Below, in pieces: positions 1-64,000 of a stretch of DNA of 64,000 nt. The stretch comes from Rhodobacteraceae bacterium M382 (GTDB lineage Bacteria; Pseudomonadota; Alphaproteobacteria; Rhodobacterales; Rhodobacteraceae). Position 1 is the first letter of the stretch. The number at the start of each line of letters is the position of its first letter. Under the pieces are notes generated by a model, which saw only the letters and a list, made by a program, of their open reading frames with translations, was not told the origin of the DNA and ran no database searches. The position numbers and the translations under genes were made by a program. The stretch spans positions 310,001 through 374,000 of the forward strand of contig CP081098.1 in NCBI GenBank assembly GCA_025141015.1. The letters run 5' to 3'.

Positions 1-666
1 GCCGAGGGCGGTGGCGAGGTCAAGGTGTTTGTCGATACCGCACCTGTGCCGGAAAAGGCATTGGGCCAGGCGGCCGGGTTGGGATGGCAGGGCAAACACA
101 CCAATCTGGTCAGCCGGGATTGGGGCAATTGGGCCTTTTTAGGGTCTGTTTTTACCACATTGGAATTGCCGGAGGACACAGCCGAGCCGGATCGCTGCGG
201 GTCGTGCCGGTCCTGTCTGGACGCCTGTCCGACCGATGCCTTTGTCGCCCCCTATCAGTTGGATGCGCGCCGGTGCATTTCCTATCTGACCATCGAGCAC
301 AAGGGGCCGGTGGCGGAAGATCTGAGGGCGCGGCTGGGCAATCGGATCTATGGCTGTGACGATTGTCTGGCAGCCTGTCCGTGGAACAAGTTCGCAGTGG
401 CGGCCAGCGATCTGCGCTATGCGGCGCGCGCGGAATTGAAAGCGCCAAAGCTGGCCGAGTTGGCGGAGTTGGATGACGCTGCATTTCGCGCGTTTTTTTC
501 CGGCTCGCCGATCAAGCGGGTCGGGCGCGACCGGTTTGTGCGCAATGTTCTGTATGCCATCGGCAATTCCGGTCAGGCAGAGTTGCGGTCGGTGGCACAG
601 GGGTTGTGTGACGATCCCGATCCGACAGTGGCCGATGCGGCCCGTTGGGCGGTGGCGCGTCTGTAG
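1..666 (+). CDS. queG: Epoxyqueuosine reductase QueG (3' part)
   Basis: The last 221 residues of QueG, the cobalamin- and Fe-S-dependent enzyme that reduces epoxyqueuosine to queuosine in tRNA. The reading frame is open from base 1, so the start and the N-terminal cobalamin-binding part lie outside the window. Two 4Fe-4S cysteine clusters are visible: [12 protein letters not shown] at fragment residues 66-77 and CDDCLAACP at 119-127. The second is followed by WNKF, which is typical of the family. The C-terminus ([11 protein letters not shown] then a short helical tail) resembles the HEAT-like end of QueG. The ferredoxin-like spacing also occurs in other reductases, but the combined pattern fits QueG well. 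Confidence 0.92.
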
Positions 667-845
667 AGCGTTGCCGATTTCACGCGGTACCTCTTGACGC
701 TGCCTGAAATCAGAGATTTCAACGCGCCAAGAGATGGAGAGCGTTTCAGTTTAAAAATCGAAACGCGTGAGATGACGCAAACAGGCGGGACGTGTCGCGA
801 AACCTTGGTAGACCGATCCGGCGAACAGTCAGGGAGGTACGCGGC

Positions 846-2852
846 ATGGCGCTGGCGTTGGGGGTCGATACAGGTGGAACCTATACGGATGCGGTGTTGA
901 TCCGTGACGAGCGCGAGGTGATTGCCTCGGCCAAGTCGCTGACCACACGACAGGATCTGGCCATTGGTATTGGCGGCGCGATCCGGGCGGTTCTGGCCGA
1001 CAGTGGCGTGGCTGCTGCGGATGTGGGGATGGCGGCGTTGTCCACGACTTTGGCCACCAATGCGTTGGTCGAAGGGCAGGGCGGGCGCGTGGCGCTGATC
1101 TATATCGGGTTTCGGGCCGAAGATCTGGAGCGGCACGGGTTGGCCGAGGCGCTGAAGGGCGATCCGGCATTGGTCATGGCGGGGGGGCACACCCATGCCG
1201 GAGGCGAGGCGGCGGCGCTGGATGTCGAGGCGTTGAACGCATTTCTGGAGAGCGAGGCCAAGGGGGTGACCGGATTTGCGGTGGCCGGTGTCTTTGCCAC
1301 CCGCAACCCGGGACATGAATTGGAAGTGGCGCGGATCATCGGTGAGACCACCGGGCGGCCCGTAACCTGTTCGCACCAGTTGTCGGCCAAATTGAACGGA
1401 CCCAAGCGCGCGGTCACGGCGGTGTTGAATGCGCGGTTGATCGGGATGATCGACCGGTTGATTGGGCGGGCGCAGGAGACATTGGTGGATCTGGGCATTC
1501 AGGCTCCGATGATGGTGGTGCGCGGAGACGGGGCGTTGATGTCGGGCGAACAGGCCCGCGAGCGGCCGATCGAGACGATTCTGTCCGGGCCTGCGGCGTC
1601 GATTGTCGGGGCGCGCTGGATGACCGGGGTCGAGGATGCGTTGGTGTCCGACATTGGCGGGACAACGACGGATGTGGCGTTGTTGAGCGGCGGAAAGCCG
1701 GCGATTGATCCGGCCGGTGCCCGGGTTGGCGGGTTTCGCACCATGGTGGAAGCGGTTGCCATGCGCACCAGCGGGCTGGGCGGTGACAGCCAGGTCCATA
1801 TGAACACCTCCGGGTTGGCCGGGGGGCTGTTCCTGGGGCCGCGCCGCGTATTGCCCGCGTCGCTGATTGCCATGGAGGCCCCGGAGCTGGTGCATGACAC
1901 ATTGGATGCGCAGCTGCGATCGTCCACAGCCGGGGAATATGACGGGCGGTTTGTGCGGGCGGTTCCGAACATGCCGGTGGTTGGTCTGTCGGGGCGCGAA
2001 GAGGTGGTGCTGGAGCGGATCGGGGACCGGGTGCTGCCGATGGGGGATGTGCTGAGGACCCGGATGGAGCAGGGCGCGCTGAACCGGTTGGTCGATCGTG
2101 GCGTGGTGCAGGTGTCGGGGATTACCCCATCGGATGCCAGCCACGTATTGGGCCGGGTCGACGCCTGGGACCGGGACGCGGCGGACAAGGCGCTGACCCT
2201 GTTTGCGCGACGCCGGATCGGGTCCGGCGACATGGCCGCGACCGGGTCACAGCAGTTGGCTCAGATGATCATTGACCAGCTGACCGAGCAGACGGCGCTG
2301 ACCCTGTTGGAAGCGGCCTTTGCCGAGGAAGCGGATGGGTTCGGCATTCCCGGTGATCAACTGGCGCGTCACGTGCTGATGCAGCGGGGGTTGGACAAAC
2401 ACCGGGGGCTGATCGCGCTGGATGCATCGGTGAACGTGGATGTGGTCGGGTTGGGGGCATCGGCACCCAGCTATTACCCGGCAGTGGGCGACCGGTTGCA
2501 TTGTCGGATGATCCTGCCACCGCACGCCGGTGTGGCCAATGCGATCGGAGCTGTTGTGGGCCGTGTATCGGTGCGGCGCAGCGGCACGGTCACCAGCCCG
2601 TCGGAGGGGCGGTACCGGGTGCATCTGGACACCGGGCCGGAGGATTTCGAGGAGTCCGATGCGGCGTTGGAGATGCTGGAGCGTGCTTTGACACAGGACG
2701 CGCGGTCGGCGGCCGAAGAGGCCGGGGCCCAGGATATCAACATCCATGTGGAGCGGGACCTGAGGACTGCTTTGGTGGAGGCCAAGCAGGTGTTTGTCGA
2801 AGGCATGTTGACGGTTGAGGCCAGTGGTCGACCGCGGGTGGCCGTGGGGTGA
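846..2852 (+). CDS. Hydantoinase/oxoprolinase family protein
   Basis: A 668-residue protein of the hydantoinase A/oxoprolinase ATPase family, which uses ATP to open cyclic amides or carboxylate ketones. The start ATG at 846 is chosen because AGGGAGG lies just upstream and the protein then opens with the actin-like phosphate loop DTGGTYTD (residues 8-15). A second nucleotide-binding motif, DIGGTTTDVALL, lies near residue 270, and the SGPAAS signature precedes it. It is a stand-alone subunit; no HyuB partner follows. The length matches single-subunit relatives (650-700 residues) rather than the 1,200-residue fused oxoprolinase. The substrate cannot be read from sequence. It lies downstream of queG across a 179-base gap and is probably transcribed separately. 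Confidence 0.8.
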   Translation: MALALGVDTGGTYTDAVLIRDEREVIASAKSLTTRQDLAIGIGGAIRAVLADSGVAAADVGMAALSTTLATNALVEGQGGRVALIYIGFRAEDLERHGLAEALKGDPALVMAGGHTHAGGEAAALDVEALNAFLESEAKGVTGFAVAGVFATRNPGHELEVARIIGETTGRPVTCSHQLSAKLNGPKRAVTAVLNARLIGMIDRLIGRAQETLVDLGIQAPMMVVRGDGALMSGEQARERPIETILSGPAASIVGARWMTGVEDALVSDIGGTTTDVALLSGGKPAIDPAGARVGGFRTMVEAVAMRTSGLGGDSQVHMNTSGLAGGLFLGPRRVLPASLIAMEAPELVHDTLDAQLRSSTAGEYDGRFVRAVPNMPVVGLSGREEVVLERIGDRVLPMGDVLRTRMEQGALNRLVDRGVVQVSGITPSDASHVLGRVDAWDRDAADKALTLFARRRIGSGDMAATGSQQLAQMIIDQLTEQTALTLLEAAFAEEADGFGIPGDQLARHVLMQRGLDKHRGLIALDASVNVDVVGLGASAPSYYPAVGDRLHCRMILPPHAGVANAIGAVVGRVSVRRSGTVTSPSEGRYRVHLDTGPEDFEESDAALEMLERALTQDARSAAEEAGAQDINIHVERDLRTALVEAKQVFVEGMLTVEASGRPRVAVG

Positions 2853-2930
2853 CGCCAGCGTGATGGGCAGGGGGCCTACAGCCGGTGAACGGCGGGCTCC
2901 CGCCCGGTCTTATTGCATCAAAATGCAATG

Positions 2931-2975
2931 CGCCCCGTTGGGCGTGGCAGCGCGGCACGCCGCGCTGCGGGCAGG
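2931..2975. repeat. REP-like palindromic element, copy 1
   Basis: GTTGGGCGTGGC is followed by a perfect 10-bp stem (GCAGCGCGGC, loop AC, complement) at 2947-2968. A related element with the same leader but a different stem sequence lies at 23299-23337. The element sits between the stop of the hydantoinase-like gene and the stop of the VOC gene, so it may also act as a shared terminator, although no T-tract follows. Confidence 0.5.
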
Positions 2976-2979
2976 CGGG

Positions 2980-3402
2980 TCAGTCTTTTGGGCGGCTTGG
3001 CACCCAGGCATATCCGTTGGAACATAGAATATAGGCTTCGCGCAGGCCGTGGGGTTTGTCGGTGGGCGGTTGCAGCACCATGGCCCCGAACGCCGTGGCC
3101 CGTTGCACGGCGTCATCCGGGTCGGTGTCATACAGACGGATTTCCAACCCGGCCCCGCGTGGCGGGTTTTCCGGCAGCAGATTCAACAGCGGGTTGGCGT
3201 GATAGGTGCCATCCGCGTGCAGCTGAAACACCTGATCGCCATAGGTGACGATGGCGAAATCTGCTGTGACCTGATGGCCCGTCATATCAAAAACAGTCTC
3301 TAAAAAGGCGATTTCGCCGGGAACATCCTGCACCAGCAGGTTTATTCCGATCCCTTTGAGGCCACGCCCAAAGCTGTCTGCATCTATTGTGTCATACTCC
3401 AT
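2980..3402 (-). CDS. VOC (glyoxalase/dioxygenase superfamily) protein
   Basis: A 140-residue protein with the beta-alpha-beta-beta-beta layout of the vicinal-oxygen-chelate fold. An N-terminal half (GIGINLLVQDVPGEIAFLE) leads into a second half (GLEIRLYDTDPDDAVQRA) and a C-terminal strand reading EAYILCSNGYAWVPS. Candidate metal ligands include H45 and E91, but assignment is not secure. Family members are small metal-dependent lyases, dioxygenases or resistance proteins; the function here is unknown. It is convergent with the upstream hydantoinase-like gene and divergent from ade, with about 140 bases between them that must hold both promoters. Confidence 0.65.
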   Translation of the reverse strand: MEYDTIDADSFGRGLKGIGINLLVQDVPGEIAFLETVFDMTGHQVTADFAIVTYGDQVFQLHADGTYHANPLLNLLPENPPRGAGLEIRLYDTDPDDAVQRATAFGAMVLQPPTDKPHGLREAYILCSNGYAWVPSRPKD

Positions 3403-3544
3403 GCGCCAAGGTTCGCCGGAGTGGGCAGTTCAGGCAAGCGGAGAATTGCGATTGGTCCCGGATTTGACGCCCGTTGTCATTGTATTGTCATCGCGCACCA
3501 GTAGCGGGGGTTGAACTCTGACGCACAATCATAACAATTGGTTC

Positions 3545-5362
3545 ATGGAACAGACGCATTTCCCGACATGGCCCGAAACCGCCCCGAAACTCATCTCTGT
3601 TGCCGCAGGTCGTGCCCCTGCGGACACGGTCATTCGTGGTGGGATCTGGGTGAATGTGCACACGCGCGAGGTGTTGCCCGGGCATGACATCGCCATCGTG
3701 GCGGGGCGGATTGCCTGTGTGGTGCCGGATGCCACATATTGCACCGGGCCCGACACCCAGATCATCGAGGCCAATGGGCGGTACATGATTCCGGGGCTGT
3801 GTGATGCGCATATGCATATCGAAAGCGGTATGCTGACCCCGGCGGAATTTGCCCGCGCCGTCATCCCGCATGGCACCACCAGCATGTTCACCGACCCGCA
3901 TGAGATCGCCAATGTCATGGGGTTGGAGGGCGTGCGGCTGATGCATGACGAGGCGCTGTTGCAACCGGTCAATATTTTCACCCAGATGCCATCCTGTGCG
4001 CCGTCAGCACCGGGTTTGGAAACCACAGGGCATGAGATTTCACCCGAAGACGTGGCCGAGGCGATGACCTGGCCCGGCATTGTCGGGTTGGGGGAAATGA
4101 TGAATTTCCCCGGCGTTGCCAACGCGGACCCCAAGATGCTGGCCGAAATCGCGGCGACCCAGAATGCCGGCAAAACCGTGGGTGGGCATTATGCGTCGCC
4201 TGATTTGGGGCCTGATTTTGCGGCCTATGTGGCCGGTGGCCCGGCGGATGACCACGAAGGCACCTGCGAGGCGGACGCCATTGCGCGGATGCGACAGGGG
4301 ATGCGGTCGATGATCCGGTTGGGGTCGGCGTGGTACGATGTGGAAACCCAGATCACCGCGATCACCAAAAAGGGGCTGGATCCGCGCAACATGATCCTGT
4401 GCACCGATGATTGTCATTCCGGCACGCTGGTCAATGACGGCCATATGAACCGGGTGGTGCGCCACGCGATCGACTGTGGCTGTGATCCGGTGGTGGCCTT
4501 GCAGATGGCGACGATCAACACCGCCACGCATTTCGGGTTGGAGCGGGAGATCGGATCGCTGACGCCGGGGCGGCGGGCGGATGTGATCCTGACGTCGGAT
4601 CTGCGCACGCTGCCGATCGAGGTGGTGGTCGCGCGCGGACAAGTGGTGGCCAAAAGCGGCTCTATTACGGTGGAATGCCCGCATTTGCAGTGGCCGGACC
4701 ATGCGCGGGGCACCGTGCATCTGGGGCATGCGCTGAGCGATGCGGATTTCCGGATTGCGGCACCCGAGGGGGCCAATCAGGTGCGCGCCAATGTGATCGG
4801 TGTGGTCGAAAACCAGGCCCCGACACGGGCGTTGCAGTTTGATCTGCCGGTGCGCAACGGGTTGGTCGAGACCGGGGAACTGTCCGGGGAGGCCGACGTT
4901 TGTCAGATCGCTTTGGTGGAGCGGCATCGCGCGACCGGGGGCGTGACCAATGCCTTTGTCTCTGGGTTTGGATACCAGGGCTGTATGGCGATGGCGTCAA
5001 CCGTGGCACATGACAGCCACCATATGATTGTGGTGGGGACCGACCGGGCGCAGATGGCGTTGGCGGCCAACCGATTGGCCGAGGTGGGCGGTGGTATCAC
5101 CGTGTTCCGCGATGGTCAGGAATTGGCGCTGGTCGAATTGCCGATTGCCGGGTTGATGTCGGACAGCCCTGCCACAGACGTCGCGGCCAAGGCGCAGGCG
5201 ATGATGGAGGCCATGCAGGCCTGTGGCTGTCAATTGAACAATGCCTATATGCAGCATTCGCTGTTGGCGCTGGTCGTCATTCCCGAACTCAGGATTTCGG
5301 ATCTGGGGTTGGTGGATGTGCGATCTTTCACGAAAATCCCAGTATTAGAGCCTGTTTCATGA
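3545..5362 (+). CDS. ade: Adenine deaminase
   Basis: A 605-residue metal-dependent amidohydrolase that converts adenine to hypoxanthine plus ammonia. The amidohydrolase HxH motif is in DAHMHIESG (H89, H91), followed by HGTTSMFTDPHEIANV, typical of bacterial Ade. A later CTDDCHSGTLVNDGHMN block carries the metal-binding Asp/His region, and the protein ends with the usual C-terminal beta domain containing an AYMQHSLLALVVIPELRIS stretch. The length matches Ade (about 580-605). No strong Shine-Dalgarno precedes the ATG, so translation initiation may be weak. It overlaps amn by 4 bases, placing adenine deamination directly after adenine release from AMP. Confidence 0.93.
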   Translation: MEQTHFPTWPETAPKLISVAAGRAPADTVIRGGIWVNVHTREVLPGHDIAIVAGRIACVVPDATYCTGPDTQIIEANGRYMIPGLCDAHMHIESGMLTPAEFARAVIPHGTTSMFTDPHEIANVMGLEGVRLMHDEALLQPVNIFTQMPSCAPSAPGLETTGHEISPEDVAEAMTWPGIVGLGEMMNFPGVANADPKMLAEIAATQNAGKTVGGHYASPDLGPDFAAYVAGGPADDHEGTCEADAIARMRQGMRSMIRLGSAWYDVETQITAITKKGLDPRNMILCTDDCHSGTLVNDGHMNRVVRHAIDCGCDPVVALQMATINTATHFGLEREIGSLTPGRRADVILTSDLRTLPIEVVVARGQVVAKSGSITVECPHLQWPDHARGTVHLGHALSDADFRIAAPEGANQVRANVIGVVENQAPTRALQFDLPVRNGLVETGELSGEADVCQIALVERHRATGGVTNAFVSGFGYQGCMAMASTVAHDSHHMIVVGTDRAQMALAANRLAEVGGGITVFRDGQELALVELPIAGLMSDSPATDVAAKAQAMMEAMQACGCQLNNAYMQHSLLALVVIPELRISDLGLVDVRSFTKIPVLEPVS

Positions 5363-6825
5363 TCAACCTGTGTCTGCCACCGGATCTTCCGGCCCCCGAA
5401 ACCTTTACCGATGCCACGGCAGCGGTGGATCGGTTGGTGGAGCTGTATGAAAGCGCCACCGAATATCTGTGTACCGAATTTTCCCGCGCCATGGTCAAGG
5501 GCGCGCCGGATTGCCGGATCCGCGCCTATTACCCGGAAATTCGGGTCACAACATCCAGTTTTGCCCAGGTCGACACGCGGCTGAGCTATGGCCACGTGGT
5601 GTCGCCGGGCACCTATGCGACCACCGTGACCCGACCCAGCCTGTTTCGGCACTATCTGACCCAGCAGATTGATCTGCTGATCTGCAATCACGGCCAGCCC
5701 GTCACCATTGGCCCGTCAAACACGCCAATTCCGCTGCATTTTGCGGTTGCCTCGCAGCCCGGCCTGACCGTTCCCCAAGAGGGGGCGGCGGGGTTCACGT
5801 TGCGCGATGTGTTTGATGTGCCGGACCTGAGCACCACCAACGACGATATCGTCAATGGAACGGTCCAATCGGATAGCGCAACAGGGCCGCTGGCCTTGTT
5901 CACCGCCCAACGGATTGATTATTCGCTGGCCCGGCTGTCGCATTACACGGCGACCGAGCCCGAACATTTCCAGAACCATGTTCTGTTCACCAACTATCAG
6001 TTCTATGTGGCCGAATTCGAAGCCTATGCGCGGGGACAGCTGGCAGACCCGAAATCCGGCTACGTCAGCTTTGTTTCGACGGGGAATGTCGAAATTACCG
6101 ACCCGGATATGGCGATTGCGCCGGTTGAGAAGCAGCCGCAAATGCCGACCTATCACCTGAAACGCGCCGATGGCAGCGGCATCACCCTGGTCAATATCGG
6201 GGTTGGTCCGTCAAACGCCAAAACCGCGACGGACCATATTGCTGTGCTGCGGCCGCATGCCTGGTTGATGGTGGGCCATTGCGCGGGGCTGAGGAATACG
6301 CAGGCGCTGGGCGATTTCGTGCTGGCGCATGCCTATCTGCGCGAGGATCACGTGCTGGACGATGACCTGCCGGTGTGGACTCCGATCCCGGCGCTGGCCG
6401 AGATCCAGATCGCGTTGGAACAGGCCGTGGCCGAAGTGACCGAGCTGAAGGGGTATGACCTGAAGCGCATCATGCGGACCGGCACAGTCGCCACCATCGA
6501 CAACCGCAACTGGGAGCTGCGCGACCAATCCGGGCCGGTTCAGCGGCTGTCGCAATCGCGCGCCATTGCGTTGGATATGGAGAGCGCAACGATTGCGGCA
6601 AACGGGTATCGGTTCCGCGTGCCTTATGGCACGTTGCTGTGTGTCAGCGACAAACCGTTGCACGGGGAATTGAAGCTGCCGGGGATGGCGTCAGATTTCT
6701 ATAAAACGCAGGTGGCACGCCATCTGATGATTGGTATACGTGCTATGGAACAGTTGCGCGGTATGCCGCTGGAACGGTTGCACAGCCGGAAATTGCGTTC
6801 ATTTGACGAGACCGCGTTCCTGTAA
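5359..6825 (+). CDS. amn: AMP nucleosidase
   Basis: A 488-residue AMP nucleosidase that splits AMP into adenine and ribose 5-phosphate, controlling adenylate pools. The N-terminal Amn-specific domain (SYGHVVSPGTYATTVTRP) is followed by a nucleoside-phosphorylase-like domain with GVGPSNAKTATDHIAVLRP, a GHCAGLR loop near residue 310, and ALDMESATIAANGYR near residue 397, where the Glu is expected to bind the ribose hydroxyls. The start ATG overlaps the ade stop (ATGA), which implies translational coupling. Together ade and amn would carry AMP through adenine to hypoxanthine with release of ammonia. Confidence 0.93.
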   Translation: MINLCLPPDLPAPETFTDATAAVDRLVELYESATEYLCTEFSRAMVKGAPDCRIRAYYPEIRVTTSSFAQVDTRLSYGHVVSPGTYATTVTRPSLFRHYLTQQIDLLICNHGQPVTIGPSNTPIPLHFAVASQPGLTVPQEGAAGFTLRDVFDVPDLSTTNDDIVNGTVQSDSATGPLALFTAQRIDYSLARLSHYTATEPEHFQNHVLFTNYQFYVAEFEAYARGQLADPKSGYVSFVSTGNVEITDPDMAIAPVEKQPQMPTYHLKRADGSGITLVNIGVGPSNAKTATDHIAVLRPHAWLMVGHCAGLRNTQALGDFVLAHAYLREDHVLDDDLPVWTPIPALAEIQIALEQAVAEVTELKGYDLKRIMRTGTVATIDNRNWELRDQSGPVQRLSQSRAIALDMESATIAANGYRFRVPYGTLLCVSDKPLHGELKLPGMASDFYKTQVARHLMIGIRAMEQLRGMPLERLHSRKLRSFDETAFL

Positions 6826-6968
6826 CCCCACGGAAATTGCGATTTTCTGGTGGAAAAGGCGCGATTTTCCCTTGTTTTCTTACACAATCCGTTGTGTTCA
6901 TACACTACATACCGTTAAAGTTACGCGATGAGGCCCCATAAGTCGGGCAGTCTTAAGGAGAAAAAAAG

Positions 6969-7256
6969 ATGGCCAAACCGATGACCAAGACCCAGCTCGT
7001 AGCTGCTCTGGCCGAGGAAATGGGCACTGACAAAAAAGCGGCTGGTGCTGCTTTGGATGCAATCAGCGCCCTGATCACCCGCGAAGTTGCAGGCGGCGGT
7101 GCCGTGACTCTGCCGAATATCGGCAAGATCTATTGCCGCGAGCGCCCCGAGCGCATGGTGCGCAACCCCGCCACCGGCGAACAGTTCAAGAAAGAAGCCG
7201 ACAAGGTGGTCAAGATGACCATTGCCAAGGCTCTGAAAGACAGCGTCAACGGCTGA
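6969..7256 (+). CDS. HU-family DNA-binding protein
   Basis: A 95-residue histone-like protein of the HU/IHF family, binding DNA non-specifically in the nucleoid. MTKTQLVAALAEEMGTDKKA is the dimerising helical N-terminus. The beta-arm region reads GAVTLPNIGKIYCRERPERM, followed by RNPATGE, the signature of the DNA-embracing arm, and a basic C-terminal helix. A strong ribosome site (AAGGAG) lies 9 bases before the ATG. A hairpin terminator follows directly, so it is monocistronic. The cysteine in the arm region is unusual for classical HU but occurs in alphaproteobacterial paralogues. Codon use is biased to GCC/CTG, consistent with high expression. Confidence 0.9.
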   Translation: MAKPMTKTQLVAALAEEMGTDKKAAGAALDAISALITREVAGGGAVTLPNIGKIYCRERPERMVRNPATGEQFKKEADKVVKMTIAKALKDSVNG

Positions 7257-7280
7257 TAGAAACCAAGATTGGTTTTTTGG

Positions 7281-7309
7281 AAAGGGTCGCCCGTGGGTGG
7301 CCCTTTTTG
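7281..7309 (+). terminator. Rho-independent terminator after the HU gene
   Basis: AAAGGGTCGCC pairs with GGTGGCCCTTT (one or two G-U pairs) around a short loop, followed by a run of T. It lies 24 bases downstream of the HU stop codon. Confidence 0.8.
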
Positions 7310-7412
7310 TTTGTGAGGTGTCAGGGGGCGGTACCACGCCTTGGCCCCGTGCGCCGCGGGCAGTTGGGTGACAGAAAAGCGGCGTGCAGAATTGATCCGA
7401 TGCGTGGGATGT

Positions 7413-7451
7413 AAAAAGCCCCCCGGCGCAGGGTCGCGCCGAGGGGCTTTT
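7413..7451 (-). terminator. Terminator ending the ABC-transporter operon
   Basis: AAAAAGCCCC and CGGCGC pair with GCGCCG and GGGGCTTTT around the loop AGGGTC. A-runs and T-runs on both flanks let it work in both directions. It lies about 20 bases past the stop of the last permease gene and just downstream of the HU terminator. Confidence 0.8.
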
Positions 7452-7473
7452 CAGTGTGTGACTGATGCAAAGA

Positions 7474-8751
7474 TCAGTTGTCGGTGCCCGTCGACAATGT
7501 GTTTGGCGCAAACACATTGCCAAACCCGGAGTCGTTGGAAGGCGCTTTGGATTCTTCCTCTTCTTCGCCGGATTCGTCGGACTGTAGGGTATTGGGGGCA
7601 AACACACCGCCAAAGCCTGAGTTGTTGGATTTGGGCTGGGTGGTTGTGTCTTCTTGGGTTGTGCCCTCTTCCGCAGCCTTGGCTGCCGCTTCGGCAGCGC
7701 GGGCGGCGCGTTCTTCGCGCAGTTTCTGGATGCGCAGTTCTGTTTCCAGTTTTTTCTGTTCCTTGATGCTGGCCACGCATTGCGCCGGGCTGTGCACCAT
7801 GGCGGTGCCGACCACGGTGATCGACCCGATCACAAAGAGCACCAGCGCCATGGCCGCAGCATTGCCGGTCAGCAGACGAGGCAGGCGGAAGCCGGTGGAG
7901 ACGTCTTTGACCGAGGCACCTTTGCGCGCCAGTGCGGCCAGTTCCTTGCGTTTGATGTTGGCTTCGTTGAACAGCGCGGCAAAGATGGTCAGCACAACGA
8001 TCATAAAGGCCAGGGCCGAAATCGCAGGTGTGATGCCATAGCGGACCTTTTGTGCCAGTTCGATGGTCAGGGTCGGATATTCGCCAAAGGTGAAGGTGGT
8101 GGTGTTGTAGTTTTCGAACGACGCCAGGAACGCCAGCACCGCCGCAGATGCGATCGCGGGCCGCATGAAGGGCATCAGGATCTTGCGGAAGGCCTGGGCA
8201 TGGGTGGCGCCCAGATCCAAGGCCGCTTCGGTCAGGGCGATGTCATAGCGTTGCAGGCGCGCCACCAGCACCAACATGCAGTAGCTGGCGATAAAGGTGG
8301 ATTGCCCGATGATGGTCAGGAACAGCCCGTTGGACAGGAAGCTGTCAGCCCCCAGCCCGAGAAAGCGGTTGACCCGGTCCCAGAACACCAGCGTCGAAAT
8401 CCCCAGCACCACGCCCGGAATCAGGATCGGGGCAATGATGATGGTGTAATAGGTCGCCCGCAGCTTTGGCCAGATCTGGGTCAGCATCAGCGCCCCGGCC
8501 AGCCCCATGGTCACCGACAGGATGACGGTGCCAAAGCCGACCAGGATCGAATTCTTGATGCCGTTCAGAATGCGTTCGTCCTGAAACAGAGCCGAAAACC
8601 ATTCAAACGTCAGGCATTCCCAGGGGGCCGCCCGCGGAAACCCGGGCGAGTTGAAGGCAGTGATCGACATGATCACCAATGGGCCCAGCAGATAGGCAAA
8701 GAAGAGCGCCAGATAGGCCCAGATTGAGAGGCGCAGGAAGGAATTTTTCAT
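7474..8751 (-). CDS. PotC-type ABC transporter permease with C-terminal extension
   Basis: A 425-residue inner-membrane permease of the spermidine/putrescine (PotC) type. Six membrane segments span residues 10-265, with the coupling motif EAALDLGATHAQAFRKILMP near 176-195. Ordinary PotC proteins stop near residue 265-280. This one continues with an extra hydrophobic segment (AAAMALVLFVIGSITVV, near 300-320), a charged Ala/Glu/Arg-rich probable coiled coil, and an acidic low-complexity tail that carries two near-identical 15-residue motifs ending VFAPNTL. Its start overlaps the upstream permease stop by 4 bases, so it is the last gene of the SBP-ATPase-permease-permease operon. The role of the tail is unknown. 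Confidence 0.88.
   Translation of the reverse strand: MKNSFLRLSIWAYLALFFAYLLGPLVIMSITAFNSPGFPRAAPWECLTFEWFSALFQDERILNGIKNSILVGFGTVILSVTMGLAGALMLTQIWPKLRATYYTIIIAPILIPGVVLGISTLVFWDRVNRFLGLGADSFLSNGLFLTIIGQSTFIASYCMLVLVARLQRYDIALTEAALDLGATHAQAFRKILMPFMRPAIASAAVLAFLASFENYNTTTFTFGEYPTLTIELAQKVRYGITPAISALAFMIVVLTIFAALFNEANIKRKELAALARKGASVKDVSTGFRLPRLLTGNAAAMALVLFVIGSITVVGTAMVHSPAQCVASIKEQKKLETELRIQKLREERAARAAEAAAKAAEEGTTQEDTTTQPKSNNSGFGGVFAPNTLQSDESGEEEEESKAPSNDSGFGNVFAPNTLSTGTDN
7495..7629 (-). repeat. Duplicated 15-codon motif in the permease tail
   Basis: Two in-frame 45-base copies at 7585-7629 (SNNSGFGGVFAPNTL) and 7495-7539 (SNDSGFGNVFAPNTL) are separated by 15 acidic codons (Glu/Ser/Asp). 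Thirteen of 15 residues are identical, but the DNA has diverged more, mostly at third positions, which implies that the peptide motif is selected. Confidence 0.85.
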
Positions 8752-9668
8752 TTGCCGATGTCCCCCATGTTCACCTTGAACAGGCGCATCACGGCCAGAA
8801 CCAGCAGGATACAGGTGACAAGCAGAACCACCGCATAGGCTGCCCCCTGGGGCCAGTTCGAATTGTCATTGAACCATTGATAGATGATCTGGGTGAACCA
8901 CAGGGACGATGGGCCGCCCAGGATTTGCGGCGCAGCCAATGCGCCGGCCGACAACATGAAGACCATGGTACAGCCCGAGCTGATGCCCGGTTTGGCATAG
9001 GGAATGACCACCCGCCAATGGATCCGCCACCAGGGTGCGCCCAAGTCGCGGGCGGCTTCGATCTGGTTGTGATCCAGGCTTTCGATGACGTTGTACATCG
9101 GAAAGATCATCAACAGGATATAGGCATAGCCCAGCCCGGCATAGAGCGCGATGTCATTGCGGATAAAGTCGAACGGGGTGTCGAATACCCCCAAACCCAC
9201 CAGTGCCGTGTTCAGCACGCCGGATTCGCCAAAGATGATGCGCAGGGCAAAGGCGCGCAGGATTTCATTGATCCAATAGGGAATGATCAGCATCAGCGCA
9301 AAAATGCGGATATGGTTGCCTTTGGTCTGACCCAGGTAATAGGCGATCGGATAGCACAGGATCAGGTTGAAGATGGTCACCAGCACCGCCGCAATCAAAG
9401 TGCGGTAGAACACGGTCAGATCAACCGCATTGTAATCCTGGCTGCCACCTTCGGGGCCAAACACCAGGTATTTGTAGTTCTGCAGCGTATAGACGTCGTT
9501 GGGTCCGCCGATTTCCGGGGGCGGCAGGTTGGGACGGAAGGAAAAGTCGAGCATCGACAATTGAGGGAGGATGATCAGGCCAATGGTCCAGAACAGGACC
9601 AGACCCAGCATCACGGAACCCATCAATGTGCCGTTGCGATTGAAGAAGTCTTTCAAAAAGCGTGGCAT
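8748..9668 (-). CDS. PotB-type ABC transporter permease
   Basis: A 306-residue membrane permease of the PotB type, the first of two transmembrane subunits of an importer for a polyamine-like cationic substrate. One N-terminal membrane helix (SVMLGLVLFWTIGLIILPQL) and a periplasmic loop with the family-typical FRPNLPPPEIGGP stretch precede five further helices. The coupling motif is EAARDLGAPWWRIHWRVVIP, near residues 215-234. It lies 11 bases after the ATPase gene and overlaps the next permease by 4 bases, consistent with one polycistronic mRNA. Confidence 0.88.
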   Translation of the reverse strand: MPRFLKDFFNRNGTLMGSVMLGLVLFWTIGLIILPQLSMLDFSFRPNLPPPEIGGPNDVYTLQNYKYLVFGPEGGSQDYNAVDLTVFYRTLIAAVLVTIFNLILCYPIAYYLGQTKGNHIRIFALMLIIPYWINEILRAFALRIIFGESGVLNTALVGLGVFDTPFDFIRNDIALYAGLGYAYILLMIFPMYNVIESLDHNQIEAARDLGAPWWRIHWRVVIPYAKPGISSGCTMVFMLSAGALAAPQILGGPSSLWFTQIIYQWFNDNSNWPQGAAYAVVLLVTCILLVLAVMRLFKVNMGDIGK

Positions 9669-9679
9669 GATCTGGATCC

Positions 9680-10792
9680 CTATTCCGCCGCCAGTTCGCC
9701 GGCGGGAACGACCACGGCGTTGTGGACTTCGTATTCCAGGGTCATTTTCTGACCGGTGTGATCGTCAAAGGATTGTCCCAGGTTCGGAATCGACACTTTC
9801 AGTTCCTTGCCGCCATCGCCCTGGCAGAAGATGTTGAAGCTGTTGCCTTCGAATTCTTCGTGTTTGACCTGGGCGGTGACGAAATGATCGCCCTGGGTGC
9901 CGGTGGGCGCGATGGACAGGGCTTCGGGGCGGATGAACAGCATGGCGTCGTCGCCCACATTCATCCTGCCCTGGTTGGCCGTGGTGATCCGGGCCATCAG
10001 GTCGCCCGAGCGGTTGGTGCGGATCAGGGCTTCGTTTCCGATGATCTTGGAGACTTTGCCGCGGAAGACGTTGTTTTCACCGACAAAGGAGGCGGCAAAG
10101 GCGGTCGAGGGATCGTTGTAGATGGTTTTGCCATTGCCGATCTGGTCGATCACGCCCGCGCGCATCACAGCCACATCATCGGACATGGTCAGAGCTTCGC
10201 CCTGATCGTGGGTGATGTAGATAAAGGTGATGCCAACCCGTTTCTGGATTTCGCGCAGTTCCGTGCGCATGTGCTGGCGCAGCTTCAGGTCCAGCGCCGA
10301 CAGCGGTTCATCCAGCAGCAGCACATCGGGTTCGGCACACAGCGCGCGGGCGATGGCCACCCGCTGACGCTGGCCACCGGACAGTTCGCTGGGCAGCTTG
10401 TCGCCCTGACCGGGCAGGGCGATCATGTCCAGCAGTTCGTCGGCCCGCTTGCGTCGTTCGCCAGCAGATGCGCCTTTGATTTCGAGCGAAAAGGTAATGT
10501 TTTCCCAGACCTTCATCAGTGGGAACAAGGCCAGGTTTTGAAAGATCAGCGCCGTGGGGCGTTTGTTCGGCCCGATCCCCGCCATGTTGCGCCCGCCGAT
10601 CAGGACATTGCCTTCGGACGGTTCCAGGAACCCGGACACAGCGCGCAATATCGTGGTTTTGCCACAGCCCGATGGGCCCAGGAACGAAAAGAAATCGCCA
10701 CCCTTGATATGAACATTGGCGTCACGCACAGCAACGAAATCGCCAAAGCGGATCCAAATATTTTCGAGATCAACGCCGACTCCAGCACTCAT
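9680..10792 (-). CDS. PotA-type ABC transporter ATPase
   Basis: A 370-residue ATP-binding subunit powering the neighbouring permeases. Visible motifs are Walker A GPSGCGKTT, the Q-loop in FQNLALFPLM, signature LSGGQRQRVAIARA, Walker B VLLLDEPLSALD and H-loop THDQGEALTM. They are followed by a C-terminal TOBE domain typical of the PotA/UgpC class. I place the start at the ATG at 10792 because AGGGAG lies 8 bases before it; an in-frame TTG seven codons upstream lacks such a site. It lies between the binding-protein gene (130-base gap) and the permeases. The substrate class is assigned by similarity to polyamine importers and could be another cation or amino compound. Confidence 0.9.
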   Translation of the reverse strand: MSAGVGVDLENIWIRFGDFVAVRDANVHIKGGDFFSFLGPSGCGKTTILRAVSGFLEPSEGNVLIGGRNMAGIGPNKRPTALIFQNLALFPLMKVWENITFSLEIKGASAGERRKRADELLDMIALPGQGDKLPSELSGGQRQRVAIARALCAEPDVLLLDEPLSALDLKLRQHMRTELREIQKRVGITFIYITHDQGEALTMSDDVAVMRAGVIDQIGNGKTIYNDPSTAFAASFVGENNVFRGKVSKIIGNEALIRTNRSGDLMARITTANQGRMNVGDDAMLFIRPEALSIAPTGTQGDHFVTAQVKHEEFEGNSFNIFCQGDGGKELKVSIPNLGQSFDDHTGQKMTLEYEVHNAVVVPAGELAAE

Positions 10793-10922
10793 CTGGCTAC
10801 TCCCTGATGCCAAATTCCACCGCGTCCAATTGGGCGCGTGATTTGGTCTTGGATTTGTTGTTATTGGTCGTGTGTCCGCGCCCCCAGAGCCGATCCGGGG
10901 ACGCGGTGATCAGCGCGAGAAA

Positions 10923-12041
10923 TCAGGCGCTCTTGAACTTGTTGACGAATTCCGTCCGCACATCCGCATACCACGGTGCTTCGGCCGGCCAGGGGTTCAG
11001 ATTGGCCAGGCTGTCGCCGGGATAGGCTTCGGCAAAGTTCTTCTTGTAGGTGTCCCCCGAGAAGGTATCGGCACCCAAAACTGGCGAATTGTAGCCATGG
11101 CTGTCGATCGCCTTGCCCGCCGGTTGCTTTTGGTAGGCATAATTGATGAAGGCATAGACCTGTTCGGTATTGGTCGCGCCAACCGGCATGGAAATGCCGT
11201 CAACCCAGGCCATCGCGCCTTCGACCGGTGCCTGATAATGCACCGGCTCACCGGCGGCTTTCAGGGCCAGCGGGGGCCCGTCCCAGGTCTGGCCAACAAC
11301 AACACCTTCGTTCAGCAGGCCGTTCTTTTGGGTGTCGGCATCGTTCCAGATCAGTTTGATCCGCGATTTGTACGAGATGCACCAATCCGCGATCTGTCCC
11401 CAGACCTTGCGCATGGTGTCTTCGTCACCATAAGCCGCCCAGACCGATCCCGGTTCCATCTGACCCGAGGCCTCCATGTACAGACCCGCGCCCAGCATCA
11501 TCGAATGCGCGCGCCCCATGGTTTTGCCAGCGTTTTCTTCGCTCCAGACATCGCCATACGACGGGGCATCCCCGGCGGGCAGCCATTTGTCGGTGCGATA
11601 GGCAATGCCTTCGGTGCCCCAGATATGCGGCAGCCAATGCGACCCCTGATCTGCAAAGTTCCAGGCAACCGTGCCGATCTTGGCCATCGCGGGGTTCACC
11701 GCGTCGATATTGACCTTGTTCATGTCAAAGGGCTGCAACAGTTCCAGCGGACCCCACTGCAAGGACCGGTTGTTGGTGGGCGATACGATATCGAATCCCT
11801 GACCCTTGGTGGCTTTCATCTTGTTGATGATTTCTTCGTTCGACCCGATGCCGGTGTAATTCACCTTGATCCCGGTTTCGGCTTCGAACCCGGCGATGAA
11901 TTCCGGTGGCAGGTAATCGGACCACATCAGAATGTTGACTTCGCCGGACGAGGCAAGTGCGGATTTCGAATAAAGCGGTGCAGCCAGCGCCGCAGCCCCG
12001 GACATTTTCAGAATTGAACGACGTGAGATTTGTGTTTTCAT
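10923..12041 (-). CDS. PotD/PotF-type periplasmic substrate-binding protein
   Basis: A 372-residue periplasmic binding protein. The N-terminus has a twin-arginine-type signal (ISRRSILK, then a short Ala-rich hydrophobic stretch and SALA-S), so Tat export is likely and the protein would fold before export. The mature part opens with VNILMWSDYLPPEFIAGFE, the classic PotD-type opening, and includes the conserved HIWGTEGIAYRTD and WTWDGPP-like (GQTWDGPPLALKAAG) ligand-pocket segments. AAGGGG precedes the ATG. It is the first gene of the transporter operon, after a 441-base gap from the alcohol-dehydrogenase gene, so it probably has its own promoter. Ligand identity is uncertain. Confidence 0.88.
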   Translation of the reverse strand: MKTQISRRSILKMSGAAALAAPLYSKSALASSGEVNILMWSDYLPPEFIAGFEAETGIKVNYTGIGSNEEIINKMKATKGQGFDIVSPTNNRSLQWGPLELLQPFDMNKVNIDAVNPAMAKIGTVAWNFADQGSHWLPHIWGTEGIAYRTDKWLPAGDAPSYGDVWSEENAGKTMGRAHSMMLGAGLYMEASGQMEPGSVWAAYGDEDTMRKVWGQIADWCISYKSRIKLIWNDADTQKNGLLNEGVVVGQTWDGPPLALKAAGEPVHYQAPVEGAMAWVDGISMPVGATNTEQVYAFINYAYQKQPAGKAIDSHGYNSPVLGADTFSGDTYKKNFAEAYPGDSLANLNPWPAEAPWYADVRTEFVNKFKSA

Positions 12042-12482
12042 AATATTCCCCTTGTTGGTTCTTTGTCGGCCTTATGTCTTGCCGATTTTGTGGAAACGTT
12101 TGGTTGATTGCTCCTTTGACTTCTCCTGTGACAGGTCTCGGCGTTTATGAAACCAGGCGACTTCGCGGTCATGCCAGATCGTTTTGACAGTCATGTAAAC
12201 GAGACCAAGATCTCCAAATTTTCAGTTCCTTCCGAGACAGCCGGGCCTCAATTTTCAAAGCCTCTGAAATCGAGGGGCGGCCCCGACGTCCGTGAATACA
12301 TGGAAACAGGAACTGGACCGCGGTCTGTCCTCTTTACGAAACGCCCAAGTCGGCCACTTGTCCAGACATTTATCGGGCTCCGTGGCGGGAGCTTTGTGTT
12401 GTTGTGTGGTTTTTTGGGCTTTTCTGGGTGTATTTTTTGGGCGGTGCGGCTTGGTGCGCCGCCCTTTGATTTTGGGGGTGTT
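12042..12482. other. Intergenic region upstream of the transporter operon
   Basis: These 441 bases contain no gene I can support. The part next to 12041 should hold the promoter and leader of the binding-protein gene. A GC-rich inverted repeat (GGGCGG ... CCGCCC, about 12439-12465) flanked by T and A tracts lies just beyond the alcohol-dehydrogenase stop and could slow or end transcription; its T-tract is on the wrong side for a textbook minus-strand terminator. The base composition is lower in GC than the neighbouring genes. Confidence 0.5.
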
Positions 12483-13628
12483 TCAGATTGATTGATTGAA
12501 GAGCTGCGTGAGGTTTTGTTGGGTGAGTGTGACGGGGTTTCCGCCGCATGAGGGGTCTGTGAGCGCGCCTGCGACGAGGTCTGGGATTGCGTCTGCTGTG
12601 ACGCCGAGCTCGGTGAGTTTGCGGGGGATGGCGAGGCTGTCGTTGAAGGTCTGGACAAAGGTGCAAAACCCGTCAAAGCCGCCGGTGATGCCCAGATAGG
12701 CGGCGGCCTGATCAAACCGGTCGGCGATTTCGGGTGCGTTCAGCGCCAGCACGGCGGGCATGCAGACCGCATTTGTGGTGCCGTGGTGGGTGTTGAACAT
12801 GGCGCCGACGGGGTGGCTCATGGCGTGGATGGCCCCGAGACCCTTCATGAAGGCGGTGGCCCCCATGGCGGCGGCCGACATCATCTGGGCGCGGGCCTCC
12901 AGATCGGTGCCGTCCGTATAGGCGCGCGGCAGATATTCCTTGACCAGGCGCATGCCTTCGAGCGCGATGCCCTGGGACATCGGGTGGTAATGGGGGCTGG
13001 AGAACGCCTCGACGCAATGGGCGAAGGCATCGAGCCCGGTGCCTGCGGTGATGGCCCTGGGCATGCCCACGGTCAGCTCGGGGTCGCAGATGACGACTTC
13101 GGGCAGCACCTTGGGGTGAAAGATGATCTTCTTGGCGTGGGTCACCGAATTGGTGATGACGCTGGCGCGGCCGACTTCGGATCCGGTGCCTGCGGTGGTG
13201 GGCACGGCCACGATGGGCGCGATGGCGTCCGCATCGGCGCGGGTCCACCAATCGTCCACATCCTCGAACTCCCACACGGGCCGGGTTTGGCCGGCCATAA
13301 AGGCAACCATCTTGCCCAGGTCCAGCCCCGAGCCGCCGCCAAAGGCGATGACGCCATCGTGGCCCCCGGCGTTATAGGCGGCAACCCCTGCGGCCAGGTT
13401 GATCTCGTTGGGATTGGGGTCGACCTCGGCAAACAGACCCCGGCCCAGACCGGCGGCCTCCAGGATGTCCAGGGTGGCTTTGGTGATCGGCAGATCGGCC
13501 AGGCCGCGGTCGGTGACCAGCAGGGGGCGTGTCATGCCGGTGGCGGCGCAGGCGGCGGGGAGTTCGCTGATCCGGCCAGCGCCGAATTTGATGTTGGTCG
13601 GATAGGACCAGTTTCCAACGAGAGACAT
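12483..13628 (-). CDS. Iron-containing alcohol dehydrogenase
   Basis: A 381-residue group III (Fe-type) NAD(P)-dependent alcohol dehydrogenase. The dinucleotide-binding GGGSGLDLGK, the PTTAGTGSE motif (near 137-145), and the metal-binding region GTGLDAFAHCVEAFSS followed by NTHHGTTNAV are all present, giving the expected Asp/His ligand set. The start at 13628 gives the usual family length; the frame stays open upstream but that part is not conserved. It lies 35 bases after the aldehyde dehydrogenase gene, so the pair could oxidise an alcohol group to the acid. In the local setting a gamma-glutamylated amino alcohol is a plausible substrate (inference). Confidence 0.87.
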   Translation of the reverse strand: MSLVGNWSYPTNIKFGAGRISELPAACAATGMTRPLLVTDRGLADLPITKATLDILEAAGLGRGLFAEVDPNPNEINLAAGVAAYNAGGHDGVIAFGGGSGLDLGKMVAFMAGQTRPVWEFEDVDDWWTRADADAIAPIVAVPTTAGTGSEVGRASVITNSVTHAKKIIFHPKVLPEVVICDPELTVGMPRAITAGTGLDAFAHCVEAFSSPHYHPMSQGIALEGMRLVKEYLPRAYTDGTDLEARAQMMSAAAMGATAFMKGLGAIHAMSHPVGAMFNTHHGTTNAVCMPAVLALNAPEIADRFDQAAAYLGITGGFDGFCTFVQTFNDSLAIPRKLTELGVTADAIPDLVAGALTDPSCGGNPVTLTQQNLTQLFNQSI

Positions 13629-13663
13629 GTTCGTTCTTCCTTCAGACAGGGTCAGGGCGGCTC

Positions 13664-15046
13664 TCAGCCGGTGACTTTCTTGAGATGGTAGGATTTGGGC
13701 CGGGTCAGATTGTGATAGCCGATGATGGAGAGCCCACCGCCGCGCCCGGTGTTCTTGCAGCCGGTCCAGCACAGGCCGGGGTCCAGGTAATCGGCGCGGT
13801 TCAGGAACACGGTGCCGGTCTCGATGCGATCGCCGACCGCTGCGGCGCGGTCCACATCCGCCGTCCACAGCGATGCGGTCAGGCCAAAGTCGCTGTCGTT
13901 CATCAGGGCGATGGCCTCCTGGTCACCGGACACCTTCATGATGCCCACCACGGGCCCAAAGCTCTCGTCGCGCATCACCGCCATGTCATGGGTCACGCCG
14001 GTCAGGATCTGCGGCGTCAGATAGGCCGCACCATCATCGGCCACCATCGGCGCGATATGGGCGGTTGCACCGGCGGCCACGGCGGCGTCGATCTGGGCGC
14101 GCACCTCGGCGGCGAACCGGACATTGGCCATCGGCCCCAGGGTGGTGTCCGGGTCCAGCGGATTGCCCAGGGTATAGCCGCTGACGATCTCCACGGCCTT
14201 CTCGACAAAGGCGTCATAAAGGCTCTCATGCACGTAAATCCGTTCGATCCCGCAACAGCACTGACCGGCGTTGAACATCGCCCCATCGATCAGCGTGTCG
14301 ACGGCGGCGTCCAGATCGGCATCCTCCATCACGTATCCCGGGTCCTTGCCGCCCAGCTCGGTGCTGACGCCGGTGAAGGTCCCGGCGGCGGCGCGTTCCA
14401 TCGCCTGGCCACCGCCGACCGAGCCGGTGAAATTGACAAAATCGAACGCCCGGCGCGCGATCAGCTCGGATGTGGTGTCATGATCCAGGAACACGTTCTG
14501 GAACACGTCCTGCGGCACGCCCGCATCGTGGAACGCCGCGGCCATGCGTTCGCCCACCAACAGGGTCTGGGTGGCGTGTTTCAACACCACGGTATTGCCG
14601 GCAATCAGCGCCGGGGCCACGGTGTTGATGGCGGTCATATAGGGATAGTTCCAGGGTGCGACGACCAGCACCACCCCATGGGGAATCCGTTTGATATATC
14701 GTTTGAATGTCGCGTCCTCGCCCACGGCGATATCAGCCAGCGCCTCCGCCGCAATCGACGCCATATGGCTGGCGCGCTCGTTGAAACCGCCAAATTCACC
14801 ACCATACCGAATGGGCCGCCCCATCATATGGGCCAGCTCGGGCACGATGGCATCATTCATCGCGCCCACCGCCGCGACCCCGGCCATCACCAGGTCAATC
14901 CGCTCGGCCAACGGCCGCGCCGCCCAGGCGGCTTGCGCCCCCCGTGCCCGCGCCGCCACCGCAACAGCCGCCTCGCGCGACAGCACTGTGCGTTCGGCAA
15001 ACACCGATCCGTCAATCGGGGAAATACACGTCAATGTCTGGCCCAT
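13664..15046 (-). CDS. Aldehyde dehydrogenase family protein
   Basis: A 460-residue NAD(P)-dependent aldehyde dehydrogenase. The cofactor site PWNYPYM (Asn of the oxyanion hole), FTGSVGGG near residue 215, the general base in ELGGKDPGYV and the nucleophile cysteine in FNAGQCCCGIERIYV near 277-279 are all visible. Three adjacent cysteines at the nucleophile site are notable; the usual motif is GQxC. The length is at the short end of the family. It lies between the glutamine-synthetase-like ligase and the iron alcohol dehydrogenase, the arrangement expected for oxidising a gamma-glutamyl-amino-aldehyde, as in the Puu pathway. Confidence 0.88.
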   Translation of the reverse strand: MGQTLTCISPIDGSVFAERTVLSREAAVAVAARARGAQAAWAARPLAERIDLVMAGVAAVGAMNDAIVPELAHMMGRPIRYGGEFGGFNERASHMASIAAEALADIAVGEDATFKRYIKRIPHGVVLVVAPWNYPYMTAINTVAPALIAGNTVVLKHATQTLLVGERMAAAFHDAGVPQDVFQNVFLDHDTTSELIARRAFDFVNFTGSVGGGQAMERAAAGTFTGVSTELGGKDPGYVMEDADLDAAVDTLIDGAMFNAGQCCCGIERIYVHESLYDAFVEKAVEIVSGYTLGNPLDPDTTLGPMANVRFAAEVRAQIDAAVAAGATAHIAPMVADDGAAYLTPQILTGVTHDMAVMRDESFGPVVGIMKVSGDQEAIALMNDSDFGLTASLWTADVDRAAAVGDRIETGTVFLNRADYLDPGLCWTGCKNTGRGGGLSIIGYHNLTRPKSYHLKKVTG

Positions 15047-15070
15047 GCCCTCAACTCCACATCTCGGATC

Positions 15071-15136
15071 AGGGGCACGCGCCCCTGCTTCTTTCTGGTC
15101 AAAAATACCTCGGGGGTCTGGGGGCAGCGCCCCCAG
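15071..15136 (-). repeat. Intergenic repeat family, copy A
   Basis: Read on the minus strand, a hairpin GGGGGCGCTGCCCCC is followed by the core GAGGTATTTTTGACCAGA and AAGAAGC. Three relatives lie at 37678-37730, 46124-46188 and 54070-54143. This copy separates the ligase gene from the aldehyde dehydrogenase gene inside the operon and may modulate readthrough. Confidence 0.75.
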
Positions 15137-15149
15137 CCTTGACCCCAGC

Positions 15150-16511
15150 TCACGCCCGTTCGAACCCGCGCGCGACCTCCCAATCGGTCACAACGCGGGC
15201 AAACTCTTCGATCTCCACCTCGGCGGCACGGGCGTAGTGGTCGACCACATCGTCGCCCATCGCCGCGCGCAGCATGTCCGAGCCGTGCAGCGCGGTGCGC
15301 GCCGCGCCCAGATCGCCGGGGATCAGGCCGGTGTCGCCCTGATAGACATCGCCCACCGTGGGCGGCTGCAGCTCCAGACCTTCCTCGATCCCGGCCAGAC
15401 CGGCGGCCAGCATGCCCGCCATCGCCAGATAGGGGTTCATGTCCGATCCCGGGATCCGGCATTCGACGCGGATGGCCTTGGACCCTTCACCACACAACCG
15501 ATACCCGGCGGTGCGATTGTCCACCGACCAGATGATCCTTGTGGGGGCAAATGTCCCCTTCATGAAGCGTTTGTAGCTGTTGATATAGGGGGCCATGAAA
15601 TAGGTGTAATCAGGCGCATATTTGAGCAGCCCGGCCATATAGGACTTCATCAGGTCCGACATCCCCAGCGCGTCATCCGGGTCGTGAAACGCCGGTTTGC
15701 CATCGGCCCACAGGGATTGATGCACATGGCTGGAACTGCCGACCTTGTCATGATGCCATTTGGGCAGAAAGGTTGCGGCGTGGCCCTGCTGCCAGGCGAT
15801 CTCCTTGATCGCGTGTTTGGCGATCGAATGATACTCCGCCGTGTCCATGGCAGGCGCATATTTGATGTTGAGCTCTTCCTGCCCGGTCTCGGCTTCGCCC
15901 TTGGTGCATTCGATCGGCAGACCCGCCTCCCACAGGTGATTGCGGATCGGGCGCATCACATGTTCTTCCTTGGTGGTCTGCAGGATGTGGTAATCTTCGT
16001 TATAGCCCGAGATCGGCGTCAGATCGCGAAAGCCGCCCTTGCGGATCTCGTCAAAGCCCTTCTCGAACAGAAAAAACTCCAGCTCGCTCGCCATCATCGG
16101 CTCGAACCCCAGGGCGCGCACGCGGGCGACCTGACGCTTCAGCATCGCGCGCGGACTGTGGGGCACCTCGGCGTGGGTGTGGTGATCCAGAACATCACAC
16201 AGCACCAGCGCGGTCCCCTCCAGCCAGGGCACAAGGCGCAGGGTGCTCAGATCCGGCTTCATCACATAATCGCCATAGCCCCGCTCCCAGCTGGTGCTCG
16301 CATAGCCTTCCGGCGTCCCCATCTCAAGATCCGTCGCCAGAAGGTAATTGCAGCAATGCGTCTCCTCCCACGCACCCCCAACAAAATGACCCCCATGAAA
16401 CCGCTTCCCCATCAAACGGCCCTGCATGTCAACAAAACACACCAATACCGTGTCAATGCTGCCACCAGCCACCTGAGACTCAAGTTCCTTGAATGTGAGC
16501 GTGCTGTTCAT
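15150..16511 (-). CDS. Glutamine-synthetase-like gamma-glutamyl-amine ligase
   Basis: A 453-residue member of the type I glutamine-synthetase superfamily. The metal and ATP sites are visible in ASELEFFLFE (near 142-151), ECTKGEAETGQEELN, SSSHVHQSL and VDNRTAGYR-x-C-GEGSKAIRVE-R-PGSD. The N-terminal beta-grasp domain is more like PuuA/GlnT-type ligases than housekeeping GlnA: it has VCFVDMQGRLMGKR where GlnA carries the DxxG loop, and no NLY adenylylation tyrosine is evident. Such enzymes join glutamate to an amine (putrescine, ethanolamine or methylamine). It overlaps the amidohydrolase-like gene by 4 bases and precedes aldehyde and alcohol dehydrogenases, which favours an amine or amino-alcohol substrate. 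Confidence 0.85.
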   Translation of the reverse strand: MNSTLTFKELESQVAGGSIDTVLVCFVDMQGRLMGKRFHGGHFVGGAWEETHCCNYLLATDLEMGTPEGYASTSWERGYGDYVMKPDLSTLRLVPWLEGTALVLCDVLDHHTHAEVPHSPRAMLKRQVARVRALGFEPMMASELEFFLFEKGFDEIRKGGFRDLTPISGYNEDYHILQTTKEEHVMRPIRNHLWEAGLPIECTKGEAETGQEELNIKYAPAMDTAEYHSIAKHAIKEIAWQQGHAATFLPKWHHDKVGSSSHVHQSLWADGKPAFHDPDDALGMSDLMKSYMAGLLKYAPDYTYFMAPYINSYKRFMKGTFAPTRIIWSVDNRTAGYRLCGEGSKAIRVECRIPGSDMNPYLAMAGMLAAGLAGIEEGLELQPPTVGDVYQGDTGLIPGDLGAARTALHGSDMLRAAMGDDVVDHYARAAEVEIEEFARVVTDWEVARGFERA

Positions 16512-17260
16512 GTCTGGTCCTCCCGAACCGCTATGTCTGTCAGTGCCGGTTCCAGCAGCATCAGGATTTCCTGCGCGCGGTCGGCAATTTCATCGGGGGT
16601 GCGCAGCAGATCGTTGCGCACCTCAAGCATGACGTTGGCCAGCCCACGCGACAGCGCATGCAGGCAGAGCGAATGGGTGACCCCATCCGCAGGGCCATAG
16701 GGTTCATTGCGGGCGACGTGGCGCTGTGGGATCCGGTCCACGTGGTCCAGCATCGCGTCCACCAGACGGCTGTCGGTGTCGTGCAACAGGCCCAGTTCAA
16801 CAGCGCGGGGCTGGCCAAAATAGGTCGGCGTGAAGGAATGCACCGTCACCACGATGGTGTCTGGGCCACGGGCGTCCAACACAGAGTTCACAGCGGCGCA
16901 GAACGGATCATAGACCGCCCTGGTGCGCGCATCGCGGTCGGATTGGGTCAGGTCGGCATTGCCGGGAACCTGAATCAATTCCGATTTTGCGGGCATGGCG
17001 CTGGCGGCGTCGGGCGGGCGGTTGCAGTCATAGACCAGCCGCGACACGGTCGCGGCCACAACCGGCGCATCCAAGGCGCGCGACAACGCCAGCGCCAGAT
17101 CCCGCGCACCCGGATCCCAGGCGGCGTGGCTGTCGCGGTCCGAGGGTTTTAAGCCCAGATCGCCGTAGTGCTGTGGGATGCGGCGGCTGGCGTGTTCGCA
17201 CAGGATCACCACGCGGCCTGTGCCGTCTGGATTCAGGACTTCGACGGGAGCGGCTGTCAT
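16508..17260 (-). CDS. N-formylglutamate amidohydrolase family protein
   Basis: A 250-residue hydrolase of the FGase family, zinc enzymes that cleave N-acyl or amide bonds of glutamate derivatives. Conserved segments are VVILCEHASRRIP (His ligand region), HAAWDPGARDLAL, the RLVYDCNRPP box and TVHSFTP with its His. Stop/start overlaps of 4 bases on both sides tie it to the Na/Pi transporter gene upstream and the ligase gene downstream. In a gamma-glutamylation route it is the natural candidate to release glutamate from the oxidised gamma-glutamyl product; that role is inferred from context, not shown by sequence. Confidence 0.8.
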   Translation of the reverse strand: MTAAPVEVLNPDGTGRVVILCEHASRRIPQHYGDLGLKPSDRDSHAAWDPGARDLALALSRALDAPVVAATVSRLVYDCNRPPDAASAMPAKSELIQVPGNADLTQSDRDARTRAVYDPFCAAVNSVLDARGPDTIVVTVHSFTPTYFGQPRAVELGLLHDTDSRLVDAMLDHVDRIPQRHVARNEPYGPADGVTHSLCLHALSRGLANVMLEVRNDLLRTPDEIADRAQEILMLLEPALTDIAVREDQT

Positions 17261-18939
17261 GCCGGGGTTTCCGACTTGGGCATGTCTTCGATCAGGCGGG
17301 TTTCCAGCAATTGGCCGTTGCGATAGAGGATCGGATAGGCCACCGCGGCGATATGGCTGTTGAATTCGCGGAACGCGCGCAGGGTTTCCAGGTGGATGTC
17401 GCTGGTTTCGAAACTGTCGGTGGTGCCGTGTTGCAGCCGTTTCAGATGGCGTTTGCGGCTGTCGCGTTCGGCGCGTTTGATTTCGGTTTTTTCCAGGCTC
17501 AGCAGGCGGGCGCTTTCGAGATCGTCGGAGATCAACACGTTTGACGCCAGACGCATATTGGCCAGGATGCCTTCGTGCATCTGCACCAGCTCGCTCCAGC
17601 CGTCTTTGGAGAAGGTGGCACCTTTGGATCGCATCTCGCCGGCCAGGATGGTCAGGCGTTTGGCGACCACATCGCCGGCGGTCTCTAGCCGGATGGCGTA
17701 TTCCATCAGGTCACGGGCGATTTTTGCGTCTGCCTTGGAAAATTCGTCCGACGGCAATGCGGCGACAAACCCACGGATGCCTGACAGGCAATCGTTGACA
17801 TCATGGTCGATGGCCTGCACCGCCTTGATCTGGTCCTTGTCACCGGCCTGATACAGGTTGAGACAGGGTTGGAACATGGCTTCGACCAGATCGGCCATGC
17901 GCAGGAGTTCCCGTTTCAGCGCGGAGAGCGCCTGGGTCGGGCTGTGCACCTGGCGCAGGTTCAACGCGCTGGTCGGGCGCATCAAATCCTGGGTTTGTTC
18001 GGCGCGGATCGGATCCTTGATCAGGTTTTCAAATGGCGATTGCAGTTTGCGACAGAAGGGCAGCGCCAGAACCAGCAGCGAGGCGTTAAAGGCCAGATGC
18101 GCAGTGACCAGCATTTGCCCACCCTGCGGATCGCCCAACAACCCGGTGCGCAGGGCCAGATTGGCCCCGAACAGGGTGATCACCGCCCAGGTGCCCCGCA
18201 GGGCCAGATTGGCAAAGGGGATGCGGCGCGCCACCGGGTCCATGCCGCGCGACAGCCAGACCGGGATAAAGCCCGAGCCAAAGTTGGCCCCCAGCACCAG
18301 CGACAGACCAGCGGCAAAGGGGATGGCGCCGATCTGAACCAGGGTGACGCACATCAGGATGGCGGCGACGCTGGAATGCATGACAAAGGCCAGCGCCCCG
18401 CCCACAAGAAAGGCGGTGATATAGTCGCGGGCCAGATATTCCGCGATCGCGGGGAGAAAGGCGCTGTCGCGGATCGGGTCCATGGCTTCGCGCAGGAAGC
18501 GCAGAGAGATCAGGATAAAAGCGACGCCCATCAGGATGCGGCCCAATTGGCGGGCTTTGCGGGCTTCGGTTTTGACAAACAGATAGCCACCGATGGCCAG
18601 CAGCAGCGGCACCAGCCAGTCCAGTTTGAATGACAGGATCTGAATGATCAGCGCCGATCCCAGATCGCCGCCCAGCACGATCGCCAGGCCGGTGGGAAAG
18701 GTCAGCAACCCGCTGGCCGCGAACCCCGACGTCAGCAGCGCCACCGCCGCCGAGCTTTGCAGGACGATGGCCAATGCAATGCCCACCATGCTGGCCTGTG
18801 CATTGCTGCGTTGTCCGGTCAGAACACGTTGGAACGACGCGCCATAGCTGCGTTCGATGCCGGTGCGGACCATGCGCACCGCAAACAGCAGCAACATGGT
18901 CGCGCCTGCCAGGCTGATGAGAAAGCTAACAATTGCCAT
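17257..18939 (-). CDS. Na/Pi-cotransporter family protein with PhoU-like domain
   Basis: A 560-residue membrane protein of the NptA/YjbB class. Two inverted repeats of the SLC34-type core are marked by ALAIVLQSSAAVALLTSG (near 57-74) and FVMHSSVAAILM (near 188-199). About eight membrane helices are followed from roughly residue 330 by a cytosolic helical PhoU-like domain with repeated RMADLVEAM and RLETAGDVVAKRL stretches. E. coli YjbB, of this class, is reported to export phosphate, so direction of transport is open. Its placement inside an operon of phosphatase and amide-handling genes suggests it deals with phosphate set free by catabolism (inference). It lies 4 bases after the phosphatase gene. 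Confidence 0.87.
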   Translation of the reverse strand: MAIVSFLISLAGATMLLLFAVRMVRTGIERSYGASFQRVLTGQRSNAQASMVGIALAIVLQSSAAVALLTSGFAASGLLTFPTGLAIVLGGDLGSALIIQILSFKLDWLVPLLLAIGGYLFVKTEARKARQLGRILMGVAFILISLRFLREAMDPIRDSAFLPAIAEYLARDYITAFLVGGALAFVMHSSVAAILMCVTLVQIGAIPFAAGLSLVLGANFGSGFIPVWLSRGMDPVARRIPFANLALRGTWAVITLFGANLALRTGLLGDPQGGQMLVTAHLAFNASLLVLALPFCRKLQSPFENLIKDPIRAEQTQDLMRPTSALNLRQVHSPTQALSALKRELLRMADLVEAMFQPCLNLYQAGDKDQIKAVQAIDHDVNDCLSGIRGFVAALPSDEFSKADAKIARDLMEYAIRLETAGDVVAKRLTILAGEMRSKGATFSKDGWSELVQMHEGILANMRLASNVLISDDLESARLLSLEKTEIKRAERDSRKRHLKRLQHGTTDSFETSDIHLETLRAFREFNSHIAAVAYPILYRNGQLLETRLIEDMPKSETPA

Positions 18940-18943
18940 GCGT

Positions 18944-19717
18944 CTATCCGTGGATCAGGGTGAGAAGCTGTTGGTGCAGCGCAGGGGTCGCAGCCGAGAC
19001 GACGCGCCCGTCCGACTCCATCGTCAGCGGATTTCCGTCCCAATCCGTCATGATCCCGCCTGCGGCCTGGATCACGACAGAGACGGGCATGTAGTCATAG
19101 GGCTGCAGGTCATAGTCGATCACCGCGTCCACATGACCGGCAGCCAGCAGAGCATGAGGATAGCAGTCATAGGCAAATCGGCGGGTCTGGCCGGCGCGGG
19201 TCAGACGATCAAACAGGGCCGGATAATCGCGATAGATCTTTTCGCCTTCGTTGATGAACAGGATCGACTGGTTCAGATCGGTTTGGGTCGAAGTGTGGAC
19301 CGGGTCGCCGTGGAGCGTGGTCTGATGACCACGGACCCCGACAAAGGTTTCGTTCAGGGCCGGCATTCCGATCACGCCGATCTGCGGCACCCCGTCAACC
19401 AGATGCCCCAGCAGAAACCCGAACAGCGGATGGCCCGACAGAAACGAACGGGTGCCGTCGATGGGATCGACAATCCACAGGTTGCGGCTGTCTCCACCGG
19501 TGATCCCCTCTTCTTCGCCAAAGACGCCGTGATCGGGGAAATGTTCGCTCAGATAGGCACGGACCTGCGCTTCGACGCCTTTGTCGGCCTGGGTGACCGG
19601 GCTTTCGTCGGATTTGAAATCAATGCCCAGCGCGCCGCGAAAATATCCGCGTGCGGCGTCGGCTGCGATGTCGGCGATGCGGGTTGCGTGTTCGACCAGA
19701 TCAGACTGTGTCAGCAT
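18944..19717 (-). CDS. Inositol-monophosphatase-family phosphatase (HisN-like)
   Basis: A 257-residue Mg2+-dependent, lithium-type phosphatase. The metal motifs are GEEEG (near 71-75), WIVDPIDGTRSF (near 87-98) and a C-terminal YDLQPYDYMPVSVVIQAAGG. The family covers inositol monophosphatase, histidinol-phosphatase HisN, and 3'-phosphonucleotide or fructose-bisphosphatases. The EEEG/DPIDGT pattern resembles the HisN subgroup. The gene is not near his genes; it overlaps the DeoR-type regulator by 17 bases and precedes the Na/Pi transporter, so a small organic phosphate from the same pathway is an equally good substrate. Confidence 0.85.
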   Translation of the reverse strand: MLTQSDLVEHATRIADIAADAARGYFRGALGIDFKSDESPVTQADKGVEAQVRAYLSEHFPDHGVFGEEEGITGGDSRNLWIVDPIDGTRSFLSGHPLFGFLLGHLVDGVPQIGVIGMPALNETFVGVRGHQTTLHGDPVHTSTQTDLNQSILFINEGEKIYRDYPALFDRLTRAGQTRRFAYDCYPHALLAAGHVDAVIDYDLQPYDYMPVSVVIQAAGGIMTDWDGNPLTMESDGRVVSAATPALHQQLLTLIHG

Positions 19718-20516
19718 TGCGGGTCTTTCCGTCTGCGAGAAGTGTCGTGATGTCCCAATCGGCCAGCGCCTGTGCCAGAGTCGGATCTGGGGTCTGGTCG
19801 GTCACCATGTCGTCGACCTGGGACGGTTTCAGCCCGATGTGGGGGGCTTTTTCGTTGAATTTGTGATGGGTCATCGCCATCAGCACACGGTCGGCATTTT
19901 CGGCAATGATCCCGCCCAGGTCGGCTTCGGCGGCGTTGAGATACAGAAAGCCGCGTTTGGGTGACAGGGCATCGGCGCTGAGCACGGCCATGTCGAAGGA
20001 GAACCGACGGGCCTGTTTTTCGGTGACATAGCCAAAGGCACCGCGTTCGTCGCTTTGCATTTCTCCGCCCAGCAGATGCACCCGGTTGTCATTCTGGCTG
20101 ACCAGGGTCTGGGCCACACCGATGGAATTGGTTGCCACGGTCAAATTCGACCGGCGGCTCAGCTTTTCCGCGACAAAGGCCGTGGTCGAGCCAACATCGA
20201 GAAACAGGCACATGCCGTCATGGATCTGGTCCACCACACCGGCCGCGATGACGCGTTTTTCGGCAGCATTCTGGGAGATGCGGCGGAAGAAGCTGGGGTC
20301 GTTCTTGTTTCCGACCAGATAGGCACCGCCGTGTACGCGGGCGACTTCGCCGGATTTGGACAGGGATTTGATGGTTCGACGCACGGTTTCTTCGGAGACG
20401 TCCAGCGCCTTGGCCAGATCGGCGCTGCGGGCGGATCCACCCAATCGACGCAACGCTTCGATCAATTCGACCTCTCGATGTGTGTGTGGCGCCCGAACTT
20501 GCACATTTATCCCCAT
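19701..20516 (-). CDS. DeoR/GlpR-family transcriptional regulator
   Basis: A 271-residue repressor-type regulator. The N-terminal winged helix (EALRRLGGSARSADLAKALD then VSEETVRRTIKSLSKSGEV) carries the DeoR signature and is followed by VHGGAYL. The C-terminal sugar-phosphate sensor domain includes LFLDVGSTTAFVAEKL and VHLLGGEM. Members of this family usually respond to phosphorylated metabolites such as glycerol 3-phosphate or sugar phosphates. It heads the minus-strand array and is divergent from the phosphodiesterase-like gene. The 166-base region between them holds several ACACAAA-type repeats that could be its operators. Confidence 0.87.
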   Translation of the reverse strand: MGINVQVRAPHTHREVELIEALRRLGGSARSADLAKALDVSEETVRRTIKSLSKSGEVARVHGGAYLVGNKNDPSFFRRISQNAAEKRVIAAGVVDQIHDGMCLFLDVGSTTAFVAEKLSRRSNLTVATNSIGVAQTLVSQNDNRVHLLGGEMQSDERGAFGYVTEKQARRFSFDMAVLSADALSPKRGFLYLNAAEADLGGIIAENADRVLMAMTHHKFNEKAPHIGLKPSQVDDMVTDQTPDPTLAQALADWDITTLLADGKTRNADTV

Positions 20517-20682
20517 TTACCCAAACAATTCACACAAAGACACACAAACTTCACAATTATCAAGCTCTTTTTTGTTGAGCGATGTGTGGATTTGTGGAAA
20601 GTCGGGATGTGTCAGGGTCAGGGACCGAGGGGTCCGTCGCGTGATCCGGCCCCCAGAAATCGAGCGTCGGCAGGAAAATCAG
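20517..20682. promoter_or_regulatory. Divergent regulatory region with CACA-rich inverted repeats
   Basis: Two clusters of the same word in opposite orientation are visible. CACACAAAGACACACAAAC at 20531-20549 faces TGTGTGGATTTGTGGA at 20583-20598, whose complement reads TCCACAAATCCACACA. A further short palindrome (GCTC ... GAGC) lies between them. The region separates the DeoR-type regulator from the phosphodiesterase-like gene, so it should contain both promoters; the repeats are candidate DeoR-family operators. Confidence 0.5.
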
Positions 20683-22224
20683 ATGACCGAAAACCGGAAT
20701 GTTCTCTTTGTTATCATCGACCAATTGCGGGCCGATTGCCTGTTCGGGTCACTGGCGGATCATGTGGATTTGCCCAACCTGCGCGCCCTGATGGACGAGG
20801 CTGTGACCTTTACCCGACATTTTTCGGTGACCAACCCCTGCGGCCCGTCACGCGCGTCGATCCTGACCGGGCAATATGCGATGAATCACCGGTCGGTGCG
20901 CAATGGCACCCCGTTGCGCCACGATGCGCCCAATATCGCGACCAGTATGCGTAAGGCCGGGTATCTGCCGCTGTTGTTCGGGTATACCGACACCTCGCAG
21001 GATCCGCGTGTCTTTGATGCGGATGATCCGTTTCTGACATCATATGAAACCCCGATGCCCGGGTTTCACGAGGTGATGGAAATGCGCCAGGAAATGTCGA
21101 TACCCTGGCGGTCGCATTTGATGAACCAGGGCTATGAATTCGACAGGTATTGGGATGTCTACACACCCGTTTCTCCGGCTGGCGCGCCGCCGCGGTTGAA
21201 CGATCCGGCGCTGTATCGGGCCGAGGACAGCGATACCGCGTTTCTGACGGATGCGTTTCTGAACCACATGCCGGCCTGTCGTGATCAGGGGTGGTTTGCG
21301 CATTTGACCTATATTCGGCCCCACCCACCATTGGTGGCCCCTGCGCCCTATAACGACATGTATGATCCGGATAGTTTGCCCAGCCCCGTCGGTCTGGACA
21401 CGGCCGCAGCGGAAACCGCGCTGCATCCGTTCTTTGGTCCGGCGTTGGGCTATGCGACCCCGGCCAAATTTGTCGAAGGGTTTCCGGATCTGGAGCCAAC
21501 GGAGGACAATATCCAGACCCTGCGGGCGATCTATCTGGGGTTGGCAACCGAAGTGGACCACCATGTGGGGCGGGTCGTGCAATTTCTCAAGGACAGCGGG
21601 CAATACGACAGCACGTTGATCGTGGTGACGGCCGATCACGGCGAAATGCTGGGAGATCGTCATGCGTGGGGCAAGATGAATGTTCATGATGCGGCCTATC
21701 ACACCCCGCTGATCATCCGGCAGCCCGGCAATGCCGCGCGCGCGGGGACCCGGATCACAGCGCCGACAGAGTCGATTGATGTCACACCGACGATCCTGGA
21801 CTGGATCGGGCAGGAGATCCCCAATTCCATGGACGGGCGGTCGCTGTTGCCGTTGCTGCGCGGGGAGAGGCCGCAGGATTGGCGGCCGTATACGTTTTCC
21901 GAGCTGGATTTCGGGGCTCCGATGCAGCCGACCGTCTGGCAGACCGCATTGGGGACGGATGCCAGCGAGTCCAATCTGAGCATCCTGCGGGACGATCGAT
22001 TTACCTTGGTCGAATTTGCCGCCGACCTGGCCCCGATGCTGTTTGATGGGGGCGGTGCCGGATCCGACGCCTTGGTGAATGTTGCGGACAGGCCGGAGTA
22101 TCAGGCGGATCTGGCCCGGTTGACGCGACAGATGCTGCGCCATCGCATGAAGAACATGGATCACACGTTGTCGTTGACGACGATTACCGATGCTGGTGCC
22201 GTGGTTCGGCCACGGCGCGGCTGA
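20683..22224 (+). CDS. Phosphonate monoester hydrolase/phosphodiesterase-type sulfatase-superfamily enzyme
   Basis: A 513-residue alkaline-phosphatase-superfamily hydrolase. Cys53 in NPCGPSRASILTGQ is the C-x-P-S-R formylglycine site; D13, D318 and H319 (TADHGEMLGD) and K331 are further expected active-site residues. The overall layout, including YIRPHPPLVAPAPYNDMY, ESIDVTPTILDWIG and the C-terminal RMKNMDHTLS, matches my recollection of the Rhizobium phosphonate monoester hydrolase/phosphodiesterase more than classical arylsulfatases. The ATG at 20683 gives the natural N-terminus. No signal peptide is seen, so it is probably cytosolic. It is divergent from the DeoR-type regulator. Activity needs a formylglycine-generating enzyme encoded elsewhere. 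Confidence 0.78.
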   Translation: MTENRNVLFVIIDQLRADCLFGSLADHVDLPNLRALMDEAVTFTRHFSVTNPCGPSRASILTGQYAMNHRSVRNGTPLRHDAPNIATSMRKAGYLPLLFGYTDTSQDPRVFDADDPFLTSYETPMPGFHEVMEMRQEMSIPWRSHLMNQGYEFDRYWDVYTPVSPAGAPPRLNDPALYRAEDSDTAFLTDAFLNHMPACRDQGWFAHLTYIRPHPPLVAPAPYNDMYDPDSLPSPVGLDTAAAETALHPFFGPALGYATPAKFVEGFPDLEPTEDNIQTLRAIYLGLATEVDHHVGRVVQFLKDSGQYDSTLIVVTADHGEMLGDRHAWGKMNVHDAAYHTPLIIRQPGNAARAGTRITAPTESIDVTPTILDWIGQEIPNSMDGRSLLPLLRGERPQDWRPYTFSELDFGAPMQPTVWQTALGTDASESNLSILRDDRFTLVEFAADLAPMLFDGGGAGSDALVNVADRPEYQADLARLTRQMLRHRMKNMDHTLSLTTITDAGAVVRPRRG

Positions 22225-22395
22225 GGCGCAACGGGGGCGCAACGGGGGCGCGGCTGAGGGGACAGCGAGGGCGGATCCGGCCCTGACAGTGCTTTTCATG
22301 TTCAGGATTTTCTTGTAATCGCCGGATGGGTGGGCAAGGGTCCGCGGGATGGGCCCGGACGGACCCGGATGGACCTGTCAGGCAAAGGATCTGCT

Positions 22396-23286
22396 ATGGA
22401 TATGCGCGCGATCGCCATGGGGCTGATGTTTGCGTTGATGTGGTCATCGGCCTTCACATCGGCACGGATTATTGTTCAGGATGCCTCGCCGTTGTTTTCG
22501 CTGGCAGTCCGATTCCTGATTTCCGGGCTGATCGGGGTCGCGATTGCCCGTGCCATGGGGCAGAGCTGGCGGCTGACGCCGTTGCAATGGCGCGCCACGA
22601 TCCTGTTCGGAATTTGCCAGAACGCGCTGTATCTGGGGCTGAACTTTGTCGCGATGCAGACGGTTGAGGCGTCGCTGGCGGCGATCATCGCATCGACCAT
22701 GCCGTTGCTGGTGGCGCTGGCGACCTGGTTGGTGATGGGGGAAAAGCTGAAACCGCTGGGGTTTGCCGGGCTGATCGCCGGTATTGTCGGCGTGGCGCTG
22801 ATCATGGGGACGCGGATCGGGTCGGGAACCGATATGTTCGGCGTGCTGTTGTGCTGTATCGGCGTGCTGGCGCTGACCTTTGCCACATTGGCGGTGCGGG
22901 GGGCGATTTCGGGCGGCAATTTCATGATGGTTGTGGGGTTGCAGATGCTGGTGGGGTCCGCCGTGTTGTTTGTCGTGGCACCGCTGACCGAGGATATTTT
23001 TGTCAACCCGACGGTGCGTTTGGGGTTGGCCTTTGCCTATACCACGTTGGTGCCGGGGTTGGCGGCGACGTTGATCTGGGTGCTGTTGCTGAACCGGATC
23101 GGCCCGATTCGGGCGGCGACCTTCCATTTTCTCAACCCGGTGTTCGGGGTTGCAATTGCCGCCGTGTTGCTGGGGGAAAAGTTGGGCCCGCTGGATGTGG
23201 TAGGTGTGCTGGTCGTGACCGTGGGCATTCTGGCTGTGCAGCTGTCCCGGCAACCGGAGCGCTCCCGTCCGGTCACGCAGGGCTGA
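22396..23286 (+). CDS. DMT-superfamily (EamA) transporter
   Basis: A 296-residue inner-membrane protein with ten predicted hydrophobic helices in two EamA repeats. The first repeat begins AIAMGLMFALMWSSAFTSAR and the second ends with a helix pair around FHFLNPVFGVAIAAVLLGEK, typical of drug/metabolite exporters. The ATG at 22396 has AAAGGA six bases upstream; the frame is open further upstream but without membrane character. The substrate is unknown. It follows the phosphodiesterase-like gene by 171 bases on the same strand, and a short duplicated GC-rich stretch just after the hydrolase stop separates the two. Confidence 0.82.
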   Translation: MDMRAIAMGLMFALMWSSAFTSARIIVQDASPLFSLAVRFLISGLIGVAIARAMGQSWRLTPLQWRATILFGICQNALYLGLNFVAMQTVEASLAAIIASTMPLLVALATWLVMGEKLKPLGFAGLIAGIVGVALIMGTRIGSGTDMFGVLLCCIGVLALTFATLAVRGAISGGNFMMVVGLQMLVGSAVLFVVAPLTEDIFVNPTVRLGLAFAYTTLVPGLAATLIWVLLLNRIGPIRAATFHFLNPVFGVAIAAVLLGEKLGPLDVVGVLVVTVGILAVQLSRQPERSRPVTQG

Positions 23287-23298
23287 CGCCCGGCGAGA

Positions 23299-23337
23299 CC
23301 CGTTGGGCGTGGCCGCGCCGGTCGGCGCGGCGGGTGC
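23299..23337. repeat. REP-like palindromic element, copy 2
   Basis: CCCGTTGGGCGTGGC is followed by a perfect 8-bp stem (GCCGCGCC, loop GGTC, complement) at 23312-23331. The leader is shared with 2931-2975, whose stem differs in sequence. It lies between the DMT transporter and msrB. Confidence 0.5.
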
Positions 23338-23424
23338 ACAGATCCGCGAGACGTTGAAATAATAGTTGGAAATCGCCCGGGGCCAGCCCATCTGTTGACG
23401 AACGACAAAACATCGGAGGATGAC

Positions 23425-23874
23425 ATGCGCCAATACACCAAGGATCCCGACGCCGTTGCCGCCCTTTCGCCCGAGGAATACCGCGTGACCCAGCAATCGG
23501 GCACGGAGCGACCGGGCACTGGCAAATTGTTGGAGAACAAGGATCCCGGGATCTATGTGGATATCGTATCCGGCGAGCCGCTGTTTGCATCGTCGGACAA
23601 ATACGAAAGCGGCTGTGGCTGGCCGAGTTTCACCAAGCCGATCGAACCGGCCCATGTTGCCGAGATCGAAGACCGGACATTGGGCATGATCCGCACCGAA
23701 GTGCGGTCGACCCATGGCGACAGCCATCTGGGCCATGTGTTTCCGGATGGCCCGCGGGATCGGGGTGGGCTGCGGTATTGCATCAACTCGGCGTCATTGC
23801 GGTTCGTGCATCGCGACGACATGGAGGCCGAAGGCTATGGGGATTATCTGAACCAGGTGGAGGACATCGCATGA
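23425..23874 (+). CDS. msrB: Peptide-methionine (R)-S-oxide reductase
   Basis: A 149-residue MsrB that reduces the R epimer of methionine sulfoxide in proteins. The catalytic cysteine lies in [13 protein letters not shown], and the conserved SGCGWPSF and [10 protein letters not shown] motifs are present. The two CxxC zinc pairs of zinc-type MsrB are missing (DKYES and HGDSH at the expected places), so this is the zinc-free form. I start at the ATG at 23425, preceded by GGAGG; an upstream in-frame TTG would add ten poorly supported residues. It overlaps msrA by 4 bases. Confidence 0.92.
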
Positions 23875-24383
23875 GCACCACGCAACGCGCCGTTTTGGCG
23901 GGGGGATGTTTCTGGGGGATGCAGGAGTTGATCCGGCATCGTCCGGGCGTGATTTCGACCCGTGTGGGATACACCGGAGGCGATGTGCCCAATGCCACCT
24001 ATCGCAATCACGGCACCCATGCCGAAGGCATCGAGATCGTGTTTGATCCGGCCCGTACATCCTATCGTGAGATGTTGGAGTTCTTCTTTCAGATCCATGA
24101 CCCGACGACCACGAACCGGCAGGGCAATGATGTCGGGATGAGCTATCGGTCAGCGATCTATTTTGTCGACGAGACGCAAAAGGCGGTGGCAGAGGACACC
24201 ATTGCCGATGTCGAGGCGTCAGGGATCTGGCCCGGCAAGGTTGTCACCGAAGTCGAGCCGGTTGGCGCGTTCTGGGAGGCGGAACCGGACCATCAGGATT
24301 ATCTGCAACGTTTGCCACAGGGCTATACCTGCCATTTCCCGCGCCCGGATTGGGTGTTGCCGAAACGGGCGCAGGCCTCCTGA
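23871..24383 (+). CDS. msrA: Peptide-methionine (S)-S-oxide reductase
   Basis: A 170-residue MsrA, partner of MsrB for the S epimer. The catalytic motif [10 protein letters not shown] is at residues 10-19, followed by [20 protein letters not shown], the family fingerprint. [20 protein letters not shown] and YRSAIYF complete the conserved core. The ATG overlaps the msrB stop (ATGA), so the two are translated together and would repair both methionine sulfoxide epimers. The downstream palindromes probably end the transcript. Confidence 0.94.
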
Positions 24384-24396
24384 GCAAGGGCCGGAC

Positions 24397-24443
24397 GGTG
24401 CGTGCAAGCACGCACCCTACGCAGGGTCGGCTGCGGCTGACCC
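24397..24443. terminator. Paired palindromes between msrA and the LysR gene
   Basis: A perfect palindrome GGTGCGTGCAAGCACGCACC (24397-24416) and an imperfect GGGTC ... GACCC hairpin (24424-24443) lie between two convergent genes. There is no clear T-tract, so this may be a repeat element with terminator activity rather than a classical terminator. Confidence 0.45.
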
Positions 24444-24451
24444 GTGGTGGA

Positions 24452-25375
24452 TCAGCTGGTCGTCGGCCAGTCTGGTCCGCCGCCGGGATCCAGGGCCATT
24501 TCGGCCCGGATCCAATCGGCGAATGCGGTGATATGCGGCGAGTTGTCCGCCTGGGGAGACAACAGCAGGTAGTAGGCTTCGGGCATTCGGGCGCGATGGG
24601 CAAACGGGGCGATCAGCTGTCCGGTTTTGAGCAGCCGCAGGGCAATCGCATCATGCACGAGACACATCCCGCCGCCCGTCATCGCCACCGACAGGCTGAC
24701 CAGATATGTGGTGGAATAGGTGATTGGGGGATCTGGCCACGGCAGGTCCTGATCCTCGGCCCAGCTGGCCCAATTGGCCAACAGATTTGAACAATCATAC
24801 AGCGGATGATCGGCCAGCGTATCCAGCGTGACCGGATACCCCGGCGCACAGACCGGGTAATAGTGATCCCCCCGCAGGATTTCGGTGCGCACCGTATCGG
24901 ATGGGCGCAGGGAATAGCGGATTTCAATATCCGCGCCTTCGGCCATTTCGCGGGGTTCCCACAGTTCGGTTGACAGGCTCAGCCGGACCTCGGGGTGTTG
25001 CGCATAGAACCGCGGCAACCGGGGGGCCAGCCAATTCACCGCAAAGGTAATATTGGACTGCACCCGCACCACATTCTGTTGCGTGCCGGTGATGGCGCGG
25101 GTGCCGCGCACCAAGGTGTGAAACGCCTCGCGCACCACAGGCAGATAGGTGATCCCGGATTCGGTCAGCACCAGCGCCCGGGGGCGGCGGTGAAACAGGG
25201 GCCGGCCCAGATGCGATTCGAGCGATTTGATCTGCTGGCTGACCGCGCTTTGGGTCATGTTCAGATCCCGCGCCGCGCCGGTGAATGACAGGTGGCGGGC
25301 GGCGGCTTCGAATGTGCGCAGCCAGCCGAGAGGAGGGAGGGCGTTTTTCATGTTCATAATCTTGGCATAAGTCAT
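24452..25375 (-). CDS. LysR-family transcriptional regulator (GcvA-like)
   Basis: A 307-residue LysR regulator. The N-terminal helix-turn-helix (RTFEAAARHLSFTGAARDLN, then MTQSAVSQQIKSLE) is of the GcvA/AmpR subgroup; the C-terminal domain has the periplasmic-binding-protein-like sensor fold. Three in-frame ATGs (25375, 25357, 25351) are possible; I keep the first, but the last gives the more usual N-terminus. It is divergent from the class II aldolase, Rieske oxygenase and PanB-like operon, and the 136-base gap between them should contain its binding site, so it probably controls that operon. Confidence 0.88.
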   Translation of the reverse strand: MTYAKIMNMKNALPPLGWLRTFEAAARHLSFTGAARDLNMTQSAVSQQIKSLESHLGRPLFHRRPRALVLTESGITYLPVVREAFHTLVRGTRAITGTQQNVVRVQSNITFAVNWLAPRLPRFYAQHPEVRLSLSTELWEPREMAEGADIEIRYSLRPSDTVRTEILRGDHYYPVCAPGYPVTLDTLADHPLYDCSNLLANWASWAEDQDLPWPDPPITYSTTYLVSLSVAMTGGGMCLVHDAIALRLLKTGQLIAPFAHRARMPEAYYLLLSPQADNSPHITAFADWIRAEMALDPGGGPDWPTTS

Positions 25376-25511
25376 GCTAATGGCAAGATGCGTTTTTTTT
25401 CGTTGGTCAAATGCGGGCGCAAGATGCAGGTTTTAGCGATCAGATCCGACCCCTCCGATCCCCGGGGACCTCTTTCGGGACTACCCCCAGGACTTACCAA
25501 GGACAGAATTT

Positions 25512-26267
25512 ATGAGCGTGACCAATCTTCGCCCCAATATCGATCACTGGCAGGAACGTGTCGATATGGCTGCGACCTTTCGCTGGACCGAGCGGCTGAA
25601 CATGCACGAAGGCGTGGCCAATCATTTCAGCCTGGCGGTGAATGACGATGGCACCCAGTTTCTGATGAACCCCAATCAGATGCATTTCGCCCGCATTCGC
25701 GCGTCTGATTTGTTGTTTCTGGATGCCAATGATCCGGATGTGATGAACCAGCCCGGTGCCCCGGATCCGACCGCATGGGGGCTGCATGGGTCGATCCATC
25801 GGCTGTGTCCGCATGCGCGGTGTGTGATGCATGTGCATTCGATCCACGCCACGGTGTTGGCGACGCTGGCCGACAGCAACCTGCCACCCATCGATCAGAA
25901 CACCGCGACGTTTTACAACCGCTATGTGATTGATGATCATTTTGGCGGGCTGGCATTTGACGACGAAGGCGCGCGCTGTGCGGCGGCGTTGAGCGATCCC
26001 AAGAAAAAGACCATGATCATGGGCAATCACGGCGTGCTGATCATTGGCGATAGCCCCGCCGATACATTCAACCGGCTGTATTATTTCGAACGTGCGGCGG
26101 AAACCTATATCCGGGCGTTGCAGACCGGGCAAAAGCTGCGGGTTCTGTCGGATGAGATTGCCGAAAAGACCGCGCAGGAGCTGGAAGATTACCCCAATCA
26201 ATCCGAAGCGCATCTGAGCGAAATCAAAGCGATCCTGGACGACGAAGGATCGACTTACGCCAGCTGA
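25512..26267 (+). CDS. Class II aldolase/adducin family protein
   Basis: A 251-residue protein with the fuculose-1-phosphate-aldolase fold. The zinc-binding pair lies in CVMHVHSIHATVLA (H114, H116 region) and a third His in MGNHGVLIIG. The N-terminal GVANHFSLAV fits family members that act on small hydroxy or keto acids. It is the first gene of an operon with a Rieske oxygenase (68-base gap) and a PanB-like protein, under a divergent LysR gene. A paralogue lies at 32088-32804. Substrate and direction (aldol cleavage or decarboxylation) cannot be read. Confidence 0.82.
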   Translation: MSVTNLRPNIDHWQERVDMAATFRWTERLNMHEGVANHFSLAVNDDGTQFLMNPNQMHFARIRASDLLFLDANDPDVMNQPGAPDPTAWGLHGSIHRLCPHARCVMHVHSIHATVLATLADSNLPPIDQNTATFYNRYVIDDHFGGLAFDDEGARCAAALSDPKKKTMIMGNHGVLIIGDSPADTFNRLYYFERAAETYIRALQTGQKLRVLSDEIAEKTAQELEDYPNQSEAHLSEIKAILDDEGSTYAS

Positions 26268-26335
26268 GACAAGATCGGGCAGTGGCGGGAAAACCCCGCC
26301 CTGCGCATCTGATTGGCCCGCCACGAGGACCCACC

Positions 26336-27454
26336 ATGTTGGATACCAAAGACACCCGGGCGCGCACCCTTGCCGCCCGCCACTATATCCGTGCCGACGT
26401 TCTGGAGAACGAACGCGAATTGTTCCTGCGCAGCTGGCAGCTGGCCGGGCATGTCGGGCAACTGAAAGAGCCCGGTGATTTCATCACCCTGTCGCTGTTT
26501 GATCAGAACATATTTCTGGTGCGGGACCGGTCGGATGTGGTGCAGGCGTTTTACAATGTCTGCCCGCATCGGGGTCATCAGCTGGTCGAAGGGTCGGGAC
26601 ACAAGGCGGTGCTGACCTGTCCGTATCACGCCTGGACCTTTGGGTTGGATGGTAATCTGCGCGGCATGCCGAAACGCGGTGGCGCGGGCGCGCCGGAACG
26701 CTCGGATGTTTGTCTGAGCGCGGTGCGGGTCGAGGAGCTGGCCGGGTTCCTGTTTGTGAACCTGGACCCCGAGGCCCAGCCATTGGCGGAGTTTGCACCC
26801 GGTCTGGCGGCGCAGATGTTAGAACGCGTGCCCGAGCTGGTGGATCTGGTGGTCGAGGGCGACACTGCCTATGGCCACACCTATACCTGCCGGTCGAACT
26901 GGAAGGTGATGTTGGACAATTATCTGGAGTGCCACCACTGCGGCCCGGCGCATCATTCGTTTGACGACATGATGAACATCGCCCAGAACCGGTTCGAGCT
27001 GTACCAGAATTACACCTATCAAGGTGCCCCCACGGCGATGAAGGCCGACAATGCGGCCTTCCGGCTGGATCTGGAGCATGACGTGCTGGAGGGGCAGTTC
27101 TGGTTCCTGTTTCCCAACACGGTTTTTGGTCAGTTCCCCGGTGCACGTGGGTTTTATGCCTCGCGGTTTGATCCGGTGACGCCGGATCTGACCGAACGGC
27201 GGTCGTTGTCGTTGACCACGGCCGCGCCCACAGACCCGGATATGGCGGAGCGCAACCGGTTGCGCACCGAATGGTCGACGACTGTGGTGTCGGTCGAAGA
27301 TCGCAACCTGTGCGAAAACGTGCAAAAGGGCATGCATCAACGCGGGTATCAACAGGGGTGGTACATCACCGACCCGGATGCGCACGACATTTCCGAACAC
27401 GCGATGCGCCATTTCCACGACATCTATCTGGCGGCGATGGGGGAAGAATCGTGA
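26336..27454 (+). CDS. Rieske non-haem iron oxygenase, alpha subunit
   Basis: A 372-residue ring-hydroxylating-type oxygenase. The Rieske 2Fe-2S site is C76-x-H78 in NVCPHRGHQ and C95-x2-H98 in CPYHAWTF. The mononuclear iron site is in MLDNYLECHHCGPAHHSF (near 200-215) with a downstream Asp supplying the third ligand. The motif resembles enzymes acting on quaternary amines and proline betaine (GbcA, CntA, stachydrine demethylase types) as much as aromatic dioxygenases. GAGGA precedes the ATG at 26336. It overlaps the PanB-like gene by 4 bases. No ferredoxin-reductase gene is in the window, so electrons must come from elsewhere. Confidence 0.86.
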   Translation: MLDTKDTRARTLAARHYIRADVLENERELFLRSWQLAGHVGQLKEPGDFITLSLFDQNIFLVRDRSDVVQAFYNVCPHRGHQLVEGSGHKAVLTCPYHAWTFGLDGNLRGMPKRGGAGAPERSDVCLSAVRVEELAGFLFVNLDPEAQPLAEFAPGLAAQMLERVPELVDLVVEGDTAYGHTYTCRSNWKVMLDNYLECHHCGPAHHSFDDMMNIAQNRFELYQNYTYQGAPTAMKADNAAFRLDLEHDVLEGQFWFLFPNTVFGQFPGARGFYASRFDPVTPDLTERRSLSLTTAAPTDPDMAERNRLRTEWSTTVVSVEDRNLCENVQKGMHQRGYQQGWYITDPDAHDISEHAMRHFHDIYLAAMGEES

Positions 27455-28290
27455 AGAACATCTACACCTTTGGCGGCCAACCGGCGCGGCGCAATCTGAC
27501 CGTGGCCTGTCTGCGCGCCAACAAGGCGGCCGGGGTCAAGATGACCCAGGTGTCAGCCGTGACCGAGGACGAGGCCCGCGCCTGCGAAGAGATGGGGATC
27601 GACATGATCACCATTTCGGATGTGGATTATGACGCTGTGCGCCGGGGCGCGCCGCAGACGTTCATCACGTCCAGCCAGACCATGTGCCAGTATTACGAGC
27701 CGCAGGAATGCCTGACGGCGGCGTTGAAATCGGCGGAAAAAGGCGCCGATGCGGTGTTTACCCCGCGCGGCATGGGCATTGTCGAATTGATCGCCAACGA
27801 AGGGTTGGCGGTGCAGGGACATGTCGGATTGGTGCCGCGCAAATCGACCCTGACCGGCGGGCTCAAAACCTATGGCAAGACCGCCGAGGAAGCGATGCAG
27901 CTGTTGGAGTGGATGCGCCGGTACGAGGACGCAGGCGCGGTGGCGGTCGAGGTCGAATGCGTGGCGGTCGAGGCATTGGCCGCGATCAATCACAAGACCA
28001 CGCTGGTGACCCATTCCATCGGGGCCGGGTCGGGGGGCGACATCATCTTTTCGTTCATGGAGGACATCTGTGGTGACGTGGAAAACCCGCCCCGCCATGC
28101 CAAGGCCTGGGGCGATGTGGGGTCGATCCGCAAGGCGTTGGCCGCCGAACGGGACAAGGCGTTGACCGGGTATCGCACGGATGTGCAATCGGGGGTTTTC
28201 CCCGATGCCGACCATACGGTTTCGATGCTGCCGGGCGAGGCCGACAAGCTGGCCGAGGCGTTGCACGGGTGGAAGACGCTGCACCAATAG
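27451..28290 (+). CDS. PanB-fold (ketopantoate hydroxymethyltransferase-like) protein
   Basis: A 279-residue TIM-barrel protein with clear PanB similarity: RRGAPQTF, QGHVGLVPRK-STLTGG-KTYGKTAEEA and the VEVECVAVE strand, whose Glu169 corresponds to the catalytic Glu of PanB. However, about two dozen residues that normally follow GDSLG are missing (here SDVDYD at 56-61), and the other two expected metal ligands are replaced: the ADLPF Asp by Ser near residue 75 and the KIEGG Glu by FTPRG near 105. It is therefore unlikely to be the pantothenate enzyme. The GTG start overlaps the oxygenase stop (GTGA), implying coupled translation and a joint catabolic role. Confidence 0.75.
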   Translation: MKNIYTFGGQPARRNLTVACLRANKAAGVKMTQVSAVTEDEARACEEMGIDMITISDVDYDAVRRGAPQTFITSSQTMCQYYEPQECLTAALKSAEKGADAVFTPRGMGIVELIANEGLAVQGHVGLVPRKSTLTGGLKTYGKTAEEAMQLLEWMRRYEDAGAVAVEVECVAVEALAAINHKTTLVTHSIGAGSGGDIIFSFMEDICGDVENPPRHAKAWGDVGSIRKALAAERDKALTGYRTDVQSGVFPDADHTVSMLPGEADKLAEALHGWKTLHQ

Positions 28291-28426
28291 GCGTGCCAGA
28301 CGACAGTCAATATGGGTGCCAGAGCGCCTGATCTGAAATCGACACGACACAGATGTCGCACACTCTTTGAGGGACACTTGCCCCATGGGCGGGCCCTGAA
28401 GTGATGGACAGCAAGGAGATGCCAAA

Positions 28427-29458
28427 ATGTCCGACACCACATCCTCTTCGCAGCAGCTCACCGGGCCCGTATCGGGTGCGCAGGTGGAAAACATGACGCG
28501 CGAGTGGAACTATCACCCCGAGTTGCCGTTACAGGATTCGTCCGTTTTCAAATGGCCGCCCAATCCGGTTTTTCTGGCCGGTTGGCTGGCGCGCAATTGG
28601 TTGATGCTGAGCGAACGGGTGATGATGGCCATTGTCGCCGTTGGCCTGTGGTATTTCTTTTACCCCTCGCTGGAGGTTGCACAGACATTTGCCTGGGGCT
28701 GGATCGCCCAGATCTGGGTCGTGAATTTTGCCATGATCTGCCTGTTTGCAGGCAGTCTGCATTGGTATTTCTACATGCGCAAAGGGCAGGGAAAGAAGCT
28801 GAAATTTGACCATCGTCCCCAGGGCACCAAAAACAAGTTGTGGAATTTCAGCGATCAGGTGCAGGACAATATGTTCTGGTCGCTGGGGTCGGGCGTGTTG
28901 CAATTGACCGGGTTTCAGGCGGTCAGCATGTGGCTGATGGCAAACGGGTATACCCCCACCATCACATTTGCCGAAAACCCGGTGTGGTTTCTGGCGTTTC
29001 TGGTGATCATTCCGATGTGGTCGGCGTTCCATTTTTATTGGGTGCATCGGTTGCTGCATCAGCCGTTTCTGTACAAACGCGTGCATGCGCTGCACCATCG
29101 CAACGTCAATATTGGACCCTGGTCCGGGTTCTCGATGCATCCGGTGGAACATTTCATCTATCTGACCACGCTGTGCATCCATTGGGTTTTGCCCAGCCAC
29201 CCGATCCACCTGTATTTTCACATGGTGTTTCAGGGGCCCGGGGCCGCGATGTCGCATGCCGGATACGAGGATCTGCTGATCAAGGACAAACGCGCGCTGG
29301 CGCTGGGCACATTCTATCATCAGCTGCACCACCGGTATTATGAATGCAACTATGGCAATCAAGAGATGCCCTGGGACCGCTGGTTTGGCACGTTCCATGA
29401 TGGATCGCCCGAAGCGACAACCGTGACGCGGGCCCGCAAGAAGCGGATGTTCGGGTAA
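28427..29458 (+). CDS. Sterol desaturase/fatty acid hydroxylase family protein
   Basis: A 343-residue integral membrane di-iron oxygenase. The histidine clusters are HFYWVHRLLH, HALHHRN and HQLHHRYYECNYGN, with a further HPVEH between them, matching the eight-histidine pattern of the fatty acid hydroxylase superfamily. Four to five hydrophobic segments are visible (for example SERVMMAIVAVGLWYFFYP). Bacterial members hydroxylate or desaturate carotenoids, sterols, hopanoids or alkylglycerols; no neighbour narrows this down. It lies 136 bases after the PanB-like gene with its own ribosome site (AAGGAG), and may be a separate unit. Confidence 0.85.
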   Translation: MSDTTSSSQQLTGPVSGAQVENMTREWNYHPELPLQDSSVFKWPPNPVFLAGWLARNWLMLSERVMMAIVAVGLWYFFYPSLEVAQTFAWGWIAQIWVVNFAMICLFAGSLHWYFYMRKGQGKKLKFDHRPQGTKNKLWNFSDQVQDNMFWSLGSGVLQLTGFQAVSMWLMANGYTPTITFAENPVWFLAFLVIIPMWSAFHFYWVHRLLHQPFLYKRVHALHHRNVNIGPWSGFSMHPVEHFIYLTTLCIHWVLPSHPIHLYFHMVFQGPGAAMSHAGYEDLLIKDKRALALGTFYHQLHHRYYECNYGNQEMPWDRWFGTFHDGSPEATTVTRARKKRMFG

Positions 29459-29475
29459 GCGTCGCGTCCCTGCGA

Positions 29476-30420
29476 TCAGGTCACATCTGATCTCAGGGAT
29501 CGGGGGGTGACGCCGAATTCGGCGCGAAAGGCGCGGGTGAGGGCGCTGGGGTCTTCGTACCCGCTGCGCAGGGCGATTTCGGCGACGCTCAGATCGGTTT
29601 CCAACACCAGCTTGCGCGCCTGAATCAGGCGGAGCCTGCGATAGATCGTCTGGGGTGTGGCCCCCATTTCCGACCGCATCCGGGTTTCCAGATCCTTTTG
29701 GGTGCGCCCGGTCTGGCGGGCGATGGTGCCGATCGGCAGAGGGTGTTCCAGATTGGCCTGCATCACGGCGATGGCGCGGGCCACCGATTTCGACCGCCCC
29801 ATCAGCGTGCCCTGATCACCTGTGGCTTCGGGACTCATGAACAGGGTGGCAACTTCGAGCCGCAGGGCCTGGCCCTGTTGGTGGCCGATCAAGGCCAGAA
29901 TGGTTTCAAACGCGGCCAGCGCCCCGGAACAGGTGATGCGATTGCCGTCCTGCATATGACGCACCCGTTCGGCGTGCACGTCAGGAAAGGCTTCGGTAAA
30001 GCGGTTCAGCTCTTCCCAGTGGATGGTGGCGCGGCGCCCGTCCAGCAGCCCGGCGGTGGCGAGCAACCATGCCCCGGTATCAAAGCCCGCTATCACACGG
30101 TACCTGCGGTCCGCCGCCCGCAGGGCCCGGTTGGCACCAACGGTGGCATGGCGCAGGAAATCATAGCTGGGCATGGCAATCAGGATGTCGCCGCTGCATT
30201 CGGACAGCTTGGCATGGGCCCGCACCTCCATCCCCGACGACGACACAGCCGGCGCGCCATCCAGTGTCAGGAACCGCCATTCATAAACCGATCGCGCAGC
30301 AAATTCATTGGCCGCCCGCAGCGGTTCGACCGTATTGGCCAGACACAGGGCGGAAAAGGCGTCGAACAACAGCACGTCAACCTGTTGCGTGGCCATCGGA
30401 TCAGAGTGCCATTTCTGCAT
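29476..30420 (-). CDS. GlxA-family AraC-type transcriptional regulator
   Basis: A 314-residue regulator with an N-terminal DJ-1/PfpI-like domain (VDVLLFDAFSALCLANTVEP to GLLDGRRATIHWEEL) and a C-terminal AraC double helix-turn-helix (RRLRLIQARKLVLETDLSVA, then SGYEDPSALTRAFRAEFGVT). The nucleophile elbow reads AGFDTGAW, with Asp at the position that is often Cys, so it is a sensor rather than an enzyme. This subgroup includes regulators of betaine, carnitine and dimethylglycine use. It is convergent with the hydroxylase gene. A second ATG at residue 9 is an alternative start. Confidence 0.86.
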   Translation of the reverse strand: MQKWHSDPMATQQVDVLLFDAFSALCLANTVEPLRAANEFAARSVYEWRFLTLDGAPAVSSSGMEVRAHAKLSECSGDILIAMPSYDFLRHATVGANRALRAADRRYRVIAGFDTGAWLLATAGLLDGRRATIHWEELNRFTEAFPDVHAERVRHMQDGNRITCSGALAAFETILALIGHQQGQALRLEVATLFMSPEATGDQGTLMGRSKSVARAIAVMQANLEHPLPIGTIARQTGRTQKDLETRMRSEMGATPQTIYRRLRLIQARKLVLETDLSVAEIALRSGYEDPSALTRAFRAEFGVTPRSLRSDVT

Positions 30421-30456
30421 GAACCGGGTCTAACCCTGCACGGTCCATGGGACAAG

Positions 30457-31092
30457 TCAGGTTTTGCGGAACAGGGCAATCAACGCGGTGTCATCCCGGT
30501 GCGGGCCGGTGGCGCGGTCGCCATAGATCCGGTGTTCGGGCAGGGACAGGTTGTGAATGCGTCGATCTGACTGAAGTTGGTCAAACATCTCGGCAAATCC
30601 ACGGTCCTGAAAATGCCGCGCGTTGATCGACAGGGAAAACAGCGCATCACGTCGGGCAATGCGCAGCAGCAGCGGAATGGCGTCGGGCCCGACATGGCCA
30701 TGGGTAAAGGTGCCAGAGGATACGAACCCGGCATAGCTGTCGCGCGGCATCGGCACGCCCTGCATCAGGTTCGCTTCGATGGCGTCGCGATAGATGTCCT
30801 TGCGCAGGGCCTGTTCCAGCATATCGGGGCTGATGTCTGTGGCGTCGATGGTCCGAATTCCCAATTGGGTGAGCCAGAACCCGCACAGCCCGGTCCCGGC
30901 ACCGATGTCCAGCACGGGTCCGCGGCCGCTGGCGTTGACGAAACAGCGCGCGGTGATTTCCGGCAGCAGATAATCCTGATCCGCGGCAAAATTCTGATCA
31001 TAGGATTCCGCCCAATCGGCATACAGCTGCTTTGCCCCCTCGGGGGTGTCCAGCGCATAGGCGGACTGTAGATCAGGATTTGCGCGTTTCAT
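30457..31092 (-). CDS. Class I SAM-dependent methyltransferase
   Basis: A 211-residue methyltransferase. Motif I reads VLDIGAGTGLCG (near 61-72) and the acidic loop DATDISPDMLEQA follows. The N-terminal LDTPEGAKQLYADWAESYDQ is the common opening of Rhodobacteraceae methyltransferases of the UbiE/TPR-linked type. The product is too short for RNA methyltransferases with added domains. The target is unknown. It is divergent from the SDR gene at 31167, with 74 bases for two promoters, and lies 36 bases upstream of the GlxA-type regulator on the same strand, so the two may form an operon. Confidence 0.83.
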   Translation of the reverse strand: MKRANPDLQSAYALDTPEGAKQLYADWAESYDQNFAADQDYLLPEITARCFVNASGRGPVLDIGAGTGLCGFWLTQLGIRTIDATDISPDMLEQALRKDIYRDAIEANLMQGVPMPRDSYAGFVSSGTFTHGHVGPDAIPLLLRIARRDALFSLSINARHFQDRGFAEMFDQLQSDRRIHNLSLPEHRIYGDRATGPHRDDTALIALFRKT

Positions 31093-31166
31093 GCAGACAT
31101 GAAAAGGGGGTTTTGGATTCGAATCAAGTCTTGCGCTTGGTGCCGCATCGCAGCATCAATAGGCGT

Positions 31167-32003
31167 ATGAATAAAACGCTTCTGTGTCTTGGATTTGGTT
31201 ACTCGGCGCGAGCGCTGGCGCAACAGCTGGTGCCGCAGGGATGGCGAGTCATCGGAACCACCCGTGATCGTCTGGCCCCTGTTGATGGGGTTGAAGTGCT
31301 GCAATGGCCGGGGGACGAGATCCCGTTGGACGGTGTCACCCATATCCTGAGTTCGATTGCACCAACTGCTCAGGGCGATCCGATCCTGATTGAGATGCGC
31401 GACCAGATTGCACGCGCGCCGGATCTGGAATGGGTCGGGTATCTGTCCACCACCGCCGTTTACGGAGATCGGGGTGGCGATTGGGTTGACGAGGCATCGG
31501 ATCTGAGCCCGGCCAGCCCGCGTGGACAGTGGCGCGTGGATGCCGAACGCGCCTGGCAGGCCATCGACGGTCTGCCGCTGCACATATTTCGGCTGGCCGG
31601 GATCTATGGCCCCGGGCGCGGTCCGTTTTCCAAGCTGAAGTCGGGCAACCTGCGCCGGATCATCAAACCGGGACAGGTGTTTTCGCGGATTCATGTGGAT
31701 GACATCGCCCAGGTTCTGGTGGCGTCGATGACACAACCCAATCCGGGCGCAATTTATAACGTCTGTGACGATGAACCGGTGCCGCCGCAGGATGTCATCG
31801 GCTATGCCGCCGAATTGCAGGGGCTGCCCTTGCCCCCCGAAGTTGCGTTTGAGGACGCGGATATGACCCCGATGGCGCGCAGTTTCTATTCGGAAAACAA
31901 ACGCGTGCGCAATGATCGGATCAAGGACGAGCTGGGCGTGCAGTTGATTTATCCGGACTATCGGACCGGGTTAGAGGCGCTGGTTGCGGCCGAGAGCATC
32001 TAG
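31167..32003 (+). CDS. NAD(P)-binding SDR/epimerase family protein (YeeZ-like)
   Basis: A 278-residue atypical short-chain dehydrogenase. The nucleotide-binding motif GFGYSARALA lies at residues 9-18, STTAVYGDRGGDWVDE near 94-109, and RLAGIYGPGRGP near 138-149. The usual YxxxK pair is altered, which puts it in the atypical SDR group with E. coli YeeZ; the enzymatic role is unproven. The ATG at 31167 is chosen because the region upstream overlaps the divergent methyltransferase gene. The next gene, a class II aldolase, follows after 84 bases. Confidence 0.8.
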   Translation: MNKTLLCLGFGYSARALAQQLVPQGWRVIGTTRDRLAPVDGVEVLQWPGDEIPLDGVTHILSSIAPTAQGDPILIEMRDQIARAPDLEWVGYLSTTAVYGDRGGDWVDEASDLSPASPRGQWRVDAERAWQAIDGLPLHIFRLAGIYGPGRGPFSKLKSGNLRRIIKPGQVFSRIHVDDIAQVLVASMTQPNPGAIYNVCDDEPVPPQDVIGYAAELQGLPLPPEVAFEDADMTPMARSFYSENKRVRNDRIKDELGVQLIYPDYRTGLEALVAAESI

Positions 32004-32087
32004 GATCAATTTGCGACATGCCTGTGCCGGAACTGGAAGGGATCGGGCCTGTTTTCTCTGCCTAGCTTGAGCGGAAGAGGGAGGACG

Positions 32088-32804
32088 ATGATGCAGTTTT
32101 GGGATGAACGGGTTGAATTGGCGGCAGTGCTGCGGCTGGCGGCGCGGGGCGGCTGGCAGCGTGGCGTGGACAATCATTTTTCGCTGGCGGTGGGGGATGG
32201 ATTGTTTCTGGTCAACGCCCGCGGTCTGCATTGGTCCGAAGTCACGGCGTCCAATCTGTTGTTGCTGGATCATGATGGGTCCGTGATCGAAGGTGACGGT
32301 ACGGTCGAGGCGTCGGCGTTCTACATCCATTCCCACATCCATCGCACGGTGCCATCGGCGACCTGTGTGCTGCATGCCCATCCCACGTATGCGACCGCGC
32401 TGGGCTGTGTCACCGGTGGGCGGCTGGAAAATTGCCATCAGGACGCGCTGCGGTTTTATGGGCGGGTCGCCTATGATGATGGGTTCAATGGCTCGGCCTT
32501 TGGCGATGACGAAGGCAGGCGGATCGCCAATACCATCGGCAATGGGTCCATCGTGGTGATGGCGCATCACGGGATCACGGTCGTCGGCCCGAGCGTGGCC
32601 AAGGCCTATGATGATTTTTACAATTTCGAGGTCGCCTGTGAATATCAGATCACGGCGATGTCGACGGGCCAACCGTTGGCCATCATGCCTGAAGCGCAGG
32701 CCGCGAAACTGGCCCCGACCATGTTCGACGACGAACAGACCAACATGCATTTCGCCGCAATGCTGCGGATGCTGGACCGCGAAGAGCCGGAGTATGCGCA
32801 TTAG
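32088..32804 (+). CDS. Class II aldolase/adducin family protein (second paralogue)
   Basis: A 238-residue class II aldolase-fold protein, similar in layout to the protein at 25512-26267 (GVDNHFSLAVGDG; CVLHAHPTYATALG with the zinc histidines; VVMAHHGITVVG). GGGAGGACG precedes tandem ATGs at 32088 and 32091; either may be used. Unlike its paralogue it is not linked to an oxygenase gene. It follows the SDR gene and slightly overlaps the longest possible frame of the next unknown gene. The substrate is unknown. Confidence 0.82.
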   Translation: MMQFWDERVELAAVLRLAARGGWQRGVDNHFSLAVGDGLFLVNARGLHWSEVTASNLLLLDHDGSVIEGDGTVEASAFYIHSHIHRTVPSATCVLHAHPTYATALGCVTGGRLENCHQDALRFYGRVAYDDGFNGSAFGDDEGRRIANTIGNGSIVVMAHHGITVVGPSVAKAYDDFYNFEVACEYQITAMSTGQPLAIMPEAQAAKLAPTMFDDEQTNMHFAAMLRMLDREEPEYAH

Positions 32805-32841
32805 CGATCAGGGCGAACCGCAGAGCAGACGGGAAAGCGAT

Positions 32842-33534
32842 ATGGATGACGCGGTCTTTCAGGCGTATCTTCAATCGTCGTTGAACCCGCTGCATGCCTA
32901 TTTACGCATTGCCCGCACGATGCAGGCAATTTGGCTGGATCAATGCGCCGAAGAAGGGCGTCCGGTTGATCAAGTGGCCTTTGCCGATCTGGCGGAGAAG
33001 ATCACATTTGAATCCCGCGCCCGAGCGCTGGAGATGCGTGGGATGACGGATTGTTTTGCCCACATCCAGTCACAGGGGTTGGAGTTTCTGTATTACAACG
33101 ATCTGGCGGGGACATTCTGGGGGTATGACGGCGTCGCTATTCAGCCCAATGGGCGACCGGTAATCTATGAGGCCAAGGCAACGGCGCGTCCAATTGCAAA
33201 AAGCGCGGGTCGATATCTGCGCAAGACACGTCACAAGGGGCGTCAATTGGGGTGGGAGTGGTGCTGGTCGACATTGACGGAATGCGCCTGTCTGGGGGCA
33301 AGCGCCTATGTTTTTCTGGCGCTGGTCCGCCCCATGATCGAAGGGCGATGCGATCGTCGGCTGCTGGTATCCCGATGTCAGTGGGATGGGGCCGATTGGG
33401 ACAGTTGCGAAATCCGCGTGTTCAACGAAGACGAGCTGATGCCCGCAGATCGGGAGCCGTTTGATTTTGTCAAACAGCGGGCATGGTTGAAAGAGATCGA
33501 CCGCGCGTGCCCCGAGGAACGCCCGAGGCCGTGA
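32842..33534 (+). CDS. Uncharacterised protein with a PD-(D/E)XK-like motif
   Basis: A 230-residue protein I do not recognise. A segment near residues 84-110 reads FWGYDGVAIQP, then VIYEAKATARP: an Asp followed about 17 residues later by E-x-K at the end of a beta strand, as in PD-(D/E)XK nuclease folds. A basic stretch (SAGRYLRKTRHKGRQLG) follows, and the C-terminal part is Trp/Asp-rich. Several cysteines are present without clear pairing. An ATG at 32794 is possible, but the ATG at 32842 has GGGAAAG upstream. It lies between an aldolase gene and dxs, transcribed toward dxs; there is no methylase or helicase neighbour to suggest restriction. Confidence 0.6.
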   Translation: MDDAVFQAYLQSSLNPLHAYLRIARTMQAIWLDQCAEEGRPVDQVAFADLAEKITFESRARALEMRGMTDCFAHIQSQGLEFLYYNDLAGTFWGYDGVAIQPNGRPVIYEAKATARPIAKSAGRYLRKTRHKGRQLGWEWCWSTLTECACLGASAYVFLALVRPMIEGRCDRRLLVSRCQWDGADWDSCEIRVFNEDELMPADREPFDFVKQRAWLKEIDRACPEERPRP

Positions 33535-35463
33535 TCAGGCCCTTTTCTCTCCAATCGACGCGATGCCGAGAACGTCCAGAACCTTGGCTTCGATCTGGGG
33601 GGCGTTCATGGCGGCGGTGGCGTACATGTCGGCGGGGCTGGATTGGTCGATGAACGTATCGGGCAGCACCATCGAGCGGAATTTCAGGCCGTCGTCGAAC
33701 ACGCCTTCGTCCGCGAGCAGCTGGGCGACGTGTGAGCCGAACCCGCCCACGGCTCCTTCTTCGATGGTGATCAGGGCCTCGTGATCGGCGGCCAATTGCA
33801 GGATCATGTCACGGTCCAGCGGTTTGGCAAACCGCGCGTCGGCGATGGTGGGGGTGATGCCCTTGGCCGCCAGGGATTCGGCGGCTTTGCGCACCTCGCC
33901 CAGACGGGTGCCGAACGACAACAACGCCACGCGTTTGCCGGTCTGGATCATCCGACCCTTGCCTATTTCCAACACCTCGGGCGTTTCGGGCATTTCGACG
34001 CCTTCGCCTTCGCCACGGGGATAGCGGAAGGCAATCGGGCCGGCGTCATGCGCGGCGGCGGTGGCAACCATATGCACCAATTCGGCCTCATCCGCGGCGG
34101 CCATGACGACCATACCGGGCAGGTTGGACATGAACCCGATGTCGAATGACCCCGCGTGGGTCGCGCCATCGGCGCCAACCAAGCCGGCACGGTCGATGGC
34201 AAAGCGCACCGGCAGGCGTTGGATGGCCACGTCATGCACCACCTGATCGTAGCCGCGTTGCAGGAAGGTCGAATACATCGCGCAGAACGGTTTCATCCCA
34301 CCGGCAGCCAGCGCGGCGGCAAAGGTCACCCCATGCTGTTCGGCAATGCCGACGTCAAAACAGCGCGACGGATAGCGTTCGGCCATCAGGTTCAACCCGG
34401 TGCCGTCGGGCATCGCGGCGGTCACGGCACAGATCTTGTCATCCTTGGCGGCCAGTTTGACCAGCTCATCCCCGAAGACATTGGTGTAGGAGGGCGCGTT
34501 TGAGGGGGCCTTTTTCTGTTCGCCGGTGATGACGTCGAATTTGGCGGTGGCATGGCCCCGGTCGCGGGCGGCCTCGGCGGGGGCGTAGCCCTTGCCCTTT
34601 TTGGTCAGCACGTGGATCAGCACCGGACCAGTGGCGCGCGCCTTGACCGTGCGCAGAACCGGCAGCAATTGGTGCAGGTCGTGCCCGTCGATGGGGCCGA
34701 GATAGGAGAAGCCCAGTGCCTCGAACAACGTGCCGCCCACGGCCATGCCTTTGAGCATGTCCTTGGCGCGTTTGGCCCCTTCGCGGAAGGGTTCGGGCAG
34801 CAGGGAGACCGCGCCCTTGGCGGCGGCCTTGAGCTCCTGAAACGGTTCTTCGGCGTAAAGGCGCGACAGATAGGAGGACAGCGCGCCGACGGGGGGTGCA
34901 ATGCTCATCTCGTTGTCGTTCAGGATCACGAACATGCGTTTGTCCAGATGCCCGGCATTGTTCATCGCCTCGAACGCCATGCCCGCCGACATCGACCCAT
35001 CACCGATCACGGCGATGGCATCGCCGTTGCCTTCGGGAATCACCCCGCCCAGATCGCGGGCGGTGGCAAAGCCCAATGCCGCGCTGATCGAGGTCGAGCT
35101 GTGCGCCGCACCGAACGGGTCATAGGGAGATTCGGAGCGTTTGGTGAATCCGGACAGGCCGTCCTTCATCCGCAGGGTGCGGATGCGATCGCGCCGTTCG
35201 GTCAGGATCTTGTGCGGGTAACATTGGTGGGACACGTCCCAGATCAGCTTGTCCCGCGGGGTGTCGAACACCGCGTGCAATGCCACAGTCAATTCGACCA
35301 CGCCCAGACCTGCGCCCAGATGGCCGCCGGTGACGGACACGGCGGACACGGTTTCAGAACGCAATTCAGAGGCCAGTTGAATCAATTGGCCATCGCTGAG
35401 CGATTTCAGATCAGCGGGGCGCTGGATCTGATCCAAAAGCGGGGTCTGGGGCCGGTCTGACAT
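33535..35463 (-). CDS. dxs: 1-deoxy-D-xylulose-5-phosphate synthase
   Basis: A 642-residue ThDP enzyme that condenses pyruvate and glyceraldehyde 3-phosphate, the first step of the MEP isoprenoid pathway. [18 protein letters not shown] and [14 protein letters not shown] mark the N-terminal domain. The ThDP-binding [18 protein letters not shown] is near residues 150-168, and [15 protein letters not shown] plus PRGEGEG mark the pyrimidine and transketolase-like domains. It is full length. It is the last gene of the block histone-deacetylase-like gene, xseB, ispA, dxs, so supply of the C5 unit and its polymerisation are encoded together. Confidence 0.96.
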
Positions 35464-35501
35464 GGCGTCTCCACAAGGGTTCGCTGTGTGTGTTCGTTGG
35501 T

Positions 35502-36368
35502 TCAGCTGTCACGCGCAATAACGAAGCGTGCGGCTTCCTTCAAGGTTTCAGCCCGATCACCGTAAATTGCCAGCGCGTCGCAGGCCTGATCGGCCAGCTC
35601 GGCGGCGCGGGTTTTGGCTGTTTCAAGCCCGAGCAGGGACACGAATGTTGCCTTGCCTGCATCGGCGTCCTTTTGCACGCGTTTGCCGACCTTGGCCTCG
35701 TCCCCTTCGACATCCAAGATGTCGTCAGCGATCTGAAAGGCAAGACCCAGCGCATCGGCATACTGACGCAGGGCGGTGCTGTCGGCCCCGGACATCACCG
35801 CACCCGCAGTGGCGGACCAGGAGATCAGGCAGCCGGTTTTGCGGTTCTGCAGTTTGGTGATCTGATCCAGTGTCAGCGGTTCGCTGGCGGTTTCGGCCGC
35901 CATATCCAGCATCTGACCCGACACCATGCCGTCCTTGCCTGCGTCCTGTGCCAGGCCCCGGATCAGAGACAGCGCATTGGGGCCAAGGGTCGGATCGGAC
36001 AGCAGTTCAAAGGCGAGGGTCTGGAGTGCGTCCCCGGCCAGCACGGCCAGGTCTTCGCCAAATTTGCGGTGCACGGTGGGCTGACCCCGGCGCAGATCGT
36101 CATCGTCCATGCAAGGCAGGTCGTCATGCACCAGAGAATAGGCATGGATGCATTCGATGGCCAGTGCCGCCCTGAGCGCCACACCCTGGTCCACGTCATG
36201 CAACCGTGCGCTTGCCAGAACCAGGAACCCACGCAGCATCTTGCCTCCGACGATGGCATAGCGCATGGCCTCGAGCAGCCGGTCATCCCCGGCCAGCACT
36301 TTGTTGGCATACCCGGTGACCAGACGCTGTGCGTCTGCCAGGGAATTGGCAAATTGGGTCGTGGTCAT
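35502..36368 (-). CDS. ispA: Geranyl/farnesyl diphosphate synthase
   Basis: A 288-residue trans-isoprenyl diphosphate synthase. The first Asp-rich motif is [20 protein letters not shown] and the second is [12 protein letters not shown], both binding Mg-diphosphate. [12 protein letters not shown] carries the conserved basic residues of the isopentenyl-diphosphate site. Two residues before the first motif are small and Tyr-free, consistent with a C15 product, but this is not decisive. The start at 36368 leaves a 4-base gap after the xseB stop; the upstream extension overlaps xseB and is not protein-like. It directly precedes dxs. Confidence 0.94.
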
Positions 36369-36372
36369 GCAG

Positions 36373-36615
36373 TTATCCGGCATCCAGCGGGGCCGTGCCC
36401 ATTGGGGTGCCCTCTTCATCCAGTGTGATGGCGGCGACCTTTTCCTTGGCGCGCTGCAATTCATCCTTGCAGCGTTTTTTCAATGCTGCACCGCGTTCAT
36501 AGAGCGAGATCGACGCATCCAGCGCCACATCTCCGCGTTCCAGCTGATCGACCACAGTCTCCAGCTCTTTCATCGCCTGTTCAAAACTCATTTCTTCGAC
36601 GGGGGTCTGGGTCAT
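36373..36615 (-). CDS. xseB: Exodeoxyribonuclease VII small subunit
   Basis: An 80-residue small helical subunit of exonuclease VII, which degrades single-stranded DNA together with XseA. The conserved core is MSFEQAMKELETVVDQLERG followed by DVALDASISLYERGAALKKR, a two-helix hairpin typical of the family. The length fits. It overlaps the histone-deacetylase-like gene by 4 bases and abuts ispA; this neighbourhood is conserved in many proteobacteria. XseA is not in the window. Confidence 0.93.
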   Translation of the reverse strand: MTQTPVEEMSFEQAMKELETVVDQLERGDVALDASISLYERGAALKKRCKDELQRAKEKVAAITLDEEGTPMGTAPLDAG

Positions 36616-37550
36616 GTTGCGGCCTTCATCAATTCTTGCACATGCGCCTTGGTTGCAGCGGCTAGGGCGTTCAGATCATATCCGCCTTCCAAAGTCGAGA
36701 CGATACGCCCCTGGCACAGCTCATCGGCAAGCGCGCACAATTCGGCCGTGATCCAGGCGAAATCACCGGTGGACCAGTTCAGATTGGCCAGCGGGTCGTC
36801 CTGATGGGCATCGAACCCGGCAGAGATGATGATCAGTTCGGGTTTGAAGGTGCGCAGGCGCGGGAAGGCCTGGGATTCATAGGCGGCTTTCATCTCGGAC
36901 CCACCTGAATCGGGGGCCAGCGGCATGTTCAGGATATTGCCGTGGGCGCCGTCTTCGTCGGGGCGGCCCGACCCGGGCCACAGCGGCATCTGCTGTGAGG
37001 TGATGACCAGGGCGCGCGGGTCGTCCCACAGCAGATCCTGGGTTCCGTTGCCGTGATGGACGTCGAAGTCAACCACGGCCACACGGTTCAGCCCGTGGTG
37101 ATCCAGCGCGTGTTTCGCAGCCAGCGCCGCATTGCCGAACAGACAGAACCCCATCGCGGTTTCGGTTTCGGCGTGGTGCCCCGGCGGGCGTATCGCGGCA
37201 AAGGCATTCTGGACGTCCCCGCCCAGCACCATGTCCACGCCGCGCACCGCGGCACCTGCCGCGCGAAAAGCCGCGTCCAACGATCCCGGAGACAGGAACG
37301 TATCGCCGTCGATCTGTGCAAATCCATCCGAGGGCAAGCCCCGACGTAGGTTGTCCAGATAGCCTGCGGGATGGACACGCAGAATGTCGTCTTCAGCCGC
37401 CATCGGGGCCGATACACGGATCAGGTCGAGCGGTTCCAGCGCATGCAGGACATGTTCCAGCCGCGCCACCCGTTCCGGGTGACCCTGTGGCGTTACATGG
37501 GTCAGGCAATCGGCATGGGTGATGAGGGCCGTTTTTGCGGCGTTGGTCAT
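36612..37550 (-). CDS. Histone deacetylase family (acetoin utilisation/acetylpolyamine amidohydrolase-like) protein
   Basis: A 312-residue zinc amidohydrolase of the class II HDAC-like bacterial family. Key segments are RPPGHHAETETAMGFC (active-site His pair), VAVVDFDVHHGNGTQD (zinc Asp and His) and SAGFDAHQDDPLANL (zinc Asp). Possible substrates include acetylated polyamines, acetoin-linked proteins or acetyl-lysine. The ATG at 37550 is preferred over a TTG nine codons upstream, although the ribosome site is weak. It heads the xseB-ispA-dxs block, apparently as the first gene of the operon. Confidence 0.88.
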   Translation of the reverse strand: MTNAAKTALITHADCLTHVTPQGHPERVARLEHVLHALEPLDLIRVSAPMAAEDDILRVHPAGYLDNLRRGLPSDGFAQIDGDTFLSPGSLDAAFRAAGAAVRGVDMVLGGDVQNAFAAIRPPGHHAETETAMGFCLFGNAALAAKHALDHHGLNRVAVVDFDVHHGNGTQDLLWDDPRALVITSQQMPLWPGSGRPDEDGAHGNILNMPLAPDSGGSEMKAAYESQAFPRLRTFKPELIIISAGFDAHQDDPLANLNWSTGDFAWITAELCALADELCQGRIVSTLEGGYDLNALAAATKAHVQELMKAAT

Positions 37551-37677
37551 AGGGAGATGGTCCTGTCGCGGCGTCAAGATGGGGCGAGATTAGTTCGCAA
37601 TCCGAGCAGGGGAAACCGGTTTTTTATGCACCATTGCCCGAGAGGGGCCGGGGCTGTGCCCCGTGGCCGTTTCGGAC

Positions 37678-37730
37678 TTGGGGCTCTGCCCCAAACCCCG
37701 AGGTATTTGAGACCAGAAAGAAGCAGCAGG
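37678..37730 (+). repeat. Intergenic repeat family, copy B
   Basis: A hairpin TTGGGGCTCTGCCCCAA is followed by the core GAGGTATTTGAGACCAG and AAAGAAGCAGCAGG. It lies in the 250-base gap between the histone-deacetylase-like gene and the secreted protein gene, on the opposite strand to both genes. Confidence 0.8.
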
Positions 37731-37800
37731 CCGGTCAGGCGGAAAGGGTGCGCGCAGCCCCTGGTTCCCGGTTTCACGCAACTACAGCGGTCTGGCGTGC

Positions 37801-38286
37801 TCAGCCCATTTCGTCCTGACAGGCGATGGCGGCTTCGAGGCCGACCATGGTGCCGCCGAGGTCAATGGCCATGACTTCGCCGTGTTCGTTATACAGTGTC
37901 ATCGTATATTTTGCCGCGATATCGAACAGGAAATCGGAGTTGGTAAAATAGATGTCGGCACCGGGCACGTCGTTCAGGTAAATGCCTTGGGCTTCGCCTT
38001 CGTATTCCTGACCGTCCAGATCAAAGAGGATCGGATATGTTTCGCCTTCGACGATGTCCCCCCAGGATTCATTGAAAGCGGTGATGTAGCCCGCGCCTTC
38101 GGTGCGATCAAATCCGATGCGGACAACGCTGCCATCCTGATACGCTGCCTGAATCAGGCATCCGTCGCCCAGTGTCGGGTCAATCATTACGTCCCAGCCC
38201 CCGGCTTCGCCCCAGGGTTCAAGTTGCTGTGCCACAGCGCAAAATGGCAGCGCGGCCAGAAACAGGGTGGTCGTCAGGATTTTCAT
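37801..38286 (-). CDS. Small secreted protein of unknown function
   Basis: A 161-residue protein with a Sec-type signal (MKILTTTLFLAALPFCAVA, cleavage before QQ). The mature part is acidic and beta-rich, with GWDVMIDPTLGDGCLIQAAY near the start and GLEAAIACQDEMG at the end; these two cysteines may form a disulfide in the periplasm. The ending resembles small invasion-associated-locus-B-like proteins, but I would not assign that family. GGAGG precedes the ATG at 38286; an upstream ATG lies before the signal sequence and is rejected. It is downstream of petR on the same strand across a 188-base gap. Confidence 0.78.
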   Translation of the reverse strand: MKILTTTLFLAALPFCAVAQQLEPWGEAGGWDVMIDPTLGDGCLIQAAYQDGSVVRIGFDRTEGAGYITAFNESWGDIVEGETYPILFDLDGQEYEGEAQGIYLNDVPGADIYFTNSDFLFDIAAKYTMTLYNEHGEVMAIDLGGTMVGLEAAIACQDEMG

Positions 38287-38474
38287 TTCGTGTCCTCCAT
38301 AGTGCGGCGGCTGCTGCATCTGAGCGGAGCAGGTGCAGCGTCGATTTTAGCCGCGCGGGTCGATCAACTGGAATTCATGCACCCAGAATACACGGGCGAC
38401 GCGGGTTTGTCTTTTCTTAATCCATGAGCTGTTGGCCCAGGGGTGTTCGGCCCGCCAGCCGCGGTGGGTCAGGA

Positions 38475-39176
38475 TCAATCCGGTGCCAGCATGTAGCCCG
38501 CGCCGCGCACGGTTTGCAGGTACCGCGGCTGTTTGGGGTTGGGTTCGATCTTGCGCCGCAGGCGGGTGATCTGCACATCCACAGCGCGTTCCTGTGCCTG
38601 TCCCCGGTCGCGCCCCAGGTCTTCGACCAGCTTGGCCCGGCTGATTGGTTCGCCGGGTTGCGCGGAAAAGATCTTCATCAATTGGGTCTCTGTGGCAGTC
38701 AGCCGGACCAGCGCGTCGCCCTGCCACATTTCGCTGCGTTCGATATCATAGCGGATCGGGCCCAGGTGCAGGATCTTTGGCACGGTGTCCTGGACAGGGG
38801 TTTCAGGCATACGGCGCAGGATGGCATTGATCCTGAGCAAAAGCTCCTTGGGTTCAAAGGGTTTGACCAAGTAATCGTCTGCCCCGGCCTCCAGCCCGGC
38901 AATCCGGTGTTCGGTCTCGCCTTTGGCGGTCAAAAGCATGACGGGGGTGGTGTTGGTCTCGCGGATGGCGCGGGTCAGGCTGACGCCGTCTTCTCCGGGC
39001 ATCATCACGTCGATCACGATCAGGTCGAAATCCAACCCGGACAAGACCCGCCGGGCGTGGGCGGCATCCCGTGCAGCGGTGACCAAAAACCCGTTGCGGA
39101 CCAGAAATTTCTTGAGCAGATCCCGGATGCGTTCATCATCATCCACGATCAGCAGGTGGGCGTCCAAATCACTCAT
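38475..39176 (-). CDS. petR: OmpR-family response regulator PetR
   Basis: A 233-residue response regulator. The receiver domain (LLIVDDDERIRDLLKKFLVR; phosphoacceptor Asp in IVIDVMMPGEDG, near residue 57; Lys in PFEPKE near 108) is followed by a winged-helix DNA-binding domain ending RRKIEPNPKQPRYLQTVRG. It starts inside the last codons of the MarR-type gene (4-base overlap), exactly the petP-petR arrangement known from Rhodobacter capsulatus, where the pair lies next to petABC. No histidine kinase is adjacent. Here petABC is about 12 kb away. PetR in Rhodobacter is needed for growth and its kinase is unknown. Confidence 0.88.
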   Translation of the reverse strand: MSDLDAHLLIVDDDERIRDLLKKFLVRNGFLVTAARDAAHARRVLSGLDFDLIVIDVMMPGEDGVSLTRAIRETNTTPVMLLTAKGETEHRIAGLEAGADDYLVKPFEPKELLLRINAILRRMPETPVQDTVPKILHLGPIRYDIERSEMWQGDALVRLTATETQLMKIFSAQPGEPISRAKLVEDLGRDRGQAQERAVDVQITRLRRKIEPNPKQPRYLQTVRGAGYMLAPD

Positions 39177-39685
39177 GTGCTGCTATCCCGCAATTTTCCA
39201 TAGGCCCGGCGCATGTCCGGATCCATCATGGCCTCGAGAACCTTTTTAAAACCTGAAACTGCATCCGGGCCAGCTTCCTTGTAGGCGGCCCGCATCCGGG
39301 TGCGCTGGGCGTCAGAGAGTTTCGATTCCAGAGTGCGCCCATCTTCGGTCAGGAACAAGTGACGTTCGCGTTTGTCGACGGTGCCCACCCGGCTTTCGAC
39401 CAACCCGTCGTCGATCAGGGTGCGCAGCACCCGGTTCAACGATTGTTTGGTGACACCAAGGATGGCCAGCAGGTTGTTCACCGTGGTGCCCGGCGCGCGG
39501 TTGATGAAATGGATCGCCCGGTGATGGGCCCGCCCATAGGCCATTTCCACCAGAATGCGGTCCGGATCCGCGGTGAACCCGCGATAGGCAAAGAACATTG
39601 CCTCGATTCCCTGACGCAGTTGTTCATCCGTCAGAAACAGCAGGCTTTCGCCGCCAAACCCCGGCGCTGATCGACCCTCAGACAT
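39173..39685 (-). CDS. petP: MarR-family regulator PetP
   Basis: A 170-residue MarR-type winged-helix protein. The recognition region is NNLLAILGVTKQSLNRVLRT and the wing is ESRVGTVDKRERHLFLTEDG, both typical. The N-terminus FLTDEQLRQGIEAMFFAYRG fits PetP of Rhodobacter. It overlaps petR by 4 bases and is divergent from ilvE; in the 160-base space between them an inverted repeat GTCA-n7-TGAC (near 39722) could be an autoregulatory site. The symbol rests on similarity and synteny. Confidence 0.85.
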   Translation of the reverse strand: MSEGRSAPGFGGESLLFLTDEQLRQGIEAMFFAYRGFTADPDRILVEMAYGRAHHRAIHFINRAPGTTVNNLLAILGVTKQSLNRVLRTLIDDGLVESRVGTVDKRERHLFLTEDGRTLESKLSDAQRTRMRAAYKEAGPDAVSGFKKVLEAMMDPDMRRAYGKLRDSST

Positions 39686-39845
39686 GGCTCGTGTCCTTTT
39701 CTGGTTTTGTTACAGTTTAAGTCAGCCTTGTTGACATTCCAAGAGCAAAGAGGTATCGAATCGCAGTTTTGGCGCAATATTATGTCCGGTTCGGTCGTAA
39801 AGAGCGCAATATTCGTAAAGCAACCCCGCGTCAGGAGGATTTGGT

Positions 39846-40712
39846 ATGTCGGGTTATGATGATCGGGACGGTCTGATCTGGATGGATGGAGAGATGGTCA
39901 ATTGGCGTGATGCCAAGGTCCATATTCTGACTCATGCCATGCATTATGCCAGTTCCGTATTTGAAGGCGAACGGGCGTATAACGGCAAGATTTTCAAAAG
40001 CCGCGAACACTCCGAGCGGTTGATCGCCTCCGCCGAGGCGCTGGACATGCCGATGCCCTATACGGTCGATCAGATCGAAGCCGCCAAGGAAGAGACGCTG
40101 AAGGCCAGCGGTCTGACCGACGCCTATGTGCGTGCGTTGGTCTGGCGTGGGTCGGGCGAAGACATGGGTGTCGCATCGGCCAAGAACCCGGTTCGGATGG
40201 CGATCGCCGTCTGGGGCTGGGGCGCCTATTACGGCGACGCCAAGATGAAAGGCGCCAAGCTGGACATTGCGGAATGGAAACGGCCCAGCCCGGAAACCAT
40301 TCCGGTTCATGCCAAGGCCGCCGGTCTGTACATGATCTGCACCATCTCCAAGCACAAGGCCGAAGCCAAAGGCTGTTCGGATGCGTTGTTCATGGATTGG
40401 CGCGGATATGTGGCCGAAGCCACCGGTGCCAACGTGTTTTTCGTCAAGGGTGGCGAAGTGCACACACCGCTGGCCGATTGCTTTTTGAACGGGATCACCC
40501 GGCAGACCGTGATCGGAATGCTCAAGGACAAGGGCATCACCGTGCATGAACGTCGGATCAAACCCGAAGAGATGGCGGATTTTGAACAGTGCTGGCTGAC
40601 AGGTACTGCGGCCGAGGTGACTCCGGTGGGGCAGATCGGGGATTATACGTTCGAGGTTGGTGATCTGACCCGCGGAATTGCCGAAGATTACGAGAAGCTG
40701 GTACGCAGCTGA
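39846..40712 (+). CDS. ilvE: Branched-chain amino acid aminotransferase
   Basis: A 288-residue PLP fold-type IV aminotransferase that interconverts Val, Leu, Ile and their 2-keto acids. Conserved segments are HAMHYASSVFEGERAY, the PLP-lysine strand AAGLYMICTISKHKAE and AEATGANVFFVKGGEVHTPL, followed by FLNGITRQTVIGML. AGGAGG at 39834 precedes the ATG. It is divergent from petP and ends with a clear terminator. This synteny (petPR beside ilvE) is common in the Roseobacter group. Confidence 0.93.
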   Translation: MSGYDDRDGLIWMDGEMVNWRDAKVHILTHAMHYASSVFEGERAYNGKIFKSREHSERLIASAEALDMPMPYTVDQIEAAKEETLKASGLTDAYVRALVWRGSGEDMGVASAKNPVRMAIAVWGWGAYYGDAKMKGAKLDIAEWKRPSPETIPVHAKAAGLYMICTISKHKAEAKGCSDALFMDWRGYVAEATGANVFFVKGGEVHTPLADCFLNGITRQTVIGMLKDKGITVHERRIKPEEMADFEQCWLTGTAAEVTPVGQIGDYTFEVGDLTRGIAEDYEKLVRS

Positions 40713-40736
40713 TCTCACGCGACTTGGGGTTTGAAA

Positions 40737-40766
40737 ACGGGCGTCCATATGGGCGCCCGTATTTCG
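40737..40766 (+). terminator. Terminator after ilvE
   Basis: ACGGGCG pairs with CGCCCGT around TCCATATGGG, followed by ATTTCGTTT. It lies 25 bases past the ilvE stop, between convergent genes. Confidence 0.75.
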
Positions 40767-40773
40767 TTTGCGC

Positions 40774-41712
40774 TCAATTCTTTGGGTCTGTTGCGGCGCG
40801 GGTGCGGCGGCGGTCCAGGCCCAGGCGGCTTTCGCGCCAGATGACCAGGATGTTGCCGGCAATGACCAAGGTCGCCCCGGCCAGCATGACCCAGGTCGGT
40901 AATTCCGCGAACCAGACATAGCCGATGATGATGGCAAACAGCATCGACATATAGTCATAGGGAGCCAGCATCGACGCCGGGCCAAAACGATAGGAAGAAG
41001 TCACAAGGATCTGTGCGATACCGCCGACCAAACCGGCCCCGATCAGCAGCAGGGTCGTTTGCAGGTCCGGCACCACCCAGCCAAATGGCAGGGTCAGCAG
41101 GGACAGACCGGATGCGGTGGCCGAGAAATAGAATACGATGGCTGCGGTGTGGTCTGTCTGGACCAGCTTGCGCAGGTGGATCTGGACCATCGCCCGGGCC
41201 ATGGTCGCGAGCAGAACGCAGATCGCGCCCAGCGTGGCGGTATCGCTCATGTCTGCGCCGCCGCCCAACCGGGGCCAGATCATGATCAACACCCCGACCA
41301 ACCCGATGGCCACGGCAGAGAGGCGCACCAGCCGGATGGTTTCACCCAGCAAAAGCGCTGCGAGGATGACTGTAAAAATGGGGGTGGCATAGCCGATGGC
41401 CGTGACTTCGGGCAGCGGCAGCAACCCCAAACCGGTAAATGTCAGCGCCATCGCAGATGTCCCCAACACCCCACGCCAGACGTGACCCATCGGATTCTTG
41501 GCAACAAACCCGTGGCGCAAGTCGCCCCGGATCGCCAACCAGACAACGATGACGGGAATCGCAAAGAACGAGCGGAAGAACACCGCTTCGCCCGCAGGCA
41601 CAACATCCGATGTCGCCTTGATCACACCGGACATGGCAGTGAACAGGCCGATGGCGGTCACTTTGAGAAAAACCGCGAGAATCGGTCGATGCGATGTTAA
41701 TGATTGTGCCAT
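40774..41712 (-). CDS. DMT-superfamily (EamA) transporter, second
   Basis: A 312-residue, ten-helix membrane protein with two EamA repeats. The first includes FLKVTAIGLFTAMSGVIKAT, the motif PAGEAVFFRSFFAIP is typical of RhaT/RarD-like members, and the second repeat contains GPASMLAPYDYMSMLFAIII. I start at the ATG at 41712 because the first helix follows at once; the longer frame extends over the divergent matB gene. The substrate is unknown. It shares a 95-base divergent promoter region with matB. Confidence 0.85.
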   Translation of the reverse strand: MAQSLTSHRPILAVFLKVTAIGLFTAMSGVIKATSDVVPAGEAVFFRSFFAIPVIVVWLAIRGDLRHGFVAKNPMGHVWRGVLGTSAMALTFTGLGLLPLPEVTAIGYATPIFTVILAALLLGETIRLVRLSAVAIGLVGVLIMIWPRLGGGADMSDTATLGAICVLLATMARAMVQIHLRKLVQTDHTAAIVFYFSATASGLSLLTLPFGWVVPDLQTTLLLIGAGLVGGIAQILVTSSYRFGPASMLAPYDYMSMLFAIIIGYVWFAELPTWVMLAGATLVIAGNILVIWRESRLGLDRRRTRAATDPKN

Positions 41713-41807
41713 GGCCGCGACCCTGCGCCTCAGCGACCGAAAGATCAACGGGTTGATTTTGCTTTGCCGCCTGACGCAAAACGGAGCCATCAGCCGGAGC
41801 GACCAGA

Positions 41808-43310
41808 ATGTATGACACCAACCATTTGATTTCCCGATTACATGCGGCATCACGCGGGCATGAAACCCGGAACTTTGCGCGGTTTCCAGCGCGGGCCAGT
41901 GTCACCTTTGGTGAGCTGTTTGCCGGGGCCGAACGCAATGCAGCGGCTTTGGTGGCGATGGGGGTGCAACCCGGGGACCGCGTTGCCGTGCAGGTTCACA
42001 AGACGATCGAAGCGATCCAGCTGTACCTGGGAACGGTGATGGCGGGGGGCGTGTTTCTGCCGCTGAATACCGCCTATACCACGTCCGAAGTCGCTTATTT
42101 CCTGGGGGATGCGACACCACGCGTTGTGGTGTGTGATCCGGACCGGTCGGAGGCAATACGCGGGATCTCCGGAGATGCGCGGGTGGTGACGCTAGATGCC
42201 AAAGGCAATGGTACGCTGACCGAGTCCGTCGTGGGCCGGGGGGCGTTTACCCCGGTGGCGCGCGGGGCACAGGATCTGGCTGCCATCCTCTATACGTCGG
42301 GGACCACCGGGCGGTCCAAGGGCGCGATGCTGAGCCATGCCAATCTGGCGTCGAATTCAGAGATGTTAAAGGAATACTGGCGGTTCACAGATCAGGATGT
42401 GCTGATCCATGCCCTGCCGATCTTTCACACGCACGGGCTGTTTGTGGCGACCAATGTGGCGCTGTTGGCCGGGGCGGGGGTTGTGTTCCTGCCGGGGTTT
42501 GACGCGGACGCCATTCTGGAGGCGATGCCGAATGCCACCGCTTTGATGGGGGTACCGACGTTCTATACCCGCCTGTTGGCGGATGAGCGGCTGACGCGGG
42601 AACGGGCAGCCAACATGCGTCTGTTCATTTCGGGATCGGCACCCTTGTTGGTTGAGACCCACGAGCTGTGGGAAGCGCGCACCGGTCATCGGATCCTGGA
42701 ACGCTATGGCATGACCGAAACCAATATGAGCACGTCCAACCCCTATGACGGGGAACGGCGCGCCGGAACCGTGGGTTTCCCGTTGCCCGGCGTCGAGGCG
42801 CGGATCATGGTAGATGGCGTCCCGGTGCCGACGGGCGAGACCGGGGTTTTGGAAGTGCGCGGATCAAATGTGTTTCAGGGCTATTGGCAGATGCCCGAGA
42901 AAACCGCCGAAGAGCTGCGCCCGGACGGGTGGTTCATCACCGGCGATCTGGCCCGGATGGACAGTGATGGCTATGTCACCATCGTGGGGCGCGAAAAGGA
43001 TCTGATCATCACCGGCGGGTTCAATGTTTACCCAAAGGAGGTCGAAAGCCTGATCGACGATATGCCGGGGGTGCTGGAGAGTGCCGTCATTGGCGCACCA
43101 CATCCCGATTTCGGCGAAGCGGTCGTGGCCATCGTTGTGGCAACTGATCCGGAATTGCAGGCGGATCAGGTGCGGGAGACGTTGGCCGCAGACCTGGCAA
43201 AGTTCAAGCAGCCCAAGCAGGTGATCCTGGTGCCGGAGTTGCCCCGTAACACCATGGGCAAGGTTCAGAAAAAGGCGCTGCGCGAGGAATACGCCGGTTT
43301 GTTTGCCTAA
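41808..43310 (+). CDS. matB: Malonyl-CoA synthetase (MatB-like)
   Basis: A 500-residue acyl-adenylate-forming ligase. The P-loop is LYTSGTTGRSKGAMLSH, and the region ERYGMTETNMSTSNPYDGER matches MatB specifically (family form TETNMxTSNPYDG). The hinge ITGDLARMDSDGYVTIVGRE and the catalytic Lys in NTMGKVQKKALREEY are present. It activates malonate or methylmalonate with CoA and ATP. No malonyl-CoA decarboxylase gene or malonate transporter of known type is adjacent, although the AEC-family gene downstream could carry malonate: some AEC proteins are malonate or malate carriers. It is convergent with that gene. Confidence 0.88.
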   Translation: MYDTNHLISRLHAASRGHETRNFARFPARASVTFGELFAGAERNAAALVAMGVQPGDRVAVQVHKTIEAIQLYLGTVMAGGVFLPLNTAYTTSEVAYFLGDATPRVVVCDPDRSEAIRGISGDARVVTLDAKGNGTLTESVVGRGAFTPVARGAQDLAAILYTSGTTGRSKGAMLSHANLASNSEMLKEYWRFTDQDVLIHALPIFHTHGLFVATNVALLAGAGVVFLPGFDADAILEAMPNATALMGVPTFYTRLLADERLTRERAANMRLFISGSAPLLVETHELWEARTGHRILERYGMTETNMSTSNPYDGERRAGTVGFPLPGVEARIMVDGVPVPTGETGVLEVRGSNVFQGYWQMPEKTAEELRPDGWFITGDLARMDSDGYVTIVGREKDLIITGGFNVYPKEVESLIDDMPGVLESAVIGAPHPDFGEAVVAIVVATDPELQADQVRETLAADLAKFKQPKQVILVPELPRNTMGKVQKKALREEYAGLFA

Positions 43311-43322
43311 GGGTCCCAGGCC

Positions 43323-44267
43323 TTAGGTCAGGAATAGCAGGAACAGGTTGAGCGTGACAAAGGCGGTTGTTGTGGCGGCCAGCATGGCGATCGACGCGGC
43401 GCCTTCGAGCCCCTGTTTCTGGGCCAGAACCGTATAGATGCCGAACATCGGCATCGCCGCCGACAGGATTGCTGCGCTGTGGAAATCCGGGGTCAGCGCG
43501 ATCCAGCCCAAAGCGCTCAGCGTCAGAGCCGCACCGGCAACCAGCCCGGGGTGGATCAGCAGTTTGGTCATGGTGATCTGCGCGGCCAGTCCCCGGTTGC
43601 CATGCAGCGGCAGGCCGACCAGTGATCCACCGATCACCACCAGCGACAATGCCGAGGCCGAGGCCGCCAACATACCGGTCAGGCGGGTAAAGGGGGCGGG
43701 CAGAGGGACATTGACAAGCGAGACCGCCAGGCCCAGCAACAGCCCGATCACCATCGGCATTTTCAGCACATTGAGCAGAATTGCTCCGATGTGGCGCAGC
43801 AAAGACCCCTGTCGGTTGCCCGATGCGCCTTCCATCAGCAACAGGCACAGCGGCACCAACAGGATGTTTTCCACCAGAAGGTTCAGCGCCAGGATGATTT
43901 CGGCCTGGGCCGGGAAAGCCAGCAACATGATCGGAAACCCGATGAAAGCATTGTTGGGACAGGTCGAGCCCATAACGCCCAACGCGCGCCGTTGCGGGTC
44001 AGTGCCGCGCAGGGTGAACAAGATCCAGGCGGTGGCGATGGTCGCCAGCCCGCCCAGCCCATAGGCCAGCATATAGTCGGGTTGGAACACATCCGCGATC
44101 CGGCGCGACGCCACCGCATTGAACAGCAGCGCGGGCAAGGCGATATTCAGGACATATTTGCCCAGTGTGCGCATTTCGGCAGCGGCGAACCAGCCTTTTG
44201 CCACCACCAGATACCCCAGCGCGATTGCGCCATAGATCGGGAAGGTGATGGCAAGGATCTGGGTCAT
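43323..44267 (-). CDS. AEC-family (auxin efflux carrier-like) transporter
   Basis: A 314-residue membrane protein with about ten helices in two halves. The N-terminal half contains GYLVVAKGWF and MSTCPNNAFIGFP-like (GSTCPNNAFIGFPIMLL) motifs typical of the AEC family; the second half carries a similar stretch, SAAMPMFGIYTVLAQ. Bacterial relatives include malonate (MdcF) and malate/lactate carriers. Being end to end with matB suggests, but does not show, a dicarboxylate substrate. Its start overlaps the HD-domain gene by 4 bases, so it is the last gene of the aroC-HD-AEC operon. Confidence 0.84.
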   Translation of the reverse strand: MTQILAITFPIYGAIALGYLVVAKGWFAAAEMRTLGKYVLNIALPALLFNAVASRRIADVFQPDYMLAYGLGGLATIATAWILFTLRGTDPQRRALGVMGSTCPNNAFIGFPIMLLAFPAQAEIILALNLLVENILLVPLCLLLMEGASGNRQGSLLRHIGAILLNVLKMPMVIGLLLGLAVSLVNVPLPAPFTRLTGMLAASASALSLVVIGGSLVGLPLHGNRGLAAQITMTKLLIHPGLVAGAALTLSALGWIALTPDFHSAAILSAAMPMFGIYTVLAQKQGLEGAASIAMLAATTTAFVTLNLFLLFLT

Positions 44268-44941
44268 GTCAGCAGGTCAGACCAATGGTTGGGCAGGTCG
44301 GTGTCGATCTCTTTGGACAATTGTTCGAGATAGGCCAGCATCAGCTTGGCCCGTTTTTCGGCAATCTCGCGGCCCTTGGTGGTGACCATTTCCTTGGGCA
44401 GCTGCAGCAGTTTCAGGTGCCAATGGTCGATGGACCAATCCTGATCATCCAGCGGACGGTCGGCGGCAAAGGGATCGGCCGGATCATAGATCGCGCGCTT
44501 CATGCTGCCCGCGACAATGAACGTGCGGGCAATGCCGATGGCACCCAATGCGTCCAGCCGGTCCGCGTCGCGCAGGATTTCGGCTTCGGTCGATTGCGCC
44601 GGGATACCGGCGGAATAGCTGTGCGCCGCAATGGCGTGTTGGGCGGCTTTGATTTCGGCCCCGGTATACCCCAGGTCCTGCAGGATCGGCACGGCGCGCT
44701 GGGCCGATAGGGTCGAAGCCTCGGCCCGATTGGGGGCGTCCTTGGGTAGGTTGACCAGATCGTGCAGATAGGCCGCAGCCATCAGAACCCGCAGGTTTAC
44801 AGAGTCTTCGTGATCGGCCTGATGGCGGGCAATACGGTGGGCATTGGTCCAGACCCGATCCAGATGGGCCAGATCATGCGCCGGATCCTGATCCATCTGC
44901 TGGGCGACAAGGCGGCGCAGCCGCGCGTGAATGTCGTGCAT
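44264..44941 (-). CDS. HD-domain phosphohydrolase (YedJ-like)
   Basis: A 225-residue metal-dependent HD protein. The ligands are H26 in HDLAHLDRVW, the H-D pair in AAYLHDLVNLPKDAPNR (near 60-61) and the Asp in LRDADRLDALGAIGIAR. The arrangement and the RPLDDQDWSIDHWHLKLLQLP segment closely follow E. coli YedJ, whose substrate is unsettled. It lies between aroC (1-base overlap) and the AEC gene (4-base overlap), so it is translated with them, but no functional link to aromatic biosynthesis is obvious. Confidence 0.85.
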   Translation of the reverse strand: MHDIHARLRRLVAQQMDQDPAHDLAHLDRVWTNAHRIARHQADHEDSVNLRVLMAAAYLHDLVNLPKDAPNRAEASTLSAQRAVPILQDLGYTGAEIKAAQHAIAAHSYSAGIPAQSTEAEILRDADRLDALGAIGIARTFIVAGSMKRAIYDPADPFAADRPLDDQDWSIDHWHLKLLQLPKEMVTTKGREIAEKRAKLMLAYLEQLSKEIDTDLPNHWSDLLT

Positions 44942-46044
44942 CAGCCGATCGTGCCCTGGTTTTCGCCAATCTGACCGCGATGCAGCAGCAGATGATCCAA
45001 GATAACACAGGCCATCATCGCTTCGGCCACGGGCACGGCGCGGATGCCGACGCAGGGGTCATGACGACCCTTGGTAATGACTTCGATGGCGGTGCCGTCC
45101 TTGCGGATCGACTGACGCGGGGTCAGGATCGACGAGGTCGGTTTGACCGCAAAGCGCACCACCACGTCCTGTCCGGTGGAAATACCGCCCAGAATGCCGC
45201 CCGCGTGGTTCGACGAATATTCAGGGCCGTTTTCGCCCATATAGATCTCGTCGGCGTTTTCCGTGCCGCGCAACAGGGCCGCGGCCATGCCTTCGCCGAT
45301 TTCGACGCCTTTGACCGCGTTGATCGACATCATCGCGGCGGCCAGATCGGTGTCGAGCTTGCCATAGATCGGAGCGCCGATTCCGGCGGGAACGTTGCGG
45401 GCCACCACTTCGACAATGGCACCAACCGAATCGTGATCCTTGCGCAGCTTTTGCAGGTAATCTTCCCATGCCTGTGCCTGATCTGCGCCCTGGGGAATCC
45501 AGAAATCATTCTGGTCAATCGCGTCCCAGTCGAATTTGGACCGGTCGATCTCCATCTCGCCCATGCGGGTCATGTAGCCTTTGATTTCCAGGTCAGGGAC
45601 CAGTGCCTTGATCGCCGCGCGTGCGACGCCACCAGCGGCGACCCGGGCTGCGGTTTCGCGGGCCGAGCTGCGCCCGCCACCGCGATAATCGCGGTTGCCG
45701 TATTTCTGGTGATAGGTGATGTCAGCGTGGCCGGGGCGAAACGTCTGGGCGATTTCGCCATAATCGCGCGACCGCTGGTCGGTGTTTTCGATCATCAGCT
45801 GAATCGGAGTTCCGGTGGATTTTCCGTCAAACACACCCGACAGGATTTTCACCGCATCCGGTTCGTTGCGCTGGGTTGTATTCTTGTTCTGACCCGGGCG
45901 GCGTTTGTCGAGCCAGAGTTGCAGCATCTCGGGTTCGATTGCCACATTGGGTGGGCACCCGTCCACGGTCGCACCCAATGCGGGTCCGTGGCTTTCACCC
46001 CAGGTGGTGACGCGGAAGAGGTGGCCAAAGCTGTTCATCGACAT
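44941..46044 (-). CDS. aroC: Chorismate synthase
   Basis: A 367-residue FMN-dependent enzyme that makes chorismate from EPSP, the last step of the shikimate pathway. Signatures are [19 protein letters not shown] (residues 14-32), [19 protein letters not shown] (near 124-142) and the C-terminal [20 protein letters not shown]- and substrate-binding Arg and His residues are intact. Synthesis of FMN is represented nearby by ribH. It is the first gene of the aroC-HD-AEC operon and is divergent from the thiamine cluster. Confidence 0.96.
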
Positions 46045-46123
46045 GGGACGCGGTCTCCTTTGGGGGATGTGATTAGCGACGCGGGGTCAGGGGCTCAAGC
46101 GGATTCGCGTGTTGGGATGTGGG

Positions 46124-46188
46124 TTGGGGGCGCTGCCCCCGTCACCTTTGGTGACTCCCCCGGGATATTTGGGGCCAGATGAACAGGG
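46124..46188 (+). repeat. Intergenic repeat family, copy C (diverged)
   Basis: A hairpin TGGGGGCGCTGCCCCC, a small CACC-TTTGGTG hairpin and the diverged core GGGATATTTGGGGCCAG are followed by ATGAACAGG. It lies between aroC and the TPP riboswitch. Confidence 0.65.
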
Positions 46189-46272
46189 GATCAGTCCACT
46201 TGGCCCTGACTGTTAGGGCCTGATGGCTGCCATAGCTTGTGTTTGGTGGCATTGCGGCCTAGGGTCTGCGCC

Positions 46273-46389
46273 ACCTCGGGGTGCACCATTGGTGCTGAGA
46301 TGACACCCGTTGAACCTGAACCGGCTAAAACCGGCGGAGGGAAGGTTTCGGAGACATCCACCCTTGCCCTATCGCCGCAAAGGAGGATG
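46273..46389 (+). promoter_or_regulatory. TPP riboswitch with a ribosome-site-masking hairpin
   Basis: The THI-box consensus is nearly complete: TCGGGGTGC (46276), GCTGAGA (46294-46300), ACCCGTTGAACCTGA (46305-46319) and CCGGCTAAAACCGGCGGAGG (46321-46340). Downstream, CATCC at 46355-46359 and following CC/TT can pair with the ribosome site and GGATG at 46385-46389, so bound thiamine diphosphate would be expected to hide the thiB ribosome site. This translational mode is typical of Gram-negative TPP riboswitches. It controls thiBPQ. Confidence 0.93.
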
Positions 46390-46391
46390 AG

Positions 46392-47369
46392 ATGAAACAT
46401 CTTGCATTTGCAGCGGGACTTTTGAGCGCGACGGCAGCCTATGCCGAAACGCCTGAATTGACCGTTTATACCTATGACAGCTTTGTCTCCGATTGGGGCC
46501 CGGGCCCGGCGGTGGAAAAAGCGTTCGAAGACGTCTGTGGCTGTGATCTGAAGCTGGTTGGTGCGGGCGATGGTGCGGCGTTGCTGGCGCGGGTCAAGTT
46601 GGAAGGCGCACGGTCCGACGCAGATATCGTGCTGGGGTTGGACACCAATCTGACCGCTGCTGCGGCTGAAACCGGGCTGTTCGCCGTCCATGATGTGCGC
46701 GCCGATTATGCGTTGCCGGTCAGCTGGGAAGATCCGCTGTTCGTACCCTATGATTGGGGGTATTTCGCGTTCGTGCATAATGCCGATGCGGACGCACCGA
46801 CGGATTTCAAGGCGCTGGGCGCCAGCGACAAGAGAATCGTGATTCAGGACCCGCGGTCGTCCACGCCCGGTTTGGGCCTGCTATTGTGGGTCAAGGCGGC
46901 CTATGGCGATGAGGCCCCGGCGATCTGGGAGGGGCTGGCCGACAATGTGGTCACCGTGACCAAAGGCTGGTCCGAAGCCTATGGCCTGTTCCTGGAAGGC
47001 GAAGCGGACATGGTGTTGTCCTATACGACATCGCCCGCCTATCACCTGATTGCCGAAGAAGATGCGTCCAAGGCAGCAGCATCATTCAGCGAAGGCCATT
47101 ATATGCAGGTCGAAGTGGCCGGTAAGCTGGCCGCCAGCGACCAGCCCGAACTGGCCGATCAATTCCTGGCGTTCATGGTGTCGGATGCGTTCCAGTCGAT
47201 TATCCCCACGACCAATTGGATGTACCCGGCGGTCACTCCGGCCGCCGGTTTGCCGGATGGGTTTGACACGTTGGTGACGCCCGAGAAATCGCTTTTGTTG
47301 CCTGCCTCGGAAGCGGCAGCCGTGCGGGATGTAGCCTTGGGCGAATGGCTCGGCGCGCTGAGCCAGTAA
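46392..47369 (+). CDS. thiB: Thiamine ABC transporter substrate-binding protein
   Basis: A 325-residue periplasmic protein that captures thiamine, TMP and TPP. A Sec signal (MKHLAFAAGLLSATAAYA-E) is followed by LTVYTYDSFVSDWGPGP, the ThiB opening. FVPYDWGYFAFVHN and IQDPRSSTPGLGLLLW are the conserved pocket segments. AGGAGG ends 5 bases before the ATG, inside the riboswitch hairpin. It is the first gene of thiBPQ; the permease start lies 25 bases inside its 3' end. Confidence 0.95.
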   Translation: MKHLAFAAGLLSATAAYAETPELTVYTYDSFVSDWGPGPAVEKAFEDVCGCDLKLVGAGDGAALLARVKLEGARSDADIVLGLDTNLTAAAAETGLFAVHDVRADYALPVSWEDPLFVPYDWGYFAFVHNADADAPTDFKALGASDKRIVIQDPRSSTPGLGLLLWVKAAYGDEAPAIWEGLADNVVTVTKGWSEAYGLFLEGEADMVLSYTTSPAYHLIAEEDASKAAASFSEGHYMQVEVAGKLAASDQPELADQFLAFMVSDAFQSIIPTTNWMYPAVTPAAGLPDGFDTLVTPEKSLLLPASEAAAVRDVALGEWLGALSQ

Positions 47370-48901
47370 GCGCAGCCTCTGGGATTTGCGCGGCGATTGC
47401 TGTTGCCGCGTTGATTCTGGGGACGTTGTGCGCCGTTGTTTGGCGGGCCGAGGCCGGGTCGGGTCTGGGCCCGTCCGATTGGGCGGCGCTGCGGTTCACC
47501 GTGTTTCAGGCCAGTCTGTCGGCGCTGTTCAGCGTCGGGCTTGCGATTCCTGTGGCGCGGGCTTTGGCGCGGCGTAGGTTCTTTGGTCGCCGCCTTTTGA
47601 TCGGGCTGTTGGGTGCGCCGTTTATCCTGCCGGTGATTGTTGCCATCTTGGGATTGCTCGAAGTGTTTGGGCGCGCCGGGTGGATCAGTACGGCATTGGG
47701 CTGGATCGGGGTGGAGCCGATCCGCATTTATGGCCTGCATGGTGTCGTGCTGGCGCATGTGTTTTTCAATTTGCCGCTGGCAACCCGGTTGATCCTGCAA
47801 GGATGGCAGGAGATCCCGGCAGAACGGTTTCGTCTGGCCGCACAATTGGGTGCCGATGGTCGGGATATGTTCCGCCTGTTGGAAGTGCCGATGCTGCGTC
47901 AGGTGGTGCCGGGGGTGTTGGCCGTGGTTTTTGCAATCTGCCTGACCAGCTTTGCCGTGGCGTTGACCTTGGGTGGTGGGCCGCGTGCGACAACAATTGA
48001 ATTGGCAATCTATCAGGCGTTTCGGTTTGATTTTGATCTGGGTCGGGCGGCGCTGCTGTCGGGCCTTCAGCTGGTGTTGACCGGATTGGCGGCCTGGGTT
48101 GCGTTGCGGGTGTCGGTAGGCGAAGGATTTGGCGGCGGGTTGGACCGGCTGGTCAGACGCTGGGATGGAGAGAGCCCGGGCGCACGCGCCGTCGATGCCG
48201 GGTGGATCTGTGCCGCGGCGGCATTTTTGCTTTTGCCGTTGATGGCCATCGTGGTGTCCGGGGCACCGGGGTTGGTCGACTTGCCCTGGGCAGTTGTACA
48301 GGCCGCGATGACATCGATTGGGGTGGCTGCCGCCAGCACGTTGGTTCTGTTGCTGTTGGCTTTGCCAATGGCGGTGGCCGTGGCGCTGGGTCATGGTGGC
48401 GCAATCGAAATCTCGGGAGTGCTGGGATTGGCGGCGTCGCCTTTGGTGATTGGCACCGGGTTGTTCGTGGTCATTCATCCCTTTGCAGATCCCAGCGATT
48501 TTGCTCTGATCGTGACGGCTGTGGTCAATGCGGTGATGGCGTTGCCCTTTGCGCTGCGGATCCTGGTGCCACAGGCCCGGTCTGTGGTGGCGCGCTATGG
48601 CAAGCTGACCCTGTCGCTGGACATGGGCGGTTGGCCATTCGTAAGGCGCGTTCTGCTGCCGCGGATGCGGGCGCAGATCGGATTTGCCGCCGGGTTGGCG
48701 GCGGCGCTGTCGATGGGGGATCTGGGGGTCATTGCGTTGTTCGCGGATCACGAGATGGCAACATTGCCTCTGCAGATCTATCGGTTGATGGGGGCCTATC
48801 GGATGGAAGCCGCGGCCGGGGCGGCGCTGTTGCTGTTGGGTTTGTCGATGGGGGCATTCTGGGTTTTGGACCGGGGAGGGCGTTGGCATGCTGAAGCTTG
48901 A
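47345..48901 (+). CDS. thiP: Thiamine ABC transporter permease
   Basis: A 518-residue permease with two fused halves, each with the binding-protein-dependent inner-membrane fold, as in ThiP. Membrane helices run throughout (GICAAIAVAALILGTLCAVV near the start; ASTLVLLLLALPMAVAVALG near 320), and the coupling loops are PAERFRLAAQLGADG-like (near 160) and a second one near 420. The N-terminal ATG overlaps thiB by 25 bases; a later start is possible but would trim the first helix. It works with thiB and thiQ. Confidence 0.92.
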   Translation: MARRAEPVSAASGICAAIAVAALILGTLCAVVWRAEAGSGLGPSDWAALRFTVFQASLSALFSVGLAIPVARALARRRFFGRRLLIGLLGAPFILPVIVAILGLLEVFGRAGWISTALGWIGVEPIRIYGLHGVVLAHVFFNLPLATRLILQGWQEIPAERFRLAAQLGADGRDMFRLLEVPMLRQVVPGVLAVVFAICLTSFAVALTLGGGPRATTIELAIYQAFRFDFDLGRAALLSGLQLVLTGLAAWVALRVSVGEGFGGGLDRLVRRWDGESPGARAVDAGWICAAAAFLLLPLMAIVVSGAPGLVDLPWAVVQAAMTSIGVAAASTLVLLLLALPMAVAVALGHGGAIEISGVLGLAASPLVIGTGLFVVIHPFADPSDFALIVTAVVNAVMALPFALRILVPQARSVVARYGKLTLSLDMGGWPFVRRVLLPRMRAQIGFAAGLAAALSMGDLGVIALFADHEMATLPLQIYRLMGAYRMEAAAGAALLLLGLSMGAFWVLDRGGRWHAEA

Positions 48902-49580
48902 GAAATGTCGCATCTCCAACGGCGGTTTTGATCTGAGCGCAGATCTGTGCGTTTCGCGGGGTGCGCGCGTGGCGGTCATTGGCCCATCCGGGGCAGGCAA
49001 GACCACCCTGATCGAGGCGATCGCCGGGTTTTTGCCCTTTGCCGCGGGGACGTTGCGGTGGGATGGTCAGGATCTGGGCGCGATGGCACCAGGCAAGCGG
49101 CCTGTTGCGATGTTGTTCCAGGATGGCAATCTGTTTCCGCATTTGAGCGTGGCGCAGAATGTCGGGCTGGGGATTCGGGCCGATCTGCGGTTGGACACGC
49201 AGGACACCGCACGGGTTGAACAGGCATTGAACCGGGTTGGGTTGGACGGTATGGGCGCTCGCAAACCTGCGGCGCTGTCCGGGGGACAGCAAAGCCGGGT
49301 GGCCTTGGCCCGGGTGCTGGTGCAGGGGCGGGATTTGCTGTTGCTGGATGAACCCTTTGCCGCGCTGGGGCCCGCATTAAAGGCCGAGATGCTGGATCTG
49401 GTGGCGGACCTGATCGCGGAAACCGGTGCGACTCTGATGATGGTGAGCCACGATCCGAATGACGCGCGCCGGATCGCCGATCAGGTGATACTGGTGGCAG
49501 ACGGTCAGGCGCATGCGCCGGTGGCGACGGCGGAATTGCTGGACAATCCGCCGCCTGCGTTGCGGGCCTATCTGGGGTGA
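48888..49580 (+). CDS. thiQ: Thiamine ABC transporter ATPase
   Basis: A 230-residue ATPase. Walker A is GPSGAGKTT (near 34-42), the signature is LSGGQQSRVALARVL, Walker B is LLLLDEPFAALGP, and the H-loop is MVSHDPNDARRIAD. It is short and lacks the TOBE domain, as usual for ThiQ. The start lies within the last codons of thiP (14-base overlap). It ends convergent with ribH, only 21 bases away. Confidence 0.94.
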   Translation: MLKLEKCRISNGGFDLSADLCVSRGARVAVIGPSGAGKTTLIEAIAGFLPFAAGTLRWDGQDLGAMAPGKRPVAMLFQDGNLFPHLSVAQNVGLGIRADLRLDTQDTARVEQALNRVGLDGMGARKPAALSGGQQSRVALARVLVQGRDLLLLDEPFAALGPALKAEMLDLVADLIAETGATLMMVSHDPNDARRIADQVILVADGQAHAPVATAELLDNPPPALRAYLG

Positions 49581-49601
49581 CAGGCGCGCGATTTATCTAA
49601 G

Positions 49602-50036
49602 TCAGGCTGCAAGAGCCGCGCGGGTTTTGCCGATCTGGAGCGCGGCCTGGGCGGCTTCGCGGCCCTTGTCCACAAAATGTTCGCGGTAGATCGCGTTGTG
49701 GTGATCGGTTTCCTGATAATGGTGCGGGGTCAGCGAGACCGAAAGCACCGGAACCCCGGTGTCCAGTCCGGCGCGCATCAATCCGTCGACGACAGCCTGG
49801 GCCACGAAATCATGACGATAGATGCCGCCATCAACGACAAAGGCGGCGCAGGCCACGGCACCATAGCGTCCGGTCGCGGCCAGATCCCGCGCCACCAGCG
49901 GCATTTCGAATGCGCCGGGAACGTCATAGACATCGACCTGTTCGGCGGGGATGAGTTCGCAGAACCCCTCCAATGCGCGATCGACAATATCGGCGTGCCA
50001 TTGCGCCTTGATGAAAGCATAGCGGGTGTGTGTCAT
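49602..50036 (-). CDS. ribH: 6,7-dimethyl-8-ribityllumazine synthase (RibH2-like)
   Basis: A 144-residue lumazine synthase, the step before riboflavin synthase. AFIKAQWHADIVDRALEGFC carries the aromatic substrate-stacking region (Trp in place of the more usual Phe), VYDVPGAFEMPLVARDLAAT the central loop, and LTPHHYQETDHH the catalytic His. The short form without a long N-terminal tail resembles the second type (RibH2) known from Brucella and rhizobia, which is also monocistronic and FMN-controlled. The 81-base leader after the riboswitch provides the expression platform. Confidence 0.9.
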   Translation of the reverse strand: MTHTRYAFIKAQWHADIVDRALEGFCELIPAEQVDVYDVPGAFEMPLVARDLAATGRYGAVACAAFVVDGGIYRHDFVAQAVVDGLMRAGLDTGVPVLSVSLTPHHYQETDHHNAIYREHFVDKGREAAQAALQIGKTRAALAA

Positions 50037-50117
50037 AGTGATCTCCTTTGGTTACAGACACGGCACCCAAGGCGATCACGAACGTCCAGACACACTGATG
50101 GCGTGATCTGATCCGCA

Positions 50118-50263
50118 CGTTCTCTTCCATCCGGACTTTCACCGTCGGCTCTGGCCTCTCACCAGATCTGCTGACACTCCCAATGACCGGGAGCCGCTCG
50201 CGGGCTGGCAGGATCAATGCCCTGCATACCGCCGGTGGGGAATTTCACCCCGCCCTGAGAACA
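50118..50263 (-). promoter_or_regulatory. FMN riboswitch (RFN element)
   Basis: On the minus strand all conserved parts of the RFN element are visible: GGGCGGGGTGAAATTCCCC, ACCGGCGGTAT, AGCCCGCGAGCGGC, then CGACGGTGAAAGTCCGGATG and the closing AAGAGAACG that pairs with TGTTCTC at the 5' end. It lies in the leader of ribH, so FMN binding should lower ribH expression. Confidence 0.95.
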
Positions 50264-50461
50264 GACCGGACATTGGCCATGATTGCGATGATTTTCAAGC
50301 GTTGAGTGTTGCGGGTCTGAAATAATTCGAGGCGTGACAAAAATCAGGGGCCTGACAAAAATCAAGGACCAAAGGAGGGTCAAGCGGTCATCTTTGCGAC
50401 CCAATGCCCTTTCCAAATGCGATCGAGTACTTACCTTGGGTCGCAACAGGAGGAGAAAGAC

Positions 50462-51064
50462 ATGAAGCTATATTATGCCGGGGCGTCGCCCTTTGTGCGC
50501 AAGGTTGTGGTTCTGCTGCACGAAACCGGTCAGCTGGATGATGTCGAGATTGTCGATGTGGCCACCTCGCCGGTTGCCCCCAGCGCAGATGTCAGTGCCT
50601 CGAATCCGCTGTCCAAGATCCCGGCGCTGGAGCGGGGCGACGGGCCGACATTGTACGACAGCCGGGTGATCTGTGAATATCTGGACGACCGTGCGGGCGG
50701 CAAGCTGTACGCCGGTGGTTGGGACACAAAAATTCTGGAGGCGACCGCTGACGGGATCATGGATGCGGCTGTTTTGTTGTCGTATGAAAAACGCCTGCGC
50801 CCCGAAGAAAAACGCTGGCCCGAATGGATTGACGGCCAATTGGGCAAGGTTCTGGGCGGATGTGCGGCTTTGAACGCGCGGTGGATGCCCCATTTGCGCG
50901 GCCCGCTGAATATTGGTCAGATTGGCGTGGCCTGTGCGCTTGGCTACGTTGACTTTCGGCATCCGGATTCTGGCTGGCGCACCGGAAATGAAGCCCTTGC
51001 CGATTGGTTTGCGGCGTTCGAATCGCGCCCCAGCATGGAGGCCACGCGACCGCCCGAAAGCTGA
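50462..51064 (+). CDS. Glutathione S-transferase family protein
   Basis: A 200-residue cytosolic glutathione transferase. The thioredoxin-like N-terminal domain has YYAGASPFVRKVVVLLHETG (Ser of the glutathione site) and NPLSKIPALERG, with the cis-Pro before ALE, then DSRVICEYLDD. A helical C-terminal domain follows (WPEWIDGQLGKVLGGCAALN). GGAGGAG precedes the ATG at 50462. It lies upstream of petABC on the same strand but 211 bases away, with a strong palindrome between, so it is probably separate. Confidence 0.87.
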   Translation: MKLYYAGASPFVRKVVVLLHETGQLDDVEIVDVATSPVAPSADVSASNPLSKIPALERGDGPTLYDSRVICEYLDDRAGGKLYAGGWDTKILEATADGIMDAAVLLSYEKRLRPEEKRWPEWIDGQLGKVLGGCAALNARWMPHLRGPLNIGQIGVACALGYVDFRHPDSGWRTGNEALADWFAAFESRPSMEATRPPES

Positions 51065-51143
51065 TAATTAGCCGACCCTCTCCCAATTCCGGTGATTTCG
51101 CCTGGGCAACTGTGTCCGGTACGTTACATAAATATGTATCTGC

Positions 51144-51167
51144 GACTTCATGCGCACGCATGAAGTC
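51144..51167. promoter_or_regulatory. Perfect palindrome upstream of petABC
   Basis: GACTTCATGCG is followed by CA and then the exact complement of the first 11 bases. There is no T-tract on either side, so it is more likely an operator or regulatory hairpin than a terminator. It lies 109 bases before the petA start and 80 bases past the transferase stop. Confidence 0.6.
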
Positions 51168-51275
51168 TGGACGAATGCATTTTGCGTCGATAGATACGCG
51201 CCTTGAGTCACCGCAAAACCAGCGGTGCATGCGCATGTTTGCCCTTAAGCGGGCGCTGGAATTGGAGAAAACCTC

Positions 51276-51836
51276 GTGTCCCACGCAGAAGACCACGAAG
51301 GAACCCGGAGAGATTTCCTCTACTACGCCACTGCCGGCGCCGGGGCAGTGACCGCGGGTGCCGCCGTATGGCCCCTGGTCAACCAGATGAACCCCTCGGC
51401 CGACGTCAAGGCGCTGTCCTCGATCCTGGTGGACGTCAGTGATGTAGAGATCGGAACACAGATCAGTGTCATGTTCCTGGGCAAGCCGGTGTTCGTTCGC
51501 CGTCGCAGCCAGGAAGAAATTGATGACGCCCGTTCAGTCGAGCTGTCCGAGCTGATTGACCAATCATCGGAAAACCCCAACAAACCCGGCACCGATGCTG
51601 CCGATGCCAACCGCACACTGGATGATGCCGGTGAATGGCTGGTGATGATGGGTGTTTGTACCCACCTGGGCTGTGTGCCTCTGGGTGATGGCGCAGGTGA
51701 TTTTCACGGTTGGTTCTGCCCGTGCCACGGGTCGCATTATGACACCGCAGGCCGGATCCGCAAAGGTCCCGCACCTGAGAACCTGCACGTGCCGGTGGCT
51801 GAATTCACCGACGCAACAACGATCAAACTGGGATAA
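51276..51836 (+). CDS. petA: Ubiquinol-cytochrome c reductase Rieske iron-sulfur subunit
   Basis: A 186-residue Rieske protein of the cytochrome bc1 complex. The N-terminus has a Tat-type anchor ([19 protein letters not shown]), and the 2Fe-2S cluster motifs are [12 protein letters not shown] and [11 protein letters not shown], with the extra cysteines forming the stabilising disulfide. The start is GTG at 51276 with a GGAG site. It is the first gene of petABC, which carries electrons from quinol to cytochrome c and pumps protons. Confidence 0.95.
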
Positions 51837-51848
51837 GGAAGCGCGCTC

Positions 51849-53177
51849 ATGTCCGGAATTCCGCACGATCATTATGAACCAAAGACGGGCGCAGAAAAGT
51901 GGCTGCACAGCCGCCTGCCCATCGTTGGTCTGATCTACGACACAATCATGATCCCGACCCCCAAGAACCTGAATTGGTGGTGGATCTGGGGCATCGTTCT
52001 GGCATTCTGCCTGGCCCTGCAAATCGTTACCGGTATCGTTCTGGTGATGCATTACACCCCGCATGTTGATCTGGCGTTCGCCAGCATCGAACACATCATG
52101 CGCAATGTGAATGGCGGCCATATGCTGCGGTACCTGCACATGAACGGCGCATCGCTGTTCTTTGTTGCGGTATACATCCACATCTTCCGGGGTCTGTTCT
52201 ACGGCTCCTACAAGGCACCACGAGAAATCACGTGGATCGTCGGGATGCTGATCTATTTGATGATGATGGGCACCGCATTCATGGGGTATGTGTTGCCTTG
52301 GGGTCAGATGTCCTTTTGGGGTGCGACCGTCATCACCGGCCTGTTTGGTGCCATTCCGTTCATCGGCGAACCGATCCAGACCTGGCTGCTGGGCGGGCCC
52401 GCCGTTGGCAACGCCACGCTGAACCGTTTCTTCTCGCTGCACTATCTGCTGCCGTTTGTGATTGCCGCCCTGGTCGTGGTTCACATCTGGGCCTTCCACA
52501 CCACAGGCAACAACAACCCGTCGGGTGTTGATGTCCGCAAGGGATCGAAGGAAGAAGCCAAGAAAGACACGCTGCCGTTCTGGCCCTACTTTGTGATCAA
52601 GGACTTCTTTGGTCTGGCCGTTGTTCTGGTTATTTTCTGGGCGATTGTCGGCTATATGCCCAACTACTTGGGTCACCCCGACAACTACATCGAAGCCAAC
52701 CCGCTGGTGACACCTGCGCATATCGTTCCTGAATGGTACTTCCTGCCGTTCTACGCGATCCTGCGTGCCTTCACTTCGGAAGTCTGGGTTGTTCAGTTCG
52801 CGTCCTTCGTGACCGGTGGCATCGTCGACGCCAAGTTCTTTGGTGTGCTGGCCATGTTTGGCGCGATCGCGGTGATGGCTCTGGTGCCATGGCTGGATAC
52901 CAGCCGGGTGCGTTCGGGGACCTATCGTCCGATGTTCAAATGGTGGTTCTACCTGCTGATCGTCGACTTCTTTGCCCTGATGTGGCTGGGTGCGATGCCT
53001 GCTGAAGAGCCCTATGCTTCGTTCTCGCTGATCGCTTCGGCCTATTGGTTCGGTTACTTCCTGGTCATTCTGCCCATCCTGGGTGTGATCGAAAAGCCGG
53101 ACGCACAGCCCGCGACCATCGAAGAAGACTTCAACGCGCATTATGGCAAGGCGTCTGACGCTTCGCCCGCCGAATAA
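51849..53177 (+). CDS. petB: Ubiquinol-cytochrome c reductase cytochrome b
   Basis: A 442-residue cytochrome b with eight membrane helices. Haem ligands are the His pairs in [12 protein letters not shown] and [20 protein letters not shown]; the quinol-site PEWY motif is in [15 protein letters not shown]. It is the haem-bearing core of the complex at the inner membrane. It starts 12 bases after petA. The C-terminal helices extend past the mitochondrial-type core, as usual in Rhodobacteraceae. Confidence 0.96.
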
Positions 53178-53192
53178 GAGGGACCGAAACCC

Positions 53193-53987
53193 ATGTTCAA
53201 GAAACTTGCAATCGGTGCTGCCTTTGCTCTGGCGATTGCCCCTGTCGCGTCCAACGCGGCAGGTGGTGGCGACCAGCACATCGAGGACTTTGCGTTCTCG
53301 TTCGAAGGCCCGTTCGGCACCTACGACCAAAACCAGCTGCAGCGCGGTCTGCAGATCTATACCGAAGTCTGCGCGGCCTGCCATGGTCTCAAGCAGGTTC
53401 CGATCCGGACCCTGTCTGACGAAGGCGGCCCGCACATGGCCGAAGATCAGGTGCGCGCCTATGCAGCTGAAAACTTCTCGGTGTTTGATGCAGAGCTGGA
53501 TGATGACCGCCCGGCAAAGCCGGTCGACCACTTCCCGGCCAACACGGCAGCGGGTGCGCCCGACCTGTCGATGATGGCCAAGGCCCGTGCCGGGTTCCAC
53601 GGCCCCTATGGGTTGGGTATCAACCAGTTCGTCAAAGGTATGGGTGGTGCTGAATACATTGCATCGCTGCTGGACGGTTACACTGGCGAAGAAAAGGAAG
53701 AGGCAGGCACTCTTTTTTACGAAAACACTGCCTTTCCTGGTGGCTGGATTTCGATGGCACCGCCGCTGTTCGACGAACAAGTCGAATTTGCCGATGGTCA
53801 TGCTAATGATGTGCATAACATGTCCCAGGACGTCGCGGCGTTCCTGATGTGGACTGCCGAGCCCAAGATGATGGCCCGCAAGCAGGCCGGTTTTGTTGGT
53901 GTTCTGTTCCTGACGATCCTGTCTGTTATGCTGTATCTGACCAACAAGCGCATCTGGGCCCCCCACAAGAGCAAGACGCGCGACTGA
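53193..53987 (+). CDS. petC: Cytochrome c1
   Basis: A 264-residue periplasmic cytochrome with a signal peptide ([17 protein letters not shown]) and the haem motif [11 protein letters not shown]. The methionine ligand is likely in [14 protein letters not shown], and a C-terminal membrane anchor ([20 protein letters not shown]) holds it to the membrane. It follows petB after 15 bases and is the last gene of the operon. Confidence 0.95.
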
Positions 53988-54019
53988 TCGCTGATCAATC
54001 CGTCAGTACATTGAATATC

Positions 54020-54056
54020 AAAGCCCCTGCCAGATCATCTGGTGGGGGCTTTTCTT
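54020..54056 (+). terminator. Terminator after petABC
   Basis: AAAGCCCC plus GCCAGA pairs with TCTGGT and GGGGCTTTT around a short loop, with T-runs after it. It lies between convergent petC and mtaB and may serve both. Confidence 0.85.
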
Positions 54057-54069
54057 GTTTGGTTTTCTA

Positions 54070-54143
54070 TTGGGGGCGTTGCCCCCTCTGCCTCTGCGAG
54101 GCATTCACCCCCAAGGTATTTGAAACCAGAAAGAAGCAGCAAG
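54070..54143 (+). repeat. Intergenic repeat family, copy D
   Basis: A hairpin TGGGGGCGTTGCCCCC, a GCCTCTGCGAGGC hairpin and the core AAGGTATTTGAAACCAG are followed by AAAGAAGCAGCAAG. It lies just after the petC terminator. The core differs from copy B at only three positions. Confidence 0.8.
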
Positions 54144-54158
54144 CTGCCGAACGGGAGA

Positions 54159-55424
54159 TCAGGCGGAGAGCCGGGTCTCGGTCACACCGATGATCTGGGC
54201 GGTCACGATGCTGCCCTCGCGCTGGGGCTGTGCAAATGTGACTTCGGTGAATTGTTCAGTCCGACCCATATGGGGGTTTTCCATCAGAATGTGATGGGTT
54301 TTGCCAATCTGGGCGGCCAGATGAGCCTGAACCTGTGCGTCCCCCGCAGCCCGCAAACGGGCGGCGCGTTGCTTGATCACATTGCCATTGATCTGGTTGG
54401 GGATTTTGGCCGCCGGCGTGCCGTCCCGTTTGGAATAGGGGAATACGTGCAGCCAGGTCAGATCACAATCCGTGACCAGTTTCAGCGAGTTTTCAAAATG
54501 CGCATCGGTTTCGGTCGGGAAACCCGCGATGATATCAGCGCCAAAGGTCATGTCCGGTCGCAGTCGGCGGGCGTCTTCCGCAAAGCGGATTGCGTCGTCG
54601 CGCAAATGCCGCCGTTTCATCCGTTTGAGGATCAGGTCATCGCCGTGTTGCAGGGACAAATGCAGATGCGGCATAAGGCGCGTTTCTGTTGCGATGGCTT
54701 GCATGAGGTTCTCGTCTACTTCGATCGAGTCGATCGACGAGATCCGCAGGCGCGGCAGGTCTGGCACCAGTTTGAGAATCCGCATCACCAGGTCGCCCAG
54801 TTTGGGCTGTGCCGGCAGATCTGCCCCCCACGAGGTCAAGTCGACCCCGGTCAGCACCACCTCGTTGTAGCCTTTGTCCACCAGCCGTTTGATCTGATCG
54901 ACCACGACCCCGGCCGGGACCGAGCGTGAATTGCCGCGGCCATAAGGAATGATGCAGAACGTACACCGATGATCACAGCCGTTTTGAACCTGCACATAAG
55001 CGCGCGACCGGGTGCCAAACCCGTCGATCAGGTGGCCGGCGGTTTCGGACACGGACATGATGTCATCCACCTGGACCCGTTCGGTTTGGCCAATGAAATC
55101 CGCCGCCATGTTCTGCCAGGTGCCGGGTTGCATTTTTTCGGTGTTGCCGATGACAGTGTCGACTTCGTCCATGGCCGCAAAAGTTTCGGGTTCGGTCTGG
55201 GCGGCGCATCCGGTTACGATAATCCGCGCATCCGGGTTCTCGCGGCGCAGTTTTCGAATTTCCTGACGCGCCTTGCGAACGGCTTCGGCGGTGACCGCGC
55301 AGGTGTTGATCACCACGGCATTGTCCAACCCGGCCTGTTGCGACAGCTCTTTCATAGCCTCGGTTTCATAGGCGTTAAGACGACACCCGAGGGTCGTGAA
55401 CTGGGGTGGTTTCGAGATCATCAA
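54159..55424 (-). CDS. mtaB: tRNA t6A37 methylthiotransferase (MtaB)
   Basis: A 421-residue radical-SAM methylthiotransferase that converts t6A37 to ms2t6A in tRNAs reading A-starting codons. The N-terminal cluster cysteines lie in TLGCRLNAYE, VINTCAVT and VTGCAAQTEP; the radical-SAM motif is GCDHRCTFCIIPYGRGNSRS, with a TRAM-like C-terminus. GCRLN and the CIIPYGRG form separate it from MiaB and RimO. It overlaps the dapF gene by 4 bases and shares its promoter. Confidence 0.93.
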   Translation of the reverse strand: MMISKPPQFTTLGCRLNAYETEAMKELSQQAGLDNAVVINTCAVTAEAVRKARQEIRKLRRENPDARIIVTGCAAQTEPETFAAMDEVDTVIGNTEKMQPGTWQNMAADFIGQTERVQVDDIMSVSETAGHLIDGFGTRSRAYVQVQNGCDHRCTFCIIPYGRGNSRSVPAGVVVDQIKRLVDKGYNEVVLTGVDLTSWGADLPAQPKLGDLVMRILKLVPDLPRLRISSIDSIEVDENLMQAIATETRLMPHLHLSLQHGDDLILKRMKRRHLRDDAIRFAEDARRLRPDMTFGADIIAGFPTETDAHFENSLKLVTDCDLTWLHVFPYSKRDGTPAAKIPNQINGNVIKQRAARLRAAGDAQVQAHLAAQIGKTHHILMENPHMGRTEQFTEVTFAQPQREGSIVTAQIIGVTETRLSA

Positions 55425-56284
55425 ACAGAGTCCAGAAATTCACGGGTTAGAATGCCATCAAACACGTGGGTTGCGGTGCCGGTCATCCAAATCCCGTCCT
55501 CGCGCCAATCGATCTCCAATGGTCCCCCATCCAGATGCACTGTGATTTTGCGCTCTGTCAGGCCCTTGAGATGGGCCGCGACGGCCGCAGCGCAGGCACC
55601 GGATCCACAGGCAAGAGTGATCATGCCGCCCCGCTCCCAGACCCGCATACGGATCGCGTTGAGGTCGATGACATGGATGAATTCGACGTTGGTCCGTTCC
55701 GGGTACAGCGCGTGGTGCTCCAGGTTTGGTCCAACGGTTTTCAGGTCGACAGATTCGGCATCCCGGACCACGAAAACCATATGCGGGTTGCCCATGCCGA
55801 CCGCGCCGGGAGATCCTGGGAGTGGCAGGTTCATCAGATCCTCGACCGGCCCCGCCAGCGGGATCTGGTCCCATGCCAATTGCGGCAGGCCCATATTCAC
55901 GCTGAAGATATTGTCACCCAAAGACCTGGCTTGCAGCACCGCATGATCGGTTTTGAACGACATGTCGGATTTTCCGGTCTCTTCGGAAATCAGGCGTGCG
56001 ATACAACGGCTTGCGTTGCCACAGGCCCCGGCCCGCGACCCATCCGAGTTCCAGAATTCGACGTCCAGATCGGCGACATCCGAGTCGCGCAAGACAACCA
56101 ACTGGTCAAAGCCAACACCAAAAGCGCGATGCCCGATCGCCCGCGCCAAAGCTTGGGTGATCAGATCCGGCGCACTGCGCGCATCGACAATAACAAAGTC
56201 ATTGCCCAGCCCGTGCATCTTGCGAAATGGCAAGCCCGAGGTCGCTTTGCGAGTGGTATTTGATCCGTTGTTCATAGGCCTCAT
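55421..56284 (-). CDS. dapF: Diaminopimelate epimerase
   Basis: A 287-residue PLP-independent epimerase for LL- to meso-diaminopimelate, needed for lysine and peptidoglycan. The catalytic cysteines lie in GACGNASRCIARL and TLACGSGACAAA; FRKMHGLGNDFVIVDAR is the family opening. The frame stays open 30 codons further, but those residues overlap the tRNA promoter side and are unlike DapF. ATGs at 56284 and 56275 are both possible. It is first in the dapF-mtaB operon. Confidence 0.93.
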   Translation of the reverse strand: MRPMNNGSNTTRKATSGLPFRKMHGLGNDFVIVDARSAPDLITQALARAIGHRAFGVGFDQLVVLRDSDVADLDVEFWNSDGSRAGACGNASRCIARLISEETGKSDMSFKTDHAVLQARSLGDNIFSVNMGLPQLAWDQIPLAGPVEDLMNLPLPGSPGAVGMGNPHMVFVVRDAESVDLKTVGPNLEHHALYPERTNVEFIHVIDLNAIRMRVWERGGMITLACGSGACAAAVAAHLKGLTERKITVHLDGGPLEIDWREDGIWMTGTATHVFDGILTREFLDSV

Positions 56285-56381
56285 ATAGTTCAGCGAGAAA
56301 AATCTATCCAGAGGTCGATTTCTTTGATTTTGGGCCTTGACCGCTATGCACTGTGGGCATAGTAACCGCGCCACAGAGTGT

Positions 56382-56457
56382 GGGCCGTTAGCTCAGTTGG
56401 TAGAGCAACTGACTTTTAATCAGTGGGTCGCAGGTTCGAATCCTGCACGGCTCACCA
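56382..56457 (+). tRNA. tRNA-Lys (anticodon UUU)
   Basis: A 76-base cloverleaf including an encoded CCA. The acceptor stem GGGCCGT pairs with ACGGCTC, the D-loop reads AGTTGGTAGA, the anticodon stem-loop is ACTGACTTTTAATCAGT with the anticodon TTT, and the T-arm is GCAGGTTCGAATCCTGC. The UUU anticodon gives lysine. It is divergent from dapF. Confidence 0.97.
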
Positions 56458-57027
56458 CTGAAATCCTTTAAATATTGACTACTTAGCCTCATTTTTGGCA
56501 CCCTTGGGATGTATGGTAAGCCCATACTGAGGGCTTAGTCTGCCTGTTTGAAATTCAAGCGTCTTTACGCTGATTCAGCGTTGTTCTGGCTTTGGTGGCC
56601 ACATCACTCTTGGAGAGCTTGGTGTACCTTTGGGTTTTGTCATCGTCTTTGCCTGCTCATCACTGTGCGCGTAGCTCTCACAGATCGCCGGATTTGGAGG
56701 CTCGAGAATGCTATGGATATCCGCGGGGCAATGGGCGTTTTGGGTCCGCCATCTCGGCCTGGGGTCGTCCGGTGTTCTTTGTCAGGCTATGGCCAAACGG
56801 ATGGTGCGAATTCTGGCGTTGTCGTCGCAAAACCCCCAGCGGGTCGATCCCGGTGTGTTGTCCGATCGCTGTTCCTCTCTTCGTCCGGGTGCGGCCTGTT
56901 GCTGTCCGGACACGTGGATTTGAACATTGCAACCACAGCTGTCGACAACAGCAGTTGCGCCGTTCCGTGCCGAACGTTAGCATCGCGGAAAACCATGTGT
57001 ATTCAGTGAATTTTAGGAGAGTTTAAC
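56458..57027. other. Intergenic region before the giant repeat protein
   Basis: These 570 bases have lower GC than the surroundings and no convincing gene; small overlapping frames exist but none has protein-like sequence. The last bases hold a good ribosome site (TTAGGAGAG) 8 bases before the ATG at 57028. The region probably contains the promoter and a long leader for the large protein. Confidence 0.5.
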
Positions 57028-60000
57028 ATGACCGAATTGAATGCTGGCGGCGTCGCCATTCTTGGCTTCAATGGTGACGGCTCCAACGATTTTTCGTTCG
57101 TGTTGATGTCTGATGTTGCCGCTGGCACCGTCATTTACTTTACCGACGCAGGTACAAGCAGCGGCAGCAATCAGTTTCTCGACAATGGGATTGATGGGGT
57201 AAAGGCCTGGACGGCCTCTGTGGACTATGCGGCCGGGACCGTTGTGAATTCGGTGACAGGCCCGCATGTTAGTGAGTTTGCCGACCCGTTCATTTTGGGC
57301 GATTTCTCGCTGTTTGGGGCATTGAACCTGGCTGGCAAGGTTGCTGGTGGTGATCAATTGTTCGCCTTTCAGGCAACCGGGACGGAGTTGGCACCTGGGG
57401 TCATTGAGGCGGATTCCGTCAATTTTCTGTTTGCGATTCAATCCAATTCGACCAATTTTCAAGGCTCTTCGAGCGATGGTGGAGCCTCGGACGGAGACCC
57501 CAGCGATCCTAACCAGTCCGGCGTGCCGCTGGGGCTGACCGAGGGCGATACCGCGCTGGCCCTGGGGGCTGGTTCGGATCCCGAAGATCCGACAGGTAAC
57601 CTGGTCTATTCCGGTCCGACCACAGGAACCCGTGCAGGTTTGTTGGCCGCAATTGCGGACGAGTCGAACTGGACCAAATCCGATACACCGCAGACCCAGC
57701 TGACAGCCGCATTTACTATTACGGACGCGGCTGCGAATGCCGATCCGGTGGTCAGCATTCCCGCGGTGATCCCGACCACGGCGCATCATTTTGAAACGGA
57801 TGAAGACACCGTTGTGAACGTGACGGGGGTGTCCGTTTCTGATGCCGAAGGCGACGCAGTCACGGTGATCCTGACGGCAGATGGCACCATCACCGTCGCC
57901 AATTCGGGGACCGTGACAGACAATGGATCAAGCAGCGTAACGGTGAGCGGCAGTGTCGCAGATGTGAATACGGCACTGGCCGGTTTAACCTATCTGCCAT
58001 CATTCGAATTCAGCGGTGACGAAGTCATCACCATCAAGGCGTTTGATGATCTTCTGTCCTTTACGCAGGAACGTATCACTGTTCAGGTGGCACCGGTCGA
58101 TGATCCGACCACGATTGGTGATGTCCCGGCAACGGCCGGATTCACCTCGGCTGAACTGTTGTCCGGTGCGCAATTGCTTTTCGGGGACGTCAGCGGCGAC
58201 GTCCCGGTTGCAACGGTCACAGACCCTGACACGATCCTCTTTGGGGGCGGTCGTATCGAGGTTACCTATTCCAGTGGCGGAGTGCCAAGCGATCAGCTTT
58301 CGGTGCGAGATGTGAGTTTTATTGTTCCGGGAACAACCACCAGACTCGGAATTGAAATTGTCGAGCCTGTTCAGCCGACCCCACCCGCAGCTCAGTTGCC
58401 GACTGAGATTTTCAGCACTGTCAGCTTCGGTCCAGACTCGGAGGGCCGGGCCAAAATCGGCGAAATTCGCGTTGGCAACGATGGTAGCAATGGATCATCT
58501 CTGATTATTGATTTGGTTGGCACAGTTCATGCTGCTGCTATCGAAGACATTTTGCTGGCTTTGGAATTCGGCAGCACGATGCCAGGGGCAGGCACCCGAA
58601 CAATCGACATCACGGTGTACGATGCCGCCGACAATGCGTCCAACACAACCAGCACGGATGTTTCGATTACTGTCGCCAATGCTGTCCCGGTTCTGGATGG
58701 GCTTGAATCAGTCGTGGAACTGGACGTTGCCACCCTGGGAACACCGCAGCATTTCATCGATACGGCGCTGGACGTCATTGATCCGGATTCGAACGATTTC
58801 GACGGCGGGTCGGTGCGCATCGAATTCACCAGCCTGCGCGATGGCGAAGGCGATTTCCTGGTTGGCGACGAATTCTTTGGTATTGCCGATTTGGGCGATA
58901 TCACCGTGGTCGGGACTGCCGTGTTCCATCTGGGCAATCAGATCGGCACCATTACCGGTGACGGAACAGGCGGAGCGCCCTTTGTCGTCGACCTGGCAGG
59001 AGCGAACGCAACCCCGGATGCTGTCGAGGCGCTGATCGAGGCGCTGACCTATACCAATATCGCAGGCACGCCTGAAACAACACGTGGCGTTGATCTGACA
59101 GTATCCGATGGAGATGGCGGTACAACCGATCCCCAGTCCTTCCGGATCGAAGCCATTACCCCGCCGCCGCCGCCGCCGCCAGCCGACTTTACCATCACCT
59201 ATACTGAAAACGACCCGATCCAGGTGATCGACGATGAAGCCCAGATTTCGGTGCCGACCTTTACGCCGAATGATTTTGTCAACCTGACGGTCACGATCAC
59301 GGGTGGCGGTGTAACAACCGAAGACGTGTTGACAGCGGCCTCGGGCGTTTCAGGTGTAACACCAGTTTATAGTGGCTCGACAATAACAGGTGTAAGCGTT
59401 TCTGTCGGAGGCGCATCAGTATTTTTTAGTGCCTCGGGTGGGTCCAATGGCAATCCACTGGTTCTTGTCCCGCAAGTTGGTGGGTTTTTTGGCACTTTGG
59501 GCGGAACAGTCGAACACGTCCAATTGCTCAGTCAGGCCCTTGGCTATGTGAACACCAGCGACGATCCGACCGATGCGAACCGGACAGTTACCGTTGATCT
59601 CGACACCGGGGCAGGTGCTGTGACCTTGAACACGTTCACGGTTGACGTTGACCCGGTGGCCGATGCCCCGGTTATTTCGGATCTGGCGACGCAGGTTGAT
59701 CTGCTTTTCGCCAATGTTTCCGGGACCTCTGCGTTCATCGATACATCGATCACCGTCACCGATGCTGACACAACCAATTTCAACGGTAGCAAGCTGACCG
59801 TTGAACATACCGGGGCGGCCCAGGCAGGCGATCAGCTGACCGTCGAAGATCAGGGTGCAGTCACTGTAGCGGGGTCAACGATTTCCCATACGGGTACTGC
59901 TGTTGCCACAATCACCGGCGGCAGCAATGGATCGGCGCTTGTCATTGATTTCACCGGAGCAACGGTCACGCTTGCAATGGTCGATGAGATCATGGAAGCC

Positions 60001-63000
60001 ATTTCGTTTGAGACAACCGATCTCGATCCCGCGCTATCACGGACCCTCCGGTATACGCTTGAAAATGCCGAGGCTGGAACCGCCACGTCGGCACCAGTAA
60101 CAATCAACATCACCGGGCCCGGTGCCAACCAACCACCTGAAATTGCCATCCCGGATCCGATATTTGGCGTGAACCGCAGCGATCTTTTGGACACGCCACA
60201 GGCCGTTTTTGCCTCTGTTTCAGTCACGGACAGCGATTCAGCGGACTTTGTCGGCGGTTCGCTGACGATTTCTTATGTCGAGTCTCGCGTGCGGACAGAG
60301 AACCAGCTGAGCATTGTGGGCCCGACGTTTTTTCTCATCGGGAATCAGCTGGGTCACAGCACAATGGGTAGGGTCGGGACAATTGTCAGCGATGGCAGCG
60401 ATGGATCGCCGCTGCAGATCAGCTTTAACACCCCTTTTTTGGTAACGCCATCGATTGTTGACGAGCTTCTGGACGCCATCCGGTATCAGAATACCTCTCT
60501 GACTCCCGAAGCAAGTGTGGATCTGCTGGTCCAGATCAGCGATGGAGACGGGGAAACGTCGCTCCCGGCGCAGGTAAGAGTTGATATCACTTTCGATGCA
60601 GTCGCGGTCGATGACACTGTCGCTGGCACCGAAGATACTCAAACGGTCATCTCCTTTGCCGACCTACTTGCAAATGACCCTGATGCGGACCCAGATGCCA
60701 CCGTGACCGGTGTATCCGGGGCTGTAAACGGAACTGTGGCCATCTTTGGTGATACCGTCAGGTTCGACCCAACCGCTGATTTTTCCGGTGACGCATCCTT
60801 TACCTATGAAATCAGCAATGGCCAGTCCACTGATCAGGCCACTGTTACGGTGTCTGTTGCTGCGGTCAATGACGCCCCGACGGCGGTGACGCTGACGCAG
60901 ACGCTGAGCGACATTGACGAGAATTCGGACACCAGCAGCCGGATCCAGGTGGCGACGATTGCGGTGACGGATGATGCGCTGGGGGTCAATGACCTGGGGC
61001 TGAGCGGCGCGGATGCGGCCGAGTTTGAGATCGACGGCGGGGTTCTGTACCTGCGGGCGGGCACCACGCTGAACTTTGAGGATCAGGACCAGTTCGACGT
61101 GACGGTGACGGTGGATGACACCAGCGTCGGCGCAACACCGGATGCCCAGGCCAGCCTGAGCGTCGCGGTCAACGATGTGAACGAAGCGCCGACGGCGGTG
61201 ACGCTGACGCAGACGCTGAGCGACATTGACGAGAATTCGGACACCAGCAGCCGGATCCAGGTGGCGACGATTGCGGTGACGGATGATGCGCTGGGGGTCA
61301 ATGACCTGGGGCTGAGCGGCGCGGATGCGGCCGAGTTTGAGATCGACGGCGGGGTTCTGTACCTGCGGGCGGGCACCACGCTGAACTTTGAGGATCAGGA
61401 CCAGTTCGACGTGACGGTGACGGTGGATGACACCAGCGTCGGCGCAACACCGGATGCCCAGGCCAGCCTGAGCGTCGCGGTCAACGATGTGAACGAAGCG
61501 CCGACGGCGGTGACGCTGACGCAGACGCTGAGCGACATTGACGAGAATTCGGACACCAGCAGCCGGATCCAGGTGGCGACGATTGCGGTGACGGATGATG
61601 CGCTGGGGGTCAATGATCTGGGGCTGAGCGGCGCGGATGCGGCCGAGTTTGAGATCGACGGCGGGGTTCTGTACCTGCGGGCGGGCACCACGCTGAACTT
61701 TGAGGATCAGGACCAGTTCGACGTGACGGTGACGGTGGATGACACCAGCGTCGGCGCAACGCCGGATGCCCAGGCCAGCCTGAGCGTCGCGGTCAACGAT
61801 GTGAACGAAGCGCCAACGGCGGTGACGCTGACGCAGACGCTGAGCGACATTGACGAGAATTCGGACACCAGCAGCCGGATCCAGGTGGCGACGATTGCGG
61901 TGACGGATGATGCGCTGGGGGTCAATGACCTGGGGCTGAGCGGCGCGGATGCGGCCGAATTCGAGATCGACGGCGGGGTTCTGTACCTGCGGGCGGGCAC
62001 CACGCTGAACTTTGAGGATCAGGACCAGTTCGACGTGACGGTGACGGTGGATGACACCAGCGTCGGCGCAACGCCGGATGCCCAGGCCAGCCTGAGCGTC
62101 GCGGTCAACGATGTGAACGAAGCGCCAACGGCGGTGACGCTGACGCAGACGCTGAGCGACATTGACGAGAATTCGGACACCAGCAGCCGGATCCAGGTGG
62201 CGACGATTGCGGTGACGGATGATGCGCTGGGGGTCAATGACCTGGGGCTGAGCGGCGCGGATGCGGCCGAATTCGAGATCGACGGCGGGGTTCTGTACCT
62301 GCGGGCGGGCACCACGCTGAACTTTGAGGATCAGGACCAGTTCGACGTGACGGTGACGGTGGATGACACCAGCGTCGGCGCAACGCCGGATGCCCAGGCC
62401 AGCCTGAGCGTCGCGGTCAATGATGTGAACGAAGCGCCGACGGCGGTGACGCTGACGCAGACGCTGAGCGACATTGACGAGAATTCGGACACCAGCAGCC
62501 GGATCCAGGTGGCGACGATTGCGGTGACGGATGATGCGCTGGGGGTCAATGACCTGGGGCTGAGCGGCGCGGATGCGGCCGAGTTTGAGATCGACGGCGG
62601 GGTTCTGTACCTGCGGGCGGGCACCACGCTGAACTTTGAGGATCAGGACCAGTTCGACGTGACGGTGACGGTGGATGACACCAGCGTCGGCGCAACACCG
62701 GATGCCCAGGCCAGCCTGAGCGTCGCGGTCAACGATGTGAACGAAGCGCCGACGGCGGTGACGCTGACGCAGACGCTGAGCGACATTGACGAGAATTCGG
62801 ACACCAGCAGCCGGATCCAGGTGGCGACGATTGCGGTGACGGATGATGCGCTGGGGGTCAATGACCTGGGGCTGAGCGGCGCGGATGCGGCCGAATTCGA
62901 GATCGACGGCGGGGTTCTGTACCTGCGGGCGGGCACCACGCTGAACTTTGAGGATCAGGACCAGTTCGACGTGACGGTGACGGTGGATGACACCAGCGTC

Positions 63001-64000
63001 GGCGCAACGCCGGATGCCCAGGCCAGCCTGAGCGTCGCGGTCAACGATGTGAACGAAGCGCCAACGGCGGTGACGCTGACGCAGACGCTGAGCGACATTG
63101 ACGAGAATTCGGACACCAGCAGCCGGATCCAGGTGGCGACGATTGCGGTGACGGATGATGCGCTGGGGGTCAATGACCTGGGGCTGAGCGGCGCGGATGC
63201 GGCCGAGTTTGAGATCGACGGCGGGGTTCTGTACCTGCGGGCGGGCACCACGCTGAACTTTGAGGATCAGGACCAGTTCGACGTGACGGTGACGGTGGAT
63301 GACACCAGCGTCGGCGCAACACCGGATGCCCAGGCCAGCCTGAGCGTCGCGGTCAACGATGTGAACGAAGCGCCGACGGCGGTGACGCTGACGCAGACGC
63401 TGAGCGACATTGACGAGAATTCGGACACCAGCAGCCGGATCCAGGTGGCGACGATTGCGGTGACGGATGATGCGCTGGGGGTCAATGACCTGGGGCTGAG
63501 CGGCGCGGATGCGGCCGAGTTTGAGATCGACGGCGGGGTTCTGTACCTGCGGGCGGGCACCACGCTGAACTTTGAGGATCAGGACCAGTTCGACGTGACG
63601 GTGACGGTGGATGACACCAGCGTCGGCGCAACACCGGATGCCCAGGCCAGCCTGAGCGTCGCGGTCAACGATGTGAACGAAGCGCCGACGGCGGTGACGC
63701 TGACGCAGACGCTGAGCGACATTGACGAGAATTCGGACACCAGCAGCCGGATCCAGGTGGCGACGATTGCGGTGACGGATGATGCGCTGGGGGTCAATGA
63801 TCTGGGGCTGAGCGGCGCGGATGCGGCCGAGTTTGAGATCGACGGCGGGGTTCTGTACCTGCGGGCGGGCACCACGCTGAACTTTGAGGATCAGGACCAG
63901 TTCGACGTGACGGTGACGGTGGATGACACCAGCGTCGGCGCAACGCCGGATGCCCAGGCCAGCCTGAGCGTCGCGGTCAACGATGTGAACGAAGCGCCAA
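57028..64000 (+). CDS. Giant cadherin-like repeat protein (surface or secreted; 3' end beyond the window)
   Basis: One open frame of 2,324 codons with no stop before the window ends. There is no Sec signal, which fits type I secretion. Residues 1-230 contain a domain opening VAILGFNGDGSNDFSFVL and ending in a series of T/S/D-rich beta segments. The part to about residue 1283 consists of diverged Ig/cadherin-like domains (for example VSVSDAEGDAVTV, ITVTDADTTNF, VDDTVAGTEDT) with a seven-proline linker near residue 712. From residue 1284 comes a tandem array of 104-residue units. Calcium-binding Asp-rich turns (VNDVNEAPT) recur. It is probably an adhesin or biofilm protein; no transporter genes are within view. 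Confidence 0.85.
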   Translation, partial: MTELNAGGVAILGFNGDGSNDFSFVLMSDVAAGTVIYFTDAGTSSGSNQFLDNGIDGVKAWTASVDYAAGTVVNSVTGPHVSEFADPFILGDFSLFGALNLAGKVAGGDQLFAFQATGTELAPGVIEADSVNFLFAIQSNSTNFQGSSSDGGASDGDPSDPNQSGVPLGLTEGDTALALGAGSDPEDPTGNLVYSGPTTGTRAGLLAAIADESNWTKSDTPQTQLTAAFTITDAAANADPVVSIPAVIPTTAHHFETDEDTVVNVTGVSVSDAEGDAVTVILTADGTITVANSGTVTDNGSSSVTVSGSVADVNTALAGLTYLPSFEFSGDEVITIKAFDDLLSFTQERITVQVAPVDDPTTIGDVPATAGFTSAELLSGAQLLFGDVSGDVPVATVTDPDTILFGGGRIEVTYSSGGVPSDQLSVRDVSFIVPGTTTRLGIEIVEPVQPTPPAAQLPTEIFSTVSFGPDSEGRAKIGEIRVGNDGSNGSSLIIDLVGTVHAAAIEDILLALEFGSTMPGAGTRTIDITVYDAADNASNTTSTDVSITVANAVPVLDGLESVVELDVATLGTPQHFIDTALDVIDPDSNDFDGGSVRIEFTSLRDGEGDFLVGDEFFGIADLGDITVVGTAVFHLGNQIGTITGDGTGGAPFVVDLAGANATPDAVEALIEALTYTNIAGTPETTRGVDLTVSDGDGGTTDPQSFRIEAITPPPPPPPADFTITYTENDPIQVIDDEAQISVPTFTPNDFVNLTVTITGGGVTTEDVLTAASGVSGVTPVYSGSTITGVSVSVGGASVFFSASGGSNGNPLVLVPQVGGFFGTLGGTVEHVQLLSQALGYVNTSDDPTDANRTVTVDLDTGAGAVTLNTFTVDVDPVADAPVISDLATQVDLLFANVSGTSAFIDTSITVTDADTTNFNGSKLTVEHTGAAQAGDQLTVEDQGAVTVAGSTISHTGTAVATITGGSNGSALVIDFTGATVTLAMVDEIMEAISFETTDLDPALSRTLRYTLENAEAGTATSAPVTINITGPGANQPPEIAIPDPIFGVNRSDLLDTPQAVFASVSVTDSDSADFVGGSLTISYVESRVRTENQLSIVGPTFFLIGNQLGHSTMGRVGTIVSDGSDGSPLQISFNTPFLVTPSIVDELLDAIRYQNTSLTPEASVDLLVQISDGDGETSLPAQVRVDITFDAVAVDDTVAGTEDTQTVISFADLLANDPDADPDATVTGVSGAVNGTVAIFGDTVRFDPTADFSGDASFTYEISNGQSTDQATVTVSVAAVNDAPTAVTLTQTLSDIDENSDTSSRIQVATIAVTDDALGVNDLGLSGADAAEFEIDGGVLYLRAGTTLNFEDQDQFDVTVTVDDTSVGATPDAQASLSVAVNDVNEAPTAVTLTQTLSDIDENSDTSSRIQVATIAVTDDALGVNDLGLSGADAAEFEIDGGVLYLRAGTTLNFEDQDQFDVTVTVDDTSVGATPDAQASLSVAVNDVNEAPTAVTLTQTLSDIDENSDTSSRIQVATIAVTDDALGVNDLGLSGADAAEFEIDGGVLYLRAGTTLNFEDQDQFDVTVTVDDTSVGATPDAQASLSVAVNDVNEAPTAVTLTQTLSDIDENSDTSSRIQVATIAVTDDALGVNDLGLSGADAAEFEIDGGVLYLRAGTTLNFEDQDQFDVTVTVDDTSVGATPDAQASLSVAVNDVNEAPTAVTLTQTLSDIDENSDTSSRIQVATIAVTDDALGVNDLGLSGADAAEFEIDGGVLYLRAGTTLNFEDQDQFDVTVTVDDTSVGATPDAQASLSVAVNDVNEAPTAVTLTQTLSDIDENSDTSSRIQVATIAVTDDALGVNDLGLSGADAAEFEIDGGVLYLRAGTTLNFEDQDQFDVTVTVDDTSVGATPDAQASLSVAVNDVNEAPTAVTLTQTLSDIDENSDTSSRIQVATIAVTDDALGVNDLGLSGADAAEFEIDGGVLYLRAGTTLNFEDQDQFDVTVTVDDTSVGATPDAQASLSVAVNDVNEAPTAVTLTQTLSDIDENSDTSSRIQVATIAVTDDALGVNDLGLSGADAAEFEIDGGVLYLRAGTTLNFEDQDQFDVTVTVDDTSVGATPDAQASLSVAVNDVNEAPTAVTLTQTLSDIDENSDTSSRIQVATIAVTDDALGVNDLGLSGADAAEFEIDGGVLYLRAGTTLNFEDQDQFDVTVTVDDTSVGATPDAQASLSVAVNDVNEAPTAVTLTQTLSDIDENSDTSSRIQVATIAVTDDALGVNDLGLSGADAAEFEIDGGVLYLRAGTTLNFEDQDQFDVTVTVDDTSVGATPDAQASLSVAVNDVNEAP
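60877..63996 (+). repeat. Ten tandem 312-bp (104-residue) cadherin-like units
   Basis: Unit starts are at 60877, 61189, 61501, 61813, 62125, 62437, 62749, 63061, 63373 and 63685; an eleventh begins at 63997. All ten translate to the same 104 residues, from PTAVTLTQTLSDIDENSD to VNDVNEA. The DNA differs only at a few synonymous sites: GACCTG or GATCTG, GAGTTT or GAATTC, ACACCG or ACGCCG, CCGACG or CCAACG, and one AAT. Units 8-10 carry the same marker set as units 1-3. Confidence 0.97.

Follow-up and report, generated by a model that had tools for sequence, protein, structure and literature searches.

The closest described system is the ethanolamine gamma-glutamylation pathway of Phaeobacter MED193, whose genes lie in the order RpiR-GGAH-EtoVWX-ETAGA-GAADDH-GETADH and whose TRAP transporter protein EtoX has a Kd of 7.9 µM (Westermann et al. 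2023, PMC10132767). For Chromohalobacter and Agrobacterium, this pathway had already been described (Vetting et al. 2015, cited in PMC10132767). In MED193, the increase of PotA and PotD under P stress depends on PhoB, the regulator GlpR (MED193_11439) rises on phosphorylethanolamine, and whether headgroups are imported intact before catabolism was still to be determined in 2023 (PMC10132767). Here, a stretch of 64,000 nucleotides from Rhodobacteraceae bacterium M382 (contig CP081098.1, positions 310,001 to 374,000; henceforth called the window) was analysed, and its gene cluster at positions 7474 to 22224 appears to combine the known ethanolamine-to-glycine pathway with genes to import and split a phosphate-bearing form.

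Gene content and spacing of the cluster

All genes of the minus-strand array that had been named in an earlier reading of the sequence alone were recovered. From the regulator onwards, the array comprises a DeoR-family regulator (19701–20516; PF00455, PF08220), an inositol-monophosphatase-family phosphatase (IMPase, 18944–19717; PF00459, 167.2 bits), a Na/Pi cotransporter-like protein with a PhoU domain (NaPi, 17257–18939; NF037997, 112.5 bits vs. a cut-off of 50; PF01895, 31.1 vs. 23.5 bits), an FGase-family hydrolase of GGAH type (16508–17260), a GS-like ligase of ETAGA type (15150–16511; PF00120, 313.8 bits), an aldehyde dehydrogenase of GAADDH type (ALDH, 13664–15046; PF00171, 369.9 bits), and an Fe-dependent alcohol dehydrogenase of GETADH type (ADH, 12483–13628; PF00465, 155.3 bits), the latter probably starting at 13628 (MSLVGNWSYP..., as in ADH relatives). 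These are followed by a PotD-type solute-binding protein with a Tat-like signal (10923–12041; SBP_bac_8), a PotA-like ATPase (9680–10813; PF00005, TOBE_2), which by comparison with relatives probably starts at about 10792, and PotB-like (8748–9668) and PotC-like (7474–8751) permeases (both PF00528). In the ORF list, overlaps of 17 bp (DeoR/IMPase), 4 bp (NaPi/FGase), and 4 bp (FGase/GS) and gaps of 4 bp (IMPase-NaPi), 103 bp (GS-ALDH, 15047–15149, with a dispersed repeat and two GC-rich hairpins as a possible folding), and 35 bp (ALDH-ADH) were counted, followed by 441 bp between ADH and PotD (12042–12482). Because of this spacing, the near-continuity that had been claimed for the whole array holds from DeoR to ADH, and PotDABC may be a separate unit of its own. 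A DMT gene seen in relatives had no significant match in the window, and the EamA gene at 22330–23286 did not match it.

The divergent plus-strand gene encodes, as had been proposed, a phosphonate monoester/phosphodiester hydrolase (PMH, 20683–22224; PF00884), which aligns with PDB 4upk at 817 bits over 506 residues (E 4.1e-245) and carries the C-x-P-x-R formylglycine motif (NPCGPSRAS); an FGE gene is present in the genome. Its frame is listed from 20356, the ATG at 20683 being the more plausible start, in which case the intergenic region to DeoR is 166 bp long (20517–20682). PMHs are promiscuous enzymes, and the 4upk enzyme, from Silicibacter pomeroyi, is not known to have an established physiological substrate. 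The window protein scored below the PehA equivalog model (NF045661, 451 bits vs. 900), as did the IMPase below the HisN histidinol-phosphatase model (TIGR02067, 237.7 bits vs. 275.15).

Gamma-glutamyl genes and importer

The GS-ALDH-ADH tract (12390–16473) is duplicated in the same genome at C1:3333890–3337973 with 10 mismatches in 4,084 bp (99.755% identity; the ADH copies are 99–100% identical). This second copy sits inside an RpiR-FGase-TRAP-GS-ALDH-ADH cluster, i.e., the published ethanolamine gamma-glutamylation layout and the gene order of MED193 (PMC10132767), and the TRAP binding protein encoded there has 4uab/4xf5 as its best solved relative (E 4.2e-194). The EtoX-type TRAP transporter and RpiR, both present at the second copy, are absent from the window operon, which has PotDABC and DeoR instead. 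Since the near-identical tract lies in the published layout, the glutamyl half corresponds to the known ethanolamine pathway, and the amino alcohol of the previously proposed gamma-glutamyl route can be named as ethanolamine. By this homology, the GS-like ligase, which is 83% identical to that of MED193, is predicted to be of the ETAGA type and to act on ethanolamine. The hydrolase that had been read as an amidohydrolase belongs to the N-formylglutamate-amidohydrolase family (PF05013, 131.9 bits; nearest solved relative 2odf, Atu2144, E 1.6e-70). The sequence-only reading did not know the combination of genes as a described pathway; since the glutamyl half has been described (PMC10132767; reference 32 therein), novelty is confined to the combination. 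GS relatives (E up to 1e-110) occur in 117 of 198 genomes, and the published layout is common in the family, with its seven scored genes in 57 of the 80 GS flanks fetched from 118 matches outside the own genome.

The importer proteins scored below the equivalog cut-offs for PotA (319.7/482 bits), PotB (156.7/348), PotC (114.8/326), and PotD (88.7/582). In the PotD-type protein, the position of E171 in E. coli PotD is occupied by S, and W34, Y37, W229, W255, and D257 are kept, each in 76 of 76 sequences. In E. coli PotD, both D168 and E171 are acidic and presumably have binding roles. At the D168 position, R was found in one alignment and a gap once eight other solute-binding proteins had been added, for which reason the argument that R suits a phosphate-bearing ligand was dropped; the eight proteins are no positive control, since all of them lack E171.

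Catabolism of putrescine or a similar polyamine, with PotDABC as polyamine importer, a PuuA-like ligase, and independent phosphate genes, would fit the closest solved relatives of the binding protein, PotF and PotD, and the membership of gamma-glutamylputrescine synthetase among the GS-like ligases. It is opposed by the near-identical ligase copy in the EtoX-type cluster, by the S at E171, and by the low PotD score; moreover, the putrescine route is not known to require an alcohol dehydrogenase. With 187 bits for the ligase vs. 650 for the PuuA-type model (NF045547), polyamine catabolism was rejected as the main reading and is considered highly improbable.

The best NCBIfam model of the PotA-like ATPase is a putative 2-aminoethylphosphonate ATPase (PhnT2, 325.8/457.7 bits). 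This match, the reference to phosphonate monoesters in the name of PMH, and class-III PLP-like and DMT-like genes in one relative (L111, see below) would agree with a 2-aminoethylphosphonate ester as the phosphorus substrate, from which PMH would free the phosphonate. However, no C-P bond-cleaving enzyme was detected among the cluster proteins in profile scans, and free 2-aminoethylphosphonate lacks the hydroxyl on which the ADH-ALDH route would act; we regard this substrate as improbable.

Linkage and regulation in relatives

Among 80 PotD-type loci, PMH/DeoR/IMPase/NaPi genes were found in 30, ethanolamine-cluster genes in 12, both sets in 7, and neither within the fetched flank in 45 (8 of the 80 loci being shorter than 20.5 kb), 37 of the latter belonging to Ruegeria or Leisingera. 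Of 83 loci, 5 had NaPi no more than 8 kb from GS, a pattern that needs 5 changes when mapped onto a quickly built GS tree. The co-occurrence in relatives that had been suggested as a check was thus observed in a minority of loci, far above chance, and the phosphate half is tied to the PotDABC and ethanolamine genes beyond chance. The order DeoR-IMPase-NaPi-FGase-GS-ALDH-ADH-DMT-PotDABC was found in L155 and L162, and PMH-DeoR-IMPase-NaPi-GS-ALDH-ADH-PotDABC in L147; five Aliiroseovarius loci carry the TRAP ethanolamine cluster immediately upstream of DMT-PotDABC, and the two sets are joined in still other orders in L202 and L204. In 20 of the 80 PotD loci, PotD is separated from NaPi or ADH by a DMT gene. 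Counting against the route proposed below, no PMH was seen in L186 or in L155 and L162, the closest relatives with the complete seven-gene set, where 0.6 and 1 kb are visible upstream of DeoR. Class-III PLP-enzyme-like and DMT-like genes, named by eye, lie beside DeoR-NaPi in L111.

Part of these data would also suit a general organophosphate or phosphonate-ester module formed by the phosphate genes and PotDABC, beside which the ethanolamine genes were inserted in some lineages with no shared substrate. In L096, L097, and L101, PMH-DeoR-IMPase-NaPi adjoins an importer that by eye looks Dpp-like, with no GS relative over the cut-off, the ethanolamine genes are partly lost while phosphate genes or PotDABC are retained in L140 and L186, and the promiscuity of PMHs and the 45 PotDABC loci with neither partner set point the same way. 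Also counting against the route proposed below, PMH and NaPi each occurred in only 2 of the 80 GS flanks and IMPase in 0, and 15 of 30 NaPi loci had no PMH, DeoR, or IMPase partner over the cut-offs. Against such a module, the two sets meet in the several arrangements described above, and the NaPi-GS linkage requires its 5 changes; we consider the module rather unlikely, if clearly less so than the polyamine and aminoethylphosphonate readings.

In a quick-search GS tree of 93 rows with SH-aLRT support only, the window ligase pairs with the second copy of its genome (support 100) and then with the five Aliiroseovarius EtoX-type loci (93). The ligases of phosphate-type loci do not form one clade: those of L155 and L186 group with that of the EtoX-type locus L013, and those of L147 and L162 branch separately. 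The FGase tree, in turn, unites the window with L155, L162, and L186 (96/95 support, 20 rows). We read these trees as showing an older operon that repeatedly received GS copies from EtoX-type loci, the alternative being separate insertions.

A repeat motif was found in the DeoR/PMH intergenics of 24 relatives, from which a matrix was built with the window left out. Its four best window matches lie at 20532 and 20582 in the DeoR/PMH intergenic and at 12402 and 12412 in the ADH-PotD gap, where GT-rich matches span 12392–12426. The MED193 intergenic scored 11.9, below the best shuffled score of 15.7. Of the 79 orthologous regions upstream of PotD, only 6 reached 15 bits (vs. 2 of 1,094 control regions), and the higher medians there (8 to 10 vs. 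3.6) may reflect T-rich promoters. As the motif shows no conservation ahead of the relatives' PotD genes, co-regulation of PotDABC by DeoR is not claimed. A scan for the Pho box (CTGTCAT-N4-CTGTCAT) gave no convincing site in the window, the best match in the ADH-PotD gap having 5 mismatches and the DeoR/PMH intergenic none at up to 5. With up to 3 mismatches, it was found in 8 of 79 orthologous PotD upstream regions vs. 10 of 390 control stretches; this excess was not used as support because the loci are related.

Proposed route and comparison with known systems

On balance, we slightly favour the cluster being a catabolic operon for an ethanolamine phosphate ester, with glycerophosphoethanolamine or another small phosphodiester of ethanolamine as the most likely substrate and phosphoethanolamine as a possible one. 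PotDABC would take up the intact phosphoester, PMH would cleave the diester, and the IMPase-family phosphatase would take the phosphate off the monoester. The freed ethanolamine would be gamma-glutamylated by the GS-like ligase, the product oxidised by ADH and then ALDH, and hydrolysed by the FGase-type enzyme to glutamate and glycine. Surplus phosphate would be exported by the Na/Pi-PhoU protein, a direction suggested by its linkage to phosphatase genes, and DeoR would sense a phosphorylated intermediate and control the divergent promoter. The sequences themselves show the gene content, the near-identity of GS-ALDH-ADH to the EtoX-type copy, the recurrent linkage in relatives, and the conserved DeoR/PMH repeat; all substrates, the step order on the phosphate side, export, and regulation are inferred. 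More tentatively, the cluster could constitute a Pho-independent headgroup route, in which the ABC importer takes in the intact zwitterionic diester, cytoplasmic PMH and the IMPase-type phosphatase split it mainly for carbon and nitrogen use, and the phosphate is exported.

The cluster is thereby a candidate Pho-independent route for headgroups, a question that the 2023 study had left open. Together with related loci, e.g., in MED193, it points to specific genes as candidates for each function needed with ethanolamine esters: importer, hydrolase, phosphatase, phosphate exporter, and regulator. If the proposal is true, PMHs would gain a natural substrate and a possible physiological role, PotD-type importers, often annotated as polyamine transporters, possibly a new substrate class, and the carbon, nitrogen, and phosphorus cycles would be joined at one chromosomal site.

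With the MED193 ethanolamine pathway, the window shares the GS-like ligase, ALDH, Fe-ADH, and FGase-type hydrolase; it differs in having DeoR, IMPase, Na/Pi-PhoU, a divergent PMH, and PotDABC in place of TRAP and RpiR, and in an FGase of the separate lineage with L155, L162, and L186. With a second MED193 locus (L170, PMH-DeoR-NaPi-DMT-PotDABC; MED193_11409 to 11444 by tag count), in which we place GlpR MED193_11439, and its relatives, it shares the order of PMH, DeoR, NaPi, and PotDABC (PotD 89%). Unlike the window, L170 has a DMT gene and, by eye, a glycerate 2-kinase-like gene beside PMH, and no IMPase, FGase, GS, ALDH, or ADH relative over the cut-offs within 10 kb. The GlnA4 pathway of Streptomyces coelicolor, as far as its description was available (PMC6529630), likewise begins with ethanolamine gamma-glutamylation and is actinobacterial. 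The CGPSR motif is common to the PMH of PDB 4upk and that of the window; unlike 4upk, the PMH gene here and in relatives is linked to importer genes, with ethanolamine genes joining them in some loci.

Gene array and its putative regulation

All genes named in the sequence-only reading were recovered in the window. The minus strand carried a DeoR-type regulator (20516-19701), an IMPase-family phosphatase (19717-18944), a Na/Pi cotransporter-like protein with a PhoU domain (NaPi, 18939-17257), an amidohydrolase of the N-formylglutamate-amidohydrolase family (FGase, 17260-16508), a GS-like ligase (GS, 16511-15150), an ALDH (15046-13664), and an Fe-ADH (ADH, 13628-12483), followed 441 bp downstream by a PotD-type binding protein (12041-10923), PotA, and a pair of permeases, the last of which ends at 7474 (together PotDABC). 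The phosphonate-monoester/phosphodiester hydrolase (PMH, 20683-22224) was encoded on the plus strand. The tight gene spacing supports DeoR through GS as one putative unit. Genes for adenine deaminase and AMP nucleosidase adjoined each other at 3545-6825, a purine pair that showed no evident tie to the array.

The DeoR/PMH intergenic regions of 24 relatives shared a repeat close to TTGTGGGTTTTTGTGG. A matrix of this repeat gave a mean best score of 20.3 bits in the 24 regions versus 6.6 bits (highest 15.7) in shuffled sequence, a contrast that is partly built in, since those same regions served to fit the matrix; three of them scored below 15.7 bits (loci L140, L152, and L170, the last from MED193; L-numbers denote relatives' loci fetched for comparison). 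In the window's own intergenic region, which was left out of the matrix, two sites reached 19.2 and 17.4 bits and ranked first and third of all window positions. The promoter-like sites returned by a pattern scan were all weak and less numerous than in shuffled sequence. The 103-bp gap between GS and ALDH contained hairpins that could attenuate transcription and whose z-score of -1.5 was not exceptional. The GC-rich double hairpin in this gap (15047-15149) was part of a dispersed repeat, also present at 37677-37726 and found in three genome copies by a strict pattern.

The probable ethanolamine genes and their second copy

The GS domain search returned two sites of equal score in the own genome. 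Window positions 12390-16473, a tract covering GS from codon 13, ALDH, ADH, and 93 bp beyond, recurred at positions 3333890-3337973 of contig C1 of this genome, where 10 of the 4,084 bp differed (99.755% identity). The two copies lay 3 Mb apart in differing flanks, and their near-identity suggests that the three-gene cassette was copied, or underwent gene conversion, recently. The second copy was preceded by an RpiR regulator, an FGase (62% identity to that of the window), and a DctM-DctP TRAP system, i.e., the published EtoX-type layout. In the GS tree, the window sequence paired with this EtoX-type copy, and in the FGase tree it grouped with L155, L162, and L186 (support 96/95). Since the two trees place the window differently, the operon of the phosphate type (with DeoR, IMPase, and NaPi genes) looks older than the near-identity of GS-ALDH-ADH, which in turn suggests that these three genes were copied in later.

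Close GS relatives were present in 117 of the 198 family genomes. Among 80 flanks taken from 118 matches outside the own genome (eight flanks shorter than 19 kb), 57 contained the complete set of seven scored genes and 72 contained GS, ALDH, and ADH. In eight genomes (L021, L026, L031, L036, L039, L054, L062, and L066), a different PotD-like importer (27-30% identity to the window PotD) adjoined the GS cluster.

No match to EutB was found in the own genome. The TRAP binding protein of the second copy matched PDB entries 4uab/4xf5 (E 4.2e-194). The 4uab structure contains ethanolamine. The gene order of the second copy also occurs in Phaeobacter sp. MED193, where Westermann et al. 2023 (PMC10132767) describe it as an ethanolamine pathway; its EtoX bound ethanolamine with a Kd of 7.9 uM and did not bind phosphorylethanolamine. 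The MED193 ligase was 83% identical to that of the window. We strongly infer that ethanolamine is the amine of the cluster.

Linkage of the phosphate side to PotDABC and the ethanolamine genes

PotD-type relatives were collected by scanning a genome contig collection, and gene presence was scored by identity cut-offs in the best 80 of 225 encoding stretches. These loci were not independent (Ruegeria, Leisingera, and Aliiroseovarius predominated; eight were shorter than 20.5 kb). Among the best 80, 30 loci had one or more of PMH, DeoR, IMPase, and NaPi, 12 had ethanolamine-cluster genes, seven had both sets, and 45 had neither; the phosphate side accompanies the ethanolamine genes in a minority of loci. 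Two loci, L162 and L155 (the latter from Ruegeria sp. HKCCD8929), had the full DeoR-IMPase-NaPi-FGase-GS-ALDH-ADH-DMT-PotDABC order; no PMH was seen in the sequence visible upstream of their DeoR genes (1 and 0.6 kb). The Aliiroseovarius locus L147 carried PMH-DeoR-IMPase-NaPi-GS-ALDH-ADH-PotDABC, with FGase missing. In L140 and L186, the ethanolamine genes were partly deleted and the remaining cluster was conserved: L140 had lost GS together with the beginning of ALDH, and L186 (a MAG) retained a broken IMPase and only the end of ALDH, without DeoR or PMH. An entire TRAP ethanolamine cluster lay directly upstream of a DMT gene and PotDABC in L135, L136, L138, L139, and L143, and in L202 PotDABC was followed by PMH-DeoR-IMPase-NaPi and then RpiR-FGase.

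NaPi relatives (E up to 1e-60) occurred in 75 of the 198 family genomes. Among 30 loci with NaPi over the cut-off, PMH, DeoR, or IMPase stood beside NaPi in 15 and GS was present in three; in the 80 GS flanks, PMH and NaPi were each found in two and IMPase in none. NaPi lay within 8 kb of GS at 5/83 loci (5 changes on the GS tree), two of which (L119 and L122) came via the NaPi search, their GS being already among the GS-search matches; with PotD-fetched loci added, the count was 9/92 (8 changes). By arithmetic (one gene per ~4 Mb), about 0.5% of loci would have a given partner within 10 kb by chance, a level that this linkage exceeds.

Several further neighbours were noted by eye. PMH and IMPase type genes adjoined a Dpp-like ABC importer whose binding protein is large in L096, L097, L101, and L123 (with a second DeoR gene in L096 and L097), perhaps representing another substrate for the same phosphate module. 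A glycerate 2-kinase-like gene stood beside PMH in L098 (5041-7928, overlapping PMH by 4 bp) and L170 (3177-6110), and perhaps serves the alcohol half of the ester. A GcvP-like gene of the glycine cleavage system was located ~7.5 kb from PotD in L144 and ten others, mostly Leisingera; it would suit glycine as an end product, and may instead be clade-specific synteny. L149, a record titled Nocardioides marinus, is probably mislabelled in title or assembly, since its locus resembles those of Leisingera.

Proposed function and comparison with known systems

Westermann et al. 2023 (PMC10132767) report that phosphate stress raised MED193 PotA (MED193_11419) and PotD (MED193_11424), an increase seen in the wild type but lacking in the phoB mutant; on phosphorylethanolamine, 'GlpR' (MED193_11439) was raised (P < 0.05). 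The sections consulted say nothing further on this locus. The MED193 locus (L170, contig reversed), whose PotD is 89% identical to that of the window, read PMH-DeoR-NaPi-DMT-PotD-PotA-permeases; from this order and tags in steps of five, 'GlpR' would therefore be the DeoR of the PMH-NaPi-PotDABC locus, a mapping made here by tag count.

The sequence-only reading, an importer-fed organophosphate amino-alcohol or diester module, was right in outline: its glutamyl half stood and was already described, and its phosphate half is favoured by linkage and the published proteomics. We lean slightly towards the cluster being a catabolic operon for an ethanolamine phosphate ester. More tentatively, and with rather less confidence than an even chance, a Pho-independent headgroup route is proposed, in which an intact ethanolamine phosphodiester would be imported, split by cytoplasmic PMH and the IMPase-type phosphatase, and used mainly as C and N, with phosphate exported. 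Both readings lose a little weight from the fact that PMH was not seen in L155 and L162 and from the decay of L140 and L186.

A joint ethanolamine and phosphate operon did not turn up among the titles and abstract openings of the literature searched (most subscription journals and all preprints lay outside it), in which 'phosphonate monoester hydrolase' and 'ethanolamine' occurred together in one paper, on MCR-1. In their discussion, Westermann et al. 2023 (PMC10132767) leave import of the intact headgroup still to be settled. The ethanolamine half of the cluster is already known.
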